This document shows positions 1-64,000 of a stretch of 64,000 nucleotides of DNA, piece after piece; position 1 is the stretch's first letter, and each line of letters starts with the position of its first letter. The stretch is taken from contig NZ_CP113929.1 of NCBI RefSeq assembly GCF_029392075.1, positions 930,001 to 994,000 on the forward strand, written 5' to 3'. Below the pieces are notes generated by a model. That model made no database searches and was not told the DNA's origin. It worked only from the letters and a program-made list of their open reading frames with translations. Origin of the DNA: Bifidobacterium sp. ESL0704. Lineage in GTDB: Bacteria; Actinomycetota; Actinomycetes; Actinomycetales; Bifidobacteriaceae. The position numbers and the translations under genes were made by a program.

Positions 1-1279
1 TGTACTGCTTGAAATCGCGCGAAACATACAGCTGCCAACGCCACAGGCCCAACGTACGTTTGAGATTCCGGTCGGCAGGATTGAAGCAGGAACGGCTCCA
101 CTTACCCTCGCTGATGAGTCGCAGTGCGTCGTTCTTCAGCGGACCTGCGGGTGCGTACTTCTTCAGCACTCGCTTAGGAATTCCCATCCACAGATGTTCG
201 CTGAAGCACAATGATGGTTCGCTATGGCGGTGCATCACGAGGTCTTCGGCGATCCAACGTGCCAGATTGAAGCCGGCCTGGGTGACGTAGTCGCTGCTGC
301 CGCCCGGCCTCGGGTTGATCTCGAAGAAGCGGTAGCTGCCGTCGCGCGGGTCGCGTTTGATGTCGAAATTCACGTAGCCGGTGTAGCCGAGTTCGTCGAT
401 GAGGCGTTGGCATTGTTCGTAGACGGTCTTGTCGCCTTCGGAGATGATGGCCGCGTAGTTGCCGATGCGGTTGGGCGCGTATTCCTCCATGACCGGCCGT
501 CCCATGCACATCATGGCCACGCTGCCGTCGCTGTTGACGTACGCGTTGAGCGTGCGCATGCCGGTATCGTCGCCGGGGATGAACTCCTGGATGATGAGCT
601 CGCCTCGGTATCCGTTGCTATAGATGTCGTGGGCCACTTGGTTGAGCTCGGCGGCGTCGGCGATGGTGTAGGCCTTCTTACGCCCGGGAAAATCGATGCT
701 CAGGTATGAAACGCTGTCCGCCGCCTTCAATTCCAGCGGGAACACGGCAGGCTGAGGAACTTTCTGGCCCGATTGGAAATCCGCGAACGAATAGACCGCG
801 GTCAAGGGCGTATTGACCTTTGTGGTTTCGCAAAGCTTCCAGAACGAGACCTTGTCGACGGCGCGCTGAAGCGTCGGTCCGTCGATGGTGGAGGTCAGGT
901 AGTCCTTGCGGATTTCATCACGGTGTTCGGCGAGTAGGGCCGCGGAAGTGTCGCCGCAGGCGATGATGAGCAGCTGGCGGTCGGGGCTCTGAGCTTTCAG
1001 CTCCGTGGCCAGCTTGTGCAGCTCAGGGACGAAATGCTTTTCTTCGGTGAGGTCATTAATAACACGAATGTCGACGATTGAGGAATGGCGGCATTGGATG
1101 AGCGCGGCCGGGCCGACGGCCAGGGACTTGACGCCGTAGGCTTTGTGGAACCCGCAGGCCAGGCCGTAGGCGTTGGCTCCCGTGCCGATCAGAACCGGCA
1201 GGAACGAAGCCTGCTGTGCCGAGGTTGGGGCAGTCTCGGCGGTGTTGACGCTGCCGGTGCCGTTTGTATTGTTTGCCAT
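1..1279 (-). CDS. ATP-grasp ligase, candidate D-amino-acid/carboxylate-amine ligase of peptidoglycan (3' end outside window)
   Basis: The frame opens at ATG 1279 after an AAAGGA ribosome site and stays open to the window edge, so about 426 residues are visible and the C-terminus is missing. The N-terminal part resembles the pre-ATP-grasp region (LIGTGANAYGLACGF), and the C-terminal part has a typical ATP-grasp metal-binding segment (FEINPRPGGSSDYV). The order ATP-grasp, FemABX, MurE on one strand suggests cell-wall work. D-aspartate ligases that add a bridge residue to the stem lysine or ornithine are ATP-grasp enzymes, so that role is plausible, but the substrate cannot be read from the sequence. 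Older annotations of such proteins as short carbamoyl-phosphate synthases are probably only fold matches. Confidence is high for the fold and low for the substrate. Confidence 0.75.
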   Translation of the reverse strand, partial: MANNTNGTGSVNTAETAPTSAQQASFLPVLIGTGANAYGLACGFHKAYGVKSLAVGPAALIQCRHSSIVDIRVINDLTEEKHFVPELHKLATELKAQSPDRQLLIIACGDTSAALLAEHRDEIRKDYLTSTIDGPTLQRAVDKVSFWKLCETTKVNTPLTAVYSFADFQSGQKVPQPAVFPLELKAADSVSYLSIDFPGRKKAYTIADAAELNQVAHDIYSNGYRGELIIQEFIPGDDTGMRTLNAYVNSDGSVAMMCMGRPVMEEYAPNRIGNYAAIISEGDKTVYEQCQRLIDELGYTGYVNFDIKRDPRDGSYRFFEINPRPGGSSDYVTQAGFNLARWIAEDLVMHRHSEPSLCFSEHLWMGIPKRVLKKYAPAGPLKNDALRLISEGKWSRSCFNPADRNLKRTLGLWRWQLYVSRDFKQY

Positions 1280-1431
1280 GATACGCAATCCTTTGCAATG
1301 ACCTGACCGATGGACGGATAAAGCGATCGGACCAACCAATCAACCGATTCGGGAATCAAAAACCGATCGGCTATAAACAAATCAGGTTTCACCTACTTGG
1401 CTCAGTGGTTGGTCCTATGATTCTGCAAGTT

Positions 1432-2424
1432 CTAAAGTTTGGTCTTCAGTTTTTTCGCGGCCTTCAGCGCCTTGTAGAAGGTCTTTTTGATGGGGATGTC
1501 ACGCGCGGCGGCCACCGGGGTGATATCTTCGGTGAACTTGCATTTGAACTCGTTCAAGCCCATGAGGCTTGGCGCGAAGTCGCTGCCGATGCCCATCAGG
1601 TCGTAGGCGGTGATGCCCTGAGAGCCGAGGATGCAGCATTCGCTGTAAAGCAGTTTGTCGGTGACGTGCAGGCGCATCACGTCGTTGCGCATCGCGGCGT
1701 AGTAGCGCACGGCGTGCGTGCCGTTGACGGTGACGATGGACCAGGCCACCACGCGTCCGTCGATGCGTGCGGCGAACACGCGGCAGTGGTCGGCTCCCAG
1801 CGCTTCGATCATGTCCGAATAATCGGTGATGGGGGCCGGGGCGAAACCGTCGCGTTTGCCCGTCTCCACCATCACATCGTAATATTCGCGGAAATCGGCG
1901 ATGGCCTCTTTCGTCTCGTCGGCCACATCGGCCGGGCATTCGCGCAGCGCCTTGCGTACGTCGCGCCGGCCGCGCTTTTTCATGCGGCTGAGGATGGCGT
2001 CATCTCCGCCGGTGACGTCGATGATGACGGTCTGGTTATAGGGGATGGTGGAGAGCACCGGCGTCGTGCCGGCGGTGTACCACGTATCGATACGCAGGAA
2101 CACGATTTTCTTATCGACACGATGAACTTCAAGCGCGATGGCATCGATGGACTCACGTTCCAGCGCCTCGCTCGGTTTGGTAATCCAGACCGGCCCGTGA
2201 ACGGCACGCAGATAGTGGTAGCCGTGCGTCGCCATGTCGGTGAACCCGATGAATGCCACGGTGTTGCCGTCTTTGAGGATTCGATATGTTCCCCACGGCG
2301 TACGCCCGGGGATGTCCGCCTGGAACTTCGCCCAGATGCCGGTCTGCTCGATTGGCAGCGTGACGCCGGCCTCGCTCGCGGCCGCCTCAAGCTGGGGATA
2401 TTCGGTTTTTTCTAAGCTGATCAT
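1432..2424 (-). CDS. FemABX-family aminoacyl-tRNA-dependent peptidyltransferase
   Basis: This 330-residue protein has the usual length of Fem transferases, which use aminoacyl-tRNA to add residues to the side chain of the lipid II stem lysine or ornithine. Family signs are the aromatic-rich strand YHYLRAVHGPVWI near residue 70, KKRGRRDVRKALRE before the second GNAT-like half, and the C-terminal block YDLMGIGSDFAPSLMGLNEFKCKF. The start at 2424 follows AAAGGAAAGC. It lies 113 bp downstream of murE and 152 bp upstream of the ATP-grasp gene, all on the minus strand, which fits a bridge-synthesis block. The protein would act at the cytoplasmic face of the membrane. The amino acid transferred (Ser, Ala, Gly, Thr and others are used in bifidobacteria) is not predictable here. 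Confidence 0.88.
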   Translation of the reverse strand: MISLEKTEYPQLEAAASEAGVTLPIEQTGIWAKFQADIPGRTPWGTYRILKDGNTVAFIGFTDMATHGYHYLRAVHGPVWITKPSEALERESIDAIALEVHRVDKKIVFLRIDTWYTAGTTPVLSTIPYNQTVIIDVTGGDDAILSRMKKRGRRDVRKALRECPADVADETKEAIADFREYYDVMVETGKRDGFAPAPITDYSDMIEALGADHCRVFAARIDGRVVAWSIVTVNGTHAVRYYAAMRNDVMRLHVTDKLLYSECCILGSQGITAYDLMGIGSDFAPSLMGLNEFKCKFTEDITPVAAARDIPIKKTFYKALKAAKKLKTKL

Positions 2425-2537
2425 GCTTTCCTTTATTGTTTCGCTTCCACCATACTAATGTTCAAGTTTACGTTTACGGATGTCGTCGGATTGGGTATAT
2501 CGGATTTTCGCGCTTGGTTTTCACGGGTTTCATCGCT

Positions 2538-4109
2538 TTACGAGAACAGCCTGGTGACGATATGAGTATCGCCTTCGTAGGGGGCGTGCTTGCCGTCCAC
2601 CTTAAGCCATTGTTCCTCGCCTTTGCCGACGATCAGGATGACGTCGAAGCCGTCGTGTGCCTGCGCCTCGTGGATGGCGGTCTCGACGGCTTTCTGCCGG
2701 TCCACGATGATGTCGGCGTCCACGTTGGGGTCGGTGACGGCGGCCTGCATCGTCTCGCAGATATCCTGCGCGCGCTCCTTGTCCGGGTCATCGGTGGTGA
2801 TGATGATGCGGTCGACGCGGTGTTGCGCAGCCTCGATGATCTCCTGCCTGCGGTCCACGGCCTTGCCGCCTGCGGAGCCGCTGACCAATGTGATACGTGG
2901 TTGGTTGGCGCCGTAGCGTTCGATGGCAAAATCAATCAGTGCGGAGACGCTGGCGAAATTGTGGGCGTAATCGACGATGGCGACGTTCGGCCCGCGCGAG
3001 TCTTTGAACTGTTCCATTCGCCCTGAAATCCGCACGTTTTCGAGGGCGTGCGAGATTTTGGTGTCATTGAGATCCACGCCGGCGAGCCGTGCGATGGTAA
3101 GCGCGGCGGCGGCGTTGGCATAGTTGAAGTCGCCGTCCATGCGCAGCTTGTAGGTGTCGGCCGTGTCTGGCGAATCGGTTGCGCTGGCTTGCGCCATGTC
3201 GATATGGAATGCCGTGTGGTCCTTATCCGCGGGCCAGGCAACGGTATCCGCCTTGGTGCCGTGGTCTTGATCCTCACTATGCAGCGCAAACGTGGTGACC
3301 GGAACGTCGTCTGCGGCGGCGTCCTCAGCAATCAGGTCGGCGTGGTCGCAGTTCGCTCCCAAAACCAGCGCCTTGCTGTTGGCGGTAATCTGGCGTTTGC
3401 AATAGAGATAGTCTTCGAATGTGGGATGCTCGATGGGGCTGATGTGGTCGGGGGAGATGTTCAGGAAGGCTCCGACATCGAAGGTCAGTCCATAGACGCG
3501 ATTGACTTTGTAGGCCTGCGACGAGACCTCCATGACCAAGTATCGCATCCCGTTGTCGACCGCCTGCCGCATCATCTTGAACGCGTCCATCGATTCCGGG
3601 GTCGTCAGCGCGGAAGCCTTATAGGTATGGCCGTCAAGGCAGTTGTCGACCGAGGAAAACAGGGCGGTCTTTCCGTCACTGGCGGCGTTCAAGATCGCCT
3701 GAACGAAGTAGGCGGTGGTCGTCTTGCCCTTGGTCCCCGTGATGCCGATGAGTGTCAGTTCGTCCTGCGGCCGTCCATAGAAAGCGGCGGAAAGCAGACT
3801 CATCGCCTTGCGGATGTCGCCCACGATGATGCCGACGGCGTTGCATTGCGCGCTGAAATCCGTCTCTGAGACGTAGGCCTTGAGCCCTTGTTCGTCGCAG
3901 CCGGAAAGATACTCGGCCTTGAAACGGCCCTTGCAGCATAAGAGCGTCCCGGCCTGTACTTGTCGGGTGTCGTAGGTGATCGAGGTGAAGGCGTCGTCGG
4001 TGCCGGCAAACCGGGCAGGGTCGCGCGACCATGTCTTGCCTTGGATGATTTCGCGGAGGAGATGATGCTTGTCGAGCAATTCAACCGCAGTCGCCACACT
4101 CAGAGCCAT
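2538..4109 (-). CDS. murE: UDP-N-acetylmuramyl-tripeptide synthetase MurE (probably L-Lys/L-Orn type)
   Basis: The 523-residue Mur ligase adds the third residue to UDP-MurNAc-L-Ala-D-Glu in the cytoplasm. The P-loop GTKGKTTT sits near residues 125-132, the central domain contains EVSSQAYKVNRV and NISPDHISP, and the C-terminal domain has SGRMEQF. Enzymes that use meso-diaminopimelate carry DNPR in the amino-acid pocket. Here the matching segment reads TTDDPDKE near residues 438-445, without that arginine, which argues for lysine or ornithine as in other bifidobacteria. The start at 4109 follows GAAAGG. It is first in the minus-strand block with the Fem-like and ATP-grasp genes. Confidence 0.93.
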   Translation of the reverse strand: MALSVATAVELLDKHHLLREIIQGKTWSRDPARFAGTDDAFTSITYDTRQVQAGTLLCCKGRFKAEYLSGCDEQGLKAYVSETDFSAQCNAVGIIVGDIRKAMSLLSAAFYGRPQDELTLIGITGTKGKTTTAYFVQAILNAASDGKTALFSSVDNCLDGHTYKASALTTPESMDAFKMMRQAVDNGMRYLVMEVSSQAYKVNRVYGLTFDVGAFLNISPDHISPIEHPTFEDYLYCKRQITANSKALVLGANCDHADLIAEDAAADDVPVTTFALHSEDQDHGTKADTVAWPADKDHTAFHIDMAQASATDSPDTADTYKLRMDGDFNYANAAAALTIARLAGVDLNDTKISHALENVRISGRMEQFKDSRGPNVAIVDYAHNFASVSALIDFAIERYGANQPRITLVSGSAGGKAVDRRQEIIEAAQHRVDRIIITTDDPDKERAQDICETMQAAVTDPNVDADIIVDRQKAVETAIHEAQAHDGFDVILIVGKGEEQWLKVDGKHAPYEGDTHIVTRLFS

Positions 4110-4274
4110 ATCAAACCTTTCTTGCCGTCCATAAGGTTAGCGCATCGGGCGCGCGAAAACAGGGGATGCCCGGCACAATCGAATGGAACTTACACATCAC
4201 GGCTGGTTCGTGGTCGCCGTCTTGTTGTCAGGACCTCCTCGGCGCGGGGCTGCCGAGACCATATGGCAACCGGT

Positions 4275-5045
4275 TCAGAGCCAGCTGTCGGTGATGGGAC
4301 GACGACCGCGCGACTCCATCCACAAGTTGAACGAGTCCTTCCACTTCTTGTGGGCCTGCCGTTGCCAGTCCATCAGGTCGCCGAGCCTCAAGTTGCCGAC
4401 CTGCGGGTAGAGCGTGGACATCGGCCTGATGAGGTCCACGGCTGCGGTGGTGTCGGCGGTCGCGTCGTGGAAATCGCCGTGTGGCTCGACTCCGTAGTAT
4501 TCGGTGGTGTAGGTCAGCGTACGTTTGCCGTGACGGTGCGAGATCTCCCGGTCGATGACCAACGGGTCGACCACCAAAAGCTCGTCCGGCAACGCTTTGA
4601 GGTTCCAGCGTTTGAGGTCTCCGGCCAGCATCCGCACGTCGAAAGGCGCGTTGTAGGCCAGCAGCGGGATGTGCTTGGTCTGGGCGGCGGTGACGATGGA
4701 GCCGATGGCGGCGATGGCGTCGGCCGGTTGTGCACCGTTGGCCTCGAGGAATTCGTCGGTGAACCCATTGACCCGGCTGGCACCCGCGCTGATGTGACGA
4801 TGAGGATTGATGACCCATTCCGCCACGACATCGCCTTCATAGCCCCTTGTCGGGTCGCGTAAAACCAGCGAGGCCGAGACGATCGCATCGGTGGAACCGG
4901 TGCCGGTGGTCTCCGTATCGAAACCAAGCAGCCACGCCTCTTTCAATGTCGTGTCATCATCCTGCTCAGGGACCTGTGCTATGGCGTCGAGCATGGTTGC
5001 CGCAATGTCCGTGTCGGTATTGTTCTTGATTGGTGTCATATCCAT
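4275..5045 (-). CDS. DnaQ-like 3'-5' exonuclease (DEDDh family)
   Basis: This 256-residue protein carries the exonuclease I motif FDTETTG near residue 42, an Exo II region (LAYNAPFDVRML) and a His-Asp Exo III motif (HDATADTTAAVDL), so it is a DEDDh nuclease. It is short and has no polymerase or helicase domain, so it could be a stand-alone proofreading-type exonuclease or an oligoribonuclease-like enzyme. No strong ribosome site precedes ATG 5045; a second ATG two codons later is possible. A TACAAT box lies about 25 nt upstream. It diverges from sigH across a 224-bp spacer and is 165 bp upstream of murE. Confidence 0.88.
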   Translation of the reverse strand: MDMTPIKNNTDTDIAATMLDAIAQVPEQDDDTTLKEAWLLGFDTETTGTGSTDAIVSASLVLRDPTRGYEGDVVAEWVINPHRHISAGASRVNGFTDEFLEANGAQPADAIAAIGSIVTAAQTKHIPLLAYNAPFDVRMLAGDLKRWNLKALPDELLVVDPLVIDREISHRHGKRTLTYTTEYYGVEPHGDFHDATADTTAAVDLIRPMSTLYPQVGNLRLGDLMDWQRQAHKKWKDSFNLWMESRGRRPITDSWL

Positions 5046-5257
5046 ATTGTGCGTTGCGATTCCGACATTGTATTACCTTTATATCGAGGGATGTCGATCC
5101 CTGGCCGATGGCTCTTTCTTGTCCGGATCGGCAATATATGCCGGCGTTCGGTATCGGCCTTCGGGTCCCATATTGTCGATAAAACCGTATAGGCATGTTG
5201 TCGATGTCATAATAAACAGTGGCAAAGGCGCGTGTCGGCCGCGGCACCGGCGATGCG

Positions 5258-5263
5258 TAGAAT
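5258..5263 (+). promoter_or_regulatory. -10 box of sigH, implying a leaderless transcript
   Basis: TAGAAT is followed by six bases and then the GTG start of sigH at 5270. Transcription would begin on or next to the start codon, and no Shine-Dalgarno sequence precedes it. No convincing housekeeping -35 box was seen. Confidence 0.5.
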
Positions 5264-5269
5264 GGTAAC

Positions 5270-5962
5270 GTGACACAAACCGACCAGGCACAGCCCAAGC
5301 AGCAGAAGCGCGAGACGACCGCCCAGAAGCGTGCGCGTTTCGAAACGCTGGCGATGCCTGCCGTCAACGTGCTGTATCGTCAGGCGATGAAGCTTACGAA
5401 CAACACCGAGGATGCTCAGGATTTGGTGCAGGACGCCTACGAGCGTGCGTTCAAGGCGTTCGACAGTTTCCGCCCCGGCAGCAACTTCGAGGCGTGGATG
5501 ACCACCATCGAGCGCAACGCCTACTTCAACCAGTATGCCAAAGCCAAGCGCCGCCCCCAGCGTGCCAACGATTCAACGGGGGAGTACGACGACTGGGACA
5601 TCTATTCCGCCTCGGACCATTCTTCGGAAGGGCTGAAATCCGCCGAGCAGGAGTATCTGGACGGTTTCGCGCCCGCTGAAATCATGCAGGCGCTGGATTC
5701 GCTTTCGCCCGAACGCCGGCAGGTGTTCATCGACACTGCTATTGACGGCAAATCATACAAGCAGGTCGCCGCCGAACAGGGCATCAAGATAGGAACCGTG
5801 ATGAGCCGGCTCAATCGCGCACGCTCTCAGCTGAAAAAGGAGCTGACCGACTATGCCCGCCAGCGCGGTTACGGCAAGGATGCGTCGGAAAAATCCGCAC
5901 AAGAGGCCCAAAAGCAGGTTGCCGCGCAGAATTCGGGGGTGGCACAACAGGCGGAGAAATAG
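5270..5962 (+). CDS. sigH: ECF-type RNA polymerase sigma factor, SigH/RpoE-like
   Basis: The 230-residue protein has sigma region 2 (NVLYRQAMKLTNNTEDAQDLVQD onward, residues about 30-95; split here as NVLYRQAMKL and NTEDAQDLVQ) and region 4 (LSPERRQVFIDTAIDGKSYK, then the GTVMSRLNRAR recognition helix, about residues 145-190). It has no regions 1.1 or 3, which places it in the group IV sigma factors; in Actinobacteria the SigH branch answers thiol-oxidative and heat stress. Translation starts at GTG 5270, six bases after a TAGAAT box, so the mRNA is probably leaderless. The C-terminal tail after region 4 is lysine/glutamine-rich. A small cysteine-rich gene 89 bp downstream may encode its anti-sigma factor. 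Confidence 0.9.
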   Translation: MTQTDQAQPKQQKRETTAQKRARFETLAMPAVNVLYRQAMKLTNNTEDAQDLVQDAYERAFKAFDSFRPGSNFEAWMTTIERNAYFNQYAKAKRRPQRANDSTGEYDDWDIYSASDHSSEGLKSAEQEYLDGFAPAEIMQALDSLSPERRQVFIDTAIDGKSYKQVAAEQGIKIGTVMSRLNRARSQLKKELTDYARQRGYGKDASEKSAQEAQKQVAAQNSGVAQQAEK

Positions 5963-6051
5963 AAGAGAACCGTATCTTCACTATCCGCGAACCCCAAAAT
6001 AGCCAAAATGAGCAATAATAGTCAATTAGAAGTCACGGAAGGGAAATATCG

Positions 6052-6345
6052 ATGGACGGACGAATCAAGCGCACCAGTCGAGTGGTGGTGAGAAGCCAGC
6101 ATTCCGACGGTGTCATGCGTACCGACATCGAAGTCTCCCGTTATGATTCTGAGAACCGCCTTCCTGATGACGAATGCTTCAATCCGGAATCCTGTTGCGA
6201 CGCGCGAGAGAAAGTCCTGATCGCCGAATTGCGTGAGCTTTTGCGACCGGCTGTTGCTCCGGAATGTCTGTTTGCCAAGCTCCAGGCGACACTTGATCGT
6301 TGCTGCCTCGAGGAGTCCTGCGGCAATGACGTCGCTTCCGAATAG
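6052..6345 (+). CDS. Small cysteine-rich protein, possible degenerate RsrA-like anti-sigma factor
   Basis: This 97-residue protein follows sigH, the usual place for a zinc-binding redox anti-sigma factor. It contains seven cysteines (residues 42, 48, 49, 72, 84, 85 and 90), including two CC pairs, and an amphipathic stretch VLIAELRELLRP. The classical HxxxCxxC zinc motif of RsrA/RshA is not present: the only histidine is residue 17. The ATG at 6052 follows GAAGGG at good spacing. I infer the anti-sigma role mainly from position and cysteine content. It could have lost zinc binding, or be unrelated. Confidence 0.45.
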   Translation: MDGRIKRTSRVVVRSQHSDGVMRTDIEVSRYDSENRLPDDECFNPESCCDAREKVLIAELRELLRPAVAPECLFAKLQATLDRCCLEESCGNDVASE

Positions 6346-6823
6346 ATTAATTGGTGTAAACGATTTGAATGGTTTTCGCGTGCACGTTGTAGTGTATGGT
6401 TTTTCGTCGGCGGCGATGCAACGGTTCTGATTCGTTTATAGCTCATTCATCTATTGTCGATTGTAGGGTCATCAACCAGAATATGGTGTTGAAAACCGGG
6501 GTCCGGCCTTGCGGGAACTTTTATTTTGGCGAGGGAGAATCGTCTGAGAGCTGTTCTCAATGAGTTCAGTGAGGGGATTGGGCAGGACGCCGAGCGAGAT
6601 TTGCCGTATACCTGTGAATCTCTTTGCTGAGGATGGTGCCGATCAGATTTATGAGTGGCAACTGCTCGACAATGAGCATGGTACAATCCTAAACACTGCG
6701 AAATGGCCGATAGGTTCTGTTTGTGGTTTGTTCGTTTTGGCGCATGCGTTTTCATGGCCGATATATGGGAAACGCCCCGCAATTGCTGCGGAGCGTTTAG
6801 TGAATTCACGTATTGTACACGAC
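6346..6823. other. Intergenic region without a supported gene
   Basis: Open frames on both strands here lack ribosome sites and family resemblance, and one overlaps the bL37 gene antisense. Apart from the hairpin at 6771-6797 I see no defined element. Confidence 0.5.
6771..6797 (-). terminator. Hairpin after bL37
   Basis: Arms AACGCCCCGCA and TGCGGAGCGTT pair with one mismatch around a five-base loop, 27 bases past the bL37 stop codon. The T tract on the minus strand is only three bases, so termination is probable rather than certain. Confidence 0.5.
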
Positions 6824-6898
6824 TCAGGCATTTGGCCTTTTGCCGTGGTTGGCCGCCTTCTTGCGGCGATCCTTACGCTTACGTCCGCGCATTCCCAT
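6824..6898 (-). CDS. Ribosomal protein bL37 (24 residues)
   Basis: The peptide begins MGMRGRKRKDRRKKAANHGK and ends RPNA. It is very basic and matches, from memory, the actinobacterial large-subunit protein bL37 first seen in mycobacterial ribosome structures, whose C-terminus is also ANHGKRPN-like. AAAGGAG precedes the ATG by six bases, and a promoter with TTGTAT and GATAAT at 18-bp spacing lies just upstream, so the gene is well formed despite its size. It binds 23S rRNA in the family. It stands alone between a hairpin and galM. A gene this short is easily missed by automatic calling. Confidence 0.88.
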   Translation of the reverse strand: MGMRGRKRKDRRKKAANHGKRPNA

Positions 6899-6935
6899 GA
6901 TGGACTCCTTTACGTTCAATGAATAAGCCTTAGGT

Positions 6936-6965
6936 ATTATCGCACGTTGTTGCGACTTCATACAA
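6936..6965 (-). promoter_or_regulatory. Promoter of the bL37 gene
   Basis: On the minus strand TTGTAT (6965-6960) and GATAAT (6941-6936) are separated by 18 bp, which puts the start of transcription about 30 nt before the coding start. Confidence 0.6.
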
Positions 6966-7025
6966 TGTCACTTGGTTTCGGTCGATTTATCCGGATTCGT
7001 CCTCTCATCGGCCTTTTCATGTAAC

Positions 7026-7101
7026 AAAGTGGTCAATACTATCTTTAAGTGGTCATTTTCATCGTAGGAAGTGACCACTTAAGAGGAGTATTGACCACTT
7101 T
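7026..7101. repeat. 76-bp double inverted repeat between galM and bL37
   Basis: Outer arms AAAGTGGTCAATACT (7026-7040) and AGTATTGACCACTTT (7087-7101) pair perfectly over 15 bp. Inner arms TAAGTGGTCA (7046-7055) and TGACCACTTA (7072-7081) pair perfectly over 10 bp around a 16-base loop. The word AAGTGGTCA therefore occurs four times, twice in each direction. It lies just past the 3' end of galM, so termination is one possible role; a doubled operator is another. Confidence 0.8.
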
Positions 7102-7147
7102 ATCGCAGTATGAGATGGTCTTTCGAAAGCATCAGACTGGCTTGTTC

Positions 7148-8098
7148 TCAGTGCATTTCGGCCATGAAATAGAGGTTGGTCGTGCTGGTCTCGCCCGGAG
7201 CCACGATGATCAGGTCCTTGCCGCTGTTGAACGCGTTGGCATACGCGGTCTGCGGTTCGATGGCGACGCCGGCCGGGTGGCTATCCGGCGCGAAGCCGGT
7301 GCCGGTGCACATCTGGAAGGAGGTGATGGTCTTGTCGCCACCGACGTGCACGCTCAGTCCGTCCGGGCGTGTCAGTGTGGCGAAGACGTTGCCGTCGGCG
7401 TCGCGCTCCACATCGGTCCACGCGTCGTCGAAGGGCTGTTCGGTCAGGGCAGTGGGCTTGCGCAGGTCGTACTTGCCGCGCACGGGCTCGGTGCCGGTTG
7501 GCAGCAGACGTTCATTGACGGTGACATGCGTGCGAGCCGGAATGGTGACTTTACACTGGGCGTTCTGGCCGTCGATCTCGTCGCCGTAGCCATTGAAGCC
7601 GTTGGCGATCCACGGATGGATGGCCAAGGCCCATGGCGCGTTGACGTTGTCGTTGTTAGTGGCGGAGAGGGTGAGGGTAAGTCCGTCATCGCTCAAGCTG
7701 AAGACGGCGCGAACCAGAAGGTCGAAAGGATAGCCCTTCATGTTGCCGGTGCGCCAGGTCAGCGCCACGCGGTCCTCTTTCAGGCTCTCCAGATTCCAGA
7801 AGACGCGGTAGCCGTAGCCGTGGATGGCGTTGTGCTTTTCGTGTTCGTCGATCGGCAGTTCGTAGGTCCTGCCTTCAAAGGTGTACACGCCGTCCTCGAT
7901 GCGGTTGGGGAAGGGGACGAGCAGTTGCCCGTTGGAGCATGGCACCGTCTTATCCGGGTCCCACGAGGCGATCATATCCTTGCCGCGGTAGGTGAGCTTG
8001 CGCAGCGTCGCACCGAGTTCGGTGACTACGGCCGTGTAGTCTCCGTGCGAAATGGTGAATTGTTGGCCCGAGCGGAGGGGCAGTGTCGTTGAAGTCAT
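7148..8098 (-). CDS. galM: Aldose 1-epimerase (galactose mutarotase)
   Basis: This 316-residue cytoplasmic enzyme interconverts the alpha and beta anomers of aldohexoses and feeds the Leloir pathway. Family features are the catalytic-histidine block NAIHGYGYRVFWNLES, the NRIEDGVYTFEG strand and IHPWIANGF. The start at 8098 follows AGGAG with five-base spacing. A frame extending to 8191 adds residues without a ribosome site and was not used. Other galactose genes are absent nearby. Downstream lies the 76-bp inverted repeat and upstream the 62-bp hairpin array. Confidence 0.92.
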   Translation of the reverse strand: MTSTTLPLRSGQQFTISHGDYTAVVTELGATLRKLTYRGKDMIASWDPDKTVPCSNGQLLVPFPNRIEDGVYTFEGRTYELPIDEHEKHNAIHGYGYRVFWNLESLKEDRVALTWRTGNMKGYPFDLLVRAVFSLSDDGLTLTLSATNNDNVNAPWALAIHPWIANGFNGYGDEIDGQNAQCKVTIPARTHVTVNERLLPTGTEPVRGKYDLRKPTALTEQPFDDAWTDVERDADGNVFATLTRPDGLSVHVGGDKTITSFQMCTGTGFAPDSHPAGVAIEPQTAYANAFNSGKDLIIVAPGETSTTNLYFMAEMH

Positions 8099-8220
8099 AT
8101 CAACTCCTGTTATAGAAACGTAATTGTTACCGTTCACTATTCTAATATGACACTCTGTCTGATTCTGCGGCGCTGCAGACCAAACGAACATGTCGTTATC
8201 CAGATTTTGCCTTTTTTAGA

Positions 8221-8426
8221 GCTCTTGGTGCACCAAGAAGGCCAAAAAACGAAGAATGAGCCTCAATTCCGGGTAAAAACGGCTTCTTGGTGCACCAAGA
8301 GGGCCAAAATATGAAGAATGAGCCTCGATTTCGAATAAAAACGGCCTCTTGGTGCACCAAGAAGGCCGAAAAACGAAGATTGCCTGCCCAAAGTGGCTAA
8401 TACGGGCTTCTTGGTGCACCAAGATG
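8221..8426. repeat. Four-copy 62-bp array around the palindrome CTTGGTGCACCAAG
   Basis: The 14-bp perfect palindrome begins at 8224, 8286, 8348 and 8410, exactly 62 bp apart each time. Flanks extend it to a longer GGC/GCC-bounded hairpin, and copies 1 and 2 also share GAAGAATGAGCCTC after the hairpin. The block fills most of the spacer between galM and ybaK, both on the minus strand. The non-palindromic parts are related between units, unlike CRISPR spacers. Confidence 0.92.
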
Positions 8427-8490
8427 GCTATTTTTACGACATTGAGAATCAGAAGGTTCTTTTTGAGTCCCTGGATTTGGCGAGCCTACT

Positions 8491-9000
8491 TTACCAAGTA
8501 CCGATTGCAGCGACGGAGGCGCCGAGCACTTTCACCAGATCGTTCGGGTTAAGGCCGACGCTGAAGCCGCGTTTGCCGCCGGAAATGATGATCTCATCGA
8601 ATTGCATGGCGCTTTTGTCCAGAACCGTCTTGTGTTTGGTGCGTTGCCCCAACGGCGAGATGCCGCCGACCACATAGCCGCTTTCGCGTTGTGCCACTTT
8701 AGGGTCGGCCATGGCTGCCTTTTTGGCTCCGACCGCGGCCGCAAGGTATTTCATATCCAGATGCCCGCTCACGGGTACCACGCCGATGACGCGTTCGGAA
8801 CCGGTATCGGCCATCAGCGTCTTGAACGAACGATGCGGATCGATGCCGAGTTTTTCAGCGCCTTCAAGCCCGTAGCCTTCGTCCATATGGTCGGAGGAAT
8901 GCTCATACTCATAGATTTTGAAGGGGATGCCCGCCTCACTCAGTTCCCGTGTCGCCGGGGTGGAGGCCGTTCCTGCCGCTTTCTTATGTTTCTTGCTCAT
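8491..9000 (-). CDS. ybaK: YbaK/EbsC-type aminoacyl-tRNA deacylase
   Basis: This 169-residue protein matches YbaK, which hydrolyses mischarged Cys-tRNA(Pro) after synthesis by prolyl-tRNA synthetase. Conserved stretches include RVIGVVPVSGHLDMKYLAAA, AQRESGYVVGGISPLGQ and the C-terminal GLNPNDLV. I chose the start at 9000 because it gives the usual family length; a longer frame to 9177 adds an unlikely N-terminus through a repeat region. No strong ribosome site precedes 9000. Confidence 0.9.
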   Translation of the reverse strand: MSKKHKKAAGTASTPATRELSEAGIPFKIYEYEHSSDHMDEGYGLEGAEKLGIDPHRSFKTLMADTGSERVIGVVPVSGHLDMKYLAAAVGAKKAAMADPKVAQRESGYVVGGISPLGQRTKHKTVLDKSAMQFDEIIISGGKRGFSVGLNPNDLVKVLGASVAAIGTW

Positions 9001-9033
9001 GTTTTCAGTTGTACCATCCCTAGGTCGAAGTGT

Positions 9034-9225
9034 GCAGGCATTGGCGGGTGCTGGAGTGGCAATGCCTGCATCAGGCGAAGTGTGTGTGTTCTTATCGGTG
9101 TGAAAGATTGCGCCATATTCAAGCCGCTGAGTCATCGTCAACGGTCTAAATGTGGCGGAAACTGACGATTGCGCCACAAATGGACCATTGATGATTGCTC
9201 GACAGCTTAAATATGGCAGAAATCT
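9034..9225. repeat. Hairpin array with 61-bp period upstream of ybaK
   Basis: A first hairpin pairs GCAGGCATTG (9034-9043) with CAATGCCTGC (9060-9069). It is followed by two related larger hairpins. Their left arms contain CGCCA at 9111 and 9172 and their right arms TGGCG/TGGCA at 9153 and 9214; both pairs are exactly 61 bp apart. The arms are imperfect (for example AGATTGCGCCATATT against AAATATGGCAGAAATCT). Confidence 0.7.
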
Positions 9226-9245
9226 GTACGATCGGGCTGCAATAT

Positions 9246-9287
9246 GATGATGGCCTCCATCCCGATAAAGGGAAGGAGGCCATCATC
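9246..9287 (-). terminator. Terminator of gap
   Basis: GATGATGGCCTCC (9246-9258) and GGAGGCCATCATC (9275-9287) form a perfect 13-bp stem, 43 bp beyond the gap stop codon. There is no clear T tract on either side. Confidence 0.65.
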
Positions 9288-9330
9288 GATATGCTATCTA
9301 GCTGATAGGCTGCTGCCTACCGCGATGTGC

Positions 9331-10386
9331 TCACTTGCTGATCTCAGCGAAGTAGAGCAGGGTGCGGATCATGTTGCAGGTGAAGCCGTACTCGTTGTCG
9401 TAGAAGGCGACAGTGCGGGCCAGCGTGGTGCCGTCGATGGTGTTGACATCGGTCTGGGTGGGATCGAAGACGCCGCCGTGGGTGTCGTCGATGATGTCGG
9501 AGGTGACGATGTTGTCAGCGTTGTAGCCGAAGGTCTCGTTGTCCTCGAAGGCCTTCTTGGCAGCGGCGTTGATCTCGTCGGCGGAGACTTCCTTGTTGAG
9601 CACGGTGAAGAGCTCGGTGAAGGAGCCGTCAGGGATCTGCACGCGCTGAGCGTGGCCCTGCAGCTTGCCGTTGACCGAAGGAACGACCTTGCCGATCGCC
9701 TTGGCGGCGCCGGTGGAGTGCTCGATGGTGTTGACGGCGGCGGCGCGGTTGTTGCGCGGCTTGGAGCCACGAGGGCCGTCAAGCAGCATCTGGCTGCCGG
9801 TGTAGGCGTGCACGGTGGTCATGAAGCCGACCTTGATGCCGAAGTTGTCGTCAAGGAGCTTGACGAGCGCCGCGAAGGAGTTCGTGGTGCAGGAGCCGGC
9901 GGAAACGATGTTGTCGCTGGGCTTGAGGATCTCCTGGTTGACACCGAAGACGACGGTCGGGGTGGTGTCATCCTTGGCCGGAGCGGAGATGAGGACCTTC
10001 TTGGCGCCGGCGTCCAGGTGAGCCTGGCTCTTGGCGGCGGAGGTGTAGAAGCCGGTGCACTCGAGCACGAACTCGACGCCGTCGTTCTTCACCCACGGAA
10101 TGTTGCGGGCGTCCTTCTCGGCATAGACCTTGTATTCCTTGCCGTCGACCACGATCGCGTCATCGGTGGACTCGACCTTGACCGGGGTGCCGTCATCGTG
10201 ACGGAACGTGCCGTGAACGCTGTCGTACTTGAGCAGGTAAGCGAGCATCGCCGGAGTCGTCAGATCATTGATTGCTGCGACCTCGATGTCACTGGCCTCG
10301 CCGCCGCGGGCCTGAAGTTCGAAAATGCGACGGAACGCAAGACGTCCGATACGGCCAAAACCGTTAATACCAATCTTTACTGTCAT
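9331..10386 (-). CDS. gap: Glyceraldehyde-3-phosphate dehydrogenase, type I
   Basis: The 351-residue cytoplasmic enzyme converts glyceraldehyde 3-phosphate to 1,3-bisphosphoglycerate with NAD, in the lower bifid shunt. It starts with the Rossmann motif INGFGRIGRLAFRRI, has the catalytic segment SAGSCTTNSFAALVK and the C-terminal WYDNEYG-type segment AFYDNEYGFTCNMIR. The start at 10386 follows GGGAG. A promoter with TTAAAA and TATACA at 17-bp spacing overlaps the 3' end of the upstream ArsC-like gene. It is monocistronic, with its own terminator. Confidence 0.97.
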   Translation of the reverse strand: MTVKIGINGFGRIGRLAFRRIFELQARGGEASDIEVAAINDLTTPAMLAYLLKYDSVHGTFRHDDGTPVKVESTDDAIVVDGKEYKVYAEKDARNIPWVKNDGVEFVLECTGFYTSAAKSQAHLDAGAKKVLISAPAKDDTTPTVVFGVNQEILKPSDNIVSAGSCTTNSFAALVKLLDDNFGIKVGFMTTVHAYTGSQMLLDGPRGSKPRNNRAAAVNTIEHSTGAAKAIGKVVPSVNGKLQGHAQRVQIPDGSFTELFTVLNKEVSADEINAAAKKAFEDNETFGYNADNIVTSDIIDDTHGGVFDPTQTDVNTIDGTTLARTVAFYDNEYGFTCNMIRTLLYFAEISK

Positions 10387-10437
10387 GTAATTCTCCCTAA
10401 CGGAAACAACTTGGGAACGCGGGCTCGCGCCCTAAGC

Positions 10438-10466
10438 TGTATATTTACCAACAGTTGTTATTTTAA
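10438..10466 (-). promoter_or_regulatory. Promoter of gap
   Basis: On the minus strand TTAAAA (10466-10461) and TATACA (10443-10438) are 17 bp apart. The start of transcription would be about 45 nt before the gap ATG, and the leader contains a small GGGC/GCCC hairpin. Confidence 0.55.
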
Positions 10467-10886
10467 CGTGTCTCCTCTACCAGAAAAGGTGTTTTCCCAT
10501 GTTTCCGGGTCAAAACCCACCAAAATTTTGTTAGCGTTCACAACAATCGGACGCTTGACCAACATGCCATTGGTTGCAAGGAGTTTCAGCTGCTCATCCT
10601 CGCTCATTTCGGGTAGTTTGGTCTTGAGTTTCATTTCGCGGTAGGGCATGCCTGAAGTATTGAAGAAACGCTTCAGCGGCAGACCGCTCGCCTTCCACCA
10701 TCGCTTGAGTTCGGCGGCGGTGGGGTTGTCGCCTTTGATGTCGCGTTCGGTGAAGTCGATGTTGTTTTCGCCCAGCCATCGGCGCGCTTTGGCACAGGTG
10801 GTGCAGTGGTTGTAGCACACGAAGAGCACCTTGCCGTCCTGCTGGGCAGGGTCAGGTGTCGGGGCAGTTGTTTTGGCGTCGGTCAT
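10458..10886 (-). CDS. ArsC/Spx-family thioredoxin-fold protein
   Basis: The 142-residue protein has a CxxC pair (NHCTTCAKARRWLGEN) near residue 25 and the ArsC-family blocks FTERDIKGDNPTAAELKRWW and MLVKRPIVVNANKILVGF. It could be a glutaredoxin-type arsenate reductase or an Spx/MgsR-like protein. The second cysteine of CxxC and the absence of arsenic genes make a thiol-redox role more likely than arsenate reduction. Two ATGs are adjacent (10889 and 10886) after AAAGGA; the second has the better spacing. The gene is just upstream of gap. Confidence 0.8.
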   Translation of the reverse strand: MTDAKTTAPTPDPAQQDGKVLFVCYNHCTTCAKARRWLGENNIDFTERDIKGDNPTAAELKRWWKASGLPLKRFFNTSGMPYREMKLKTKLPEMSEDEQLKLLATNGMLVKRPIVVNANKILVGFDPETWENTFSGRGDTLK

Positions 10887-10970
10887 CATGGGTCCTTTCG
10901 AAGCGATGGGGTTGATGCTGATTCGATTCTATGGCCGTGGGTTCGTTTTGCCAATGCCTGTCAGTGCCTA

Positions 10971-11144
10971 CTGGAGGTTTTGCGACGCTAAGAGCGGCGT
11001 TTGCGTCGTGGAAGTGCCATTTTGTCTCGATGTTGGAGGTTTTGCGACGTTGTCTGCGGCGTTTGCGTCGTGGAAGCTCCGTTATCGCCGAGTGCTGGAG
11101 GTTTCACGACGCTGATAGTCGTGTTTGCGTCGCAAAACCTCCAG
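10971..11144. repeat. Three-copy 62-bp hairpin array (GGAGGTTTTGCGACGC type)
   Basis: TGGAGGT begins at 10972, 11034 and 11096, and GCGTCG at 11003, 11065 and 11127; every interval is exactly 62 bp. In each unit GCGACG-type and GCGTCG words can pair, and in the last unit the pairing extends to the full GCGTCGCAAAACCTCCAG arm (11127-11144). The array fills most of the spacer between the thiN stop and the ArsC-like gene start. Confidence 0.9.
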
Positions 11145-11194
11145 TCCGATTGAATGATGCGATCAGAGTTGCGTGTTGTGGACGCTTGTCGTGG

Positions 11195-12154
11195 TCAATC
11201 CCATTTGTCGGCGGATCTTGCCAGAAGCTTCGAGGGCTGGTCTGCCAGAGGGCCAAGATCTTCGACCGGTGTGACGGTAGTGGTGAGTACGTCGATTGTC
11301 GTACCGATGGGGAAAGTGATGATCAGTGTGCCGTCGGCCACGCTGATTGAGGCTGGATGCCCGTCGAGCAGTTCGTTGCTCACCCCGATCACGGTGTCGC
11401 TGCGCATCGTGCCGTTTTCCAGTTCGTACTTGAGTCCCGTTTCGGTGACCCCTCGCGAGATATCGGCGTGGGAGAAAACCGAAACCATGCGGTTGGTGGG
11501 ATCGGTATCGGCGCCATCGCCGGGGTTGCCGCACGTTTCGCTGTCGATCTTGGCCATGGTTTCCGAGACGGTTCGAGTATCGGGATAAGATCTGGGACTC
11601 GATGGGTTCTTGCATGTCTCGCTGCCGGTTTTGGCTTCGTAGCCCGGGACGTTTCGTATATCGCGATGGGTTTGCCCCATTGCGTCGGCAGCGTTGCTGT
11701 CAAGACTCAAGGCGTCGGCGGAAAAGTGAATCGATCCGTTGCAAATGGCCGTGACCACGCTGTGCTCGCCGTAGAGTAGTCCGATACCGCCGTTGTGGGC
11801 CAGCAAGGCAAGCATCTGGATGTTGGCGACGCTATGATCGATCCTTCCGCCCAGTCCGCCGTAAATGCGGAAGTCCCTGTATCCGCGCGACCACCCGGCT
11901 TTCAGCGCTGAAAGCATGTCCGGATCGTCATGTTCCGGCGGCAGCGCGATGGTTTCGACACCTTGCGGGATTCCTGCTTTTGCCGAATCGAAATCGCCGA
12001 TGGCCAGATCGGGTCTGATGCCCGAAGCGATGGCGTGGTCAAGTCCGCCGTCGGCGGTGATGACAAAAGCATTCGTCGGCATTTTCTCGGCCGTCGGCTC
12101 GTTGCCGTAGTAGGTTCCGGCGGCGAAAACGAAACATGGATGAGAAAGGGTCAT
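11195..12154 (-). CDS. thiN: Thiamine pyrophosphokinase with a large internal insertion
   Basis: This 319-residue enzyme transfers pyrophosphate from ATP to thiamine. The catalytic half has ITADGGLDHA, IGDFDS and HDDPDMLSALK (residues about 32-87) and GGRIDH (102-107). The thiamine-binding half is recognisable at residues about 221-285 (VSVFSHADISRGVTETGLKY, then DTVIGVSNELLDGHPASISV). Between them about 75 residues (roughly 145-220) are not part of the usual fold, are rich in Ser, Thr, Asp and Pro, and include the near-repeat SETCKNP / SETCGNP. Typical TPKs have 210-260 residues. The start at 12154 is chosen over 12187, although neither has a strong ribosome site. Confidence 0.88.
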   Translation of the reverse strand: MTLSHPCFVFAAGTYYGNEPTAEKMPTNAFVITADGGLDHAIASGIRPDLAIGDFDSAKAGIPQGVETIALPPEHDDPDMLSALKAGWSRGYRDFRIYGGLGGRIDHSVANIQMLALLAHNGGIGLLYGEHSVVTAICNGSIHFSADALSLDSNAADAMGQTHRDIRNVPGYEAKTGSETCKNPSSPRSYPDTRTVSETMAKIDSETCGNPGDGADTDPTNRMVSVFSHADISRGVTETGLKYELENGTMRSDTVIGVSNELLDGHPASISVADGTLIITFPIGTTIDVLTTTVTPVEDLGPLADQPSKLLARSADKWD

Positions 12155-12179
12155 AAATAAAATTTTACATGCGTCGGCG

Positions 12180-12329
12180 GCTCGCATTTTTAGGGCGTTT
12201 GGAAAAATGCGAGCAAAATAAACGTTGACGATTTTGGAAATGTCTCAAAATCGTTGCAATGATGCTATTATGCTGTGAACAATGTTTGTTTTCGGCTCGC
12301 ATTTTTGCAGACCTTAAAAAATGCGAGCC
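12180..12329. repeat. Three hairpins between thiN and the VOC gene
   Basis: Hairpin 1 pairs GCTCGCATTTTT (12180-12191) with AAAAATGCGAGC (12203-12214). Hairpin 2 pairs CGATTTTG (12229-12236) with CAAAATCG (12246-12253). Hairpin 3 repeats hairpin 1 as GGCTCGCATTTTT (12294-12306) and AAAAATGCGAGCC (12317-12329). The outer hairpins share the same arms but differ in their loops. The block occupies the space between divergent genes. Confidence 0.85.
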
Positions 12330-12352
12330 GTCCCGAGCTGAAGGGAATGATT

Positions 12353-12721
12353 ATGATCAACCATATCGGTGTGTACACACTCAATTTTGATACCGAAAAG
12401 GCTTTTTATCAGGCGGTGTTGGCGCCTCTCGGCTATGTTCAAGGTGCCGAATTCCCCGGAGCCGTGATGTTCTCGGACGGTAAGGATGGCGACAGCGTCT
12501 GGATCGAAGCCGCGAAGGAAGGCACGACCCCGTCGCCGATTCATCTCGCGTTCGCGGCGCAGGATGAGGAAGCGGTGAAGGCGTTTTACGAAGCCGGTCT
12601 CAAGGCCGGTGGCAGCGACAACGGCGCGCCCGGCCCGCGTCCGAATTATGGCCCGAACTATTACGCGGCCTTCGTTCACGATCCCGACGGCAACAATATC
12701 GAAGCCGTGATCAACAAGTAG
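12353..12721 (+). CDS. VOC (glyoxalase/bleomycin-resistance fold) family protein
   Basis: This 122-residue protein starts MINHIGVYTLNFDTEKAFY and ends AAFVHDPDGNNIEAVINK, the typical first and last strands of a single VOC module with metal-ligand positions His4 and the C-terminal Glu. Members act in glyoxal detoxification or as dioxygenase-like or binding proteins; the substrate cannot be inferred. The start at 12353 is six bases after AAGGGA; an upstream in-frame ATG at 12347 touches that site and is less likely. A GNAT gene follows 100 bp downstream. Confidence 0.85.
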   Translation: MINHIGVYTLNFDTEKAFYQAVLAPLGYVQGAEFPGAVMFSDGKDGDSVWIEAAKEGTTPSPIHLAFAAQDEEAVKAFYEAGLKAGGSDNGAPGPRPNYGPNYYAAFVHDPDGNNIEAVINK

Positions 12722-12821
12722 GTCCGAGGCCCGTTTCGCAAATTGTGTGGGGCGGGCATATTCGTTCCGTCGTTGCGATGCGTCGATTGACGGGGCGTGG
12801 TTTCCAAGGAAGGAAACGATT

Positions 12822-13337
12822 ATGCCGACTACAAGTGAGCTTTCCATCGTCGTGCGCCATATCACGCCGGCCGATTTCGAGGCCAAGGCCCGAGTGCACT
12901 CGCAGACCTGGCACGAGACCTATCAGGGCAAATTGCCGCAATGGCTGGTCGACAAGATCACGCCGGAGTTTGCCTTTGAAGTCACCAAGCGCCATGACCC
13001 GGCGAGCGTGTTCGTAGCGCTGGTGGACGATGAGGTGGTCGGTTACGCCGAATTCGCTAATCCTGCCCGCGAACCCAGCGACTATCCCAATTGCGCGGAA
13101 TTGGGCGCAATATATGTCCTTAACCGTTGCCAGGGCCTCGGAATCGGGCGCAAGCTGGCACAGGCTGTTTTCGACGCGTTGCCCACCAAACGTGTGGTGC
13201 TCTGGGTGCTGGAATTCAACGATAAGGCGCAGGGCTTTTACCGTCACATTGGTTTCCACCCCACCGGCCAAGTGCAGACGGAAGACGGCGGTGCGTCGAA
13301 AGAGCTGGAATACGCCAATTTTGATGTCTCTGAGTAA
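12822..13337 (+). CDS. GNAT-family N-acetyltransferase
   Basis: The 171-residue protein has the acetyl-CoA-binding motif A (GAIYVLNRCQGLGIGRKLAQ, residues about 90-110) and motif B (WVLEFNDKAQGFYRHIGF). It would transfer an acetyl group from acetyl-CoA to a small molecule or protein; the substrate is unknown. ATG 12822 follows AAGGAAGG. It is the second gene after the VOC protein and ends at an 18-bp stem terminator. Confidence 0.88.
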   Translation: MPTTSELSIVVRHITPADFEAKARVHSQTWHETYQGKLPQWLVDKITPEFAFEVTKRHDPASVFVALVDDEVVGYAEFANPAREPSDYPNCAELGAIYVLNRCQGLGIGRKLAQAVFDALPTKRVVLWVLEFNDKAQGFYRHIGFHPTGQVQTEDGGASKELEYANFDVSE

Positions 13338-13340
13338 AGC

Positions 13341-13389
13341 AATGAAAAGTGACGGGCAGCTTCGACTCGGTTGCCCGTCACTTTTCATT
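13341..13389. terminator. Bidirectional terminator between GNAT gene and dehydrogenase
   Basis: AATGAAAAGTGACGGGCA (13341-13358) and TGCCCGTCACTTTTCATT (13372-13389) form a perfect 18-bp stem with A-rich and T-rich ends, so it can serve both convergent genes. Confidence 0.85.
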
Positions 13390-13407
13390 TCAATGGCCTA
13401 TCGGCAA

Positions 13408-14472
13408 TCACATTTGGACGATGATTTTGACGTGGTGTTCGGCGTCGTTGCGCAGCGCCTTGAATCCCTTCTCCACGATATCGTCGACCTTGATCCGGTC
13501 GGTGATGAATTGCGAGAGGTCGATGTGCTTGTCGTGGACCAGCTTGATGACCTCTTCATGGTCATGGGCATAACCGATGGAAGCACCGACGAGCTTTTCG
13601 GGCAAGATGAGCTCGGACAGGACGTCAAGTGTGACAGGCTTGGCGTGCAATGCCACGATTTCCAGCCTTCCCTCCGGATGGAGCGCGGAAAGGAGCTGAT
13701 GGACGACGATTTCGGATCCGGCCGCGTCGAACGCGATATCCGCTCCGTCGCCATTGGTCTCTTTGTATGCTCGTTTTCCGAGGTCCTCTTTGCTTGGATC
13801 GACGACGATGTCCGCCGCTCCGGAGCTCAGCGCCTTTTCCTTGCGGACGTTGGAAAGCTCGGACATGATGACCCGGACTCCCTTGGCCTTGAGCACGGTG
13901 CCGATCAGCAGGCCGATAGGACCGGCGCCGCCGACCACGGCCGTCTGGCCTGGCTGGGGATCGGTGCGACGGACCGCATGATAGGCCACCGACATGGGTT
14001 CGATGAGCGCCGCCTGGTCAAGGGGCAGATCGCCGATGGCATGTACCCAGCGGGATTCGACCACGATGTGTTCGCTCAGACCGCCGCCCTTGCCATTGAT
14101 GCCGATGAAGCCCATCTTCTCGCATGCGTTGTAGTTGCCGGACTTGCAGGCACTGCATTCGCCGCACACCATAAGCGGCTCGACCACGACGGGGTCGCCG
14201 ACTTTGACAGGTGTGTCGACATCATCCGCGATTTCCTCTACGACACCAGAGAACTCATGGCCGAAACCCATGGGAAGCTTCTCGCCCGAGAGGGGATGCG
14301 CGACGTCGGGGTTGATGCCGCCGCTTTCAGGACCGTCGAAGTAAAGGTGCAGGTCGGATCCGCAGATGCCGGTGTAGGCGGGTTTGATCTTGATTGTTCC
14401 CGGTTTCAGGTCCGGTTCAGGAATGTCGTCAAGCTGGATATGTTCTTTACCGTAATAGCGAACTGCTCGCAT
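13408..14472 (-). CDS. Zinc-dependent alcohol dehydrogenase, 2,3-butanediol dehydrogenase-like
   Basis: The 354-residue medium-chain dehydrogenase has the catalytic-zinc segment GICGSDLHLYFDGPE, GHEFSGVVEEI, the four-cysteine structural zinc loop CGECSACKSGNYNAC, and the NAD motif VVGGAGPIGLLIG. The insertion after the first zinc ligand and the EPMSVAYHAV segment are typical of (R,R)-butanediol/sorbitol-type enzymes that reduce acetoin or oxidise diols; the precise substrate is uncertain. The start at 14472 follows AAGGAGAAG. A perfect CRP-type palindrome lies just upstream of the start. Confidence 0.88.
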   Translation of the reverse strand: MRAVRYYGKEHIQLDDIPEPDLKPGTIKIKPAYTGICGSDLHLYFDGPESGGINPDVAHPLSGEKLPMGFGHEFSGVVEEIADDVDTPVKVGDPVVVEPLMVCGECSACKSGNYNACEKMGFIGINGKGGGLSEHIVVESRWVHAIGDLPLDQAALIEPMSVAYHAVRRTDPQPGQTAVVGGAGPIGLLIGTVLKAKGVRVIMSELSNVRKEKALSSGAADIVVDPSKEDLGKRAYKETNGDGADIAFDAAGSEIVVHQLLSALHPEGRLEIVALHAKPVTLDVLSELILPEKLVGASIGYAHDHEEVIKLVHDKHIDLSQFITDRIKVDDIVEKGFKALRNDAEHHVKIIVQM

Positions 14473-14489
14473 ATCTTCTCCTTGTAATA

Positions 14490-14505
14490 TGTGATGGACA
14501 TCACA
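14490..14505. promoter_or_regulatory. CRP/FNR-type operator upstream of the dehydrogenase
   Basis: TGTGA-TGGACA-TCACA matches the classical CRP half-sites exactly, and the symmetry extends one base each side (ATGTGATG/CATCACAT). It sits 18 bp before the dehydrogenase start, a position suited to repression. No CRP-family gene is present in the window. Confidence 0.6.
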
Positions 14506-14564
14506 TTTATGATAGACGTGGCCTGTACATTTCTGTGAAGTGTTTCGATTGTCCGCAGATGGGG

Positions 14565-14814
14565 TATACTTAATACTCGGCTTGAGAAATCAAGAAAGTG
14601 GGTGCGCCCCACCTGGAAGCTTTTCGTAGCTTCGGGTTCAAGGCATTCCTTGCTTTGGCAGGGAATCGAAAGTGCGGTATTTGCCGTGGCTTTCTACGGT
14701 ATTGATTGAGTTTGATGCTTGTGTTTTGAATCTTTGTTGCGATTATTGCCGAGTTGATTCGGTATTTGTTTTCGACGGCGGTGCATTCAGCAGTAGCAAG
14801 GATTGGAGTTCATC
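14565..14814 (+). promoter_or_regulatory. Promoter and structured leader of the infC-rpmI-rplT operon
   Basis: A TATACT -10 box at 14565-14570 is followed by about 240 nt of leader. The leader can fold several hairpins: GTGGG/CCCAC (14599-14612), GAAGCT/AGCTTC (14614-14631), ATTCC/GGAAT (14645-14667) and a weaker TGCCGT/ACGGTA hairpin (14684-14702). Leaders of this operon commonly bind L20 or respond to IF-3 levels, so autoregulation is likely. The leader holds no convincing peptide. Confidence 0.55.
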
Positions 14815-15678
14815 ATCAGCGCAGAACCACGCATTAACGACGAGATACGCGTTTCCAAGGTACGCCTGATCGGCCCGAACAGCGAGCAGGTCGGTGTCAT
14901 CGCGACCTCAGTCGCATTGAATCTGGCCAAGGAAGCCAATCTCGATTTGGTTGAAGTGGCGCCGAACGCAGATCCTCCGGTGGCCAAGCTCATCGACTAT
15001 GGCAAGTACAAGTACAACGAGAAGATCAAGCAGCGTGAGGCACGTCGTAATCAGAGTGCGGCCGAGATCAAGGAAATTCGTTTCCGCTTGAAGATAGACG
15101 AACATGATTTTGAGACCAAGAAGGGCCATGTCATCCGCTTCCTTTCTGGCGGCGACAAGGTCAAGGTCACCATCATGCTGCGCGGTCGCGAGCAGTCCCG
15201 TCCGATTGGCGGGGTGGAGCTTTTGCAGCGTCTGGCCGATGAGGTCTCCGAATACGGCACCATCGAGTTCTACCCGAAGCACGAAGGGCGCAACATCTTC
15301 ATGACGTTGGCTCCCAAGGGCAAGAAAGTGCACGCCCAGTCCGAGCAGCGTCGTCGTGGCGCCGATACCCGTGCCGATCGCCAGGCCCGCCAGAAAGCTC
15401 GTCTTGCCGCCAAAGAGAAGGAAAAGGCGCAGGAGGCCGGTAAGGCGAAGGCTGCGGTCAACGAGATCAAAGGGGCGCAGACGGATGCTGGAGAAAAGCC
15501 CGCCAAAGCTTCTGCTGCAAAGCCGACAGTCAAGGCCGGCAAGAGCGAAATGCCTGCTAAATCGACTGCGTCTGCGAAAGCCGTCAAATCGGTTGCGCCG
15601 AAAAGCGGCAAGGCAAAGTCCGCAACTTCAGCCAAGCCCGCAAAACCGGCCAAGCCGATGCCCAGGGCAAAAAAGTAA
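14815..15678 (+). CDS. infC: Translation initiation factor IF-3 with lysine/alanine-rich tail and probable AUC start
   Basis: Residues 1-175 form the two IF-3 domains (EPRINDEIRVSKVRLIGP, then KYKYNEKIKQREARR, KEIRFRLKIDEHDFETKKGH and MLRGREQSRP), which bind the 30S subunit and check start codons. No ATG or GTG precedes the conserved region. GGAG at 14805-14808 is six bases before ATC 14815, giving (M)SAEPRIND. TTG 14803 overlaps that site and is less suitable. Rare AUU or AUC starts are known for infC and support autoregulation by IF-3. The last 110 residues are a Lys/Ala/Pro-rich tail not present in the 180-residue standard protein. rpmI and rplT follow. Confidence 0.9.
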   Translation: MSAEPRINDEIRVSKVRLIGPNSEQVGVIATSVALNLAKEANLDLVEVAPNADPPVAKLIDYGKYKYNEKIKQREARRNQSAAEIKEIRFRLKIDEHDFETKKGHVIRFLSGGDKVKVTIMLRGREQSRPIGGVELLQRLADEVSEYGTIEFYPKHEGRNIFMTLAPKGKKVHAQSEQRRRGADTRADRQARQKARLAAKEKEKAQEAGKAKAAVNEIKGAQTDAGEKPAKASAAKPTVKAGKSEMPAKSTASAKAVKSVAPKSGKAKSATSAKPAKPAKPMPRAKK

Positions 15679-15771
15679 CAACAAGATTTTTGTGTCTGTC
15701 GATTCACACGTCAGCAGGCACAGGACATCGAAGAATGAATTCGATTTCCGAAGGAAAATAGGAGGGCAGCA

Positions 15772-15966
15772 ATGCCGAAGATGAAAACCAATTCCGCCGC
15801 GAAAAAGCGCGTCCGCGTCACCGGTACGGGCAAGCTCATGCAGGCTGGCACCTCGATGCGCCACAACCTTGAGCACAAGTCCGCGCGCAAGCGCCGCAAC
15901 CTCTCCCGCGACCAGGTGCTGGCCACGGCTCAGAGCAAGAACATGCGAAAGCTGCTCGGTCGCTGA
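15772..15966 (+). CDS. rpmI: Ribosomal protein bL35
   Basis: This 64-residue basic protein ([23 protein letters not shown] at the end) has the length and start of bL35 from the large subunit. GGAGGGC precedes the ATG. It is the second gene of the infC-rpmI-rplT operon, 93 bp after infC and 54 bp before rplT. Confidence 0.97.
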
Positions 15967-16020
15967 ATCGGCTCGGTTTATAGGGTATACAAGGTTTAAT
16001 AGAAAGCTAGAGGAAACAAT

Positions 16021-16404
16021 ATGGCACGTGTCAAGCGCGCAGTGAACGCTCATAAGAAGCGTCGCGTCGTCTTAAAGAGGGCTTCGGGCTATCGTGGTCA
16101 GCGCTCCCGTTCGTATCGTCGCGCGAAAGAGCAGCTGCTCCATTCATTTAACTACAACTTCCGCGACCGCAAGGCGCGTAAGGGTGATTTCCGCAAGCTG
16201 TGGATCCAGCGTATCAACGCTGCCGTCCGCGCCCAGGGCATCACCTACAACCGCTTCATGCAGGGTCTGAAGCTCGCGGGCATCGAACTTGACCGTCGCG
16301 CTCTGGCCGAGCTGGCCGTTTCCGATCCGGACACGTTCAAGACCATCGTCGACCAGGCCAAGGGTGCACTGCCCAAGGACGTTAACGCTCCTGTGAACGC
16401 CTGA
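16021..16404 (+). CDS. rplT: Ribosomal protein bL20
   Basis: The 127-residue protein begins [20 protein letters not shown] and contains the RNA-binding block [18 protein letters not shown] and [10 protein letters not shown]. It binds 23S rRNA early in assembly and in many bacteria represses its own operon through the leader. AGAGGAAAC precedes the start. A strong terminator follows. Confidence 0.97.
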
Positions 16405-16425
16405 GCATCTGCGTTCGAAACTGTC

Positions 16426-16451
16426 AAGCCTCCGCTTTTGCGGGGGCTTTT
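16426..16451 (+). terminator. Rho-independent terminator of infC-rpmI-rplT
   Basis: AAGCCTCCGC and GCGGGGGCTT pair around a TTTT loop, with one T-G wobble, and run into TTTT 22 bp after the rplT stop. Confidence 0.88.
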
Positions 16452-16497
16452 CGCGTATGTAAAGCGGTGTGGGTCGACGCGGTGTCTCTGAAACGTG

Positions 16498-16503
16498 TAG
16501 CGT
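16498..16503 (+). promoter_or_regulatory. Possible -10 box of a leaderless srtC transcript
   Basis: TAGCGT fits TAnnnT and ends seven bases before the srtC ATG at 16511. There is no ribosome site in front of that ATG. The call is weak because the box has little sequence strength. Confidence 0.3.
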
Positions 16504-16510
16504 AAGAGAT

Positions 16511-17620
16511 ATGGATACTGACGAAGCGCACGGAAGCGGACAAGGTCACCGACCCATTGCACGGGCGCAACGCTCTCATGGCCACTATGGCGTCACGGAG
16601 TCTGTTTCATCTCCTTCCGGCAGTGAACCGCATGGTAATGGCGGATATGTCGGAAAGACTCCTCGGCCGTTCCTCGAAATCGTTCATGAAGGATTGGACC
16701 ATGCTGCCTTCATCCGTCGAAAGCGCATGATCATCAACGCCATGAAGGCTTTGGCGGCTTTTTTCGTGGTGGCCGCCGTTGCTCTTGCGCTTTGGCTGCC
16801 GGCCAATCAATACGTCAATGCGCGCCGGCAGGAGGCCGCGGCCGTCGCCGCCATGAATCGTGTCCGCAAGTGGCCGCAGGGCAAAGTCGTGGAGGAATAC
16901 CATGCAGCGCAACGATACAACGCATCCATAGCGTCATCCGGGCAGCATTCGCTGGGAGAATACAGCGATCCGTTCGCGCAATCCACCAAGAACTCCGCAG
17001 GCGGCAAGAAAGTCTTGACGAGCTCGCAAAAAGACACGACCTATCAGATGTTGCTGAACTCCGGTGGCGGGGTGATGGCGGTCATCCATATTCCGAAGAT
17101 CTCCTTGAAACTGCCGATTTACCATGGCACCTCCGACGAGGTGCTTGACAAAGGTGTGGGCCATCTTTACGGGACGAGTCTGCCGGTGGGCGGCAAATCG
17201 ACCAATGCCGTATTGACCGGGCATCGCGGCAGGCCCTATGAAACGTTGTTCACCAGGCTGGATCAGCTCAGAAAAGGCGATGTCATCTATATCGATTCCT
17301 TGGGACGTACCATCGGCTATCGGGTCACGGCCATTCACGTGGTGGATCCCGATGATGTCCATCTCTACAAGGTGCGTCAAGGCAAGGATCTGGTGACGTT
17401 GATGACCTGTACGCCGTATGGGGTCAACACGCAGAGGCTGGTGTTGACGGCCGAGCGTCGGGCAATTCCCAAAGACATTCCCTATCCGGAGGATTCCGTG
17501 GGTGACGGTTTGCTGTGGGGAACGATTACGGCATTGACGATTATCGCTGTTGGGATAATTTTAATGCTCATCCGCCATCGCCGGCATTGGCCGATTCGTC
17601 ATGCAAGTGGGCGGATATAG
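16511..17620 (+). CDS. srtC: Class C (pilin-polymerising) sortase
   Basis: This 369-residue membrane transpeptidase joins pilin subunits through LPXTG threonine and a pilin lysine. After a charged N-terminal region of about 75 residues comes a membrane segment (AFFVVAAVALALWL); the catalytic domain has HIPKISLKLPIYHGTS, VLTGHRG (His), and the active-site strand TLMTCTPYGVNTQRL (Cys and Arg). A second membrane helix (LLWGTITALTIIAVGIILML) near the C-terminus is typical of class C. ATG 16511 has no ribosome site and may be leaderless. It lies upstream of both pilin genes, whereas in most bifidobacterial pilus loci the sortase is last. Confidence 0.93.
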   Translation: MDTDEAHGSGQGHRPIARAQRSHGHYGVTESVSSPSGSEPHGNGGYVGKTPRPFLEIVHEGLDHAAFIRRKRMIINAMKALAAFFVVAAVALALWLPANQYVNARRQEAAAVAAMNRVRKWPQGKVVEEYHAAQRYNASIASSGQHSLGEYSDPFAQSTKNSAGGKKVLTSSQKDTTYQMLLNSGGGVMAVIHIPKISLKLPIYHGTSDEVLDKGVGHLYGTSLPVGGKSTNAVLTGHRGRPYETLFTRLDQLRKGDVIYIDSLGRTIGYRVTAIHVVDPDDVHLYKVRQGKDLVTLMTCTPYGVNTQRLVLTAERRAIPKDIPYPEDSVGDGLLWGTITALTIIAVGIILMLIRHRRHWPIRHASGRI

Positions 17621-17730
17621 AATCGCTGAACCCAAGGGGGAGTAGCCCGACAGGCTTGATTTCCTTGTTGGTACACCGGTTTCCATATGGCGAAAATAAC
17701 TGTTCGTTTTGCGCTCATAGGCAATTCGGA

Positions 17731-17761
17731 TTGGACTATTGATGTATTACTGCACTAATAT
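17731..17761 (+). promoter_or_regulatory. Possible promoter of the large surface protein
   Basis: TTGGAC (17731-17736) and TAATAT (17756-17761) are 19 bp apart in an AT-rich stretch. A small ATGCGC/GCGCAT hairpin (17779-17797) follows, just before the ribosome site. Confidence 0.4.
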
Positions 17762-17823
17762 GAAAATGTAATTCAAATATGCGCGATGGTTGCGCATGGA
17801 CATTTCGATTTCAAGGTGGATGC

Positions 17824-20460
17824 ATGGTACAAGGCAGGATACGAAGAACATGGTGGGGTTCGGCATTGTGTGCCTTGGCCGCCATCTGCTTCGCTCTTGT
17901 CAGCTTGGTCATCGTGCCGCCCGCGTCATCTGATTCATCCGTTTCGCAGCTCAATGCCGTCGCCAACGCTGGCGAAGTGTCCGCGCAGGCGGGGGAGTCC
18001 GTCGACTACACGCCGAAGCTTTTCCAGATGCTGGCCAACAACAACCGCATCGACACCTACGGCGACGAGCTGCGCATGGACTTCGTGCTGCGCGTGGCGC
18101 ATAACCAGGTCGATCCGGCCAACCCCCAGCAGTGCGCGACGGCGGTGAGCAGCGCAGAGGCCAAGAACCGTAGCTGCGGGTTGCGCCTGTATTTCGATTT
18201 CGGGGCGGATGCCACCGGCGGCACCACCCCCATTAACTACATCGACACCCTGAGCCCAGGCAAGGCCGGTATGTTCGGCGCCATCCTGTGGGCCTACAAC
18301 AACGCCCAGGTCTATACCATCCATTCCATCATCACCTCGGGCGTCTATGACTTTCTGAACATCTCCGTGGAATGTGACATCAACTATCCCAACGATGTGG
18401 ACCCGAAGGTTCTCGGCGGTGTCAAGATGGACCAATACGTGTACGCCGTGGTCCAGAAGCACAACACCGGCAACGGCAAGTGGGAGTGGCCGGGCACTCC
18501 GAACAACGCGGCCAGCCGACAGGAAAGCGATTTCCTGACCAACGTGGCAAAGAATAACCCCGCCTACGTCTACAAGGGCAGCTGCTCGGGCAATGACCCG
18601 TCGCAATGCAATGGCCCCATCTCGTTTATCGGCTGGGACGGCAGCCCGGCGTTGTGGAGCGGCAATCAGGCCAACTGGGGACTGGTCACCGACTATGGCC
18701 TGAACCTTACTGGTTTGTCCGTGCCGTTATGGCGCGAGGGGCTTGCGCCGCCTAACTCGTTCTTCGTGTTCTGGGCCAATCCTGCGGATAACAACAATCC
18801 CTGCTCCCTGAACACTTCGTTCTACTTCCAGTGGCTGGCGCTCAAGGGTGGCAAGGACTGGGTACCGGTCGATGACCTGACGCCCCAGGCTCAACTGGTC
18901 ACCGGTCAGCAGCAGCAGCGTTCCGGTGCCTCGAGTGCCAACGGGCAGGCCACTGCGAAGGCCGCGGTGAATCTGCCGAAGACGCTGCTGCGTTCCAACC
19001 CGGAGCTGATGGGCAAGCAGGGGCCAGGAGGTTCCTTGAGTCCGGCTCAAGAGGCAACAGGTGCCATCGACTTTGCCAAGGCCAAGGACGACCAGGGGCT
19101 TGATGGGTATTTCAAGCTGGTAACCTGGCCGGTCACCACCGACAAAGACGGTAACGACGCCCAGTGCGTGGCCCCCGGTGCCATGCGCGACACCTATAAC
19201 CCGCTGTCCGGTGGCAACGAGGCCGGCGTGACCAAGACCATGTCGCAGGATCAGATCAACGCTTTGGTTGACAAGGGCTGGACCATCGACACCGCCTATT
19301 ACAAGTACTCGCTACCCAAGCCCGTGGCCCCCGTTATCGATACCCCTGCCGAGAACGCCATCGTCGTCAAGCACCCCACCATCACCGGCACCGGTACGCC
19401 GGGCCACAAGGTCTCGTTGTATGCCGAAGACACTCAGAAGCCGATTGATGCGAACGATGTCGACAACGCGGATACCAGAGGGCGACTGGTGGGTACCGCC
19501 ATCGTCGGTGAGGACGGCACTTGGTCAGTCGTCGACAACGACAACACCATTGTTGAAGGCAGCCAGCGCTATCACGCCTGGCAGACCGAACTCGCTTCCG
19601 GCTACGAGCTGACCTCTCCCTTCTCCAACATTCGCACATTGAAATTTGCGCCGTCGACCATCGATTCGGCTGCGATTACGGTGCCGCACACCAAGCGCAC
19701 CAGCAACGGCGAACTGCCGACAGGCAGCAAGGTGCATATATCCGGCACGGCGGCGCCTGCCACAGCCGGGCAGAATCTGACCCTGTACGCGACACACACC
19801 GTTTCAGCGGGCGGGGCGACGACAGGTGTCGAGAAGCCCGTCACTGGTTGCTCGATGACCTTGGCCTCTGCTGGCGAGCAGAACTGGAGCTGCGAGATCG
19901 ATCCTTCGTTCTTCCTTGACGAGGTCGCTCAGGGCGACACCTATATATTCACCGCGCAGGTCACCAATCCCGAAGACAATTCGAAGGTCAGATCGGCCGG
20001 TGTCTATGCCACGCTCGACATGACCTCGACCCAGTTGGCCGTCGATTCCAAACCGGCCAAGGGCACGGTCAGTGGTACGGCCCGTCACTTGAAGACCGGG
20101 CTCACGGCCGATACGGGAGCAAAGGTCACCGTCACTTGGCCCAGCAATGCCACGGAAAGCGTGACGGTTGGCGCCGATGGACGATGGTCGTTCAATATTC
20201 CCGAAGGTTTGACGCAAGGCGAAGCCAGGATCACCGCCGACGATCATCCAAGTGAGCTGAATGATAACAACGAGGCGGGATGGGTCACTTACAGCCTAGC
20301 GGTCTCTCAGCCCGTGCCGGTGTTACCGATGACCGGTGACCGTTCCCATCTGATCGGTCTGATCTTCGCCGTGGTCGGCGCGCTTCTGACGATTGGAATC
20401 GGAATGTTTGTCTCGATCGAATGCTTCATACGACGGGGAAAGGCGGTGGACGATTCATAA
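17824..20460 (+). CDS. Large LPXTG surface protein, probable minor/tip pilin or adhesin
   Basis: The 878-residue protein has a signal peptide (basic RIRRTWW, then SALCALAAICFALVSLVIV) and a cell-wall sorting signal: LPMTG near residue 834, hydrophobic LIGLIFAVVGALLTIGIG and the tail RRGK. Residues about 60-360 form a large domain with several cysteines. From about residue 500 there are Ig-like modules (VIDTPAENAIVVKHPTITG and following; APATAGQNLTLYATHTV). Its size and place between srtC and the major pilin suggest a FimB-type accessory pilin. The start follows AAGGTGGATGC. The ligand is unknown. Confidence 0.85.
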   Translation: MVQGRIRRTWWGSALCALAAICFALVSLVIVPPASSDSSVSQLNAVANAGEVSAQAGESVDYTPKLFQMLANNNRIDTYGDELRMDFVLRVAHNQVDPANPQQCATAVSSAEAKNRSCGLRLYFDFGADATGGTTPINYIDTLSPGKAGMFGAILWAYNNAQVYTIHSIITSGVYDFLNISVECDINYPNDVDPKVLGGVKMDQYVYAVVQKHNTGNGKWEWPGTPNNAASRQESDFLTNVAKNNPAYVYKGSCSGNDPSQCNGPISFIGWDGSPALWSGNQANWGLVTDYGLNLTGLSVPLWREGLAPPNSFFVFWANPADNNNPCSLNTSFYFQWLALKGGKDWVPVDDLTPQAQLVTGQQQQRSGASSANGQATAKAAVNLPKTLLRSNPELMGKQGPGGSLSPAQEATGAIDFAKAKDDQGLDGYFKLVTWPVTTDKDGNDAQCVAPGAMRDTYNPLSGGNEAGVTKTMSQDQINALVDKGWTIDTAYYKYSLPKPVAPVIDTPAENAIVVKHPTITGTGTPGHKVSLYAEDTQKPIDANDVDNADTRGRLVGTAIVGEDGTWSVVDNDNTIVEGSQRYHAWQTELASGYELTSPFSNIRTLKFAPSTIDSAAITVPHTKRTSNGELPTGSKVHISGTAAPATAGQNLTLYATHTVSAGGATTGVEKPVTGCSMTLASAGEQNWSCEIDPSFFLDEVAQGDTYIFTAQVTNPEDNSKVRSAGVYATLDMTSTQLAVDSKPAKGTVSGTARHLKTGLTADTGAKVTVTWPSNATESVTVGADGRWSFNIPEGLTQGEARITADDHPSELNDNNEAGWVTYSLAVSQPVPVLPMTGDRSHLIGLIFAVVGALLTIGIGMFVSIECFIRRGKAVDDS

Positions 20461-20473
20461 AGCAACCGGATAT

Positions 20474-20506
20474 CGGCGGCGTATGGGATATCGCCGTAAG
20501 CCGCCG
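20474..20506 (+). terminator. Hairpin after the large surface protein gene
   Basis: CGGCGGC (20474-20480) and GCCGCCG (20500-20506) pair perfectly, 14 bp past the stop codon. No T tract follows, so it may be a processing or attenuation hairpin rather than a terminator. Confidence 0.4.
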
Positions 20507-20623
20507 GGTGGTTGGACGAATGGTGATGCGTCGTCCGATGACTATTAACGATCCACCAAACCCAGACATCATAAACAAGAACATAAGAATGTTTGCTGTT
20601 TTAGACAAAGAAAGAGCACAATC

Positions 20624-22648
20624 ATGAAGAACACACATCTCAAGGCTCTGGTGGGAGGATTGGCCGCAGCGGCCACACTTCTCGCCTTTAGCCCCTTCGG
20701 AGTGGCCAACGCCGCCGATACGCCCATCACCATTGATCCCACGGCTTCGGCCTCGCGCATAGCCACCCTGACCATCACCGGCAAAGGCTCGGCCGTCAAG
20801 GGACACACGTTCAGCGCCTTGCGCATGGGCGTCTATGTCTCCGCCTCCAAGAACGGCGACAACGAGCTGACCAGTGTGAGCACGAGCTCGCGCACCGCCG
20901 ATGACGGTGCACCCGCGAACGAAACGATGCTGCCGGCCATGAAGGACGCCTACCTGGCGGTCTCCGGTGCTTCGGCGATGCCCAGCGGCTATGAGGACAA
21001 CGTCGTCGGTGCAATCTCCAAGTACTGGCTGGGCTACGCCTCCACCACCAACAGCTCCAACGAGGACGAAACATCAAACTCACGCGCCAAGGCCTATGAC
21101 GGCAGGTTGCGTCAGTTCGTCACCAAGTTCTCCGACAATGCCAACGTCAAGGCACGCATGGCCGACACCACGCGAGACGATGTCGCCACCATCGCGGCAC
21201 CAACTACCGGCGACGATGACGCCGATATGACGGTGCAGTTCACCGGGCTCAAGGGCGGCATCTATCTGGTGGTCGACACCACCTCCTCGTTGTCCGGCTC
21301 CTCTCCGGCCTCCATCCCGATGCTCGTGGGCACCGAAGTGGTCTCCAGCGATGGTCTGAACACCTATGATTCCTTTGCCGACAGCGCGGCGGTCAAGTTG
21401 GGGCAGATCAAGATGAAGAGCGCCACACCGACAGTCGAGAAGCGGCTGATCAAACCTGCGGACGGCGCGGCCGGCATCGGCGACGAACTGACCTATCAGA
21501 TCATCGCCAGCATCCCGCTGACCACAGGCTTCACGCACTACAAGTACGTGATCACCGATCAGCCTTCCGAAGGTCTAACCTATGAGCCTAGCAACACGAG
21601 CGTCGAGATCAGCAACTCCGAGCTGTTCGACACCGCCTCCAGCCTGGCTGTAGACGTTCCCGCGCCCACCGGCTACGAGGTCACCCCGGCGGTGGACAGC
21701 ACGCCCACCTCGGGCCAGAAGATCACCTTCAACCTCTCGCCGGTTATCAAGCTGATTTCGCAGGGTGACAGTACTTCGGCACATCCGCAGTACTTCGGCA
21801 GCCACTTCATCAAGATCACCTACAAGATGAGGGTGGATGACAACGCGGTGAGCGGCAACGTGCACAACGGTGTCAAGCTGGCCTACTCCAACGATACCCA
21901 GAAGCAGCCCGACAACGACAACGGCGACGATAACACCGCGCCGAACCCGCCGGCCAGCGAGGGCGTCATCGACCACACGACCGATCCCAACGACCCCAGT
22001 CAACCCAAGGTCTACTTCTATAGCTTCGGCATTGAGGATCAGGCGCGCAACAACCCGAGCACCAAGCTCGACGATGCGACCTTCCAGATCAAGGACAGCG
22101 ATGGCCAGGTCATCAAGTTCTACCCGGTCAAGGACAGCAACGGCAAGGTAATCAAGGGCAATTACAAGAAGGCCGCCGACCAGTCCGCCGACAACACCAC
22201 CGCGATTACTTCGCTCAAGCGTTCGTCTGCTCCGAATGATGCCGTCAACGGCACGCTGACCGATGGTCAGCTGCGTTTCGATGGCCTCGCCGCCGGCGTC
22301 TACACCGTCGAGGAGACCGATCCGCCGACCGGCTACTCCGAGATCTCCAAGTCAACGTTCACGGTGACCATTGACACTAATTCGCCGCATTCCGCCGCCG
22401 AGCCCCACTTCAAGAACAGTGGCGACGTCTTCGACCTGGTCGAGGCGAACGAGACCGGCTGGGATGTGACGGCCAACGCCACCCACTTCATTGTGGTCAA
22501 CGAGGTCAACTCCATCTCGCAGCTGCCGATGACCGGCGGCGCGGGTGCCATCCTCGTCGGGCTGGTCGTCGTGGTGCTGCTTGCCGGCGCGGGCTCAATC
22601 TACATCTACACCCGTCGTAGCGAGAAAGCGCTCGACAACGAGGGCTGA
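20624..22648 (+). CDS. fimA: Major pilin subunit with LPMTG anchor and Cna-B-type domains
   Basis: The 674-residue precursor has a Sec signal peptide (LKALVGGLAAAATLLAFSPF, cleavage after ANA) and an LPMTG signal near residue 634 followed by LVGLVVVVLLAGAGSIYIY and RRSEK. Residues about 265-420 look like the FimA D1/D2 fold (TVEKRLIKP, IGDELTYQIIASIP), with the preceding GQIKMKSATP as the possible pilin-motif lysine region. The E-box-like YTVEETDPPTGY near residue 565 marks an isopeptide-forming Cna-B domain. The start follows AAAGAAAGAG. It would be polymerised by the sortase at the left end of the locus. The exact isopeptide lysines cannot be assigned without a model. Confidence 0.9.
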   Translation: MKNTHLKALVGGLAAAATLLAFSPFGVANAADTPITIDPTASASRIATLTITGKGSAVKGHTFSALRMGVYVSASKNGDNELTSVSTSSRTADDGAPANETMLPAMKDAYLAVSGASAMPSGYEDNVVGAISKYWLGYASTTNSSNEDETSNSRAKAYDGRLRQFVTKFSDNANVKARMADTTRDDVATIAAPTTGDDDADMTVQFTGLKGGIYLVVDTTSSLSGSSPASIPMLVGTEVVSSDGLNTYDSFADSAAVKLGQIKMKSATPTVEKRLIKPADGAAGIGDELTYQIIASIPLTTGFTHYKYVITDQPSEGLTYEPSNTSVEISNSELFDTASSLAVDVPAPTGYEVTPAVDSTPTSGQKITFNLSPVIKLISQGDSTSAHPQYFGSHFIKITYKMRVDDNAVSGNVHNGVKLAYSNDTQKQPDNDNGDDNTAPNPPASEGVIDHTTDPNDPSQPKVYFYSFGIEDQARNNPSTKLDDATFQIKDSDGQVIKFYPVKDSNGKVIKGNYKKAADQSADNTTAITSLKRSSAPNDAVNGTLTDGQLRFDGLAAGVYTVEETDPPTGYSEISKSTFTVTIDTNSPHSAAEPHFKNSGDVFDLVEANETGWDVTANATHFIVVNEVNSISQLPMTGGAGAILVGLVVVVLLAGAGSIYIYTRRSEKALDNEG

Positions 22649-22682
22649 TGAGAAAGTAATGTAAGCATCTCCTTGTGGCATG

Positions 22683-22730
22683 ACGGGCCGGAACCATAAC
22701 GATAGCGATATCGCGATGGTACCGGCCCGT
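22683..22730 (+). terminator. Terminator of fimA
   Basis: ACGGGCCGG (22683-22691) pairs with CCGGCCCGT (22722-22730), with an inner ACCAT/ATGGT stem. TTTT follows immediately, and the -10 box of xerD starts eight bases later. Confidence 0.85.
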
Positions 22731-22737
22731 TTTCGTC

Positions 22738-22743
22738 TAGAAT
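22738..22743 (+). promoter_or_regulatory. -10 box of xerD, implying a leaderless transcript
   Basis: TAGAAT ends seven bases before the xerD ATG at 22751. No ribosome site is present. The -35 region would fall inside the right arm of the fimA terminator. Confidence 0.5.
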
Positions 22744-22750
22744 CGGAACC

Positions 22751-23671
22751 ATGAATGCAATGGACGATTTACTGGGGCAGTTTCTGGCGCATATCGGCGT
22801 TGAACGCGGACTGGCCGGTTCGACGGTGAGCGCCTATGCAGCCGATATCAAAAAATATGTGAGTTGGCTTTCCTCCCGCAATCTCAACAAGCTCAATGAG
22901 GTGACGTCCCTTGACGTCGAGGAATATGTGGCCGCGCTCGACAAGGCCGGTGAAAGTGCCCGCAGCAAGGCACGCAGGCTTGCCAGCGTCCACGAATTCC
23001 ACAAGTTCGCGCTGATGCAGGGTGTTGTCGCCGATGATGCATCCGCGCGGGTCAAGGCTCCGAAAGCCGCTGGCCATCTGCCGGATGTGTTGAGTGTCGA
23101 CGAGGTGTCGCGTCTGCTTGATGCGGCGGCGATGGGCGGTTCGCGCGACCCGGTGGTTTTGCGGGACAAAGCGTTGCTGGAATTCATGTATGCCACCGGT
23201 TGCCGTGCTTCCGAGGCGACTGGTACGGATCTCAACGACATCGACTTCGACGAACGTGTGGTGGTGTTGACCGGCAAAGGCTCGAAGCAGCGTCTGGTGC
23301 CGCTGGGAGAGTATGCGCTGAAAGCGCTGCGTCGCTATATTTCTGACGGTCGGCCTGAGCTCGAGGCCAGGGCTAAAGGTGCCAAGGAACGGCGTGCCGT
23401 CTTTCTCAACAAACGCGGCCGTCGCATCTCACGCCAATCGGTCTGGGAAGCGGTCAAGGCCGCGGGTGAGCGTGCGCATATCGACAGGCCGTTGCATCCG
23501 CATACGCTTCGTCATTCCTTCGCCACGCATCTGATTCAAGGCGGCGCCGACGTGCGCACCGTGCAGGAGCTGCTGGGCCACGCCTCGGTGACCACTACGC
23601 AGATCTACACGCATGTCAGTCCCGAAACCCTGATCGAAACCTACCTGACTGCTCATCCACGGGCACGGTAA
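22751..23671 (+). CDS. xerD: Tyrosine recombinase XerD
   Basis: The 306-residue recombinase resolves chromosome dimers at dif together with XerC. The SAM-like N-terminal core-binding domain covers residues 1-90. Catalytic residues are visible as Arg in ATGCRASEAT, Lys in TGKGSKQRLVPLG, His-x-x-Arg in HPHTLRHSFATHL, His in LLGHASVTTTQ and the nucleophile Tyr in IYTHVSPE. The length matches XerD. It stands ahead of parA-scpA-scpB, a chromosome-maintenance neighbourhood common in Actinobacteria, but is separated from parA by a hairpin array. Confidence 0.95.
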   Translation: MNAMDDLLGQFLAHIGVERGLAGSTVSAYAADIKKYVSWLSSRNLNKLNEVTSLDVEEYVAALDKAGESARSKARRLASVHEFHKFALMQGVVADDASARVKAPKAAGHLPDVLSVDEVSRLLDAAAMGGSRDPVVLRDKALLEFMYATGCRASEATGTDLNDIDFDERVVVLTGKGSKQRLVPLGEYALKALRRYISDGRPELEARAKGAKERRAVFLNKRGRRISRQSVWEAVKAAGERAHIDRPLHPHTLRHSFATHLIQGGADVRTVQELLGHASVTTTQIYTHVSPETLIETYLTAHPRAR

Positions 23672-23683
23672 TCGGCGGTCGTT

Positions 23684-23818
23684 GCAGAGATAATCACATT
23701 TCTGGGCTGTTTTCGTGATTTTCGTTGCAATGGATAGATAAGTGCAGAGATAATCACGCTTTTAGGCTGTTTTTCGTGATTATCTCTGTATTTGGTGCGT
23801 GGTTGCAGAGATAATCAC
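23684..23818. repeat. Hairpin array GCAGAGATAATCAC, period 60-61 bp
   Basis: GCAGAGATAATCAC begins at 23684, 23744 and 23805. The inverse word CGTGATTATCTCTG at 23775-23788 makes a perfect hairpin with the second copy; the first copy has a decayed partner beginning CGTGATTTTCG at 23714, 61 bp from the intact one. The array follows xerD. Confidence 0.88.
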
Positions 23819-23926
23819 AGCTCGGGATGATTGCTTCGATGATGGATGAAGAATAGATGACATTGGTATACCAGTGGATTATGATGATTATTGGTATGGC
23901 GTATGCGATGAGGCGGGAGCGGTGTG

Positions 23927-25174
23927 ATGGTCAAAGGCAAAAGAAAAGCGCATAAGCCCGACACCCCCAACTCGGCCAAAGGCCAGATGTCGAAAGCGAA
24001 GAACGCATACCGAGACGGCGGGTTCAGCGAGGCAAGATGGAGCGGGGAGCAACGCCCGGCCGGGCATGTCACGCAAGGCAAACTGAAATTGCCGGGTACC
24101 ATCCATGTCAAGCCTGTGGACGATACGGTCGACGAAACCAGCCAGATTCGCAATCTGCTGGCATCGGCTCACGGCAGCCTCGAGAGCGCGGCGGAAAACG
24201 CCAAGGATGCGATATCGCATGACGCGGTTGCGCAAAATGGGGGAGATGAGAGCGGGATTGTCGCCAGAGGAGGGCGGAATGTCCCTAAACCCGCCGGTGG
24301 CAGGGTGAACAGGCCTGTTGGTAGCATGAAAGGCATGCCTACCGATCTTCTTGGACGAAACTATGAGACTTTTCCCGCGCCTCCGACGCTCGACCACCAT
24401 GGCCCCGCACGTATCATCGCGATGTGCAACCAGAAGGGCGGGGTCGGCAAGACGACCAGCTCCATCAACATCGGCGGTGCGCTGAGCCAATATGGCCGCC
24501 GTGTGCTTATCGTCGACTTCGATCCGCAAGGCGCGGCCAGCGTAGGGCTCGGCATCAACGCGAACACGGTGGACGCCACCATCTACAACGCGTTGTTCGA
24601 CCCCTCGCTGGATGTACACGACGTGGTGCAGCACACCGATTTCGAAAACCTCGACATCATTCCGGCCAACATCGACCTTTCTGCGGCCGAGGTGCAGCTG
24701 GTGACCGAAGTGGGGCGCGAGCGCATCCTTGCCAGCGTTTTGGAAGGTGTAAAGAACGAATACGATGTCATCATCGTCGATTGCCAGCCTTCGTTGGGCC
24801 TTCTCACCGTCAACGCGCTTGCCGCCGCCGACGGCGTGATCATTCCCGTGGCCGCCGAGTTCTTCGCGCTGCGTGGTGTGGCGCTGTTGATGCAATCCAT
24901 CGAAAAGGTCCGTTCGCGTATCAATCCTCAGCTTGAGGTCTACGGCGTATTGGTGACCATGTACACCTCGACCCTGCACTGCGAGGAAGTGCTGCAGCGC
25001 ATCTACGAGGCCTTCCAGGACAAGGTCTTCCACTCCGTCATCTCCCGTTCCATCAAATTGCCGGATTCGAACGTGGCTGCTGCGCCGATCACCATCTACG
25101 CGCCGAACCACAAGACGGCCAAAGAATATCGGGAGACTGCGCGCGAGCTTATCGCCCGCGGGATCGTGGACTGA
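23927..25174 (+). CDS. ParA/Soj-family ATPase with long N-terminal extension
   Basis: The 415-residue protein has a Walker-type deviant P-loop CNQKGGVGKTTSS near residue 169, switch I region FDPQGAASVGLG and Walker B DVIIVDCQPSLG. Residues 1-160 are a basic, low-complexity extension absent from standard ParA (about 260-300 residues). In Actinobacteria a ParA-like protein sits with scpA and scpB away from the origin parAB pair, so the role is probably chromosome organisation rather than origin segregation. ATG 23927 is preferred over the adjacent GTG 23924 because of spacing from GGGAG. Confidence 0.9.
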   Translation: MVKGKRKAHKPDTPNSAKGQMSKAKNAYRDGGFSEARWSGEQRPAGHVTQGKLKLPGTIHVKPVDDTVDETSQIRNLLASAHGSLESAAENAKDAISHDAVAQNGGDESGIVARGGRNVPKPAGGRVNRPVGSMKGMPTDLLGRNYETFPAPPTLDHHGPARIIAMCNQKGGVGKTTSSINIGGALSQYGRRVLIVDFDPQGAASVGLGINANTVDATIYNALFDPSLDVHDVVQHTDFENLDIIPANIDLSAAEVQLVTEVGRERILASVLEGVKNEYDVIIVDCQPSLGLLTVNALAAADGVIIPVAAEFFALRGVALLMQSIEKVRSRINPQLEVYGVLVTMYTSTLHCEEVLQRIYEAFQDKVFHSVISRSIKLPDSNVAAAPITIYAPNHKTAKEYRETARELIARGIVD

Positions 25175-25252
25175 GGGTCGCGGGTTTGCTCTGCGTGGCA
25201 TGCGGAGGGGATTCTTCAGATGCTGCCGCATATAGTGTGTAAGTGAGGTGTC

Positions 25253-26146
25253 GTGAACGTAGATGGGCTGAGTGCTCCCGTTGATGATGCCGCATTGAGG
25301 TCGACGCGCGCGGATAACACCGATGGTGAGGCGCCGCAAAAAGCCGAAGACAAAGGTTTTTCGGTCAATCTCGCCGTCTATTCGGGGCCGTTCGACGCGC
25401 TGCTGACGATGATCGCGAACCGCAAGCTTGAGCTGACCGAAGTCTCGCTTTCGGCCATTACCGAGGAATTCATCGAATACGTACGCGGACTCGACATGGC
25501 TCGTGACATGGAGAAGGTCAGCGCTTTCCTTGAAGTCGCTTCTGTTCTGGTGGAGGCCAAGAGCGCGGCGATTCTGCCGGGAGACGAGAACGGCGAACGC
25601 GATGAGCAGAGCATGGAGGCCCTGCGTGAGAGGGATCTGCTGTTCGCCAGACTCGTGCAATATCGCGCGTTCAAAAGCGCCGCCAACGATTTTCGTGAGC
25701 TTTTCGCCGCCAATTCCGGGCGTTTCGCGCATCCTTCCTTCAGCGACCCGGCCATTGCCGCCATGCTTCCCGAACTGGCATGGACGCTTGGTCCGGAGGA
25801 TTTGGCCAGGATCGCCGTTGAGGTGTTTCTCAACGCCCCCGCCGACGAGGTGCGGCTCGATCAGCTTCATGTCTCGCAAGTCGATTTGAAGCAGCAGTCG
25901 CAGATTGTGCGTAGCCGTCTGCGCGAACTTGGCTCCGGCACCTCGATGACCTTTGGCGAGCTGACGGACGATGCCATGAGCACGTTGGTGATCGTCGCCA
26001 GGTTTTTGGCGATCTTGCTGTTTTTCAAGCAAGGCGTATTGCAGTATAAGCAGTCGGGGCCTTTTGAGGATTTGCACTTACGATGGGTGCCAGGTGCCGA
26101 TGACGGGGACGACGCCGTGGAAGTGAACGAAGGTGATTTCGCATGA
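25253..26146 (+). CDS. scpA: Segregation and condensation protein ScpA
   Basis: The 297-residue kleisin bridges SMC heads. The N-terminal SMC-binding domain begins near residue 35 (FSVNLAVYSGPFDALLTMIA), followed by KLELTEVSLSAITEEFIEYV and the helical FLEVASVLVEAKSAAILP. The C-terminal winged helix contains VIVARFLAILLFFKQGVLQ. The start is GTG 25253 after GTGAGGTG, and a TATAGT box lies 16 bp before the start codon. It overlaps scpB by four bases (ATGA), so translation is coupled. Confidence 0.93.
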   Translation: MNVDGLSAPVDDAALRSTRADNTDGEAPQKAEDKGFSVNLAVYSGPFDALLTMIANRKLELTEVSLSAITEEFIEYVRGLDMARDMEKVSAFLEVASVLVEAKSAAILPGDENGERDEQSMEALRERDLLFARLVQYRAFKSAANDFRELFAANSGRFAHPSFSDPAIAAMLPELAWTLGPEDLARIAVEVFLNAPADEVRLDQLHVSQVDLKQQSQIVRSRLRELGSGTSMTFGELTDDAMSTLVIVARFLAILLFFKQGVLQYKQSGPFEDLHLRWVPGADDGDDAVEVNEGDFA

Positions 26147-26988
26147 GTGAAACCAATGATATGGACGTAAACGACACCGAATCAACACCGCCAAACGGGT
26201 TGCCTCAATCGCAGGCGAGGGCCGGCATGGGGGAGGCAAAGGCTGCTGCGGCCGCCGAAGCCTCAGACGACAATGCCCAAAACGAAAACGGGAACGTGCT
26301 CGGCGATGCCGATAAGAGTATGCGCAAACACCCTGATGATGTTCGCCGTATCTCGCTAGCAGTGCCCGACTCGCCTTCCACACGTCCCGAGTATGTGGAT
26401 TTTTGTGTTGACGATTTTCCGGGTGGGTTGCGATCCTGTCTTGAAGCGATTCTGATGGTGGCCGACCAGCCTCAACAGGCGGCCGACCTGGCCCGTGTGT
26501 TGGCGGTTGATGAGGATCAGGTCACCGCTGCCCTTCAGGCGATGCAACGCGAATACGACGGCGACGCAACACGGGATCTCGCCCCTCGGGGATTCGAGCT
26601 GCGGCATACCGCCCGTGGCTGGCAATACGGCAATCGTGCCGTGTTCGAACCGGTGGTTTCGGCTTTCGTCACCGACGGGCAGATGGCGCGGCTTTCGCAG
26701 GCGGCGCTCGAGGCCCTTGCCATTGTGGCTTACAAGCAGCCGGTCACCCGTGCTCAGATCGCGGCCATCCGTGGGGTCAATTCCGACGGTGTGGTGCGTG
26801 CGTTGAACGTGCGTGGCCTGATCCGCGAAGAGGGTGCCGATCCCGATTCCCGTGCGGCGTTTCTGGTCACCACCGGACTGTTCCTTGAGAAAATGGGCCT
26901 TGAATCGCTCGATCAGCTGCCCGAACTCGCCCCCTTCATGCCTGCTGCCGATGATGTCGTGAACCAGGCTCACGCCGATGAGGTCTAG
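26143..26988 (+). CDS. scpB: Segregation and condensation protein ScpB
   Basis: This 281-residue partner of ScpA has two winged-helix domains: the first near SCLEAILMVADQPQQAADLA (residues about 107-125) and the second near LSQAALEALAIVAYKQPVTR and IRGVNSDGVVRALNVRGLI. The first 90 residues are an acidic, probably disordered extension. The start codon overlaps the scpA stop. A spacer of 169 bp with the NAD operator separates it from nadA. Confidence 0.94.
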   Translation: MSETNDMDVNDTESTPPNGLPQSQARAGMGEAKAAAAAEASDDNAQNENGNVLGDADKSMRKHPDDVRRISLAVPDSPSTRPEYVDFCVDDFPGGLRSCLEAILMVADQPQQAADLARVLAVDEDQVTAALQAMQREYDGDATRDLAPRGFELRHTARGWQYGNRAVFEPVVSAFVTDGQMARLSQAALEALAIVAYKQPVTRAQIAAIRGVNSDGVVRALNVRGLIREEGADPDSRAAFLVTTGLFLEKMGLESLDQLPELAPFMPAADDVVNQAHADEV

Positions 26989-27061
26989 CCGTAACGTTCG
27001 CAGGCTCTGAAAGGCGCTGAATTTCAAGCGTTGAGCAAGGGTGAACGAATCTTGCATTAAA

Positions 27062-27092
27062 TTATAGTCATAATGACTATAAGTGCTATACT
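27062..27092 (+). promoter_or_regulatory. NAD-locus operator and promoter (NrtR site candidate)
   Basis: TTATAGTCAT (27062-27071), one base, and ATGACTATAA (27073-27082) form a perfect palindrome. A TATACT -10 box follows at 27087-27092, so the palindrome covers the -35 region. Its place ahead of nadA and the presence of nrtR at the end of the same gene set suggest that NrtR binds here and blocks RNA polymerase. Confidence 0.8.
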
Positions 27093-27157
27093 GGCATTGC
27101 TTATCTCGATGTATTCCAGTTTGCGGCTGCTTGCCGATGACCGGGAAGGAAACGAAT

Positions 27158-28432
27158 ATGACAGTAACAGCATTCAAGGCTCCATCGGTCGATGAGATCA
27201 TCGCCAAGCTTGGGGCGCAAAGCACCTGCGACGCCGGACTCACCGTCGATCCCTGGCAGAGCACCTCCGGTTATGGGCCGGGTGCGTCCATGAAGGACAA
27301 ACTGCCCGCAGGGGCCCCGGTGCAGCAGCCCCTTCCGGAGGAGTACCGCAACGCCAGCGCCGACGAATTGCAGAGACGCATCGCCGCGGCGAAGAAGACC
27401 TTGGGCGACAAGCTGCTGATTCTTGGCCATTATTATCAACGCGATGAGATCGTCAAGCACGCCGATTTCGTGGGGGACTCGTTCCAGCTTTCCGAAAACG
27501 CGGCAAGTTGCCCCGATGCGGAGCACATCGTCTTCTGCGGCGTGCATTTCATGGCCGAGACCGCTGATATTCTCTCGACGAGCGAGCAGAGCGTAAGCCT
27601 GCCGAACCTCTCCGCCGGCTGCTCGATGGCCGATATGGCCGATATCGATCAGGTCAGCGAATGCTGGAACCAGCTTATGGACATTTTCGGCGATAAGCCG
27701 GAAGCGGATGGCAAGCAGCAGATCGTGCCGGTGACCTATATGAACTCGTCGGCCGCGCTGAAGGCGTTCTGCGGGCGTAACGGCGGCATCGTCTGCACGT
27801 CTTCGAACGCGCGCACCGTGCTGGACTGGGCGTTTGAACGCGGCAAGCGTGTGCTGTTCTTCCCGGACCAGCATCTGGGCCGCAACACCGGCAAGGCCAT
27901 GGGTATCCCACTCGAACAGATGCCGATGTGGGACCCGTTCAAGGAGCAAGGCGGCGTCGGCGATCCGTCGATCTATCAGAATGCCAAGATCATCCTCTGG
28001 AAGGGATTCTGCTCGGTGCATCAGCGCTTCACGGTCGAGCAGATTGAGCGGGCGCGCAAGGCGTATCCGGACGTGAGGGTCATCGTACATCCCGAATGCC
28101 CGATGGACGTGGTCGATGCGGCCGACGGGGTCGGATCCACCGCCTATATCGTCAAGCAGGTCGCCGACGCTCCTGCCGGCTCCACGATTGCCGTGGGTAC
28201 CGAGATCAACATGGTCAATCGACTCGCCATGCAATATCCGGACAAGACCGTCTTCTGCCTCGACCCGGTGGTCTGCCCCTGCTCGACGATGTATCGTATC
28301 CATCCCGCCTACCTGGCTTGGGTGTTGGAGAATCTGGTGGCAGGCAAGGTCGTCAACCGCATCACCGTTGACTCCCAGACCGCGCGTGAGGCGAAGGTGG
28401 CGTTGCAGCGCATGCTTGACGCACGTCCCTGA
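27158..28432 (+). CDS. nadA: Quinolinate synthase A
   Basis: The 424-residue 4Fe-4S enzyme condenses iminoaspartate with dihydroxyacetone phosphate to quinolinate. Family blocks are LLILGHYYQRDEIVKHADFV, the cluster-binding Cys in VFCGVHFMAETADIL, and the C-terminal cysteines in HPECPMDVVDAAD and DPVVCPCSTMYRIHP. The start at 27158 follows GGGAAGG; a longer frame from 27083 runs through the promoter and is not used. It is the first gene of nadA-nadB-nadC and depends on cluster supply, which fits the cysteine desulfurase further along. Confidence 0.95.
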   Translation: MTVTAFKAPSVDEIIAKLGAQSTCDAGLTVDPWQSTSGYGPGASMKDKLPAGAPVQQPLPEEYRNASADELQRRIAAAKKTLGDKLLILGHYYQRDEIVKHADFVGDSFQLSENAASCPDAEHIVFCGVHFMAETADILSTSEQSVSLPNLSAGCSMADMADIDQVSECWNQLMDIFGDKPEADGKQQIVPVTYMNSSAALKAFCGRNGGIVCTSSNARTVLDWAFERGKRVLFFPDQHLGRNTGKAMGIPLEQMPMWDPFKEQGGVGDPSIYQNAKIILWKGFCSVHQRFTVEQIERARKAYPDVRVIVHPECPMDVVDAADGVGSTAYIVKQVADAPAGSTIAVGTEINMVNRLAMQYPDKTVFCLDPVVCPCSTMYRIHPAYLAWVLENLVAGKVVNRITVDSQTAREAKVALQRMLDARP

Positions 28433-28448
28433 CCAATATCAATGGGCG

Positions 28449-28488
28449 ATGGTCGGGAGCGGTGCGCATGGTGTCGGCTCCCGACCAT
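28449..28488 (+). repeat. Strong hairpin between nadA and nadB
   Basis: ATGGTCGGGAGC (28449-28460) and GCTCCCGACCAT (28477-28488) form a perfect 12-bp stem in the 182-bp spacer. A GGACC/GGTCC hairpin follows about 58 bp further on. It could terminate, attenuate or protect the nadA message; there is no T tract. Confidence 0.65.
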
Positions 28489-28614
28489 GCCATGACACCA
28501 ATCGATTGTGGACCGGTGCGCCCGATTCGGCACAAGGTCCGGCCCGATGGTTCGTCGTGGCGCGGAAGAGCATAGGCAATATCAGGCCCGGCAGGGTATA
28601 AGAGGTGAGCCATT

Positions 28615-30288
28615 ATGGGACAAGAGAAGAACATAGTCATTGTGGGTGCGGGGGTCGCCGGATTGTCAGCGGCGCTCGCGGTGGCTGGCACCGGCCACGA
28701 TGTGACGTTGGTGACCAAGGCCGATTTGGTGGAGTCGAACACCTACCATGCCCAAGGGGGCATAGCCGCCGCCATTTTTGATGATGACGATCCGAAATTG
28801 CATGCCGCCGACACCATGGCGGCCGGACACGGCCTGTGCGATCCGAAGGCGGTGGAGATCCTGACCCGGGAGGGTGCGCTGCGGGTGCGCGAATTCGCCA
28901 AGGCGGGGGTCCGTTTCGACAGGGATGAGGCGGGCCACATGCTGCGTGGGCTGGAAGCCGCCCACTCACGGGCCCGGGTGGTGCATGCCGGCGGCGACGC
29001 GACGGGCAAGATACTCGAGCTTGACGTCTCCGCGATGGTGCGCCGTCAGCCGAGAATCCACATCGTCGAACACGCTTTCCTCGAAGACATCGTCGTGCGT
29101 GACGGCCATGTAACGGCTGTGAGGCTGTTGGCCGACGACGGCTACGGGTCCACCGCCTCAGTGGCGGAAGACGTCAGTGAAAACAGCTCCGGTCAGGGGC
29201 CGCACCGCATGGAGATGCCGGCGGACCGCGTCATCCTGGCCACTGGCGGTGCGGGGCGGATGTACCCCTACACCACCAACCCCCAGGTGGCCACGGCCGA
29301 CGGTCTTGCCGCGGCTTGGAGGGCGGGAGCCCAGGTGGCCGACCTGGAGTTCTACCAGTTCCATCCCACTGCCTTGGCGGTAGGCGAGCATTTCCTGATT
29401 TCCGAGGCCGTGCGTGGCGAGGGCGCCATCCTGCTCGATGAAAACGGACATCGCTATATGCCTGATATCGACCCGCGCGGTGAGTTGGCGCCACGCGACG
29501 TGGTGGCACGTGAGAATTTCAAGGTGATGCAACGTCAGGGCGGACGGCCGGTGATGCTGGACGTCTCACCGATGGCCAAGGAAAACCCCGATCTTCAGGC
29601 ATTCCTCAAACGCCGGTTCCCGACCATCGACGCCTATGTGCGTTCGATGGGCTTCGACTGGAGCAGAGAGCCGATTCCTGTGGCTCCGGCGGCACATTAC
29701 TATATGGGCGGCGTTCGTACCGATCTCGACGGTCGGGCTAGCCTTCCGGGGCTCTATGCGGCGGGCGAATGCGCTCGAACCGGGGTGATGGGATCGAACC
29801 GTCTGGCCTCCAATTCGCTGCTTGAAGGGCTGGTCTATGGCAGGCGGGCCGGGCTGGCCGCAGTGCATGACCAAGCCGATGCGATGTGGAAGCCGGAACC
29901 GTTGCTCAATTCCGTGACCGGCGAGAGTCTTGATGAAGCCCCGATCGCATTGCCCGATCCCATCTGCAAGGCCGAAGGGGCTGACGTATGGGGCCGCGAG
30001 CGCATTCAACAGCACATGTGGGAAGGCGTCGGTGTGTTGCGTGACCATGACGGGTTGCGTGACGCCGAAGAGGCGCTATCTTCCGGGTTGGCTGCCGCGA
30101 ACGCGGCCGTATCCCCTGCGTCGCTGTCTAGCGTCGAGGCGCTCGAGAACCGCAACATGCTCACTGTGGGCTATGTGGCCGCGAGCGCGGCGCAAAACCG
30201 TACCGAATCGCGTGGGGCGCACGCCCGAAACGATTTTCCTCGCTCCAGCGATCAGTGGGCCCATTCCGTGGCCTATGTCAGGGGCTGA
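28615..30288 (+). CDS. nadB: L-aspartate oxidase
   Basis: The 557-residue flavoenzyme oxidises L-aspartate to iminoaspartate for NadA. It has the FAD motif VGAGVAGLSAALAV at the N-terminus, YHAQGGIAAAI, the active-site region DLEFYQFHPTAL, HYYMGGVRTDLDG and the GECARTGVMGSNRLASNSLL segment that separates this family from succinate dehydrogenase. AGAGGTGAG precedes ATG 28615. It is the second gene of the NAD operon. Confidence 0.95.
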   Translation: MGQEKNIVIVGAGVAGLSAALAVAGTGHDVTLVTKADLVESNTYHAQGGIAAAIFDDDDPKLHAADTMAAGHGLCDPKAVEILTREGALRVREFAKAGVRFDRDEAGHMLRGLEAAHSRARVVHAGGDATGKILELDVSAMVRRQPRIHIVEHAFLEDIVVRDGHVTAVRLLADDGYGSTASVAEDVSENSSGQGPHRMEMPADRVILATGGAGRMYPYTTNPQVATADGLAAAWRAGAQVADLEFYQFHPTALAVGEHFLISEAVRGEGAILLDENGHRYMPDIDPRGELAPRDVVARENFKVMQRQGGRPVMLDVSPMAKENPDLQAFLKRRFPTIDAYVRSMGFDWSREPIPVAPAAHYYMGGVRTDLDGRASLPGLYAAGECARTGVMGSNRLASNSLLEGLVYGRRAGLAAVHDQADAMWKPEPLLNSVTGESLDEAPIALPDPICKAEGADVWGRERIQQHMWEGVGVLRDHDGLRDAEEALSSGLAAANAAVSPASLSSVEALENRNMLTVGYVAASAAQNRTESRGAHARNDFPRSSDQWAHSVAYVRG

Positions 30289-30358
30289 ACCGCCGGTAAG
30301 CGCGGTGAAAGTCGTTGTGGTCGGCCGTGTAGCGAGGCCGTGGTGAAAGGAACGAGGA

Positions 30359-31279
30359 ATGATGCTGACCAACCATGTCATAGAGACGGCTGTCGCCATG
30401 GCTCTGCAGGAAGATGCGCCGTATGGTGACATCACCTGCGAGACGACCATACCGGTACACGCCAAGGGCAACGCGAAACTCGTTGCGCGCGAGGGAGGGG
30501 TGATGAGCGGGGCCCGGGTGTTCCGGGCCGCATTCGTCAGCCAGAGCGATGAGGTCGAAGTAAAGACCCTCGTCGGCGACGGGCAGCGTTTCCGAGCCGG
30601 CCAGGTGCTGGCGAGCGTCGCCGGACCGGTTCGCGATATACTGACCGCCGAGCGCGTGGCCCTGAATTTCACGCAACGGATGTGTGGCATCGCCACCATG
30701 ACCTCGTCGTTTGTGGACAGGGTCAACGCGATATATGCCGCTACCGACGATGAAGGGCATGACGTCGGCTCGAAGGCGCCTGCGGCAAGACGGCCGAGGC
30801 GTTACCCGCGTACGAGGATCGCGGACACGCGAAAGACCACGCCCGGACTGCGTCCCTTCGAGAAATACGCGGTCACCTGCGGCGGTGGATACAACCACCG
30901 TTATGGCCTTTCCGATGCGGTCATGGTCAAGGACAACCATCTGGCGGCGCTTGCACAGCAGGGTATCGACATGGCTGGTGCCATCCGACACATTCGCGAG
31001 CAGGTGGGCCATACGATCCATATCGAGGTGGAGGTCGACCGGCTCGAACAGATCGACGCGGCGCTCGCCGGGGGAGCCGATACCATCATGCTCGACAATT
31101 TCACGTTGGAAGACACCAGAAGGGGCGTGGACATGATCGATGGCGCCGCCGTCGTGGAAGCCAGCGGCAACATGAGCCTTCAACGGGTGGCGTCGGTGGC
31201 CGCCACGGGCGTGGATGTGATTTCCGTGGGTGCGTTGACTCACAGTGTGCGCAGTATCGACCTGGGCCTTGACTACTGA
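30359..31279 (+). CDS. nadC: Nicotinate-nucleotide pyrophosphorylase (carboxylating)
   Basis: The 306-residue enzyme makes nicotinate mononucleotide from quinolinate and PRPP. It has EDAPYGDIT near the start, ERVALNFTQRMCGIAT, RIADTRKTTPGLRPFEKYAV, GGGYNHRYGLSDAVMVKDNH and the C-terminal ASGNMSLQRV. A basic insertion of about 25 residues (TDDEGHDVGSKAPAARRPRR) separates the two halves at residues about 129-150. The start at 30359 follows AAAGGAACGAGG; ATG 30362 is possible. It is 70 bp after nadB. Confidence 0.95.
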   Translation: MMLTNHVIETAVAMALQEDAPYGDITCETTIPVHAKGNAKLVAREGGVMSGARVFRAAFVSQSDEVEVKTLVGDGQRFRAGQVLASVAGPVRDILTAERVALNFTQRMCGIATMTSSFVDRVNAIYAATDDEGHDVGSKAPAARRPRRYPRTRIADTRKTTPGLRPFEKYAVTCGGGYNHRYGLSDAVMVKDNHLAALAQQGIDMAGAIRHIREQVGHTIHIEVEVDRLEQIDAALAGGADTIMLDNFTLEDTRRGVDMIDGAAVVEASGNMSLQRVASVAATGVDVISVGALTHSVRSIDLGLDY

Positions 31280-31480
31280 GGATCGACCACTGCACTCACG
31301 CGCCAGGTCCATCGACGGCGGCGGGTGGGGCGCCAAGGCGATTATCCCTCGGATGTCGCTGATCGTTGCCGCCGGCCGCGTGACGCATGGAGCCGTGGCA
31401 GATAGGCGTCGATGCGTGTTTCGATGAGCAAAGGGATGATGGCGATGAGCGTGATTGTCAACGACGAGCAAGGAGAGACG

Positions 31481-32749
31481 ATGTCCGATGAGATATATCT
31501 GGATGCTTCGGCGACCGAACCGGTGAGCTCCGGCGTGATCGAGGCGATGACCCCGTTCCTGGCCGATGCGTTTGGCAATCCTGCCAGCGTGCATCAACCG
31601 GGTAGGACCGCAGCGCGTGCGTTGGCTGCGGCCCGTGAGGCGTTCGCTGCGGGTCTGGGTGGTAAAAGCGGCGATGTGGTCTTCACCTCTGGGGGAACGG
31701 AATCCGACAACCTGGCCATTAAAGGCATTGCCATGGCGCGTATGAAGCGCATGGGTCTATGCCCGGCTTTCCACGCCGGTGACGAAACCGACGGATACCA
31801 GTCCGGCGATGGCGGGTCCCATGGCGTCGGCGAAGACGGTCAGGATGCCGAATCCCGCCGTCCCCGTATCGTGATTTCCGCTGTCGAGCATCCTGCGGTG
31901 TCCCAAGCGGCGGATTGGCTGGGCCGGTGGTTCGGCTTCGAGGTCGTGCGCGTGCCGGTCGACCGGCAGGCCCACATCGATCTGGAAGCCCTTGAGGACG
32001 AGCTTGCCGGAAGGAAAGGGGAACGCACGACGCTGGTAAGCGTCATGCTGGCCAACAACGAGGTCGGCACCATCGAACCGGTTTCGCAGATCGTCGAAAT
32101 CGCGCATGCGCATCATGTCCCCGTCCACGTCGACGCGGTACAGGCGGCTGGACGCATTCCGATTCGCTTCCGTGACTGGGACATCGATGCTTTGGCGGTT
32201 TCGGGGCATAAATTCGCCACGCCCAAAGGGCTGGGTGCGCTCATGCTGCGCAACCGCGTGCCGATCGAACCTCTGATTTCCGGAGGAGGCCAGGAACACG
32301 GCCTGCGCAGCGGCACCCAGAATGTCGCCGGTGCCGTGGCGCTGGCGGTGGCCATCGGCGAGGCCAACGAGCGTATGCGTGATGAATGGGACGCCATGGT
32401 CGCCTCACGCAACAAGCTGATCGATGCGGTGCGTCGCGTGGTGCCGGCCGCCGAGCTGACCGGAGACCCGGAAGCGCGTCTGCCCGGACACGCTTCATTC
32501 GTCTTTCCCGGCGTCACCGGCGAGGCGCTCTTGGTCGATCTCGATGCGCACGGCATCTCCTGTTCCTCGGGCTCCGCCTGTGCCATGGGGCGCCATGAGG
32601 TGCCGCCGACGTTGATGGCGATGGGCTTCGATGAGGATGCTGCGAAATCGGCCCTGCGTATGAGCTTCGCCAGGCCGCTGACTGGTGACCAGATCGACCG
32701 GGTGGCTTATGCGCTGGAAGGCTCGTACACCAGACTCACGCAGCGTTGA
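31481..32749 (+). CDS. Cysteine desulfurase, NifS/IscS-like, of the NAD locus
   Basis: The 422-residue PLP enzyme removes sulfur from cysteine, probably to build the 4Fe-4S cluster of NadA. It begins IYLDASATEPVSSGVIEAM, has SGGTESDNLAIKG, the PLP lysine in AVSGHKFATPKG and the catalytic cysteine in GISCSSGSACAMGRHE. About 40 residues of low-complexity sequence (GDETDGYQSGDGGSHGVGED region, roughly 100-135) interrupt the fold. The start at 31481 has an excellent AAGGAGAG; upstream in-frame ATGs lack one. In several bacteria a dedicated NifS-like enzyme is encoded beside nadA-nadB-nadC. Confidence 0.92.
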   Translation: MSDEIYLDASATEPVSSGVIEAMTPFLADAFGNPASVHQPGRTAARALAAAREAFAAGLGGKSGDVVFTSGGTESDNLAIKGIAMARMKRMGLCPAFHAGDETDGYQSGDGGSHGVGEDGQDAESRRPRIVISAVEHPAVSQAADWLGRWFGFEVVRVPVDRQAHIDLEALEDELAGRKGERTTLVSVMLANNEVGTIEPVSQIVEIAHAHHVPVHVDAVQAAGRIPIRFRDWDIDALAVSGHKFATPKGLGALMLRNRVPIEPLISGGGQEHGLRSGTQNVAGAVALAVAIGEANERMRDEWDAMVASRNKLIDAVRRVVPAAELTGDPEARLPGHASFVFPGVTGEALLVDLDAHGISCSSGSACAMGRHEVPPTLMAMGFDEDAAKSALRMSFARPLTGDQIDRVAYALEGSYTRLTQR

Positions 32750-32903
32750 TTGCCTGTGAGATGATAGAGGATTGGCGTGGAACCCGGCGCCGAAGCCGCA
32801 CAAGGGATCGGCGATGATCGTTACGGGAACCGATGTGGCATTTGTGCGTTATGCTTGTTACCCTCGAATAGGATCATGACGATTGACATGAGGGGATGGT
32901 CTG

Positions 32904-33731
32904 ATGTGGCAAGGCAATGTGACGGAACGCAAGGCGGGCCCGCCCGAGGTCGGGGTCTCCGTCATTATCTTCGCGCTTGCCCATGCGCACGACAGTCAGG
33001 AAAAGAAAACGGGGAAAGCGACGCATGACGAGTTGTGGATACCGTTGGTGCGGCGCGTGCGCGAACCGTTCAAGGGCATGTGGGCGTTGCCCGGCGGCGG
33101 CTTGCTGGTAGGCAGGTCGCTGGAATGGTCGGCGTTCGTGGCTCTGGAATCGACTACGAACCTGCGTCCCCGTTATCTTGAACAGCTCTACACCTTCGGC
33201 GACCCGCATCGTTCCGGATCGGCCTTGCCCATGGTCTCGATCGTCTATTGGGCTCTTATCGGCAGCACTCAGGTCGACGATCTGCGTGACGGCGACAATG
33301 TGCGATGGTTCGCTGAATCCGCCTTGCCACCTCTCGCTTTCGACCATGCCGAAATCATCAGATACGCGTTGGATCGGCTGCGTTCCAGGATGTCATATCC
33401 CGACGTGGCTTCCAAATTGGTGGGTCCGCGCTTCACCTTGCGTCGCCTTCACGATGTCTATGAGGCCATCGCCGGTCGTACGTTCGATCTGGGCAATTTC
33501 CGCCGCAAGATGCTTGCTTCCGGACAGCTTGAAGACACGGGGGAGAAGCTGGCGGAAGGCCGGCACCGACCGGCCGCCGTCTATCGTTACGTTCCCGAGG
33601 TCGTGGCCAAAGGCAACGAGATATGGAAAGCGTGGGACACAGAGCTCAATCCCAAGCCGGTCGGCTCCGTTTCGGCATATGACCCCTCGGCAACATCCGA
33701 CGACGCCCTTTCCCCGTTGACCACGGACTGA
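32904..33731 (+). CDS. nrtR: NrtR, Nudix-related repressor of NAD biosynthesis
   Basis: The 275-residue protein has an N-terminal Nudix fold (VSVIIFAL, MWALPGGGLLVGRSLEWSAF) and a C-terminal winged helix (FTLRRLHDVYEAIAGRTFDL, then NFRRKMLASGQL and RPAAVYRYVPE). The Nudix box normally ends REUxEExGU; here the acidic residues are mostly replaced (ALESTTNL), so hydrolase activity is probably lost and the domain senses ADP-ribose-type metabolites instead. The position directly after the NAD genes and the palindrome before nadA support a repressor of this operon. ATG 32904 follows GAGGGGA. Confidence 0.88.
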   Translation: MWQGNVTERKAGPPEVGVSVIIFALAHAHDSQEKKTGKATHDELWIPLVRRVREPFKGMWALPGGGLLVGRSLEWSAFVALESTTNLRPRYLEQLYTFGDPHRSGSALPMVSIVYWALIGSTQVDDLRDGDNVRWFAESALPPLAFDHAEIIRYALDRLRSRMSYPDVASKLVGPRFTLRRLHDVYEAIAGRTFDLGNFRRKMLASGQLEDTGEKLAEGRHRPAAVYRYVPEVVAKGNEIWKAWDTELNPKPVGSVSAYDPSATSDDALSPLTTD

Positions 33732-33763
33732 GACCGACGCGGATGCCGCGGCCCGATGGCCTC

Positions 33764-33778
33764 ACGACCCGTCGGGTC
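33764..33778. repeat. Short palindrome between nrtR and typA
   Basis: CGACCC and GGGTCG flank GTC about 30 bp after the nrtR stop. It may be a weak terminator; no T tract follows. Confidence 0.3.
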
Positions 33779-33951
33779 GGTGGCGGTGACGATTCCCGCA
33801 GCATGTCGAAACCGTGATCTCGCAGGGATTAGCAAATAGCGTATCCGTGTCGGGATACATGGATACCATTGTGAAGGTTTGTGTGTAAGTAGAAGGTTAG
33901 AGTAGTTCTATCTGATAAACACCCAAGAAAAGGTAACTAGGAGAGGCTTTT

Positions 33952-35880
33952 ATGGCGGTACGTGGTGATATTCGAAATGTGGCGATCGTGGCTCACGTCG
34001 ATCACGGCAAGACCACGCTGGTCAATGCGATGCTTCAGCAGTCGCATGTGTTCAGCGAACGTGAGGAAGTGCCGGACCGTGTAATGGATTCCAACGACCT
34101 CGAGCGTGAGAAGGGCATCACCATCCTCGCCAAGAACACCGCCGTGCAATACACCGGTCCGCTGGCCGCCAAGTACGGCGAGCCCGACGGCATCACCATC
34201 AACGTCATCGACACCCCCGGCCATGCCGATTTCGGCGGCGAGGTGGAACGCGGTATCTCCATGGTCGACGGCGTCGTGCTGCTGGTCGACGCTTCCGAAG
34301 GCCCGTTGCCGCAGACGCGTTTCGTGCTGCGCAAGGCGCTCGAGGCCAAGCTGCCCGTGATTCTTTGCATCAACAAGGTCGACCGCCCCGACGCGCGTAT
34401 TTCCGAGGTCGTCAGCGAATCCACCGATCTGCTGCTCGGCTTGGCCCAGGACGTCAGCGAGGAAGGCGTCGATCTCGATCTCGACTCCCTCTTGGATCTG
34501 CCGGTCATCTACTGCGCCGCCAAGGCGGGCTATGCCTCGCGCAACCAGCCGGAAGACGGCGGCCTGCCGGACAACAAGGACCTCGAGCCGCTGTTCGACA
34601 CCATCATCTCCAACATCCCCGCGCCACAATACACCGAAGGCGCACCCCTGCAGGCGCATGTCACCAACATCGACGCCTCCGACTATCTCGGCCGTCTGGG
34701 CCTGGTCCGCATCTACAACGGCACCCTCAAGAAGGGCAAGCAGTACGGCCTGTCCCGCGTCGACGGCTCCATTGAGAACTTCAAGCTCACCGAGATCCTG
34801 CGCACGCAGGGCCTCGACCGCAGCCCGGTCGATGAGGCCGGCCCCGGCGATATCGTCGCCGTCGCTGGTGTCGACGACATCATGATCGGCGAGACCATCG
34901 TCGATCCCAACGATCCCAAGCCGCTGCCGTTGATCCACGTCGACGATCCGGCGATTTCCATGACCTTCGGCGTCAACGATTCACCGCTGGCCGGCCGCGA
35001 GGGCAAGGACCACAAGCTCACCGCCCGTATGATCAAGGACAGGCTCGACCGCGAGCTCATCGGCAACGTCTCCATCAAGGTCCTGCCGACTGATCGTCCC
35101 GATGCCTGGGAGGTTCAGGGCCGTGGCGAACTCGCGCTCGCCATCCTCGCCGAGCAAATGCGCCGCGAAGGCTACGAGCTGACCGTGGGCCGCCCGCAGG
35201 TGGTCACCAAGACCATCGACGGCAAGCTCAACGAGCCTATGGAATCCGACACCATCGACGTGCCCGAGGAATACATGGGCGCAGTCACCCAGCTCATGGC
35301 CGACCGCAAGGGCCGCATGGACTCCATGGCCAACCACGGTTCCGGCTGGGTGCGCATGCAGTTCACGGTTCCTTCCCGTGGCCTGATCGGTTTCCGTACC
35401 GCGCTTTTGACCGCTACCCGCGGCACCGGTATCTCCAGCTCCATCTCCGCCGGATACGCTCCGTGGGCGGGCGAGATCGTGACCCGTCAGAACGGCTCCA
35501 TGATCTCCGACCGTGCCGGCACCGCCACCCCCTACGCCATGCAGCGTCTGCAGGCCCGCGGCAACTTCTTCGTCGAACCGCAGTCCAACGTCTATGAAGG
35601 CCAGGTCGTCGGCATCAACAACAAGCCCGACGAGCTCGACGTCAACGTCACGCTGGCCAAGCACATGACCAACATGCGTTCCTCCACCGCCGACGTGCTC
35701 GAAACGCTTACCCCGCCGATCAAGATGAGCCTCGAAGAGGCGCTTGATTTCGCCAACGAGGACGAGTGCGTCGAGGTCACCCCCGAGGCCATCCGCGTGC
35801 GCAAGGTCATCCTCGACCGCGACGAGTGGTACAAGTGGCACGCACGCCAGCGTCGCCAGAACGCCAGTAAGAACAAGTAA
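33952..35880 (+). CDS. typA: Ribosome-associated GTPase TypA/BipA
   Basis: The 642-residue translational GTPase begins [20 protein letters not shown] (G1), with G2-region [16 protein letters not shown]3 [13 protein letters not shown] and G4 [11 protein letters not shown]-like domains and the BipA-specific C-terminal domain ([42 protein letters not shown]) follow. It helps 50S assembly and stress or cold adaptation. AGGAGAGG precedes the start. It stands alone with a hairpin 25 bp after its stop. Confidence 0.97.
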
Positions 35881-35905
35881 GTCCGATTATTTGTCTGGTT
35901 GAATC

Positions 35906-35939
35906 AGCACCTTCTGAATCTTTCGGTTCAGGAGGTGCT
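35906..35939 (+). terminator. Terminator of typA
   Basis: AGCACCTTCTGAA (35906-35918) pairs with TTCAGGAGGTGCT (35927-35939) around an eight-base loop, with one mismatch. The T tract is missing. Confidence 0.65.
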
Positions 35940-35972
35940 CGCTTATTCAGATGGAATCCGCCGGTATGCTCC

Positions 35973-36099
35973 TGCATTGGTGACGCTTGTGGGGCAATTG
36001 GCGTCGTATCTGCACGAGCATATTGCATTGGTGATGCAAAAACGTGGAAAGCGTCGCGTTTGCAAGTGGGTTGAGCTCATCGGCGTCGCCTACGCAAAC
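35973..36099. repeat. Degenerate 50-51-bp repeat with hairpin
   Basis: TGCATTGGTGA occurs at 35973 and 36024 (51 bp), GCGTCG at 36001 and 36051 (50 bp) and again at 36083. CGTTTGC (36057-36063) and GCAAACG (36093-36099) can pair. This looks like an old, decayed array of the type seen elsewhere in the window. Confidence 0.45.
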
Positions 36100-36127
36100 G
36101 GATTACCGTTTTGACCGCCCGATGGGG

Positions 36128-36133
36128 CATACT
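36128..36133 (+). promoter_or_regulatory. -10 box, possible leaderless start of the membrane-protein gene
   Basis: CATACT ends six bases before ATG 36140, and no ribosome site is present. Confidence 0.4.
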
Positions 36134-36139
36134 GGCACT

Positions 36140-36664
36140 ATGACAACTCCAGCAGCATCCTCCGAAACCGTCGAACAGCAGTCGGATCTGCCCTTCTCCT
36201 ACCGGTGTAGTGCATGGCTTCGTGCGCTGATATGCGTGGCAACGGGGATTGTGGCCGGAATATGCGGCACGCTGGTACATCGGCTTGGAGCCCAATATAA
36301 TCTGCCGATCGGCTTGGTTCTGGCATTGTTGATTATCGGCATTTCCGCCTGGAGCGCCCGCGCGCGCAGCGGTGTGACAGGGCTGGCGCTGCACTTGATC
36401 GCTTCCTCCGGAGTCATTGTCGTGGCTTCGGTCACCGCCACGTCCGGCGATATCTTGGTGCCGATGGGCTTCTACAGCTCGGACATTCCGTTTTTCAGCC
36501 AGAACGCACTGTGGTTCTGGTTCTTTGGCATGATTGTCATCCAGTTCGTCATGGTCTTCTTGCCGCGAAGCCTATTCGTCATCCCCTCTTCTGGAGCCTC
36601 TTTGGTTGTCCGACGCGATGCTGCCGAGGCCGATGACGATTCCCGCGAGGAGATGCGACCATGA
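36140..36664 (+). CDS. Small integral membrane protein of unknown function
   Basis: I do not recognise the family with certainty. The 174-residue protein has four hydrophobic segments: ALICVATGIVAGICGTLV, IGLVLALLIIGISAW, GLALHLIASSGVIVVASVTA and ALWFWFFGMIVIQFVMVFL. The C-terminus is charged and ends EEMRP. Actinobacterial genomes often carry a short four-helix protein of this kind, but no activity is known to me. It overlaps pheA by four bases, so the two are co-translated. A longer frame from 36044 would run through repeats and lacks a start signal. Confidence 0.75.
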   Translation: MTTPAASSETVEQQSDLPFSYRCSAWLRALICVATGIVAGICGTLVHRLGAQYNLPIGLVLALLIIGISAWSARARSGVTGLALHLIASSGVIVVASVTATSGDILVPMGFYSSDIPFFSQNALWFWFFGMIVIQFVMVFLPRSLFVIPSSGASLVVRRDAAEADDDSREEMRP

Positions 36665-37704
36665 GTCACGACAACGAGAACGCAGCGCGCGCAATATCGG
36701 GGGAGTTGCCGGACCCGCGTAAGCTGTTCTTCCTCGGGCCTCTCGGCTCGTTTACGCATCAGGCTGCGGCAAGTGCGGCAGAGACATTGGACAGAAACGG
36801 TCGAAGCGCCGGGCTTGTGGCGCGTGACAACGTCCCGGCCATCATCCGCGACGTCGAGGCCGGCTTGGGATGGGGCGTCATCGCTTGGGAGAACAGCGTC
36901 GAAGGCTACGTTGTCCCGAATCTTGACGCGGTCATCGACGCCGGCGATCTGGCAGGCCTGGGACGTCTGAGCGTAGACATCGCATTCGATGCGTTTGTAC
37001 GCCCCGATGACGGCAACGCCTCGAATGCAGACGAAGCTGGTCAGGCGTCGTTGCAAGAGGTAACGGCGCATCCTCACGGGCTGGCGCAATGCACGAAATT
37101 CGCCAGGGCGCATCGCCTGACCCCGGTGCCCGCATCCTCCAATGCCGCGGCCTGCCGCGATGTGAAACCGGGGCAGGTGGCGCTCGGCCCCGCTCTTTGC
37201 GGCGAATTATATGGTCTCAAGACCTTCGAACACAACGTTCAGGATTTCAGCGGTGCCAATACCGATTTCCTTGTGGTCGCACCCAGAAACGACGTACGTT
37301 CCGTTTTGCATGCTTATCGGCAGAGTCAAGCCGTCGATTTCGAGACGATTATCGCCGTGGTCCCTCTGAGCACCGGCCCCGGTGTCATTGCCAAGCTGCT
37401 TGATTCGGTACGAGACGAGGGGCTGAATATGACCAGCCTCATGTCGAGGCCCATCAAAGGCCATGCCGGCACCTACAGCTTCATCATCACGTTGGATGCC
37501 GCGCCTTGGCAAGTCAATTTCAACCGTCTACTCCATCAGATGGTCGTTAAAGGGGACTGGGTCAAGACCCTGGCCGTCTACCCGCGTGGGGAACACCCGA
37601 ACCCGCCGGTGGACACGTGGATGCTACCGCAAGGCGGCATATGCCGCAAACGCGCGGATGCCAGTGAAATGAAGGCGAAAGAAGAAAGGGAACTGCTGTG
37701 GTGA
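36661..37704 (+). CDS. pheA: Prephenate dehydratase
   Basis: The 347-residue enzyme converts prephenate to phenylpyruvate in phenylalanine synthesis. It begins KLFFLGPLGSFTHQAA, has WGVIAWENSVEGYVVPNLDA, and a C-terminal ACT domain (LLDSVRDEGLNMTSLMSRPI, KGHAGTYSFIITLDA) that normally binds phenylalanine for feedback control. There is no chorismate mutase domain. The start overlaps the preceding membrane-protein gene and the end overlaps tyrA. Confidence 0.95.
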   Translation: MSHDNENAARAISGELPDPRKLFFLGPLGSFTHQAAASAAETLDRNGRSAGLVARDNVPAIIRDVEAGLGWGVIAWENSVEGYVVPNLDAVIDAGDLAGLGRLSVDIAFDAFVRPDDGNASNADEAGQASLQEVTAHPHGLAQCTKFARAHRLTPVPASSNAAACRDVKPGQVALGPALCGELYGLKTFEHNVQDFSGANTDFLVVAPRNDVRSVLHAYRQSQAVDFETIIAVVPLSTGPGVIAKLLDSVRDEGLNMTSLMSRPIKGHAGTYSFIITLDAAPWQVNFNRLLHQMVVKGDWVKTLAVYPRGEHPNPPVDTWMLPQGGICRKRADASEMKAKEERELLW

Positions 37705-38723
37705 AAACGGTCGGGATCGTCGGCCTCGGGCTTATCGGAGGTTCGCTGGCAAGGCTGTTGGCCGGGCGCGACGTTGAGGTCGTCGCCTGGAATCGTCATG
37801 AAAAACCGTACGCGGCTGCTCGACGCGACGGAATCACCTGTGTCGCTTCGTTGGAGGGGCTCGCTGCGGAAAAGCCCGAGGTGCTGTTCCTCTGTAACCC
37901 TTTGAAGGCCATGCCCGAGATGCTGCGCCGGCTTGCCCCGGTGCTTGACAGGGAAACGACCACGCTGAGCGATGTCGGCAGTGTTAAGGCGATGGTGCGC
38001 TCGCAGGTCGCCCAAGCCGGCCTCGCCGATTGCTATGTCGGGGCGCACCCGATGGCAGGCACCGAGTTTTCGGGGTTTGCGGCCAGCGACCCGGCCATTT
38101 ACGACCATGCGCTATGGTCGGTCACCGTCGATGAAACCACCGATTACGAACGTTTTCTCAAAGTGGCCACGTTGATCACCGGAGCGATCGGCAACCGCGT
38201 CATCGTCCTTGACGACCAGACGCATGATCGCGCCGCCGCGATGATCTCGCATGCTCCTCATGTCGTGTCGACCGCGCTGATCAACGGGCTCGCCTCCAGT
38301 CCCGATCGCAACATCGCCGCGGCCCTCGCAGCCGGTTCCTGGCGGGACATGACCCGCGTGGCCTTGACCGACCCGGACCGCACCCGTGCGATGGTCGAGG
38401 AGGACGCCGACAACGTCGAGGCGCTGCTGCGCGATCTGGCCGACAGACTCACATCGTTCGCCGATGACCTGCATGACAGGGATGATGCGGCTTTGACGAA
38501 GTTCTTTGCAGCCGGCCAGCCGTTCCGTGACTACAAGTCGCGTGAACGCGAGTCCGGTGAGAACGGTGCATTGGGCGCAGACGGCCATATTGAACGTATC
38601 GTTATTGATATTCCCAATTCGGGCTGGCAGCGCACGTTTCTGGATTCCGCACGTCGTGGCGAGCACGTCGTTCGTTTCCTCCAGCCATGGCGGGCCGAAG
38701 TCGAGACGCGCTCCAAAATATAA
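37698..38723 (+). CDS. tyrA: Prephenate dehydrogenase
   Basis: The 341-residue NAD(P)-dependent enzyme makes 4-hydroxyphenylpyruvate for tyrosine. It begins with the Rossmann motif VGIVGLGLIGGSLARLLAG and has GAHPMAGTEFSGF and DRAAAMISHAPHVVSTALI, which are typical of TyrA. It starts at GTG 37698 (or GTG 37701) inside the end of pheA, with GAAAGGG upstream, so phenylalanine and tyrosine branches are co-translated. It converges with the next gene, whose stop lies only two bases away. Confidence 0.94.
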   Translation: MVKTVGIVGLGLIGGSLARLLAGRDVEVVAWNRHEKPYAAARRDGITCVASLEGLAAEKPEVLFLCNPLKAMPEMLRRLAPVLDRETTTLSDVGSVKAMVRSQVAQAGLADCYVGAHPMAGTEFSGFAASDPAIYDHALWSVTVDETTDYERFLKVATLITGAIGNRVIVLDDQTHDRAAAMISHAPHVVSTALINGLASSPDRNIAAALAAGSWRDMTRVALTDPDRTRAMVEEDADNVEALLRDLADRLTSFADDLHDRDDAALTKFFAAGQPFRDYKSRERESGENGALGADGHIERIVIDIPNSGWQRTFLDSARRGEHVVRFLQPWRAEVETRSKI

Positions 38724-38725
38724 CG

Positions 38726-38992
38726 TCATACGTTATGCGGGTGATTGTGCCGTATCTTCCGTTCCGGAATCGGTTTGAGCACCACGATGCGTTCGCGGGG
38801 AATGTCGACATCCTGCGCAGGACGTGACCCGTTGGCGGCTGCATCCCGCGTGAGGCGGAGCGTCTGTCCATCCCACGAATGTACATGGCCGATGAAGTCC
38901 CGGAATTGCTGTCGACCGGTTTGTTCATTGCGTCCGTCAAGTATTCGGACCACGAGTCTTGCATCTGCAGGGATTGATTTTGGAAGTGTCAT
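38726..38992 (-). CDS. Small conserved bifidobacterial protein (DUF6725-like)
   Basis: The 88-residue protein contains ADARLVVRILDGRNEQTGRQ, FRDFIGHVHSWDGQTLRLTR and a final IPRERIVVLKPIPERK. It looks like a small beta-barrel. I associate it from memory with DUF6725, often found in this tyrA/xerC neighbourhood; similar short domains occur as N-terminal parts of GNAT enzymes in Actinobacteria. The start at 38992 gives the conserved N-terminus; a longer frame to 39040 lacks support. Function is unknown. Confidence 0.7.
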   Translation of the reverse strand: MTLPKSIPADARLVVRILDGRNEQTGRQQFRDFIGHVHSWDGQTLRLTRDAAANGSRPAQDVDIPRERIVVLKPIPERKIRHNHPHNV

Positions 38993-39046
38993 CGTTTCGC
39001 TTTCGTAATGTCGGAGTATGGCGTTATCCACTATACGCAAACATTG

Positions 39047-39076
39047 TTGTAATCAGTCATCACGTTCTAGTAAAGT
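39047..39076 (+). promoter_or_regulatory. Promoter of the small-protein/GNAT module
   Basis: TTGTAA (39047-39052) and TAAAGT (39071-39076) are 18 bp apart, about 70 bp before ATG 39148. Confidence 0.5.
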
Positions 39077-39147
39077 AGAAATACATTGTTTTCGGCGCCG
39101 TGTTCTCGGTGCGCCAGACTTTGCAAGACAAAGGAAAGTGGAACGAT

Positions 39148-39306
39148 ATGGCACGAGATAGAGTACTTGAGCGCGCCAAGGCGCCAACTGGCCGGAATCT
39201 CAAGCAGGATGAGTATTGGCAGTCTTTGGAACGTTCGTTCAACAAGGATTTCATCGAGGTGGCACGGGAGAAATATGACAAGCGAAAGCGACTACCGCTG
39301 GACTGA
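39148..39306 (+). CDS. 52-residue charged protein, first gene of a GNAT module
   Basis: The protein begins MARDRVLERAKAPTGRNLKQ and ends KYDKRKRLPLD. It is basic, helical in appearance and without a recognisable domain; it lacks the ribbon-helix-helix of known TacA-type antitoxins. AAAGGAAAG stands before its ATG. It overlaps the following GNAT gene by 32 bases in another frame. The tight overlap and small size suggest an antitoxin, an immunity factor or a helper of the acetyltransferase. That is inference only. Confidence 0.55.
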   Translation: MARDRVLERAKAPTGRNLKQDEYWQSLERSFNKDFIEVAREKYDKRKRLPLD

Positions 39307-39829
39307 AGCGTCTCCTGACTACCGTGCCAGACTGCAGAACTTCGCATGTGCCGCCCCTTTGGGCGGCTTTGCTTTAAAGGCTGTCCGAAAGCATAACGAG
39401 TATTATGCGGAGTATGAGTATGAGGTTCAGGCCACGATACGTGATATGAGGTCATGGGATCGCAGAAGCCAGTGGGTTGATATTTGTGTGTCCCGAGAAA
39501 AGCAGGAACGAATATGGTCTTTTGTATGGTTCGGTATCGTTGGAGGAACTAAAAAAGATTCTATGGGAACCTATATGGTTGGCTACATTGCCAGAGCTTT
39601 GGATGCAAAAGGTTGCCATTTTGGGGATTCAACGTTGAAACATGCTCTTTCTGTTATGCAAAGAAATCAGGAAAAGACAGGCAGGGATGCTGTCATCGGC
39701 GCAAGGGTAGACCCCGACAACAAAAGCAGTATGGCGCTTTTCAAAAGACATGGATTTGCGGATACTGGGCAGGATCCGGAAGCATTGGAATACCATCGGT
39801 TGATGAGGTTCGGATTTGATGAATCATAG
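39275..39829 (+). CDS. GNAT-fold acetyltransferase of foreign composition
   Basis: The 184-residue protein ends with the GNAT motif B (VDPDNKSSMALFKRHGFADT) and contains the strand TYMVGYIARALDAKGCHFGD. ATG 39275 has GGGAG inside the upstream gene, so translation is coupled. The base composition of about 39380-39830 is visibly AT-richer than neighbouring genes, which suggests transfer. It may modify aminoacyl-tRNA, as toxic GNATs do, an antibiotic or a metabolite; the substrate is not predictable. It lies directly before xerC. Confidence 0.7.
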   Translation: MTSESDYRWTEASPDYRARLQNFACAAPLGGFALKAVRKHNEYYAEYEYEVQATIRDMRSWDRRSQWVDICVSREKQERIWSFVWFGIVGGTKKDSMGTYMVGYIARALDAKGCHFGDSTLKHALSVMQRNQEKTGRDAVIGARVDPDNKSSMALFKRHGFADTGQDPEALEYHRLMRFGFDES

Positions 39830-39879
39830 GTTGTTCTCGATGTTGCAATGAGAAATATGTCATTTGAAAGAATGCGATT

Positions 39880-40980
39880 ATGCAATATCAACGCCAGATA
39901 GACCGGTTCCTCGACTTTCTGAAAGCCAATCGCGGTCTTTCCGCCAACACCGTGAAGGCGTACCGTACCGATCTGCTGGAATGTTTGGACTTTCTAGACA
40001 GTAACGGCATCACAAGTTTGAATGAGATCCGGCTGGAAGACCTGCGTGGGTGGATGGCGCACGAATCAGGCAACCACGCCCGCAGTTCCATGGCACGCAA
40101 GAGCGTGGCCGTGCGCAACTTTTTCGCCTGGGCCGACGAGCACGATATCATCGCAACGAATCCCGCGGCCACGCTGATGACGCCGAAAATCCCGCAGACA
40201 CTGCCTACAGTATTGAATGAATCCCAGGCCGAGCGGCTGATGGAGACCGTCGACGCGGATTGCGGGAACGGCGAGGAGCTTCAAGAACAGGCGGATAGTG
40301 AACGTTTTTCTGCAGACAACGGGGAAGAATCCAATATCGGCGATTCTTCTGATTGCCGTAAGGTCAGGGGAAACCCTTCGAAGAACAGGCTCAAAGACGA
40401 AGCGCTCGCATTGCGTGACGCGGCGATGATCGAACTGCTCTACGCCACCGGCATCCGGGTCGCGGAGCTGACCGGGTTGGATATCGGCGACGTCTCGTTC
40501 GACACCCGCACGGTTCGGGTCACCGGCAAAGGCGACAAGCAACGTGTGGTGCCGTTCGGCGCACCTGCGTCCCGGGCGTTGGAGGCTTGGCTGTCGGATT
40601 CCGGGCGCCCGATACTGCTCAAAACCAGAAAACAATCCGACAATTCGACGAAACCCACTTCGAAGAAGGGGAGTCCCGTCCACTCGCTCAATTCTTCTGA
40701 TTGCACGGATGCCCTGTTTCTCGGAGCTCGCGGCGCCCGCATCGACCAACGTGTGGTACGCAAGGTGGTCCACGAGAAGGCCGACGAGGCCGGTGTGCCG
40801 GATATCGGTCCGCATGCCCTGCGGCACAGCGCGGCGACCCATCTGCTCGACGGCGGTGCCGATTTGCGTGAGGTTCAGGAGATGCTCGGCCATTCCTCGC
40901 TCAAGACCACGCAGCGATATACCCACGTTTCCATCGAACAGCTCAAATCACGCTATCGGCAGGCTTTTCCCCGGGCATAG
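39880..40980 (+). CDS. xerC: XerC-like tyrosine recombinase with two insertions
   Basis: The 366-residue recombinase has the N-terminal core-binding domain (LDFLKANRGLSANTVKAYRT) and catalytic motifs: Arg in YATGIRVAELTGLD, Lys in TGKGDKQRVVPFG, His/Arg in GPHALRHSAATHLLDGG, His in MLGHSSLKTTQ and Tyr in RYTHVS. Two polar insertions, about residues 122-170 and 250-275, make it about 60 residues longer than XerD in the same window. Both insertions have Ser/Asp/Glu/Lys-rich sequence and each contains an SSDC word. It is the likely XerD partner for dif; an integrase of an old element is less likely because no element surrounds it. Confidence 0.88.
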   Translation: MQYQRQIDRFLDFLKANRGLSANTVKAYRTDLLECLDFLDSNGITSLNEIRLEDLRGWMAHESGNHARSSMARKSVAVRNFFAWADEHDIIATNPAATLMTPKIPQTLPTVLNESQAERLMETVDADCGNGEELQEQADSERFSADNGEESNIGDSSDCRKVRGNPSKNRLKDEALALRDAAMIELLYATGIRVAELTGLDIGDVSFDTRTVRVTGKGDKQRVVPFGAPASRALEAWLSDSGRPILLKTRKQSDNSTKPTSKKGSPVHSLNSSDCTDALFLGARGARIDQRVVRKVVHEKADEAGVPDIGPHALRHSAATHLLDGGADLREVQEMLGHSSLKTTQRYTHVSIEQLKSRYRQAFPRA

Positions 40981-41097
40981 ACCTGAAAAACAGTTTATGC
41001 AGATTTTTGTTATTTTCTTGAATTTTGACTGTTCATTTTATGGATAATAACTTGCATAATCCGTAAGCAAGCGTATAAATGAAAGATAACAGCAAAG

Positions 41098-41126
41098 AGG
41101 TTGGCCCTTACAGCCGACCTTTTTTG
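41098..41126 (+). terminator. Terminator-like hairpin in the oppA leader
   Basis: AGGTTGGC (41098-41105) and GCCGACCT (41113-41120) pair, with one wobble, and run into six T residues. It lies 117 bp after xerC and 49 bp before the oppA start. It may end xerC transcription or attenuate oppA if a promoter lies in the AT-rich stretch 41000-41060. Confidence 0.7.
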
Positions 41127-41174
41127 TTAGATGTGCAGGTTTTCTGCATAATGAAAAAGAAAGGGAGAAATCTT

Positions 41175-42818
41175 ATGAAGAAGAAAGGTCTGGCCCTTGC
41201 AGCTGTTGTCTGCTCGGCGGCCATGCTCCTTAGCGCCTGTGGCGGATCCGGCTCTTCGTCGAGCTCATCGTCCAATGGCGGCAAGGACATCATCACGCTC
41301 TTCAATTCAGAGCCTCAGAATCCTCTGATTCCCGGCAACACCAATGAAACCGGCGGCGGCATGGTCTTGCGTGGTCTGTTCTCGCAACTGGTTCGTTTCG
41401 ACGTCAAGGGCAACCCCGTCAACGATCAGGCGCAGTCCATCAAGCCGAACGCCGATGGCACCCAGTACACCATCAAGCTTAAGCCCGGTCTGAAATTCAG
41501 CGACGGCAGCCCGATCAAGGCCGAGAACTTCACCAAGGCATGGAGCTATGTCGCCAATGTGAAGAACGCTCAGAAGTGCTCGTCTTTCTTCTCGACGATC
41601 AAGGGCTATAAGGATCTTCAAAAGACCAGCGGGCTCAAGGGCGACGAACAGCTGTCCGGCCTCAAGGTCGTCGACGACACCACGTTCACCGTCGATCTGG
41701 ATTCTCCCGATGCCACGTTCCCGATCAAGGTCGGCTATTCCGGCTTCGCGCCGCTTCCCGAGTCCTTCTACAAGGATCCGAAGGCCTTCGGCAACAAGCC
41801 GATCGGCAATGGTCCCTACAAGTTCGACTCCTGGAACCACGGCACCGACATCAAGATCGTCAAGAACTCCTACTACAAGGGTGATGACAAGCCGCAGAAC
41901 GACGGCGTCGATTTCAAGATCTATACCAAGTCGAGCGCCGCATACGCGGATGTTCAGGCGGGCAACCTTGACGCCATGAACGCCATTCCTCCGGAGGATA
42001 CGAAGAGCTTCAGGACCGACAGCAGCCTGCAGGCCTATGCAAAGCCGGGTTCCTCGATTCAGCAGTTCACCATTCCTTCCGATCTTCCCCATTTCCAGAC
42101 CGGCACCGAGGAAGGCACGTTGCGTCGTCAGGCCATCTCCATGTCCATCGACCGCGCCACCATCATCAAGAAGGTGCTCAACGGCCTCGGCGAGACCGCG
42201 CACGAGTTCACCGCTCCGGTGATCCCCGGCTATTCCGCAACGCTCAAGGGCAACGAGAACCTCAAGTACAACCCCACCAAGGCCAAGGAACTCTGGCAGA
42301 AGGCCGATGCCATCTCGAAGGACAACGACAAGCTGACGCTCGCCTACAACTCCGACGGCACCTCGAAGCCCGTCTTCGACGCGATGGTCAACTCCATCAA
42401 CAACACCCTGGGCTCCGGCGTCTCCGCCACCAACCCGATGCCTACGTTCCAGGAATTCCGTGACGCCATCTCCAACCGCAAGGTCAAGGGCGGCTTCCGT
42501 TCCGGCTGGATGCCTGATTATCCGTCGGCCGAGAACTATCTGGTGCAGAACTTCGCCACTTCCGCCGGCCATGGCAATGGCTCCAACGACGGCGATTACA
42601 GCAACCCGAAGTTCGACGACGAACTGAACAAGGCCTATGCGGCCAAGTCCGTCGACGAGGCGAACAAGGATTATCAGCAGGCTCAGGAAGTCTTGCTGAA
42701 CGATCTGCCTGCCATCCCTCTGTACTACATGGCGAATCAGGGTGTCGCAGCCAAGGGCGTCAAGGGCTTCGCCATCGATTGGCAGTCCTATCCGACCTTC
42801 ATCCAGATGCACAAGTGA
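41175..42818 (+). CDS. oppA: Oligopeptide ABC transporter substrate-binding lipoprotein 1
   Basis: The 547-residue SBP_bac_5 family protein has a lipoprotein signal peptide (MKKKGLALAAVVCSAAMLLS, then lipobox LSAC with the modified cysteine) and a serine-rich linker. The ligand-binding core contains QSIKPNADGTQYTIKLKPGL, the KFSDGSPIKAENFTKAW block and, near the end, GYWMPDYPS-like FRSGWMPDYPSAENYL. It would deliver peptides to the permeases encoded downstream. The start at 41175 follows AAGGGAGA; a longer in-frame start at 41079 would break the signal peptide. Confidence 0.94.
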   Translation: MKKKGLALAAVVCSAAMLLSACGGSGSSSSSSSNGGKDIITLFNSEPQNPLIPGNTNETGGGMVLRGLFSQLVRFDVKGNPVNDQAQSIKPNADGTQYTIKLKPGLKFSDGSPIKAENFTKAWSYVANVKNAQKCSSFFSTIKGYKDLQKTSGLKGDEQLSGLKVVDDTTFTVDLDSPDATFPIKVGYSGFAPLPESFYKDPKAFGNKPIGNGPYKFDSWNHGTDIKIVKNSYYKGDDKPQNDGVDFKIYTKSSAAYADVQAGNLDAMNAIPPEDTKSFRTDSSLQAYAKPGSSIQQFTIPSDLPHFQTGTEEGTLRRQAISMSIDRATIIKKVLNGLGETAHEFTAPVIPGYSATLKGNENLKYNPTKAKELWQKADAISKDNDKLTLAYNSDGTSKPVFDAMVNSINNTLGSGVSATNPMPTFQEFRDAISNRKVKGGFRSGWMPDYPSAENYLVQNFATSAGHGNGSNDGDYSNPKFDDELNKAYAAKSVDEANKDYQQAQEVLLNDLPAIPLYYMANQGVAAKGVKGFAIDWQSYPTFIQMHK

Positions 42819-42874
42819 TGCATTGAAGGTGCTACGGGATTCTGACATAGTGGTGTCATAATCCTGCAGGATTC

Positions 42875-42908
42875 AAGCGGGAGGATGCGAAAGCGTCTTC
42901 CCGCTTTT
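42875..42908 (+). terminator. Terminator after oppA copy 1
   Basis: AAGCGGGAGGATGC pairs with GCGTCTTCCCGCTT (two wobble pairs) around a GAAA tetraloop and ends in TTTT, 57 bp after the stop. The rest of the 348-bp spacer up to copy 2 holds no gene. Confidence 0.85.
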
Positions 42909-43166
42909 GCATACCTGTTTCGCGGTGTGCATGGCGGCAATCGTTGCCGATGCCGTGTCGCTGCGGGTGTAGTGTGGTGCGGGTTGCGTTTTGGCCGGCC
43001 ATCTTGGGAGTTTTGAGCGAAAGTGTCCGAATAGTGTTCATCGGCACCTGCCCGTTACATTCATGGAGTTCAATGGCATCATGCAGCTGGTTGAGCAAAC
43101 AGCTGCAAGACTTTCGGCATGATTTGCCGTTCAAGTCGGGGAGACCATCTGCAGGAAAGAAGAACA

Positions 43167-44798
43167 ATGAAGAAACGAATGCTTGCACTCACCGCTGTGG
43201 CATGCTCACTGGGCATGCTTCTCGCCGGTTGCGGCGCAACGAACGCAACGGGTGCCAAGGACGGCAATGGAGTGATCACCGTCTTCGACACGGAGCCGCA
43301 GAATCTGCTCGTTCCGGGCAACACCAATGAGTCGGGCGGCGCCCGGCCCGGCACGCTGCTGTTCGCAGGACTTGTCTCCTTCGATGCCAAAGGCAAGGCG
43401 TCCAATGAGGTGGCCCAGTCGATCGAGGGCAATGCGAACTCCACCCAATACACCGTCAAGCTCAAACCGGGTTGGAAGTTCAGTGACGGCACCCCGGTGA
43501 CGTCGAAATCCTTCACCAAGGCATGGAGCTATGTCGCCAATGTGAAGAACGCTCAGAAGTGCTCGTCCTTCCTCTCCACCGTTCAGGGCTATGACGACCT
43601 GCAGAAGGCCGGCAGTCTCAAAGGCACCGAGCAGCTTTCCGGGTTGAAGGATATCGACGATACCACGTTCACGGTCACCATGTCCAAGCCGGACGCGACT
43701 TTCCCGATCAAGGTCGGCTATCTTGCCTTCGCCCCGCTGCCTGAGTCGTTCTACAAGGATCCCAAGGCCTTCGGCAATGCTCCGGTGGGCGACGGACCCT
43801 ATAAGTTGGAAAGCTGGAACCATAACACGGAGATCCGGCTGGTGCGCAACAAGCTCTACAAGGGCAACGTCAAGCCGAAGAACGGGGGTGTAACGTTCAA
43901 GATCTACACCAAGGTGGACGCCGCATACGCCGACGTGCAGGGGAATAATCTTGATGTGCTCGACACGGTGCCCACCGCCGATGCCAAAAGCTTCAGGACC
44001 GACCAGAACGTGCAGGCGTACAACCGACCGGGTTCGATCATTCAGATGTTCACGATTCCTTCGAACCTGCCGCATTTCGAGGCAGGCACCCAGGAGGGCA
44101 CGTTGCGTCGTCAGGCCATATCCAAGGCCATCGACAGGCAGGGGATCATCGACAAGGTGCTCAACGGCACCGGCACGCAGCCGGTCGATTTCACCTCGCC
44201 CAAGACCCCTGGATTCTCCAAAGGGCTGAAAGGCAAAGACAACCTCGTCTTTAACGCCGCGAGCGCCAAGGAGCTGTGGGCCAAGGCCGACGCCATTTCC
44301 AAGGACAACGACAAATTCACCATCTCCTACAACTCGGACGGCGGCAACAAGGCGATCTACGACGCCATGGTCAACTCCATCAAGAACACGCTGGGCATCG
44401 ACGTGGCCGCCGACCCGATGCCGACATTCCAGGAATTCCGCAATGCCGTCGACAAACGCAGCATCAAGGGCGGCTTCCGTTCCGGCTGGCAGCCCGACTA
44501 TCCTTCCGCCGAGAACTATCTGTTCCAGGAATACGATTCCGCTGCGGCCCACGGCAGCGGTTCCAATGACGGGGACTATCAAAACCGCGAATACGACCGG
44601 TTGATGGATGAAGCCTACGCGGCTCCGTCCACGGACGCGGCCAACGCCATCTACAGCCAGGCGCAGGAGATTCTGTTGAACGACCTGCCGGCGATTCCCA
44701 TGTATTATGACAATGCACACGGTGTGGCGGCCAAGGGGGTCAAAGGCCTGGCCGTGGACTGGCAGAACCTACCGGTATACAGCCAGTTGCATAAGTAG
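43167..44798 (+). CDS. Oligopeptide ABC transporter substrate-binding lipoprotein 2
   Basis: This 543-residue paralogue of the preceding gene has its own lipoprotein signal (MKKRMLALTAVACSLGMLLA, lipobox LAGC). The core aligns throughout (KFSDGTPVTSKSFTKAWSYV, FRSGWQPDYPSAENYL). The copies share a 57-base identical stretch although they differ elsewhere. The start at 43167 follows AGGAAAG. A strong terminator follows, so it is probably expressed separately from the permeases. Two binding proteins on one transporter would widen peptide specificity. Confidence 0.93.
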   Translation: MKKRMLALTAVACSLGMLLAGCGATNATGAKDGNGVITVFDTEPQNLLVPGNTNESGGARPGTLLFAGLVSFDAKGKASNEVAQSIEGNANSTQYTVKLKPGWKFSDGTPVTSKSFTKAWSYVANVKNAQKCSSFLSTVQGYDDLQKAGSLKGTEQLSGLKDIDDTTFTVTMSKPDATFPIKVGYLAFAPLPESFYKDPKAFGNAPVGDGPYKLESWNHNTEIRLVRNKLYKGNVKPKNGGVTFKIYTKVDAAYADVQGNNLDVLDTVPTADAKSFRTDQNVQAYNRPGSIIQMFTIPSNLPHFEAGTQEGTLRRQAISKAIDRQGIIDKVLNGTGTQPVDFTSPKTPGFSKGLKGKDNLVFNAASAKELWAKADAISKDNDKFTISYNSDGGNKAIYDAMVNSIKNTLGIDVAADPMPTFQEFRNAVDKRSIKGGFRSGWQPDYPSAENYLFQEYDSAAAHGSGSNDGDYQNREYDRLMDEAYAAPSTDAANAIYSQAQEILLNDLPAIPMYYDNAHGVAAKGVKGLAVDWQNLPVYSQLHK

Positions 44799-44839
44799 TA
44801 TCTGGCCGTATACGGCTTTGATGTACGGTTGGTGACCGT

Positions 44840-44881
44840 GTGAAGACGATCTCCTTATGACATCGTCTTCACATTTTTTTT
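44840..44881 (+). terminator. Terminator after the second binding-protein gene
   Basis: GTGAAGACGAT (44840-44850) and ATCGTCTTCAC (44862-44872) make a perfect 11-bp stem followed by A and eight T residues. Confidence 0.93.
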
Positions 44882-45002
44882 AACATTCTTGACTTGTGCC
44901 TGCGCTACACTAACAGACATATGTCTAAAAGCCTAAAAGGATTATCTGTGCTTTCAAGGAGTTTGGCCAATCCCGGGCTTAGGAAAAATAAGGAGTTAAC
45001 CG

Positions 45003-45929
45003 ATGGGCAAGTATCTTCTGCGCCGTATTCTGCAGATGATCCCCGTGGTTCTCGGCACAACGTTGTTGGTTTACGCCCTTGTCTTCGCGCTTCCCGGTGA
45101 TCCGGTGAAGGCGATGTTCGGCGACAAACCGGTCAACGCTGCGGTCGCGGCCCAGATTCGCGCGGAATATAACCTCGATAAGCCATTCATCATTCAGTAT
45201 CTGCTGTTCCTGAAGAACGCATTGACACTCAATTTCGGCAACACGTTCGCCGGGCAGCCGGTTATCGACGAGATAGGCAGGGCCTTCCCGGTGACCATCA
45301 GGCTGGCATTGATGGCTTTCGTGTTCGAGGCGGTATTCGGTGTCATATTCGGCATCATCTCCGGTCTGAAAAAAGGCAAGTGGTACGATTCCGTCATCCT
45401 GATTGTCTCCCTGCTCCTGATTTCCGTGCCGACGTTCGTCACCGGTTTCCTGGCGCAGTACTTCCTCGGTGTCAAGTGGCGTCTGCTGCCGGTCACCGCA
45501 GGCAGCGACCCCGGCTTCCTGGACCTGTTGATGCCGGCCATGGTGCTTGGTTCCGTTTCGATGGCCTATATCATCAGGCTTACGCGTTCCGAGGTCTCCT
45601 CGAACATCGCCGAGGACTATGTACGCACCGCCCGGGCCAAAGGCATGTCGAACCGATCGGTGATCGTTCGCCATGTGCTGCGTAATTCCTTGATTCCTGT
45701 CGTCACCTATCTCGGCCAGGATCTTGGAGCGCTGATGGGCGGCGCCATGATTTCGGAAACCATCTTCAACGTCCACGGCATCGGCTTCCTGACCTATCAA
45801 AGCATCCTCAAGGGTGAAAGCAACATGGTGGTTTCCATCGTCACGCTGCTGACCCTGATATTCGTGGTATGCAACCTGGCTGTTGATATGCTCTACGCGG
45901 CTCTCGATCCGCGTATCAGGTATGCGTGA
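45003..45929 (+). CDS. oppB: Oligopeptide ABC transporter permease OppB
   Basis: The 308-residue inner-membrane protein has six hydrophobic segments, starting KYLLRRILQMIPVVLGTTLL, typical of DppB/OppB. The ATPase-coupling loop reads DYVRTARAKGMSNRSVIVRH. TAAGGAG precedes the start. It is the first of three tightly spaced genes (17 and 16 bp gaps) for the membrane part of the transporter. Confidence 0.96.
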   Translation: MGKYLLRRILQMIPVVLGTTLLVYALVFALPGDPVKAMFGDKPVNAAVAAQIRAEYNLDKPFIIQYLLFLKNALTLNFGNTFAGQPVIDEIGRAFPVTIRLALMAFVFEAVFGVIFGIISGLKKGKWYDSVILIVSLLLISVPTFVTGFLAQYFLGVKWRLLPVTAGSDPGFLDLLMPAMVLGSVSMAYIIRLTRSEVSSNIAEDYVRTARAKGMSNRSVIVRHVLRNSLIPVVTYLGQDLGALMGGAMISETIFNVHGIGFLTYQSILKGESNMVVSIVTLLTLIFVVCNLAVDMLYAALDPRIRYA

Positions 45930-45946
45930 GTAGGGGAGGAGACCAA

Positions 45947-46924
45947 ATGAGCGACAAGACAACCAATATGACCATGGCCGATTCCCATGTGCTTCCCGGG
46001 CAGGAACGGTACGTAGCACCGCCGGATGCCGTCAAACTGCAGGAAGTCGATTCGGTCGATGAATCGGCACCTGCCACCAGTATGTGGGCCGACGCGTGGA
46101 GGACGCTGCGTAAGAACCCGCTGTTCATCGTTTCGGCGATACTGATTCTCTGCGTCATCTTCGTGGCGCTGTTCCCGGGTGTGTTCACCCATCAGAACCC
46201 CAATTTCTGCCAGTTGGACCATTCCCTGGAGAAAGGCAGCGCCGGTCATCCCTTCGGCTACGACACCCAGGGCTGCGACGTCTTCACCCGTACCGTCTAC
46301 GGCACCCGTACCTCGCTGTCCGTCGGCATTCTCACCACGCTGCTCGTGATGGTCGTCGGTTCCCTGATCGGGGCCCTCGCCGGCTTCTTCGGCGGCTGGA
46401 TCGATGCGGTGCTGAGCCGTTTCACCGATATCTTCATGGCCATCCCGCTGTTGCTCGGTGCCATCGTGGTGCTGCAGATGTTCCGTACCTCCGGATCGGT
46501 CTGGAAGATCGTGCTGGTGCTGACACTGTTCGGCTGGACACAGACCGCGCGAATATCGCGAGGGGCGGTGATGGAGACCAAGAACCTTGAGTTCAACACC
46601 GCTTCCACCGCGTTGGGTTCGACGCCGTGGCGCAACCTGATGCGACACATCCTTCCCAATTCCATGGCCTCGATCATCGTGGTGACCACCACGTCACTCG
46701 GCACCTACATCGTCTCCGAGGCGACCCTGAGCTTCCTCGGTATCGGCCTGCCGACCACGACCGTGAGCTGGGGCGGCGATATTTCCAACGCGCAGACCAT
46801 CCTGCGCACCGATCCCTCCGTCCTCTTCTATCCGTCGGCCGCGCTGGCCATCACGGTGCTTGCCTTCATCATGATGGGCGACGCCGTCAAGGACGCGCTT
46901 GACCCCAAGAGCCGTACGGCGTGA
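45947..46924 (+). CDS. oppC: Oligopeptide ABC transporter permease OppC
   Basis: The 325-residue permease has the OppC N-terminal segment SMWADAWRTLRKNPLFIVSA, the extracytoplasmic loop GYDTQGCDVFTRTVYGTRTS and the coupling helix EFNTASTALGSTPWRNLMRH. The start at 45947 follows GGGGAGGAG; a start at 45926 would overlap oppB but has no better signal. It pairs with OppB in the membrane. Confidence 0.95.
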   Translation: MSDKTTNMTMADSHVLPGQERYVAPPDAVKLQEVDSVDESAPATSMWADAWRTLRKNPLFIVSAILILCVIFVALFPGVFTHQNPNFCQLDHSLEKGSAGHPFGYDTQGCDVFTRTVYGTRTSLSVGILTTLLVMVVGSLIGALAGFFGGWIDAVLSRFTDIFMAIPLLLGAIVVLQMFRTSGSVWKIVLVLTLFGWTQTARISRGAVMETKNLEFNTASTALGSTPWRNLMRHILPNSMASIIVVTTTSLGTYIVSEATLSFLGIGLPTTTVSWGGDISNAQTILRTDPSVLFYPSAALAITVLAFIMMGDAVKDALDPKSRTA

Positions 46925-46940
46925 GTGCGGAGGAAACACG

Positions 46941-48965
46941 ATGAGCGAAATGAATAGCAAGAACGAAAAGAACGAAAAACTTTTTCAGATGCAGCGTGAG
47001 CAGGGGCCGATCCTTGAGGTCAAGGACCTGAAGGTCGACTTCACCACCGGCGACAAACGTGCGGTGCATGCCGTGCGCGACGCCTCCTTCAACGTCTATC
47101 CGGGCCAATGGGTCGCGATCGTGGGCGAATCGGGCTCCGGCAAGTCCACTTCCGCCATGGCGGTTCTGGGTCTGCTTCCCGGCACCGGTCACGTCGTGGG
47201 CGGCTCCATCAAGCTGGAAGGCGAGGAGATTTCCGGCTACACGCGCAAGCAGTATGAGCAGCTTCTCGGCGACAAGATGGGCCTGGTCCCGCAGGACCCG
47301 ATGAGCAACCTCAACCCTGTCTGGCGCATCGGCACCCAGGTGGAAGAGGCTTTGAAGGCCAACCACATGGACATCTCCCACGAGAAGCGTTCGAAACTGG
47401 CCAAGGCGTTGGCCGGCGGCGAAGTGGCGGTCAAAAGCGAGGACGATGAGACCTTCATCGGCTCCAAAGAGCTTCCCGACCTTCTGAAGGCCGCACAGGA
47501 CGCTCTTGGCGAGGCCGGTGTGAACGGCGACCAAGCCGAGAAAAAGATGGACTATTTCAGGCAGGAATGGGTTCCCGGTTCCGAGACCCGCTGGCGCGTG
47601 GCCGATGACCTGATCAAGGCCGGGGTCGGCGATGACAAGGCGTGGGAGATTGCCAAGCAGTATGTGCTCGGCAGCACCATGACCGACCGCATCTCCGGTC
47701 TTCTGCAAGAGGCTGGTCTGCCCGACGCGGCCACCCGTGCCCGTCAGTACCCGCACGAGTTCTCCGGCGGTATGCTGCAGCGTGCGCTGATCGCCATCGG
47801 CCTGGCCTGCCGCCCCGATCTGCTGATCGCAGACGAGCCCACCAGCGCCCTCGACGTCACCGTGCAGAAGAGGATCCTCGACCACCTGCACACCCTGACC
47901 GACGAACTTGGCACCGCAGTGCTGTTCATCACCCATGATCTGGGTCTGGCCGCCGAACGCGCCCAGCACATCGTGGTCATGTACAAGGGTCAGGTCGTCG
48001 AATCCGGCCCGTCGCTTGAGGTGCTCCAGCATCCGCAGCATCCCTACACCAAGCGTCTGGTGGCCGCAGCCCCGTCGCTGGCCTCTCAGCGCATCATCTC
48101 CGCCAAGGAACACGGTGAGAACGCCGAGTCCTTGATGGAGCATCATGTCAAGGGAGAGGAAACGCTTGAGAAGAGCGAGCACATCATTACGGTGAGCCAC
48201 CTGACCCGCGAATTCAAGCTTCCGCGCAAGAAGGAAATGTTCAAGGCCGTCGACGATGTGTCATTCTCGGTCAAGCGGGGCACGACGCTGGCGATTGTGG
48301 GCGAATCCGGTTCAGGCAAGTCCACCGTGGCCAATATGGTGTTGAAACTCCTGAAGCCCACCAGCGGCACCGTGACCTACGAAGGCAAGGACATCAGCGA
48401 GTTTGAGGGCAAATCGCTGCTCGACTTCCGCAGGCACGTCCAGCCGGTCTTCCAGAACCCGTACGGTTCGCTCGATCCGATGTATTCCATCTACCGCTCC
48501 ATCGAGGAACCGTTGCGCATCCACAAGATCGGCGACAAGAAGAGCCGTGAACAGCGCGTGCGAGAGCTGCTCGATCTGGTGAAGATGCCGCAATCGGTGA
48601 TGCAGCGCTATCCGAACGAGCTTTCCGGTGGCCAGCGTCAGCGCATCGCCGTCGCCCGCGCCATGGCTTTGAACCCCGACGTTATCGTCTGCGACGAGGC
48701 CGTTTCCGCCCTCGACGTGTTGGTGCAGGATCAGGTGCTGCAGCTGTTGAACGATCTGCAGGCCGAACGTGGGCTGAGCTACCTGTTCATCACCCACGAT
48801 CTGGCCGTGGTCCGTCAGATCGCCGATGAGGTCGTGGTGATGCAGAAGGGCAGGCTTGTCGAGCACGCCACCACCGACGAGGTCTTCGACCATCCGAAGC
48901 AGCAGTACACCAAGGATCTGCTCGACGCGATTCCAGGAGGCCATCTGCAGCTCGGTTTGGACTGA
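46941..48965 (+). CDS. oppD: Fused oligopeptide transporter ATPase OppD-OppF
   Basis: The 674-residue protein holds two ABC domains in one chain. Domain 1 has Walker [10 protein letters not shown] (residues 62-70), Q-loop [10 protein letters not shown] (about 117), signature FSGGM (274-278) and Walker B DLLIADEP. Domain 2 has Walker [11 protein letters not shown] again, Q-loop [10 protein letters not shown], signature LSGGQRQR and [12 protein letters not shown]. The distance from Q-loop to signature in domain 1 is about 155 residues, roughly 100 more than usual, because of a helical, acidic insertion. GGAGG precedes ATG 46941. Confidence 0.94.
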
Positions 48966-49022
48966 GTGTTGTAGGCCCGAATGTTTGAGACCGATCACGA
49001 GAATCGGTTGAACGACCAGTCA

Positions 49023-49051
49023 ATCCCGTCACCGTCGGTGGCGGGATTTTC
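49023..49051 (+). terminator. Terminator of the opp permease/ATPase operon
   Basis: AATCCCGTCACC and GGTGGCGGGATT pair (one mismatch) around GTC, followed by TT, 58 bp after the ATPase stop. Confidence 0.85.
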
Positions 49052-49115
49052 ATATTCCGCAATGAATGCATGCTCGTCTTTGCTGCGACCACGCAGGCGT
49101 GTATTGTCGGAGGTC

Positions 49116-49982
49116 ATGAGCATAACAGTGACTACTTCGAATCTGAACGGTATCCGCGCGGCCAGACGCAAGGGCGTGCTTGACTGGGCCGAGGCCAATA
49201 CCCCGGACATCTGGTGCATGCAGGAGGTGCGCGCTCCGCAGGAGGAGATCGACCCTATTTTCGAAGCCATGGCGGATGGCTACGCCAAGGCCGGCAAGGT
49301 TTCGGAAGCTGAGAATCTTGGCCGTATGGATGAGGTCTGCCGTATCAAGGGCCGCGCCGGGGTCGGCCTGTTGAGCGACCTCGATATCGAGGAACGGCGT
49401 TACGGGCTGATGGACCTGGACGAAGATGTCGATTCAGGCCGTTGGATCGAGGCCGACGTCACCACCCCGTCGGGTATGAAACTTACCGTCGCCAGCGTCT
49501 ACGTGCACGCGGGCAATACCGACGACCCCAACAAGATGATGCAGAAATACCGCTTCCTCGACCGTATGCTCGAGCGCATGGGCGAGCTGCGTGACGAGGC
49601 CGAAAAGGGTGGCCGTCAGGCACTGCTGTGCGGCGACATGAATATCGCCCACACCCCGCTGGATATCAAGAACGCCAAGGCCAATGAGAAGCATTCAGGC
49701 TTTCTGCCTGCCGAACGCGCCTACGTCGACCAATGGCTCGACCCCGCGCAATACGGTTTCGTCGATGTCATGAGGAACCTGGCCGGTGACGTGCAGGGCC
49801 CGTACACCTGGTGGAGCCAGCGCGGACGTGCCTTCGACAACAACGTCGGCTGGAGGATCGACTATCAGCTGGCGACCCGGGAATTGGCCGAAACGGCCGT
49901 GTCCTTCGACATCGATCGAGCTCCCTCCTATGACACCCGCTGGTCCGATCATGCACCGTTGAGTGTGGTGTATGAGATCTAG
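49116..49982 (+). CDS. xthA: Exodeoxyribonuclease III
   Basis: The 288-residue AP endonuclease/3' exonuclease repairs abasic DNA. It has VTTSNLNGIRAARRKGVLDW, the metal-binding Glu in IWCMQEVRA, DMNIAHTPLDIKN and the C-terminal DTRWSDHAPLSVVY with the catalytic His. Start 49116 lies one base after GGAGGTC, and a TATTGT box just upstream suggests a very short leader. A longer frame from 48981 includes the terminator and is wrong. Confidence 0.95.
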   Translation: MSITVTTSNLNGIRAARRKGVLDWAEANTPDIWCMQEVRAPQEEIDPIFEAMADGYAKAGKVSEAENLGRMDEVCRIKGRAGVGLLSDLDIEERRYGLMDLDEDVDSGRWIEADVTTPSGMKLTVASVYVHAGNTDDPNKMMQKYRFLDRMLERMGELRDEAEKGGRQALLCGDMNIAHTPLDIKNAKANEKHSGFLPAERAYVDQWLDPAQYGFVDVMRNLAGDVQGPYTWWSQRGRAFDNNVGWRIDYQLATRELAETAVSFDIDRAPSYDTRWSDHAPLSVVYEI

Positions 49983-49984
49983 AT

Positions 49985-50144
49985 TCACATTTTTCGGGCG
50001 CCGGGGAAAGGTGAGCCCCAGACGAACATTGCTCTGAGCATGTCCTCGTGAATCGTTGTCGTTACAGGATTCGTGAGGAATATGGAGAATGAGCGAATGT
50101 TCGGTTGGCTCACGCTTTTTAAAACGTCAGAAAAGTGTGAGCCA
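49985..50144. repeat. Three hairpins with about 62-bp spacing after xthA
   Basis: Hairpin centres lie near 50000, 50061 and 50125. Hairpin 1 is an imperfect TCAC-TTTTC/GGAAA-GTGA stem. Hairpin 2 pairs CCTCGTGAATC (50044-50054) with GATTCGTGAGG (50068-50078). Hairpin 3 pairs TGGCTCACGCTTTT (50106-50119) with AAAAGTGTGAGCCA (50131-50144). GTGAGCC recurs at 50011 and 50137, 126 bp apart. Confidence 0.8.
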
Positions 50145-50205
50145 CGCTGAGGCGTAACCCGGTGATAGGCTTGAATCATCATTGCAGGTTTTGAAACGAG
50201 GAACT

Positions 50206-51069
50206 ATGGGATTGTTCGGATTCGGCAAGAAGAAGCGTCACGAAGATGAGGCCGAGACACAGGACGAAGCTGTTGATGCTGAAAACACCAAGGCCGAAAA
50301 CGCGGAAGCAGGTTCGGACGCAGACGAGGCAGATGCCAGCGAAGACCACAAGGTGCCCGAAGAGGCGAGCGAAGCCTATCCCGACCGTGGCACGCTTTAC
50401 GGTCCTTGGGACATCGATGAGCAGGAAGCTCCGAACTACGACGAATATCTCGACATGGGCGCCTATTACCTGCCCTTCATGCAGGGCATCGAGCTGAGGG
50501 TCAAGGCCAGCCGCGCCAGCGGCCAGGTGCTTGGCTGCACCATCTCCTACAAGACCTCCAGCCTCGAAATCGAAGCGCTCGCGGCTCCCAAGACACTGAG
50601 CCTTTGGGACGGGGTGAGTGAGGATCTGCTGGCCGCCAATCCGCAAGCCAGCAAGGAGCCGGGCATCTTCGGCACCGAAATCAAACTGCCCGTCACCGTT
50701 AAAGGCGGCAAAAAGCTGATCACCCGCATCGTCGGCGTCGATGGGCCACGTTGGATGCTTCGCGGCATCTTCTCCGGTCGCGCCGCCACCCATCCGGAAA
50801 GTCCTGAGACCAAGGCCCTGAACCAGTTCTTCTCCGATATCGTGGTCGACCGCGGCGAGGAACCATTGGCGCCGCGTGACTTGATTCCGATGCACGCCCC
50901 GGTTTCCCCCGAGGAACGCCGTAAAGCCGATGAAGCGGCAGCCGAGGCAGACAAGGACGGCAAGGACCATAAGATTCCCAAGCGTATCAACGGGCCGTTC
51001 GTCGCCGACCAGCAGACCGAGGTGCAGACCACGATTTCGCGTGGCCCGATGTTCTCGGAATTGCGCTGA
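50206..51069 (+). CDS. DUF3710 family protein
   Basis: The 287-residue protein begins MGLFGFGKKKR, followed by an acidic low-complexity stretch to about residue 60, then the DUF3710 core (RGTLYGPWDIDEQEAPNYDE, DMGAYYLPFMQGIELRV, GPRWMLRGIFSGRAA). The family is restricted to Actinobacteria and has no known activity. It normally neighbours DUF3159 and TrkA or methyltransferase genes, as it does here. CGAGGA precedes ATG 50206. Confidence 0.9.
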   Translation: MGLFGFGKKKRHEDEAETQDEAVDAENTKAENAEAGSDADEADASEDHKVPEEASEAYPDRGTLYGPWDIDEQEAPNYDEYLDMGAYYLPFMQGIELRVKASRASGQVLGCTISYKTSSLEIEALAAPKTLSLWDGVSEDLLAANPQASKEPGIFGTEIKLPVTVKGGKKLITRIVGVDGPRWMLRGIFSGRAATHPESPETKALNQFFSDIVVDRGEEPLAPRDLIPMHAPVSPEERRKADEAAAEADKDGKDHKIPKRINGPFVADQQTEVQTTISRGPMFSELR

Positions 51070-51214
51070 TTCACTATGTTTCTTTGATTCGCCGGTTTGC
51101 CTGTTAGGGCGGACCGGCGAATCATGTGCCGACGGTAAGGGATTTGAAACAGTAAAACCTATCGGGAAAAAATTCACGGCAAACGTATCAAATCATTCAA
51201 ATGGAACAGGAACG

Positions 51215-52003
51215 ATGAGCGACACCAAAAAACGTCAGGGATTGGCCGCATTGGCCGCGGCAGGTAATGGCGAGGACTTCTCCGTCATCGACGCCATCGG
51301 CGGGGTGCGCGGCATCGTCGAATCGATGCTGCCTGGTTTCGTCTTTGTGGTTATGTTCGTGATTACCTCGGACCTCAAGGTCACGATTATCGTCTCGGCG
51401 GTGCTTGCCGTCCTCCTGGTGCTGGTGCGTCTTGTCCAACGGCAGACGGTGCTCGGCGCGTTGGCAGGGCTGATTTCCATCGCCATTTGCCTGATCTGGG
51501 CATGGAATACGCACGAGGCCCGCAATTATTACATGTACGGGTTTATCACCAACGCCGTCTATCTTGTGGTATTGGCCATCACACTGGCCATTCGTGTGCC
51601 GGGGGTCGGTTTTTTGGTCGAATTCATCCGTTCGTTGCCGACCGAGCATTGGCGCGCATGGCTTGCCGATTGGAGAGGCGACGGAAAACTCATGCGTGCC
51701 TACGACATCGTCACGGCCATGTGGATCGGGGTGTTCGCGTTGCGACTGGTGGTGCAGGTGCCATTGTATCTGACCAATCATGTCACTTGGCTGGGCACTA
51801 CGAGACTGCTGATGGGTCTGCCGTTCTGGGCGCTGGCGATTTGGGTTTCCTATCTGCTGATTGCCGATCCGATGAGGCATCATCCCAAATTCAAGTCTGA
51901 ACACGACCACGATGGCGGTGAAGACGGCAATGGCAGTGAGAGTGTCGCCGATGCGGAGTCGATTGCGGCCGATATGCCGAAGGCTGCAGAAGTCGAAGAA
52001 TGA
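51215..52003 (+). CDS. DUF3159 family membrane protein
   Basis: The 262-residue protein has about six hydrophobic segments (MLPGFVFVVMFVITSDLKV, AVLAVLLVLVRLV, LISIAICLIWAW, AVYLVVLAITLAI, YDIVTAMWIGVFALRL, PFWALAIWVSYLLI) and starts with the family block FSVIDAIGGVRGIVES. The C-terminus is acidic and disordered. No biochemical role is known. AACAGGAACG precedes ATG 51215. It follows the DUF3710 gene by 145 bp in a conserved actinobacterial order. Confidence 0.9.
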   Translation: MSDTKKRQGLAALAAAGNGEDFSVIDAIGGVRGIVESMLPGFVFVVMFVITSDLKVTIIVSAVLAVLLVLVRLVQRQTVLGALAGLISIAICLIWAWNTHEARNYYMYGFITNAVYLVVLAITLAIRVPGVGFLVEFIRSLPTEHWRAWLADWRGDGKLMRAYDIVTAMWIGVFALRLVVQVPLYLTNHVTWLGTTRLLMGLPFWALAIWVSYLLIADPMRHHPKFKSEHDHDGGEDGNGSESVADAESIAADMPKAAEVEE

Positions 52004-52004
52004 A

Positions 52005-52141
52005 GTGACGGTTCGAACGGCGTAGGATCCGCGAACGTCACGGACACTCCGGATATCGTGAAGGTGACGGCTATCGCAAAATTTTCAGACGAGGGTCAAC
52101 GATAGACTGAATATTCCAGTTACGAGGACATGACGGTTACG
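52005..52141. repeat. Degenerate repeat between DUF3159 and the methyltransferase
   Basis: (G)TGACGG is followed by a related sequence at 52005, 52064 and 52130 (intervals 59 and 66). GTGACG (52005-52010) can pair with CGTCAC near 52036-52041. A CGATA/TATCG hairpin follows near 52140-52160. The array is weaker than the others in the window. Confidence 0.4.
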
Positions 52142-52246
52142 ATAAAGGTTGATATCGTCGGCATGGGTCAACAAGAAAAACGATAATGGGGCGTAAGGGC
52201 CGCTATTGGGCTACGTCCGTTGAAATTTTAAGAAGCAGAGGTCAGC

Positions 52247-53545
52247 ATGCAAGCCACAGTACGTATCGAACGTTACGCCGATCAGGGGCGTTGCGTCGCC
52301 CATATAGACGGACGGGTGGTTTTCGTGCGTTTCGCGTTGCCCGGCGAACTGGATACCATCGAACTCGACGAGCCGCACGAGCGCGATGACCGGTTCTGGA
52401 CCGGCGAGGTCATCGACGTCGTGGAGGCGTCCGACGACCGTGTCGAACCACTTTGGCCATTGGCAGGGCCTCTTGCGCAGGGCGGTGGAGTCGGCGGTGC
52501 CGATCTGATTCACGTCTCGCTGCCGGGCCAGCTCAAATGGAAATCCGCGGTGATCACCGATCAGATGAAGCGCATGGGCCATCTTGATATCGACGATGTG
52601 CCGGTCGCCCGGATGGACGGCGACAATGAGGAAAAAGGTCTGCACTGGCGCACCCGCATCGAACTGATCGCCGACGAGGAAGGTCGCGTATCAATGCGAC
52701 GCCGGGCCTCGCATACCCGTGTGCGAATCGACACGATGCCGTTGGCCACGCGCGCGTTGCTGGCCGTCGCCCGCGAGCAGAAACTTTGGGACGAACGGTT
52801 CGAGCCCGGAGCCAAAATTCGCGTCGCGGTTCCTGAACCTCGAGATATCCATACGTCTCGGGTGCCGAACAAGGCGTTGCTCGAGGCCGTAGGCGATAAT
52901 TTTGCCATCACCGTCAACGGGCACCTGCACGCAGGCTCCAAGCGTTTGAAGGAAGTCGTGGATGTGGACGGCAAACGCTACAAGTACGGCGTGGAGGACG
53001 ACGGGTTCTGGCAGGTGCACCGCATGGCCCCGCCCACGCTCGTCAAATATGTGATGAGACTGGTCAGTCAGGAGCTTTCCGGCGTGCAATCCGCCACGCT
53101 CTGGGACCTGTTCTCCGGCTCCGGCCTCTTCACGGTGCCGCTGGCCAAGACCTTCGGCCATACCGCAATGCTTTCGGTGGAAGGCGGTCGCATGGCCGTG
53201 CGTAATGCCGAGCGCAACCTGCATATCGCCAAGGATGCCAACGTCACCGCATTGCAGGGCGACGTCTCCCATTGCCTGCGTCGCGTGCCCGAAGAACTCG
53301 CGAATCCCAATATCGTCGTGCTCGACCCGCCTCGGGCCGGAGCCAAGGCCCAGGTCTGCCGTCAGCTGGCCCAAGCCGGAACGCACTCCATCGTCTATAT
53401 CGCCTGTGACCCGACCAGTCTCGCACGCGATGCCGCCACGTTGACCACGCTGGGTTACGGCTTGAAATCGATCCAGGCATTCGATATCTATCCGATGACC
53501 CATCACGTCGAGACCGTGGCGCTGTTCGTGCGCAAAAGCGAATAA
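52247..53545 (+). CDS. TRAM-domain class I SAM-dependent RNA uracil-5-methyltransferase
   Basis: The 432-residue protein has an N-terminal TRAM-like barrel (RIERYADQGRCVAHIDGRVV) and a TrmA/RlmD-like methyltransferase domain: SAM motif ATLWDLFSGSGLFTVPLAKT, the NIVVLDPPRAGAKAQVC loop and the catalytic-cysteine segment IVYIACDPTSLARDA. It would methylate C5 of a uridine in rRNA or tRNA; the target cannot be read. AGAGGTC precedes ATG 52247. In many Actinobacteria this gene lies between DUF3159 and acnA, as here. Confidence 0.93.
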   Translation: MQATVRIERYADQGRCVAHIDGRVVFVRFALPGELDTIELDEPHERDDRFWTGEVIDVVEASDDRVEPLWPLAGPLAQGGGVGGADLIHVSLPGQLKWKSAVITDQMKRMGHLDIDDVPVARMDGDNEEKGLHWRTRIELIADEEGRVSMRRRASHTRVRIDTMPLATRALLAVAREQKLWDERFEPGAKIRVAVPEPRDIHTSRVPNKALLEAVGDNFAITVNGHLHAGSKRLKEVVDVDGKRYKYGVEDDGFWQVHRMAPPTLVKYVMRLVSQELSGVQSATLWDLFSGSGLFTVPLAKTFGHTAMLSVEGGRMAVRNAERNLHIAKDANVTALQGDVSHCLRRVPEELANPNIVVLDPPRAGAKAQVCRQLAQAGTHSIVYIACDPTSLARDAATLTTLGYGLKSIQAFDIYPMTHHVETVALFVRKSE

Positions 53546-53557
53546 GGCGGGTGTTCG

Positions 53558-54133
53558 ATGCGTCGGGGATTGTCAATGGTGCTGAGTGTCTGCATGACGT
53601 TGTCGTTCATGCCGGCGCTCGCATCCTGCACCCCAAAAAACGCTGCGGTCGGTGACACCACTTCAGCGGCTCGACATGTCAACCATGACAGCGTCGACAA
53701 ATCCGACATCCTGATAGGTGTCATTGCCGCCGGTGACGAAGAACTTGACCGGACGGTGCTCCAAGCCTTCGAAAAAACCGGTATCAAAGCCGTTTACGCG
53801 CCTATACCGGACGGGAGCACGACAGTCGATCCGGTCCAATCATTCAAGGACATGACTCGGCGGCCGGTCACCGCTTTCGTCATCGATAGCCTTAGCATGC
53901 AAGGCGGCCAGGCGAACAATTGGGTTGAGGCTTTGCAGACGGCACGTGACGCCGGCAGCCCGGTGATACTGGTCAATGCGGTGAATCTGCCGAAAGACAC
54001 GAATTCCTATGCCGAATCGTTGCGGATAGTGCCCTCCGCGCAAGGCAAGGGCACGGTTCCACTCGATCAGGCCGTACAAACCGCCATCAATGACAACCCG
54101 CATCCCAAGACCGTCAGCGTGACGTTACCGTAA
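53558..54133 (+). CDS. Predicted lipoprotein with a periplasmic-binding-protein-like half
   Basis: The 191-residue protein has a lipoprotein signal (LSMVLSVCMTLSFMPALAS, lipobox LASC). The mature part resembles one lobe of a PBP1/LacI-type fold (SDILIGVIAAGDEELDRTVL, TAFVIDSLSMQGGQANNWVE, AGSPVILVNAVNLP) but is only half as long as a complete sugar-binding protein. It begins 12 bp after the methyltransferase and is probably co-transcribed. It may be a shortened sensor or binding lipoprotein; no ligand can be named. Confidence 0.7.
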   Translation: MRRGLSMVLSVCMTLSFMPALASCTPKNAAVGDTTSAARHVNHDSVDKSDILIGVIAAGDEELDRTVLQAFEKTGIKAVYAPIPDGSTTVDPVQSFKDMTRRPVTAFVIDSLSMQGGQANNWVEALQTARDAGSPVILVNAVNLPKDTNSYAESLRIVPSAQGKGTVPLDQAVQTAINDNPHPKTVSVTLP

Positions 54134-54136
54134 ATA

Positions 54137-54259
54137 TGCCGCCAAGGCCCATCGCGAACGAAGCCGATACGATAAGGTGGCACAGCATATACTTGAAAAC
54201 AGGGAATAGGCCGCACCAGTGTTTTCAGATGGCGGCAGGCGAGCAACGGGAATCGTATC
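54137..54259. repeat. Interlocking inverted repeats in the leader of the P-type ATPase
   Basis: Three arm pairs are visible: TGCCGCCA (54137-54144) with TGGCGGCA (54230-54237); GATACGAT (54166-54173) with ATCGTATC (54252-54259); TGAAAAC (54194-54200) with GTTTTCA (54221-54227). The first and second pairs cross each other, so an RNA from this region could form a pseudoknot or switch between two folds. A TATACT box at 54188-54193 lies inside. Confidence 0.55.
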
Positions 54260-54312
54260 AGCGACCGTGAGTCCACGTACGGATGGACGTGACACGGGTA
54301 AGGGGCAAATCA

Positions 54313-57009
54313 ATGAGTACTACCGGGATGTTCGGGCAAGACGCCGGCCGGATGGTCAGCGAGACACCGGCAAACGGGCAGGGCGGCGACAAGAGGAACG
54401 CGGCTGATAACGGCAAAGGCAACGATGGGCGGGGAGCGGCTGCGAGCCATCTTCCCAAAATTGTCGAGGCGGGCCTGACAAAAGCCGAAGTTGCCGAACA
54501 GATCCAGCAGGGCAACACCAACAAGATCGATACCGAAAGCTCGCGTTCGCTGGGCCAGATCATCCGCGAGAACGTCTTTACCTTGTTCAACGCCATCATT
54601 TTCGTGGCCATGGTCCTGGTGCTCATAACCGGGCAATGGAAGGACGCCGTTTTCGGGCTGGTCATCATCATCAATTCCGGTATCGGCGTCTTCACCGAGA
54701 TGCGGGCCAAACACACGCTCGACAAGCTTTCGATCCTGGTCGCTTCGAAGTCGTTAGTGCGTCGTGATGGCCAGGACGTCGAAATCGAGCACCAGGATAT
54801 CGTACTGGGTGATTTGCTGTGGCTGCGCAGCGGCGAGCAGGTGCCCGCGGATGCGACCATCGTGCACACATGGGGTCTGGAACTTGACGAATCCATGCTG
54901 ACCGGCGAATCACGCACCGTCAAAAAAGGCGAAGGGTCCGAGGTCTATTCCGGTTCCAACGCAACATCGGGTATGGCGCTGGTTCGTGTCGACGCAGTAG
55001 GCGAGCAGGGGTACGCCGCCAAACTGACCGCCAAAGCCAAGGTCTACAAGAAAACCGTTTCCGATTTGAGCCGCGGTATCAACACCATTTTGAAGGTGAT
55101 GACCGTCATCGTCATCCCGCTCTGCATTCTCTTGGTCGCCTCCCAGATTCGCACGGTGGGCGGATGGCAAGTGGCCTTCTCGACCGGAGCATGGCGTTCG
55201 GCCATCGTCTCGGCTGTGGCAGGTGTGGTCGGCATGATTCCCGAGGGCCTGGTCTTGCTGACCTCCCTGAATTTCGCGATTGCCGCGATGCGTCTGGCGC
55301 GCCAGCACACCCTGGTCCAGGAGCTGGAAAGCGTGGAGACACTGGCCCGCGTGGATGCGCTGAACCTTGACAAGACCGGTACCATTACCGATGGCGGCAT
55401 CGTTTTCAATCAGGTCGTCATGCTCGGCTCTGCTGACGTCGTAGGATCTACGGCCGACGCCGATATTGTGGTGGATGCCCCGTCCGGCGAAAACGCCGTG
55501 CATGCCAGCGTGACCGTCGGCACCACCGATGACGAGAAAACCGCAGTGGTCCAGGCGCTCTACGACCTCTCCAATGAAGAGAATCCCAATGGCACAGGTG
55601 CAGCGGTGCTCAAGGCCTTGGGAGCCAAGGGAGTGCACGATGAGCCGGTCGACGCCCGCGTACCGTTCTCGTCGGCCCGCAAATGGAGCGCCATCGTACG
55701 TGGCGGCGACGTCTGGTATATGGGCGCGCCGGAAATGCTGTTCAGCGGATTTACCGGCGAACACACCTCGGCCAAGAGCATGGTGGCCAAGTATGCCAAC
55801 CAGGGGATGCGCGTGCTGTTGATTGCCAGTGCTTCGGGGGCTTGTGCCGATAGTCAGGCAGTGCATGATTTCAGTGACAATCCGCGTCTCATTTCCGTTT
55901 CACGGCCGGTTGCGCTGGTACTGTGCCAAGAACATATTCGTGACGACGCCGAGGAGACCTTGGCGTGGTTCCGTGATCAGGGCGTGCGTTGCCGCGTCAT
56001 CTCCGGCGACAGCCCGGCCACCGTCGGTGCCATTGCCAAAACGGTTCGCCTGACCGGCGATCGCGAGCCGGTGGCGATGGACGCCCGCGAACTGCCCCAA
56101 GACGTCAAGGAACTGTCTGCGGTCATGGAGAACGTCGACGTGCTCGGCCGCGTGCTGCCCGAGCAGAAGAAGGCCATCGTCGACGCGTTGCACGAAGGCA
56201 AGCACGTCGTGGCGATGACCGGCGACGGCGTCAACGATGCGTTGGCCCTGAAAGAGGCTGATCTGGGCATCGCGATGGGCAACGCCGCACCCGCCACCAA
56301 GGCCGTGGCGCAGGTCGTGCTGGTCGATTCCAAGTTCTCCCACCTGCCTAGCGTCGTGGCCCGCGGCCGTCAGGTCATGGCCAACATGGAGCGCGTCTCG
56401 TCGCTCTTCCTGGTCAAAACCGTCTATTCCGCGCTGATTTCTCTTGGCGTGGTTTGCACGTTCATTCCCTTCCCGTACCTGCCACGCCATATCACCTATA
56501 TCGGTGCGCTGACCATCGGTATGCCGGCTTTCATCCTCGCGCTCGCGCCCAATACCCGCCGCTATATACCCGGGTTCCTGGGGCGTGTAGTGAGGTTCGC
56601 CTTGCCGGGTGGCATTGCGGTGGCGCTTTCCGTACTGCTGACCGCCTGGACACTGCCCGGCTTCATGGGCTGGAACGTGTCGAAACCCGGTGACCTGTTG
56701 AAGCTGCGTGACATCTGCGCCATCGTCGTCTTCGTGCTGGGCATTCTGGTGATGGCGCGCGTGGCCCAGCCTCTGAAATCCTGGCGTGGCATCCTGGTGG
56801 CTGCATTCGCAGCGGCCGGGCTGATCGGCATGTTCATTCCGATCGTCTCCAACTTCTTCGAACTTCAGTTCCCGACCGGTTGGACGTTGGTCGCCACGAT
56901 CATCGTGCTTGTGCTCTCGATTGTCATCTTCGCAGGCATCCAGACGATTGCCGACCTCTTTGGCCGTCTTTTGGCTTGTCGTCCCGTCTTCATGAAGAGG
57001 AAAAGGTAA
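54313..57009 (+). CDS. Cation-translocating P-type ATPase, CtpE/YfgQ-like
   Basis: The 898-residue membrane pump has TGES (actuator domain), the phosphorylation motif LNLDKTGTITDGG, MTGDGVNDALALKEADLGIA, and PEG in the fourth membrane helix (GVVGMIPEGLVLLTSLNFAI) in place of a Cys-Pro-Cys heavy-metal motif. This subfamily includes actinobacterial CtpE, reported as a calcium importer, so Ca2+ or another light cation is the best guess. A 65-residue low-complexity N-terminus precedes the pump. AAGGGG stands before ATG 54313. A very small frame overlaps its stop codon. Confidence 0.92.
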   Translation: MSTTGMFGQDAGRMVSETPANGQGGDKRNAADNGKGNDGRGAAASHLPKIVEAGLTKAEVAEQIQQGNTNKIDTESSRSLGQIIRENVFTLFNAIIFVAMVLVLITGQWKDAVFGLVIIINSGIGVFTEMRAKHTLDKLSILVASKSLVRRDGQDVEIEHQDIVLGDLLWLRSGEQVPADATIVHTWGLELDESMLTGESRTVKKGEGSEVYSGSNATSGMALVRVDAVGEQGYAAKLTAKAKVYKKTVSDLSRGINTILKVMTVIVIPLCILLVASQIRTVGGWQVAFSTGAWRSAIVSAVAGVVGMIPEGLVLLTSLNFAIAAMRLARQHTLVQELESVETLARVDALNLDKTGTITDGGIVFNQVVMLGSADVVGSTADADIVVDAPSGENAVHASVTVGTTDDEKTAVVQALYDLSNEENPNGTGAAVLKALGAKGVHDEPVDARVPFSSARKWSAIVRGGDVWYMGAPEMLFSGFTGEHTSAKSMVAKYANQGMRVLLIASASGACADSQAVHDFSDNPRLISVSRPVALVLCQEHIRDDAEETLAWFRDQGVRCRVISGDSPATVGAIAKTVRLTGDREPVAMDARELPQDVKELSAVMENVDVLGRVLPEQKKAIVDALHEGKHVVAMTGDGVNDALALKEADLGIAMGNAAPATKAVAQVVLVDSKFSHLPSVVARGRQVMANMERVSSLFLVKTVYSALISLGVVCTFIPFPYLPRHITYIGALTIGMPAFILALAPNTRRYIPGFLGRVVRFALPGGIAVALSVLLTAWTLPGFMGWNVSKPGDLLKLRDICAIVVFVLGILVMARVAQPLKSWRGILVAAFAAAGLIGMFIPIVSNFFELQFPTGWTLVATIIVLVLSIVIFAGIQTIADLFGRLLACRPVFMKRKR

Positions 57010-57077
57010 TGCTCCGATTCATGTGGTGGAGACGGTTGCTGTCATTGGCCTTTAATACGGCAATATTTTTCGCCTGA
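57009..57077 (+). CDS. 22-residue hydrophobic peptide overlapping the ATPase stop codon
   Basis: The frame starts at the last A of the ATPase TAA (TAATG) and has an internal ribosome site AGAGGAAAAGG. It encodes MLRFMWWRRLLSLAFNTAIF followed by FA: a positively charged start and one short hydrophobic stretch, as in small membrane peptides that regulate pumps. No homology is claimed. It may simply be a chance frame, but the overlap and ribosome site favour translation. Confidence 0.4.
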   Translation: MLRFMWWRRLLSLAFNTAIFFA

Positions 57078-57130
57078 TTTCGTCGTACGCAAATATACAT
57101 TCATATACGACGCCGAATATTCATTTTTTT
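57062..57130 (+). terminator. Terminator after the ATPase/peptide pair
   Basis: CGTCGTA (57081-57087) pairs with TACGACG (57106-57112), with an outer AATATT/AATATT pairing, and seven T residues follow at 57124-57130. Confidence 0.6.
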
Positions 57131-57137
57131 AGGCATG

Positions 57138-57277
57138 TTGGTGCATCCAAGTCCCCTTGAAATCACAAATGTATGTTCAAATCCTCGATTTCAAGGGGTG
57201 TTGGTGCACCAAGATGCCTGTTTTTGGCGAATTAATGTGAAAAGTCTTGTTTTTGGGAGGACTTGGCGGCACCAAGA
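57138..57277. repeat. Second copy of the TTGGTGCACCAA array, period 62-63 bp
   Basis: TTGGTGC-type words begin at 57138 (TTGGTGCATCCAAG), 57201 (TTGGTGCACCAAG) and 57263 (TTGGCGGCACCAAG). Between the first two, CCCCTTGAAATC (57153-57164) and GATTTCAAGGGG (57187-57198) form a perfect 12-bp stem. The core palindrome is the same as in the array at 8.2 kb. The remaining spacer up to acnA (57278-57471) shows no gene. Confidence 0.85.
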
Positions 57278-57471
57278 ACGGGAACGAATGACAAATTTGG
57301 TGGTCTGAATGGATGGTCTCATATTTTGAACATGACAAATCATTGGAATAGAGGCGATTTGGCGATATTTTTCGGTTAAGGAATGCTTTGGTAACTCCAT
57401 CGACTTACTTGTGTCTGATAATGGCAATAGTTATGTGATATCAAGAATCATGACGAAAGAGAGATCGAGAT

Positions 57472-60189
57472 ATGACATTGAGCGACCGCCAACTGAATAT
57501 TCTACATGTAGGAGACGCAGTCTTCGACTATTATCGAATCTCCGATTTGCCCGGCATCGAGCACCTGCCGTATTCGTTGAAGGTCTTGGTCGAGAATCTG
57601 CTGCGCCGCATCGATGGGGTCAACGTCACCGAAGAACAAGTCCGTGAACTGCTCGGCTGGAAAGCGGACGCCGAACCCAGCCATGAGATTGAATTCGGTC
57701 CCTCGCGCGTGCTGATGCAGGACTTCACCGGCGTGCCATGCATCGTCGACCTTGCCACCATGCGCGACGCCGTGGCGGACTTGGGCGGCGACCCCGAGGC
57801 CATCAACCCGCAGGTCGAGGCCGATATGGTCATCGACCACTCCGTGCAGATCGACAACTACGGGGTCGCCGATGCGGTCGAGCGCAACATGGACCGCGAA
57901 TACCAACGCAACGGCGAACGCTACCGCTTCCTGCGCTGGGGCCAGCAGGCGTTCAGGAACTTCCGCGTGGTGCCGCCGGGCACCGGCATCATCCATCAGG
58001 TCAACATCGAATACCTCGCCAAAGTCGTCATGACCAAAACGGGGGAGCGCGGACGCGACCTCGCCTATCTCGATTCCTGCGTCGGCACCGATTCGCATAC
58101 CACCATGGTCGGCGGCCTGGGCGTGCTCGGCTGGGGTGTCGGCGGTATCGAGGCCGAGGCGGCCATGCTCGGCCAGCCCATTTCCATGCTCGTCCCGCGT
58201 GTGGTCGGCTTCAAACTGACCGGCAGTATTCCCGAAGGTGTCACTGCCACCGACGTGGTGCTCACCATCACCCAGATGCTGCGCGAGCACGGCGTGGTCG
58301 GCAAGTTCGTGGAATTCTACGGCGACGGCGTCGCTTCCGTGCCGCTGGCCAATCGTGCCACCATCGGCAACATGAGCCCTGAGTTCGGCTCGACCTGCGG
58401 CATTTTCCCGATCGATCAGGTCACGCTGGACTATCTGCGCTTGACCGGCCGCAGCGACGGGCAGATTGCGCTGGTCGAAGCGTACGCCAAGGCCAATCGT
58501 CTCTGGGGAGACACGCACAGCCCCGATTACGTCGAACCGGAATATTCAGAATACATGGAACTCGACCTAGGCACGGTCGTCCCGTCCATCGCCGGTCCCA
58601 AACGTCCGCAGGACCGCATCCGCCTTGACGAGGCCAAGGAAACGTTCGAAAAGACGCTGCCGGATTACGAGACGCCGAAGACCAACCAAGACCCGGTGCC
58701 GGTGCATACCGATTTCCGCGGGCGTTTCGAGATTACGAACGGTGACGTCGCCATCGCCTCCATCACCAGCTGTACCAACACCTCCAACCCATCGGTGATG
58801 ATCGCCGCCGGACTGCTCGCTCGCGCCGCCCGCGCGCATGGCCTCAAACCCAAGCCGTGGGTCAAGACCTCGCTGGCCCCGGGCTCGCAGGTCGTGGCCG
58901 ACTATTTGAGGAAAGCCGGTCTGCAGGAGGATCTGGACGCCTTGGGCTATCAGCTCGTCGGTTTCGGATGCACCACCTGCATCGGCAATTCCGGTCCGCT
59001 GCTGCCCGAGATTTCCAAGGCCGTCAATGACAACGACCTGACGGTGGTCTCAGTGCTCTCCGGCAACCGCAACTTCGAAGGGCGCATCAGTCCCGACGTC
59101 AAGATGAACTATCTGGCCTCGCCGCCGCTCGTGATCGCCTACGCCATCGCAGGCACGCTCGACTTCGACTTCGAGACGCAGCCGCTCGGCGCCGACGCCG
59201 AAACCGGTCGCGATATTTTCCTACGCGATATCTGGCCGTCCAACGAGGAGATCGACAAGGTCGTCTCGACCGCCGTCAGCCGCGAGACGTTCGTACGCGA
59301 CTACGCCGACGTGTTCGAAGGCGACGAACGCTGGAAGTCCCTCGATGTGCCGGAAGGCGAGCGGTTTGCATGGGATCTGGACTCGACCTACGTGCGCAAG
59401 CAGATCTTCTTCGACGGTATGAGTGCCAAACCGCAGCCGGTTCAGGACGTTCGCGGCGCTCGCGTCTTGGCGTTGCTCGGCGATTCGGTGACCACCGACC
59501 ACATTTCGCCGGCCGGCGCGTTCCCTGCTTCAAGCCCTGCAGGCGAATACCTGCTGGAACACGACATTCAGCCCAAGGACTTCAACTCGTACGGTTCGCG
59601 TCGTGGCAACCACGAGGTCATGGTGCGTGGCACGTTTGGCAACATCCGTTTGCGGAACCTTCTGCTCGCCTCGGTGGGCGAGGAAGTGCGTCCTGGCGGG
59701 TTTACCTACGATTTCGTTACTGGCAAGCCTTCGACGATTTTCGCTGCTTCACTCGATTATCGCAAGTCCGGCACCCCGCTGGTCGTGTTGGCAGGTTCCG
59801 AATATGGCACCGGTTCCTCACGCGACTGGGCGGCCAAAGGCACGCTCATGCTCGGCGTCAGGGTCGTCATCGCCCGCAGCTTCGAGCGCATCCACCGCTC
59901 CAACCTGATTGGCATGGGTGTGCTGCCCCTGCAGTTCCCTGAAGGTCAATCGGCGGCAACGCTGGGTCTCGACGGTACGGAAACCTATGATTTCCAAGGT
60001 ATCGAGGCGCTTAACAACGGCACGATTCCCAAGACCGTTCACGTCGTTGCCACCAAGCCGGTATCCGAGGGTAAGCCTGCAAGCGTCACCGAGTTCGACG
60101 CGGCTGTCCGTATCGACACCCCCGGAGAGGCCGAATACTACCGCAACGGCGGCATCCTCCAATACGTCCTGCGCCGGCTGATGAAGTAA
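57472..60189 (+). CDS. acnA: Aconitate hydratase A
   Basis: The 905-residue cytoplasmic 4Fe-4S enzyme isomerises citrate to isocitrate in the partial TCA route that supplies 2-oxoglutarate. Domain 1-3 features are [40 protein letters not shown] (first cluster Cys) and [18 protein letters not shown] (other two Cys); domain 4 has [20 protein letters not shown] and [20 protein letters not shown] precedes the start. It is monocistronic, with a terminator after it. Confidence 0.97.
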
Positions 60190-60249
60190 AAGCTGGATCC
60201 CAACGATAACCGTGATTGGAAACACGCGATAGATAACAAGAGATAACAA

Positions 60250-60286
60250 AATTGGGGACGGCAGATAATTTCTGTCATCCCCAATT
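60250..60286. terminator. Bidirectional terminator between acnA and the Bax-inhibitor-like gene
   Basis: AATTGGGGA (60250-60258) and TCCCCAATT (60278-60286) form a perfect stem, with an inner CAGA/TCTG pairing, between the two convergent stop codons. Confidence 0.8.
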
Positions 60287-60323
60287 GAATATGTATATGC
60301 GGGCTTACTGGGCTAATCGACGT

Positions 60324-61259
60324 TTAATTGTCGCTGTCGCCGAAGATTTGCAGCAGATAGAGGAACATGTTGATGAAGTCGAGATAGAGGTTCAACGCGC
60401 AGATGATCGAGACACGTTCCAGCATCACGGTGTCGCCGTGCTGCTCGGCCACATCGAACATGGCACGCGTCTGCTGGGCGTCGTACATCGTCAACCCGGC
60501 GAAGATGATCAGGCCAATCGCGCCGGTAACCATCAGTGTGGTGTGTGTCGGGGCGACGAACATCAGGATGACCTCGCCGACGAGCAGTACCAAGAGCGCG
60601 ACCATCAGAATCGGGCCGGCCTTGAGCATGTCCTTCTTGGTCGTCAGTGAGAGCATCGTAAGCACGAAGAAGAACGCGACGCACAGTCCCAGCGCGATGC
60701 CGATGGACGGCAGGCTATAGGTGTAGAAAATAGTGGCGAGCGTGAACCCGGTCAGTGCCGCATACAGGTAGAACATCGCGCGTGCGGTGCCGACCCTCAT
60801 CTTGTCGATGCGCCAGCCCAGCGCGATGGCGATGGCCACCTGCACGATGGCTAGCCCAATCCAGCCGATCATACCCGTGGCCATCAGGAAGCCCTCGAGT
60901 GCGCCGGTCATCTGTGTCAACACGGCGACCACCGCGGTCAAGAGCAGGCCCAGCGTCATTTCGCCGTAGGCCTTGGTGGTGGAGACGTGGCGTGCGCGTT
61001 CGAAGGAATAGGCGGTCTGCCCGTTCATCGTCATCGTCGGGGCCGCCGTCCCGGCACCCGCACCGGCATAGGCCGGCTGCCCGTACTGCGGTTGCGCGTA
61101 AGGCTGGCCATACTGCATGTTCTGGCCCTGGCTGTAAGGCTGCCCCTGAGGCTGACCATATTGGTTGTATGATTGCTGTCCGTAGTTCTGCCCATACGCA
61201 TTTGGTTGCCCGTAAGGTTGTTGCGCGTTGTTGTTTTCAGGCCTGTTCCCGAAAGCCAT
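60324..61259 (-). CDS. Bax inhibitor-1/YccA family membrane protein
   Basis: The 311-residue protein has an N-terminal tail of about 75 residues rich in Gln, Tyr, Gly and Pro (repeats of QPYGQP type), then seven hydrophobic segments and the family C-terminus (LTMYDAQQTRAMFDVAEQHG, ALNLYLDFINMFLYLLQIFG) with the conserved Asp pair used for pH-dependent calcium leak in BI-1 proteins. The start at 61259 follows AAAGGAG. The tail is probably cytoplasmic and disordered; its function is unknown. Confidence 0.92.
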   Translation of the reverse strand: MAFGNRPENNNAQQPYGQPNAYGQNYGQQSYNQYGQPQGQPYSQGQNMQYGQPYAQPQYGQPAYAGAGAGTAAPTMTMNGQTAYSFERARHVSTTKAYGEMTLGLLLTAVVAVLTQMTGALEGFLMATGMIGWIGLAIVQVAIAIALGWRIDKMRVGTARAMFYLYAALTGFTLATIFYTYSLPSIGIALGLCVAFFFVLTMLSLTTKKDMLKAGPILMVALLVLLVGEVILMFVAPTHTTLMVTGAIGLIIFAGLTMYDAQQTRAMFDVAEQHGDTVMLERVSIICALNLYLDFINMFLYLLQIFGDSDN

Positions 61260-61523
61260 GCCTGCTCCTTTTGCCGATTTTCATTGACACTTGTTGGTTA
61301 TGGTTACCAGTCTATCGGTGGTTACTGGCAATTGGCTGAGTGTGAACAATACATGATTTCAATATCGCAGGGGATACGCTGCTTTGCCTCCTTTCGTCCG
61401 GTTCCTCGCACGGTGCATTTCCCGCACGGGAGCAGATTTATTGTGCTGTCTGACTACCATGGAAGCGATGAACAAGTTTGTTTTCGAGGCGTTTAACGGC
61501 AACGCCACATCATGGAGGCGGCA

Positions 61524-62360
61524 ATGAACGACAATAAGGTTCCCGATATCACATTGAACAATGGCATCACCATCCCGCAGCTGGGGCTGGGCGTGTTTCA
61601 GACCCCGGAGGGGGAGACCACGGCCAACGCGGTCGACGTCGCGCTGCGCGCCGGCTATCGTCACATCGATACGGCGAAGGTCTACGGCAACGAACAATCG
61701 GTGGGAGAAGGCATGCGCCGCTCCGGCGTGCCACGCCATGAAATCTTTTTGACGACGAAGCTTTGGAACGAGGATATCCGCCAAGGCCGCACACGCGAAG
61801 CGTTCTACGAAAGCCTCGACCGCCTCGGCACCGATTATGTGGATCTCTATCTCATCCACTGGCCGGCACGCGGCTGGCAGCAGGCATGGAAGGATATGGT
61901 CGCGCTTTACCGCGACCGCCGTGTCCGGGCCATCGGCGTGTGCAACTTGCAGGAACATCATCTGCAGGAACTGGAAGGGCTTGGCACTGCGATGTTGCCG
62001 GCTGTCGACCAGATCGAGTCTTCGCCGCAATTCGGCAACCAGCAGCTGGTCGATTTCGCCAAGTCGCAGAACATCGCCGTCGAAGCCTACAGCCCGCTCG
62101 GAGGCACCGGCGGTTCGTTGCTCTCTTCGCCACGGCTTGCGCAGATCGGCGAGAAATACGGCAAATCGCCGGCCCAGGTCGTCATTCGCTGGCACTTGCA
62201 GCGCGGCGTCATCGTCATTCCGAAATCCACGCACGACGAGCGCATCAGACAGAACATCGATGTGTTCGATTTCGAGTTGAGCGACGAGGACATGAAGCAG
62301 ATAGCGGGCCTGTCCACCGGCGTGCGAACCGGCAGCGACCCGGACAATTTCGACTTCTGA
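61524..62360 (+). CDS. Aldo/keto reductase
   Basis: The 278-residue NADPH-dependent reductase shows the catalytic tetrad: Asp and Tyr in HIDTAKVYGNEQSVGEG, Lys in FLTTKLWNED and His in DLYLIHWPA, plus the cofactor segment VIPKSTHDERIRQNIDVFDF. It resembles 2,5-diketo-D-gluconate reductase types, but the substrate is not certain. GGAGGCGGC precedes ATG 61524; the frame's earlier ATG at 61512 overlaps that site. Confidence 0.93.
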   Translation: MNDNKVPDITLNNGITIPQLGLGVFQTPEGETTANAVDVALRAGYRHIDTAKVYGNEQSVGEGMRRSGVPRHEIFLTTKLWNEDIRQGRTREAFYESLDRLGTDYVDLYLIHWPARGWQQAWKDMVALYRDRRVRAIGVCNLQEHHLQELEGLGTAMLPAVDQIESSPQFGNQQLVDFAKSQNIAVEAYSPLGGTGGSLLSSPRLAQIGEKYGKSPAQVVIRWHLQRGVIVIPKSTHDERIRQNIDVFDFELSDEDMKQIAGLSTGVRTGSDPDNFDF

Positions 62361-62409
62361 GGTTTGCCCTTAACCCATATGCCATCGGTTTGGTAACTGT
62401 CATTGTTCT

Positions 62410-62637
62410 GGGAATAATCTCGAATCAGTGACGTTACCGTGCTCTTACTGTCATGAATCTGGGAATAATCTCGAATCAGTGACGTTACCGTGCTCTTACT
62501 GTCATGAATCTGGGAATAATCTCGAATCAGTGACGTTACCGTGCTCTTACTGTCATGAATCTGGGAATAATCTCGAATCAGTGACGTTACCGTGCTCTTA
62601 CTGTCATGAATCTGGGAATAATCTCAGATTCATGACA
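62410..62637. repeat. Perfect 51-bp tandem repeat (four units) ending in a hairpin
   Basis: GGGAATAATCTC begins at 62410, 62461, 62512, 62563 and 62614, and the intervening 51-bp units are identical. The final unit turns into a perfect hairpin: TGTCATGAATCTG (62602-62614) with CAGATTCATGACA (62625-62637). The unit length is a multiple of three, so one frame stays open across it, but that frame has no ribosome site. The rest of the 62361-62776 spacer shows no gene. Confidence 0.95.
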
Positions 62638-62776
62638 CGGAGCGTTTCTTAGTGTCATTGTTTACGCAATAGTCTGCAACTGCTGACGCAAAGACTGGGT
62701 ATGTGCCATCTCGCTACAACCGAAACCGGCTGAATCGATACCGGATGGCCGTTTGCTTGCCCTGGCGGTTACCGTT

Positions 62777-63541
62777 CTACTTGTTGGGATTGAACGTCTG
62801 CGAGGTCGGGGCCTCTTCCTGCTGCGGAGCGCCGTTGATGTCACGGTGGATGTTCTGCATCTGCGTCTCGATGTTCTGCAGGCTGCGCGCGCAGTCGAGC
62901 AGCGTCTGGGAATGCTCGCTCAGCTTCGCGTCGGGCAGGTCGGACTTGTAGCGCAGCGCGTGTTCCAGGCTCGCCCAATAATCCATGGCGATGGTGCGGA
63001 ACTGCACCTCGACCGGCGTGTAATGCTCGCCGTTGGAAAGGAACACCGGCACCGCGTAGATGACGTGCAGGCTGCGGTACCCGTTCTGCTTCGGGTTCTT
63101 GATGTAATCCTTGACGCGCAACACCTGAATGTCGGATTGGCTGGAAAGGTAGTTGGCCACCGAATAGACGTCATCGCGGTAGTTGCAGATCACGCGGATG
63201 CCGGCCACGTCGAAGAGGTTGTCGCGAATCGACTTCGTGCACATCGGCAGCTCGCGGCGCTTGAGCTTGCCGAGAATCGAGTTGACGGACTTCAGCCTGC
63301 GCTCCATATGGTGGATGGGGTCATGGGCGAAATGGACATGGAACTCGCTGTCAAGCACCTCGAGCTTGGTGCTGATCTCGTACATCGCGCCTTCGTAGAC
63401 CTGCATCATATCGATGAATTCGGTGATTTCATTTGCCGGAAACAGCTGTGAACCCGCGGTGTCTGTACCGTTTTGGGCTACCTTTTCGAGCCGGGCCTGA
63501 ATCTCGGTGGTGTTGATACGTTCGTGTCGATCTAATATCAC
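62777..63541 (-). CDS. Small alarmone synthetase (RelQ/YjbM-like GTP pyrophosphokinase)
   Basis: The 254-residue protein has only the (p)ppGpp synthetase domain: GIRVICNYRDDVYSVANYLS, VKDYIKNPKQNGYRSLHVIY and the C-terminal VEVQFRTIAMDYWASLEHAL. There is no HD hydrolase, TGS or ACT domain, so it is a single-function synthetase. It starts with GTG at 63541 after GATGAGAAAGC. It is transcribed away from miaA. Such enzymes respond to cell-wall or other stresses in other Gram-positive bacteria. Confidence 0.93.
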   Translation of the reverse strand: MILDRHERINTTEIQARLEKVAQNGTDTAGSQLFPANEITEFIDMMQVYEGAMYEISTKLEVLDSEFHVHFAHDPIHHMERRLKSVNSILGKLKRRELPMCTKSIRDNLFDVAGIRVICNYRDDVYSVANYLSSQSDIQVLRVKDYIKNPKQNGYRSLHVIYAVPVFLSNGEHYTPVEVQFRTIAMDYWASLEHALRYKSDLPDAKLSEHSQTLLDCARSLQNIETQMQNIHRDINGAPQQEEAPTSQTFNPNK

Positions 63542-63676
63542 GCTTTCTCATCTTACCGAGAGCCGTCTATCTAAGCTGGATATTAGCTGATGGTCCTATG
63601 CAAAAATCGTAGGTGAGACCGGTCGATAGAATCACCAATATCGGGTTCGTCCGCGGTTGAAAGGAAAGATGAAGAC

Positions 63677-64000
63677 ATGGAAACGAAGAGCAACGTGACC
63701 CGTGTCGTCTCCGTTATCGGTCCTACCGCTTCGGGCAAGACCGGTTTGGGCATTGCCTTGGCACAACGGTTTGCACAAACCGGCCAGCGTGCGGAAATCG
63801 TCAATGCGGACGCCTATCAGATGTACCGACTGATGGATATCGGCACCGCCAAGGCGACTGCGCAGGAACAGGCCGCCGTCGCCCATCATCTGCTCGACAT
63901 CATTGACCCCGGCGAGACGATGACGGTGGCCAGGTTCCAGAAACTGGCTCGTAACCAAATCGCCGAGCTGCAAGGCAGGGGAGTGCGCCCGATTCTGGTC
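63677..64000 (+). CDS. miaA: tRNA dimethylallyltransferase MiaA (5' part)
   Basis: The visible 108 residues begin [20 protein letters not shown], include the P-loop [11 protein letters not shown], the [19 protein letters not shown] block and [19 protein letters not shown], which identify MiaA, the enzyme that isopentenylates A37 of tRNAs reading UNN codons. GGAAAG lies eight bases before ATG 63677. The 3' end is outside the window. Confidence 0.95.

Follow-up and report, generated by a model that had tools for sequence, protein, structure and literature searches.

Intergenic palindrome arrays within the window

We analysed a stretch of 64,000 nucleotides (the window) from the genome of Bifidobacterium sp. 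ESL0704, here referred to as G000. The following arrays and hairpins were identified in it:

8223..8424, no strand: F1 array of four CTTGGTGCACCAAG palindromes (8224-8237, 8286-8299, 8348-8361 and 8410-8423), period 62
9108..9225, no strand: weak 61-bp lag with GCGCCA...TGGCG arms and an imperfect hairpin at 9108-9160
10972..11144, no strand: F2 array of TGGAGGTTTTGCGACGC-type arms, the final unit closed by GCGTCGCAAAACCTCCA, period 62
12180..12330, no strand: hairpin pair with perfect arms GCTCGCATTTTT...AAAAATGCGAGC, centres 114.5 bp apart
23683..23819, no strand: F3 array with five arms of the TGCAGAGATAATCAC type whose orientation alternates, period 60-61
50043..50144, no strand: two hairpins with unlike arms, spaced 64 bp (centres at 50061 and 50125)

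The centres of the F1 palindromes at 8223-8424 are exactly 62.0 bp apart (n = 4), and the linkers carry A/T tracts and GC patches at constant distances. A sequence-only reading of the window had proposed a class of intergenic hairpin arrays with units of about 61 bp. The array at 10972-11144 was confirmed (lag 62, 35/40 identities), as was that at 23684-23818, with alternating arms and dyads at 23706, 23736, 23766.5 and 23797. The site at 12180-12329, described as repeated hairpins with uneven spacing, holds two good hairpins which, being 114.5 bp apart, lie off the 62-bp lattice; they are a different hairpin class. At 9034-9225, reported with a 61-bp period, a weak lag of 61 was recovered from about position 9121 (24/40), but a perfect hairpin at 9033-9070 is out of register; 9108-9225 is probably a decayed array of two units. 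At 49985-50144, the hairpins at 50061 (11/14) and 50125 (13/14) were recovered, while the first of the proposed hairpins, near 50000, stayed below 10/14; the best hairpin in 200 shuffles of 49975-50160 scored 9.45 on average and 11 at most. The decayed array suggested at 52005-52141 did not hold up, with a best lag of 66 (21/40) and a best hairpin of 10/14, which is the shuffle level of the baseline made from 49975-50160. The region 62396-62658 is a 51-bp tandem array, a class apart from the 61-62 bp arrays.

A shared period in eight families

Dozens of intergenic spacers in G000 carry short palindromes of several unrelated families, and 2 of 58 first dyads lay within a predicted ORF. All eight families (F1-F8) share a unit period of 61-62 bp, i.e. 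six helical turns; F5 and F6 are similar and have elements in common. Lags of 25 to 134 were compared over 784 kb of G000 (37 stretches, including the window and 14 picked for holding F1), counting regions with at least 30/45 identities. Lags 61 and 62 gave 21 and 30 regions, respectively, against a mean of 1.9 for the other lags, the next-highest being 51 (17 regions), 63 (15), 102 (15) and 124 (13). When the window and the stretches picked for F1 were set aside, the remaining 440 kb gave 10 and 9 regions at lags 61 and 62 against 0.8 elsewhere, with the other peak at lags 51 (9) and 102 (10); the 51-bp class thus forms a second lag peak beside 61-62. The excess at lags 61-62 indicates that the proposed class is real and larger than claimed, although some of the sites listed for it fail. 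The accompanying statement that every array has an arm sequence of its own was not correct as a general rule: F1, F3 and F5/F6 occur at many loci genome-wide, and within the 784 kb sample F2, F4 and F8 each have at least six loci. No published account of this array class was found in the literature. The bifidobacteria that bear such arrays are bee-associated.

F1, the 14-bp palindrome CTTGGTGCACCAAG, has 48 exact copies in G000 and 61 when one-base inserts are included. The sequence-only reading had named freely varying periods as evidence against itself; in six genomes, with spacings of 47-77 bp allowed, 93 of the 104 F1 pairs listed (out of 136) were exactly 62 bp apart and all 104 lay within 60-63 bp. 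A regulon was rejected, as no common theme was seen by eye among the genes beside F1; the Pfam scan covered ten genes of the window. An initial scan of a genome contig collection gave no F1-type pairs, though G086, G090 and G092 carry them; the collection may omit near relatives.

The F2-F8 unit consists of two inverted 16-bp arms across 47-48 bp, the arms alternating every 29-32 bp, or about three helical turns. Almost all plus-to-minus arm pairs within 60 bp (82/84, with some elements common to F5 and F6) lie at the modal distance of their family, which is 32 for F2-F6 and 31 for F7 and F8. Loops and linkers diverge in sequence and hold their length: 82/83 loops and 49/50 linkers have the family modal length, in counts that were pre-filtered at +/-1, in which F5 and F6 overlap in elements and those of F7 include two loops.

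Conservation, turnover and A/T periodicity

Compared with the sister genome G086, no change was found in 554 positions of the F1 core, a count in which one unit appears twice, 23/38 units lie past the first of their locus, and the result is partly conditioned because most G086 loci were chosen for carrying an exact core. Outside the core, 8-12 bp from the dyad, 39/452 positions had changed (8.6%), and 451/6784 in the flanks; indels numbered 1/2427 inside and 15/6784 outside. This pattern points to purifying selection on the core. The F1 array of the window has a syntenic four-unit counterpart in G090, in which an outer base of the core and some central bases have changed and one linker is one base shorter, and a four-unit array with similar linkers is found in G086. 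F2-F8 arms are conserved only mildly, with 63/400 changes against G086 compared with 89/314 between the arms and 332/1649 nearby, in counts that rest on 6/37 clusters; F3 arms change more slowly than the adjoining sequence.

Whole arrays and whole units have been gained or lost between sister species. Orthologous spacers without hairpins had been put forward as evidence against the class, and the comparison was divided: many F1 arrays were kept, whereas F2-F8 arrays were often lost, several of those in G000 being missing from the syntenic G086 spacer. Three F1 loci were also missing from the syntenic G086 spacer.

Compensatory changes in the arms, which the sequence-only reading had suggested looking for, were lacking in most families. 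Pairing of the F1 wings equalled that of shuffled sequences (271 vs 270.6), the F1 linker halves paired less (402 vs 474), and the arms of F2, F3, F4, F6 and F8 paired no better than shuffled. Only the F5 arms paired better, weakly so, with 28/2000 shuffles as good.

The A/T fraction was 0.83-0.99 at positions 14-18 bp away from the dyad of F1, with A and T both frequent. A/T occupancy had a period of 10.5 bp in F1 and 10.2 bp in the mean of F2-F8 (permutation p 0.0027 and 0.0003, respectively; p 0.05-0.065 for F4 and F8 singly), and these p values are optimistic because the permutations break up A/T runs. Among 26 F2-F6 arrays, with one loop taken from each, A/T was present in 136/156 positions at loop edges and in 63/156 at loop centres. 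One A/T profile for all families is weak at best: between F1 and the mean of F2-F8, r was 0.29 (p 0.048) with shifted values up to 0.58, and for the single F2-F8 profiles zero shift was not the best, ranking 4-12 of 31.

Proposed phased protein sites and competing explanations

We consider that the arrays are phased duplex DNA sites, putative points of protein docking or bending, to which we assign a probability of about 0.5. Of the two origins offered by the sequence-only reading, selection for phased protein binding is the better fit, since the spacing is held despite divergence of loops and linkers, F1 cores do not vary between two species and A/T is helically periodic. A candidate DNA-binding protein, dimeric or higher, would bind the inverted sites, all lying on the same side of the helix, and contact A/T-rich minor grooves once per turn. 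It may bend, wrap or coat the DNA, so that the arrays would be anchoring points in chromosome organisation, and F1-F8 would represent different recognition sequences that suit one geometry. Arrays would lengthen or shorten as whole units are duplicated in tandem or deleted. On the other hand, the arrays missing from syntenic spacers fit dispensable or mobile DNA and argue against this explanation.

One parallel is with Lrp/AsnC proteins, whose arrays have sites phased by three helical turns, similar to the phasing of about 31 bp and the inferred wrapping here. No Lrp/AsnC match was found in G000, although 73/112 genomes of the genus have one, so wrapping by this family was rejected for G000; among the matches listed, none belonged to G082, G083, G086, G090, G091 or G092, while G093 has one. 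Wrapping by a PF00808 archaeal-type histone was likewise rejected (0/8 genomes, controls positive in 3/14). The association with a nucleoid protein gene that had been suggested was thus not borne out for G000 by Lrp/AsnC, PF00808 histones or ParB, the three that were covered.

The main rival, which we regard as possible but somewhat unlikely, is that the arrays are REPIN-like selfish repeats, i.e. inverted doublets with conserved 16-bp ends spread by a non-Y1 enzyme that needs a fixed spacing. REPINs of P. fluorescens are also described as inverted pairs of conserved 16-mers with a spacer conserved mainly in length, in ordered tandem clusters (PMC3116915), and F2-F8 share with REPINs and BIMEs, known from gammaproteobacteria and others, the inverted arms, the constant spacer length, the intergenic and dispersed location, the tandem clusters and the restriction to some species (PMC3116915, PMC2817692). 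Several families co-exist, and elements are present or absent between sister species. However, the Y1/RAYT transposase (PF01797) was absent from 8/8 genomes, G000 included (controls positive in 5/14), so that RAYT was rejected and the suggested RAYT association is left without a match. Compensatory changes, called common in REPINs, were missing in 5/6 families and weak in F5, F1 cores are invariant in place, and one 61-62 bp period is common here to unlike arm families. Judging from these papers and from the arms by eye, a single REP already forms a hairpin, which the arms described here do not. Furthermore, loops are not common to copies at different loci, as seen by eye, and the mean identity of F1 linkers between loci is 48%, which suggests that the copies are not recent. 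One enzyme copying a fixed length, the other origin offered earlier, may have been at work: whole units and arrays come and go between sister species, though the 8 genomes gave no Y1/RAYT match. Carriage by phages or plasmids was rejected, as the F5/F6 and F1 patterns had 0 matches in viral contigs and the F1 array of the window had none in phages and plasmids.

It is improbable that the arrays act as RNA hairpins, that is, as 3′-UTR stem-loops with a role in transcript stability, termination or processing. In favour of this, the median distance of arrays from 3′ ends is 103 bp (29/60 within 100), somewhat less than the 144.5 bp from 5′ ends (18/50 within 100), F5 arm pairing exceeds shuffled, and arm mismatches along transcription were more often of the G.U wobble type than of the A.C type (50 vs 17, or 43 vs 23 counted once each). 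Tested against 1:1, the latter excess gives p 0.019, but p rises to 0.11 if a modest strand asymmetry of 0.55 is allowed for, and 58 transversions stand beside 66 transitions among mismatches counted once. F1 also occurs in 3/20 divergent spacers, and no Rfam match was found in the window at the gathering threshold. RNA hairpins do not need fixed loop and linker lengths, and the fixed spacing, the A/T periodicity and the lack of general covariation (absent in F1, F2, F3, F4, F6 and F8) together favour protein sites in duplex DNA. Neutral, satellite-like tandem duplication starting from palindromes, with the shared period as a duplication bias, is very unlikely: neighbouring units often have loops and linkers in common and array length varies among species, but F1 cores and F3 arms have lower rates of change than the neighbouring sequence, single-unit F1 loci have the same core, and the period is held between units with diverged linkers.

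Two other known repeats were compared. The inverted pair GGGACAG(N)15TGTCCC of Bifidobacterium animalis, with a 15-base gap and 95% intergenic (PMC5217627, Table 7), differs in arm sequence, and that table makes no mention of a tandem period. A unit of about 61 bp, with unique stretches between constant ones, also resembles CRISPR, but the arms here are 16 bp long, alternate in orientation and are dispersed over many loci rather than forming one locus of identical direct repeats; the arrays were therefore not assigned to CRISPR.

Regarding the distribution of F1, the terminus of G000 lies in a stretch of about 745 kb without any copy, a gap that was assessed post hoc (P of the maximum gap 0.0036; P of no copy up to 372 kb from ter 0.0001). 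The region 876-1609 kb of G090 was empty of F1 pairs among the 35 of 39 pairs listed, whereas in G086 a single F1 locus, at 855 kb, interrupts an otherwise F1-free region. Terminus avoidance was rejected as a property of the whole class, as F3 and F4 occur there. The binding sites of the nucleoid occlusion proteins Noc (about 70, their consensus being a 14-bp palindrome) and SlmA (24-52) are both described as scarce in Ter (PMC4726725). Noc is a ParB paralogue encoded next to the chromosomal ParB, and SlmA belongs to the TetR family; once bound, such proteins block division. F1 resembles these sites as a scattered 14-bp palindrome with 61 copies and a terminus gap, the G086 locus being an exception; it differs in its 62-bp arrays and in the lack of a second ParB-family gene in G000. 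One ParB_N open frame each was found in G000, G086, G090, G092 and G093, and two in G083; a Noc-type ParB paralogue was thus rejected for G000. It is an unlikely extension of the protein-site reading that a new chromosome-organising protein of bee-associated bifidobacteria assembles on a shared 62-bp lattice of duplex DNA, with F1, excluded from the terminus region, as a nucleoid-occlusion-like or segregation-coupled mark in an actinobacterium lacking a Noc paralogue.

That unlike families keep one rigid six-turn period through sequence change suggests that the spacing is read by the same machinery in all of them, and F1-F8 offer natural sequence variants for finding the protein. With F1, positional marking across the whole chromosome has a candidate that can be tested directly, in a genome with no detected Noc-type ParB paralogue.

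Arrays and arm families

The window covers bases 930001-994000 of a single-contig genome of 2,415,815 bases (G000). The regions noticed in the sequence-only reading were re-measured by hairpin scans and by lag scans (a lag being the distance at which sequence matches itself), at stricter and looser settings.

Features of the window (the first six from the hairpin and lag scans)
8223-8424, clear array, 62 bp
10972-11144, clear array, 62 bp
23683-23819, clear array, 61 bp
50043-50144, two hairpins 64 bp apart
9108-9225, weak array
12180-12330, off-lattice hairpins
62396-62658, 51-bp tandem array TGTCATGAATCTGGGAATAATCTCGAATCAGTGAC..., 4.5 copies, 98% alike

The array of 60 and 61 bp first placed at 23684-23818 was recovered, as was the uneven spacing at 12180-12329. 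The 61-bp array proposed for 9034-9225 was reduced to a weak signal with no clear array, and that at 49985-50144 to the two hairpins; the decayed array proposed at 52005-52141 was abandoned, as its signal in these scans was no higher than in shuffled sequence. The hairpins at 50106-50144 and 12180-12330 are of the type GGCTCACATTTTT...AAAAATGTGAGCC, also found with shorter loops in other fetched stretches (L016:15198, L085:9931, L085:10055 and L066:4515), and possibly form a separate hairpin class. A long inverted repeat at 7026-7101, with AAAGTGGTCA-like decamers spaced by some 20 bp in each arm, has relatives at L075:12209 and L013:4001.

Families F1 (a 14-bp palindrome) and F2-F8 (16-bp arms, each paired with its own inverse), with the distance from plus arm to next minus arm, counted within 60 bp
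F1, CTTGGTGCACCAAG
F2, TGGAGGTTTTGTGACG, 32 (11/11)
F3, TGCAGAGATAATCACG, 32 (12/13)
F4, ATCATGGGTTTGTAGC, 32 (14/14)
F5, TGCGTTGAAAAGCAGA, 32 (15/15), similar to F6
F6, TGCGATGAAAATCAGC, 32 (12/13), similar to F5
F7, TGCCTCTAAGCCAATA, 31 (2/2)
F8, TGCTGGTAAACGGCAT, 31 (16/16)

The F5 and F6 sets overlap, and the arm totals contain chance hits because up to 4 mismatches were allowed per arm. From minus arm to next plus arm the distance in F2-F8 is mostly 29, 30 or 31, and the period is 61 or 62; F2 also has spacings of 21 and 41 bp (4 each), and F8 scattered further ones besides its main one. Loop and linker vary in sequence from locus to locus and are constant in length.

Abundance and position

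In 784 kb of G000 (the window and 36 stretches of 20 kb, 14 of them picked for holding F1), the lag scan detected 21 regions at lag 61, 30 at lag 62 and 15 at lag 63, the mean of other lags, excluding 60-63 and 122-125, being 1.9. Without the window and the F1-picked stretches, the remaining 440 kb gave 10 and 9 regions at lags 61 and 62 (others, mean 0.8). In 464 kb, the commonest distances between identical 12-mers, in the range 15-400, were 62, 124, 61 and 186. Arm clusters of F2-F8 number 18 in the 440 kb, which extrapolates to about 100 per genome; F1 has 27 loci in G000. A second genome-wide peak lies at lag 51 (17 regions, with 15 at lag 102, in the 784 kb; 9 and 10 in the 440 kb), and the 51-bp repeats are a second class, perhaps a five-turn sister of the 61-62 bp arrays.

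Systematic detection over bifidobacteria, proposed in the sequence-only reading, found degenerate F1 pairs in 6 of 112 genus genomes (G090 39, G092 34, G086 24, G000 22, G082 16, G083 1) and F5/F6 in 6 of 112; in 200 kb pooled from five other bifidobacteria there was no region at lag 61 and one at lag 62, and the highest count, three, was at lag 51. The exact F1 core occurs in 5 of 112 genomes, with a single copy in G109, and the exact F3 arm in G000 and G086 and in none of six further genomes tested. Relatives with arrays include Bifidobacterium sp. ESL0763 and ESL0784, the ESL strains coming from the bee gut. At L100:1343-4222 (G083), one 60-bp-lag sequence is present at three places 1377 bp apart, probably a repetitive gene.

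By our own ORF scoring, 57 arrays were placed: F1 in 15 tandem, 3 divergent and 2 convergent spacers, and F2-F8 in 20 tandem, 9 convergent and 4 divergent ones, with 4 at a stretch edge. In a separate count by first dyads (symmetry centres), 2 of 58 fell inside a predicted ORF.

F1 is absent from 938-1683 kb of G000. As the sign of the GC skew switches between 1.27 and 1.40 Mb (21 stretches) and ParB lies at 2.406 Mb, this gap is centred on the replication terminus. With 25 merged loci, P was 0.0036 for a gap this large and 0.0001 for no F1 within 372 kb of the terminus, a test picked post hoc. G090 (ParB at 2.380 Mb) has no F1 at 876-1609 kb among 35 of 39 pairs listed, a gap only partly independent of the first because of orthology, and G086 has one F1 locus (855 kb) inside the matching region. 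Ten stretches (200 kb) within the G000 gap hold three F3 clusters, one F4 cluster and no F2; outside it, F2 forms ten clusters in 584 kb.

Sequence change and pairing

The sister genome G086 is mostly 80-95% identical to G000 in aligned stretches. Sixteen aligned rows represent 15 F1 loci, one unit being counted twice because one locus was split into two rows. The F1 core showed 0/554 changes, the adjoining 5 bp 39/452, the A/T zone 20/468 and the flanks 451/6784, with 1 indel inside and 15 outside. Since most G086 loci were fetched for holding a core, one unit per locus is conditioned; units beyond the first number 23 of 38. At three G000 F1 loci the syntenic G086 spacer lacks F1. For F3 only, changes were 16/208 in arms, 27/163 between arms and 196/1318 in flanks. 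The F2-F8 sums come from the 6 of 37 clusters with at most 10 bp length change inside the aligned array (14 had no ortholog in fetched DNA; 17 with a larger difference were excluded): arms 63/400, between arms 89/314, near flanks 332/1649 and far flanks 1141/8755.

Persistence in orthologous spacers, on which the sequence-only reading had staked the class, holds in part: G090 retains all four units of the window's F1 array, with one linker 1 base shorter and the core altered in central bases and in one outer base; four arrays (L019, L016, L012, L027) are entirely or almost entirely missing in G086. A block of about 360 bp at L161 ~6700-7100 (G000 near 822 kb), absent from the syntenic G086 spacer, holds an F1 site flanked by F1-like sites. 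Among sampled cores, the centre of insert-free ones is TGCA in 43/43 of G000 and 37/39 of G086, and the G092 centre is CGCG, CGCA or TGCG in 8/11, a shift that would fit a genome-wide recognition change or sequence bias.

The compensatory changes sought in the arms did not appear in F2, F3, F4, F6 and F8, where arms within an element pair no better than with shuffled partners; F5 came closer (28/2000 shuffles). F1 wings (54 copies) had 271 paired positions versus 270.6 +/- 12.1 shuffled, no excess, and the halves of 45 F1 linkers had 402 versus 474 +/- 19.8, with 2000/2000 shuffles equal or higher. Mismatches along transcription are more often of the wobble type than of the opposite type, which counts against the duplex reading and is partly explicable by strand asymmetry; arm mismatches comprise 58 transversions beside 66 transitions.

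Proposed phased sites and known systems

Around the dyads, the period that fits A/T occupancy best is 10.5 bp in F1 and 10.2 bp in the F2-F8 mean, with permutation p of 0.0027 and 0.0003 (F2-F8 singly, 0.0033 to 0.065), values that are optimistic because permuting positions disrupts A/T runs. Both A and T occur often 14-18 bp from the F1 dyad, as would be expected if the minor groove, and not the base, is read.

The layout of the arrays works similarly to that of REPINs, where the transposase and compensatory change are the points on which membership fails, and the F1 layout to that of Noc sites, where it fails on the ParB paralogue. Lrp/AsnC-family matches were found in 73 of 112 genus genomes and in none of G000, G082, G083, G086, G090, G091 and G092. 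No earlier description of these repeats was found in the literature searched, as far as its accessible parts go. Phased protein binding, one of the options of the sequence-only reading, is adopted for the class, with the protein itself putative: we read the arrays as phased duplex sites for such a protein, F1 being the most constrained.
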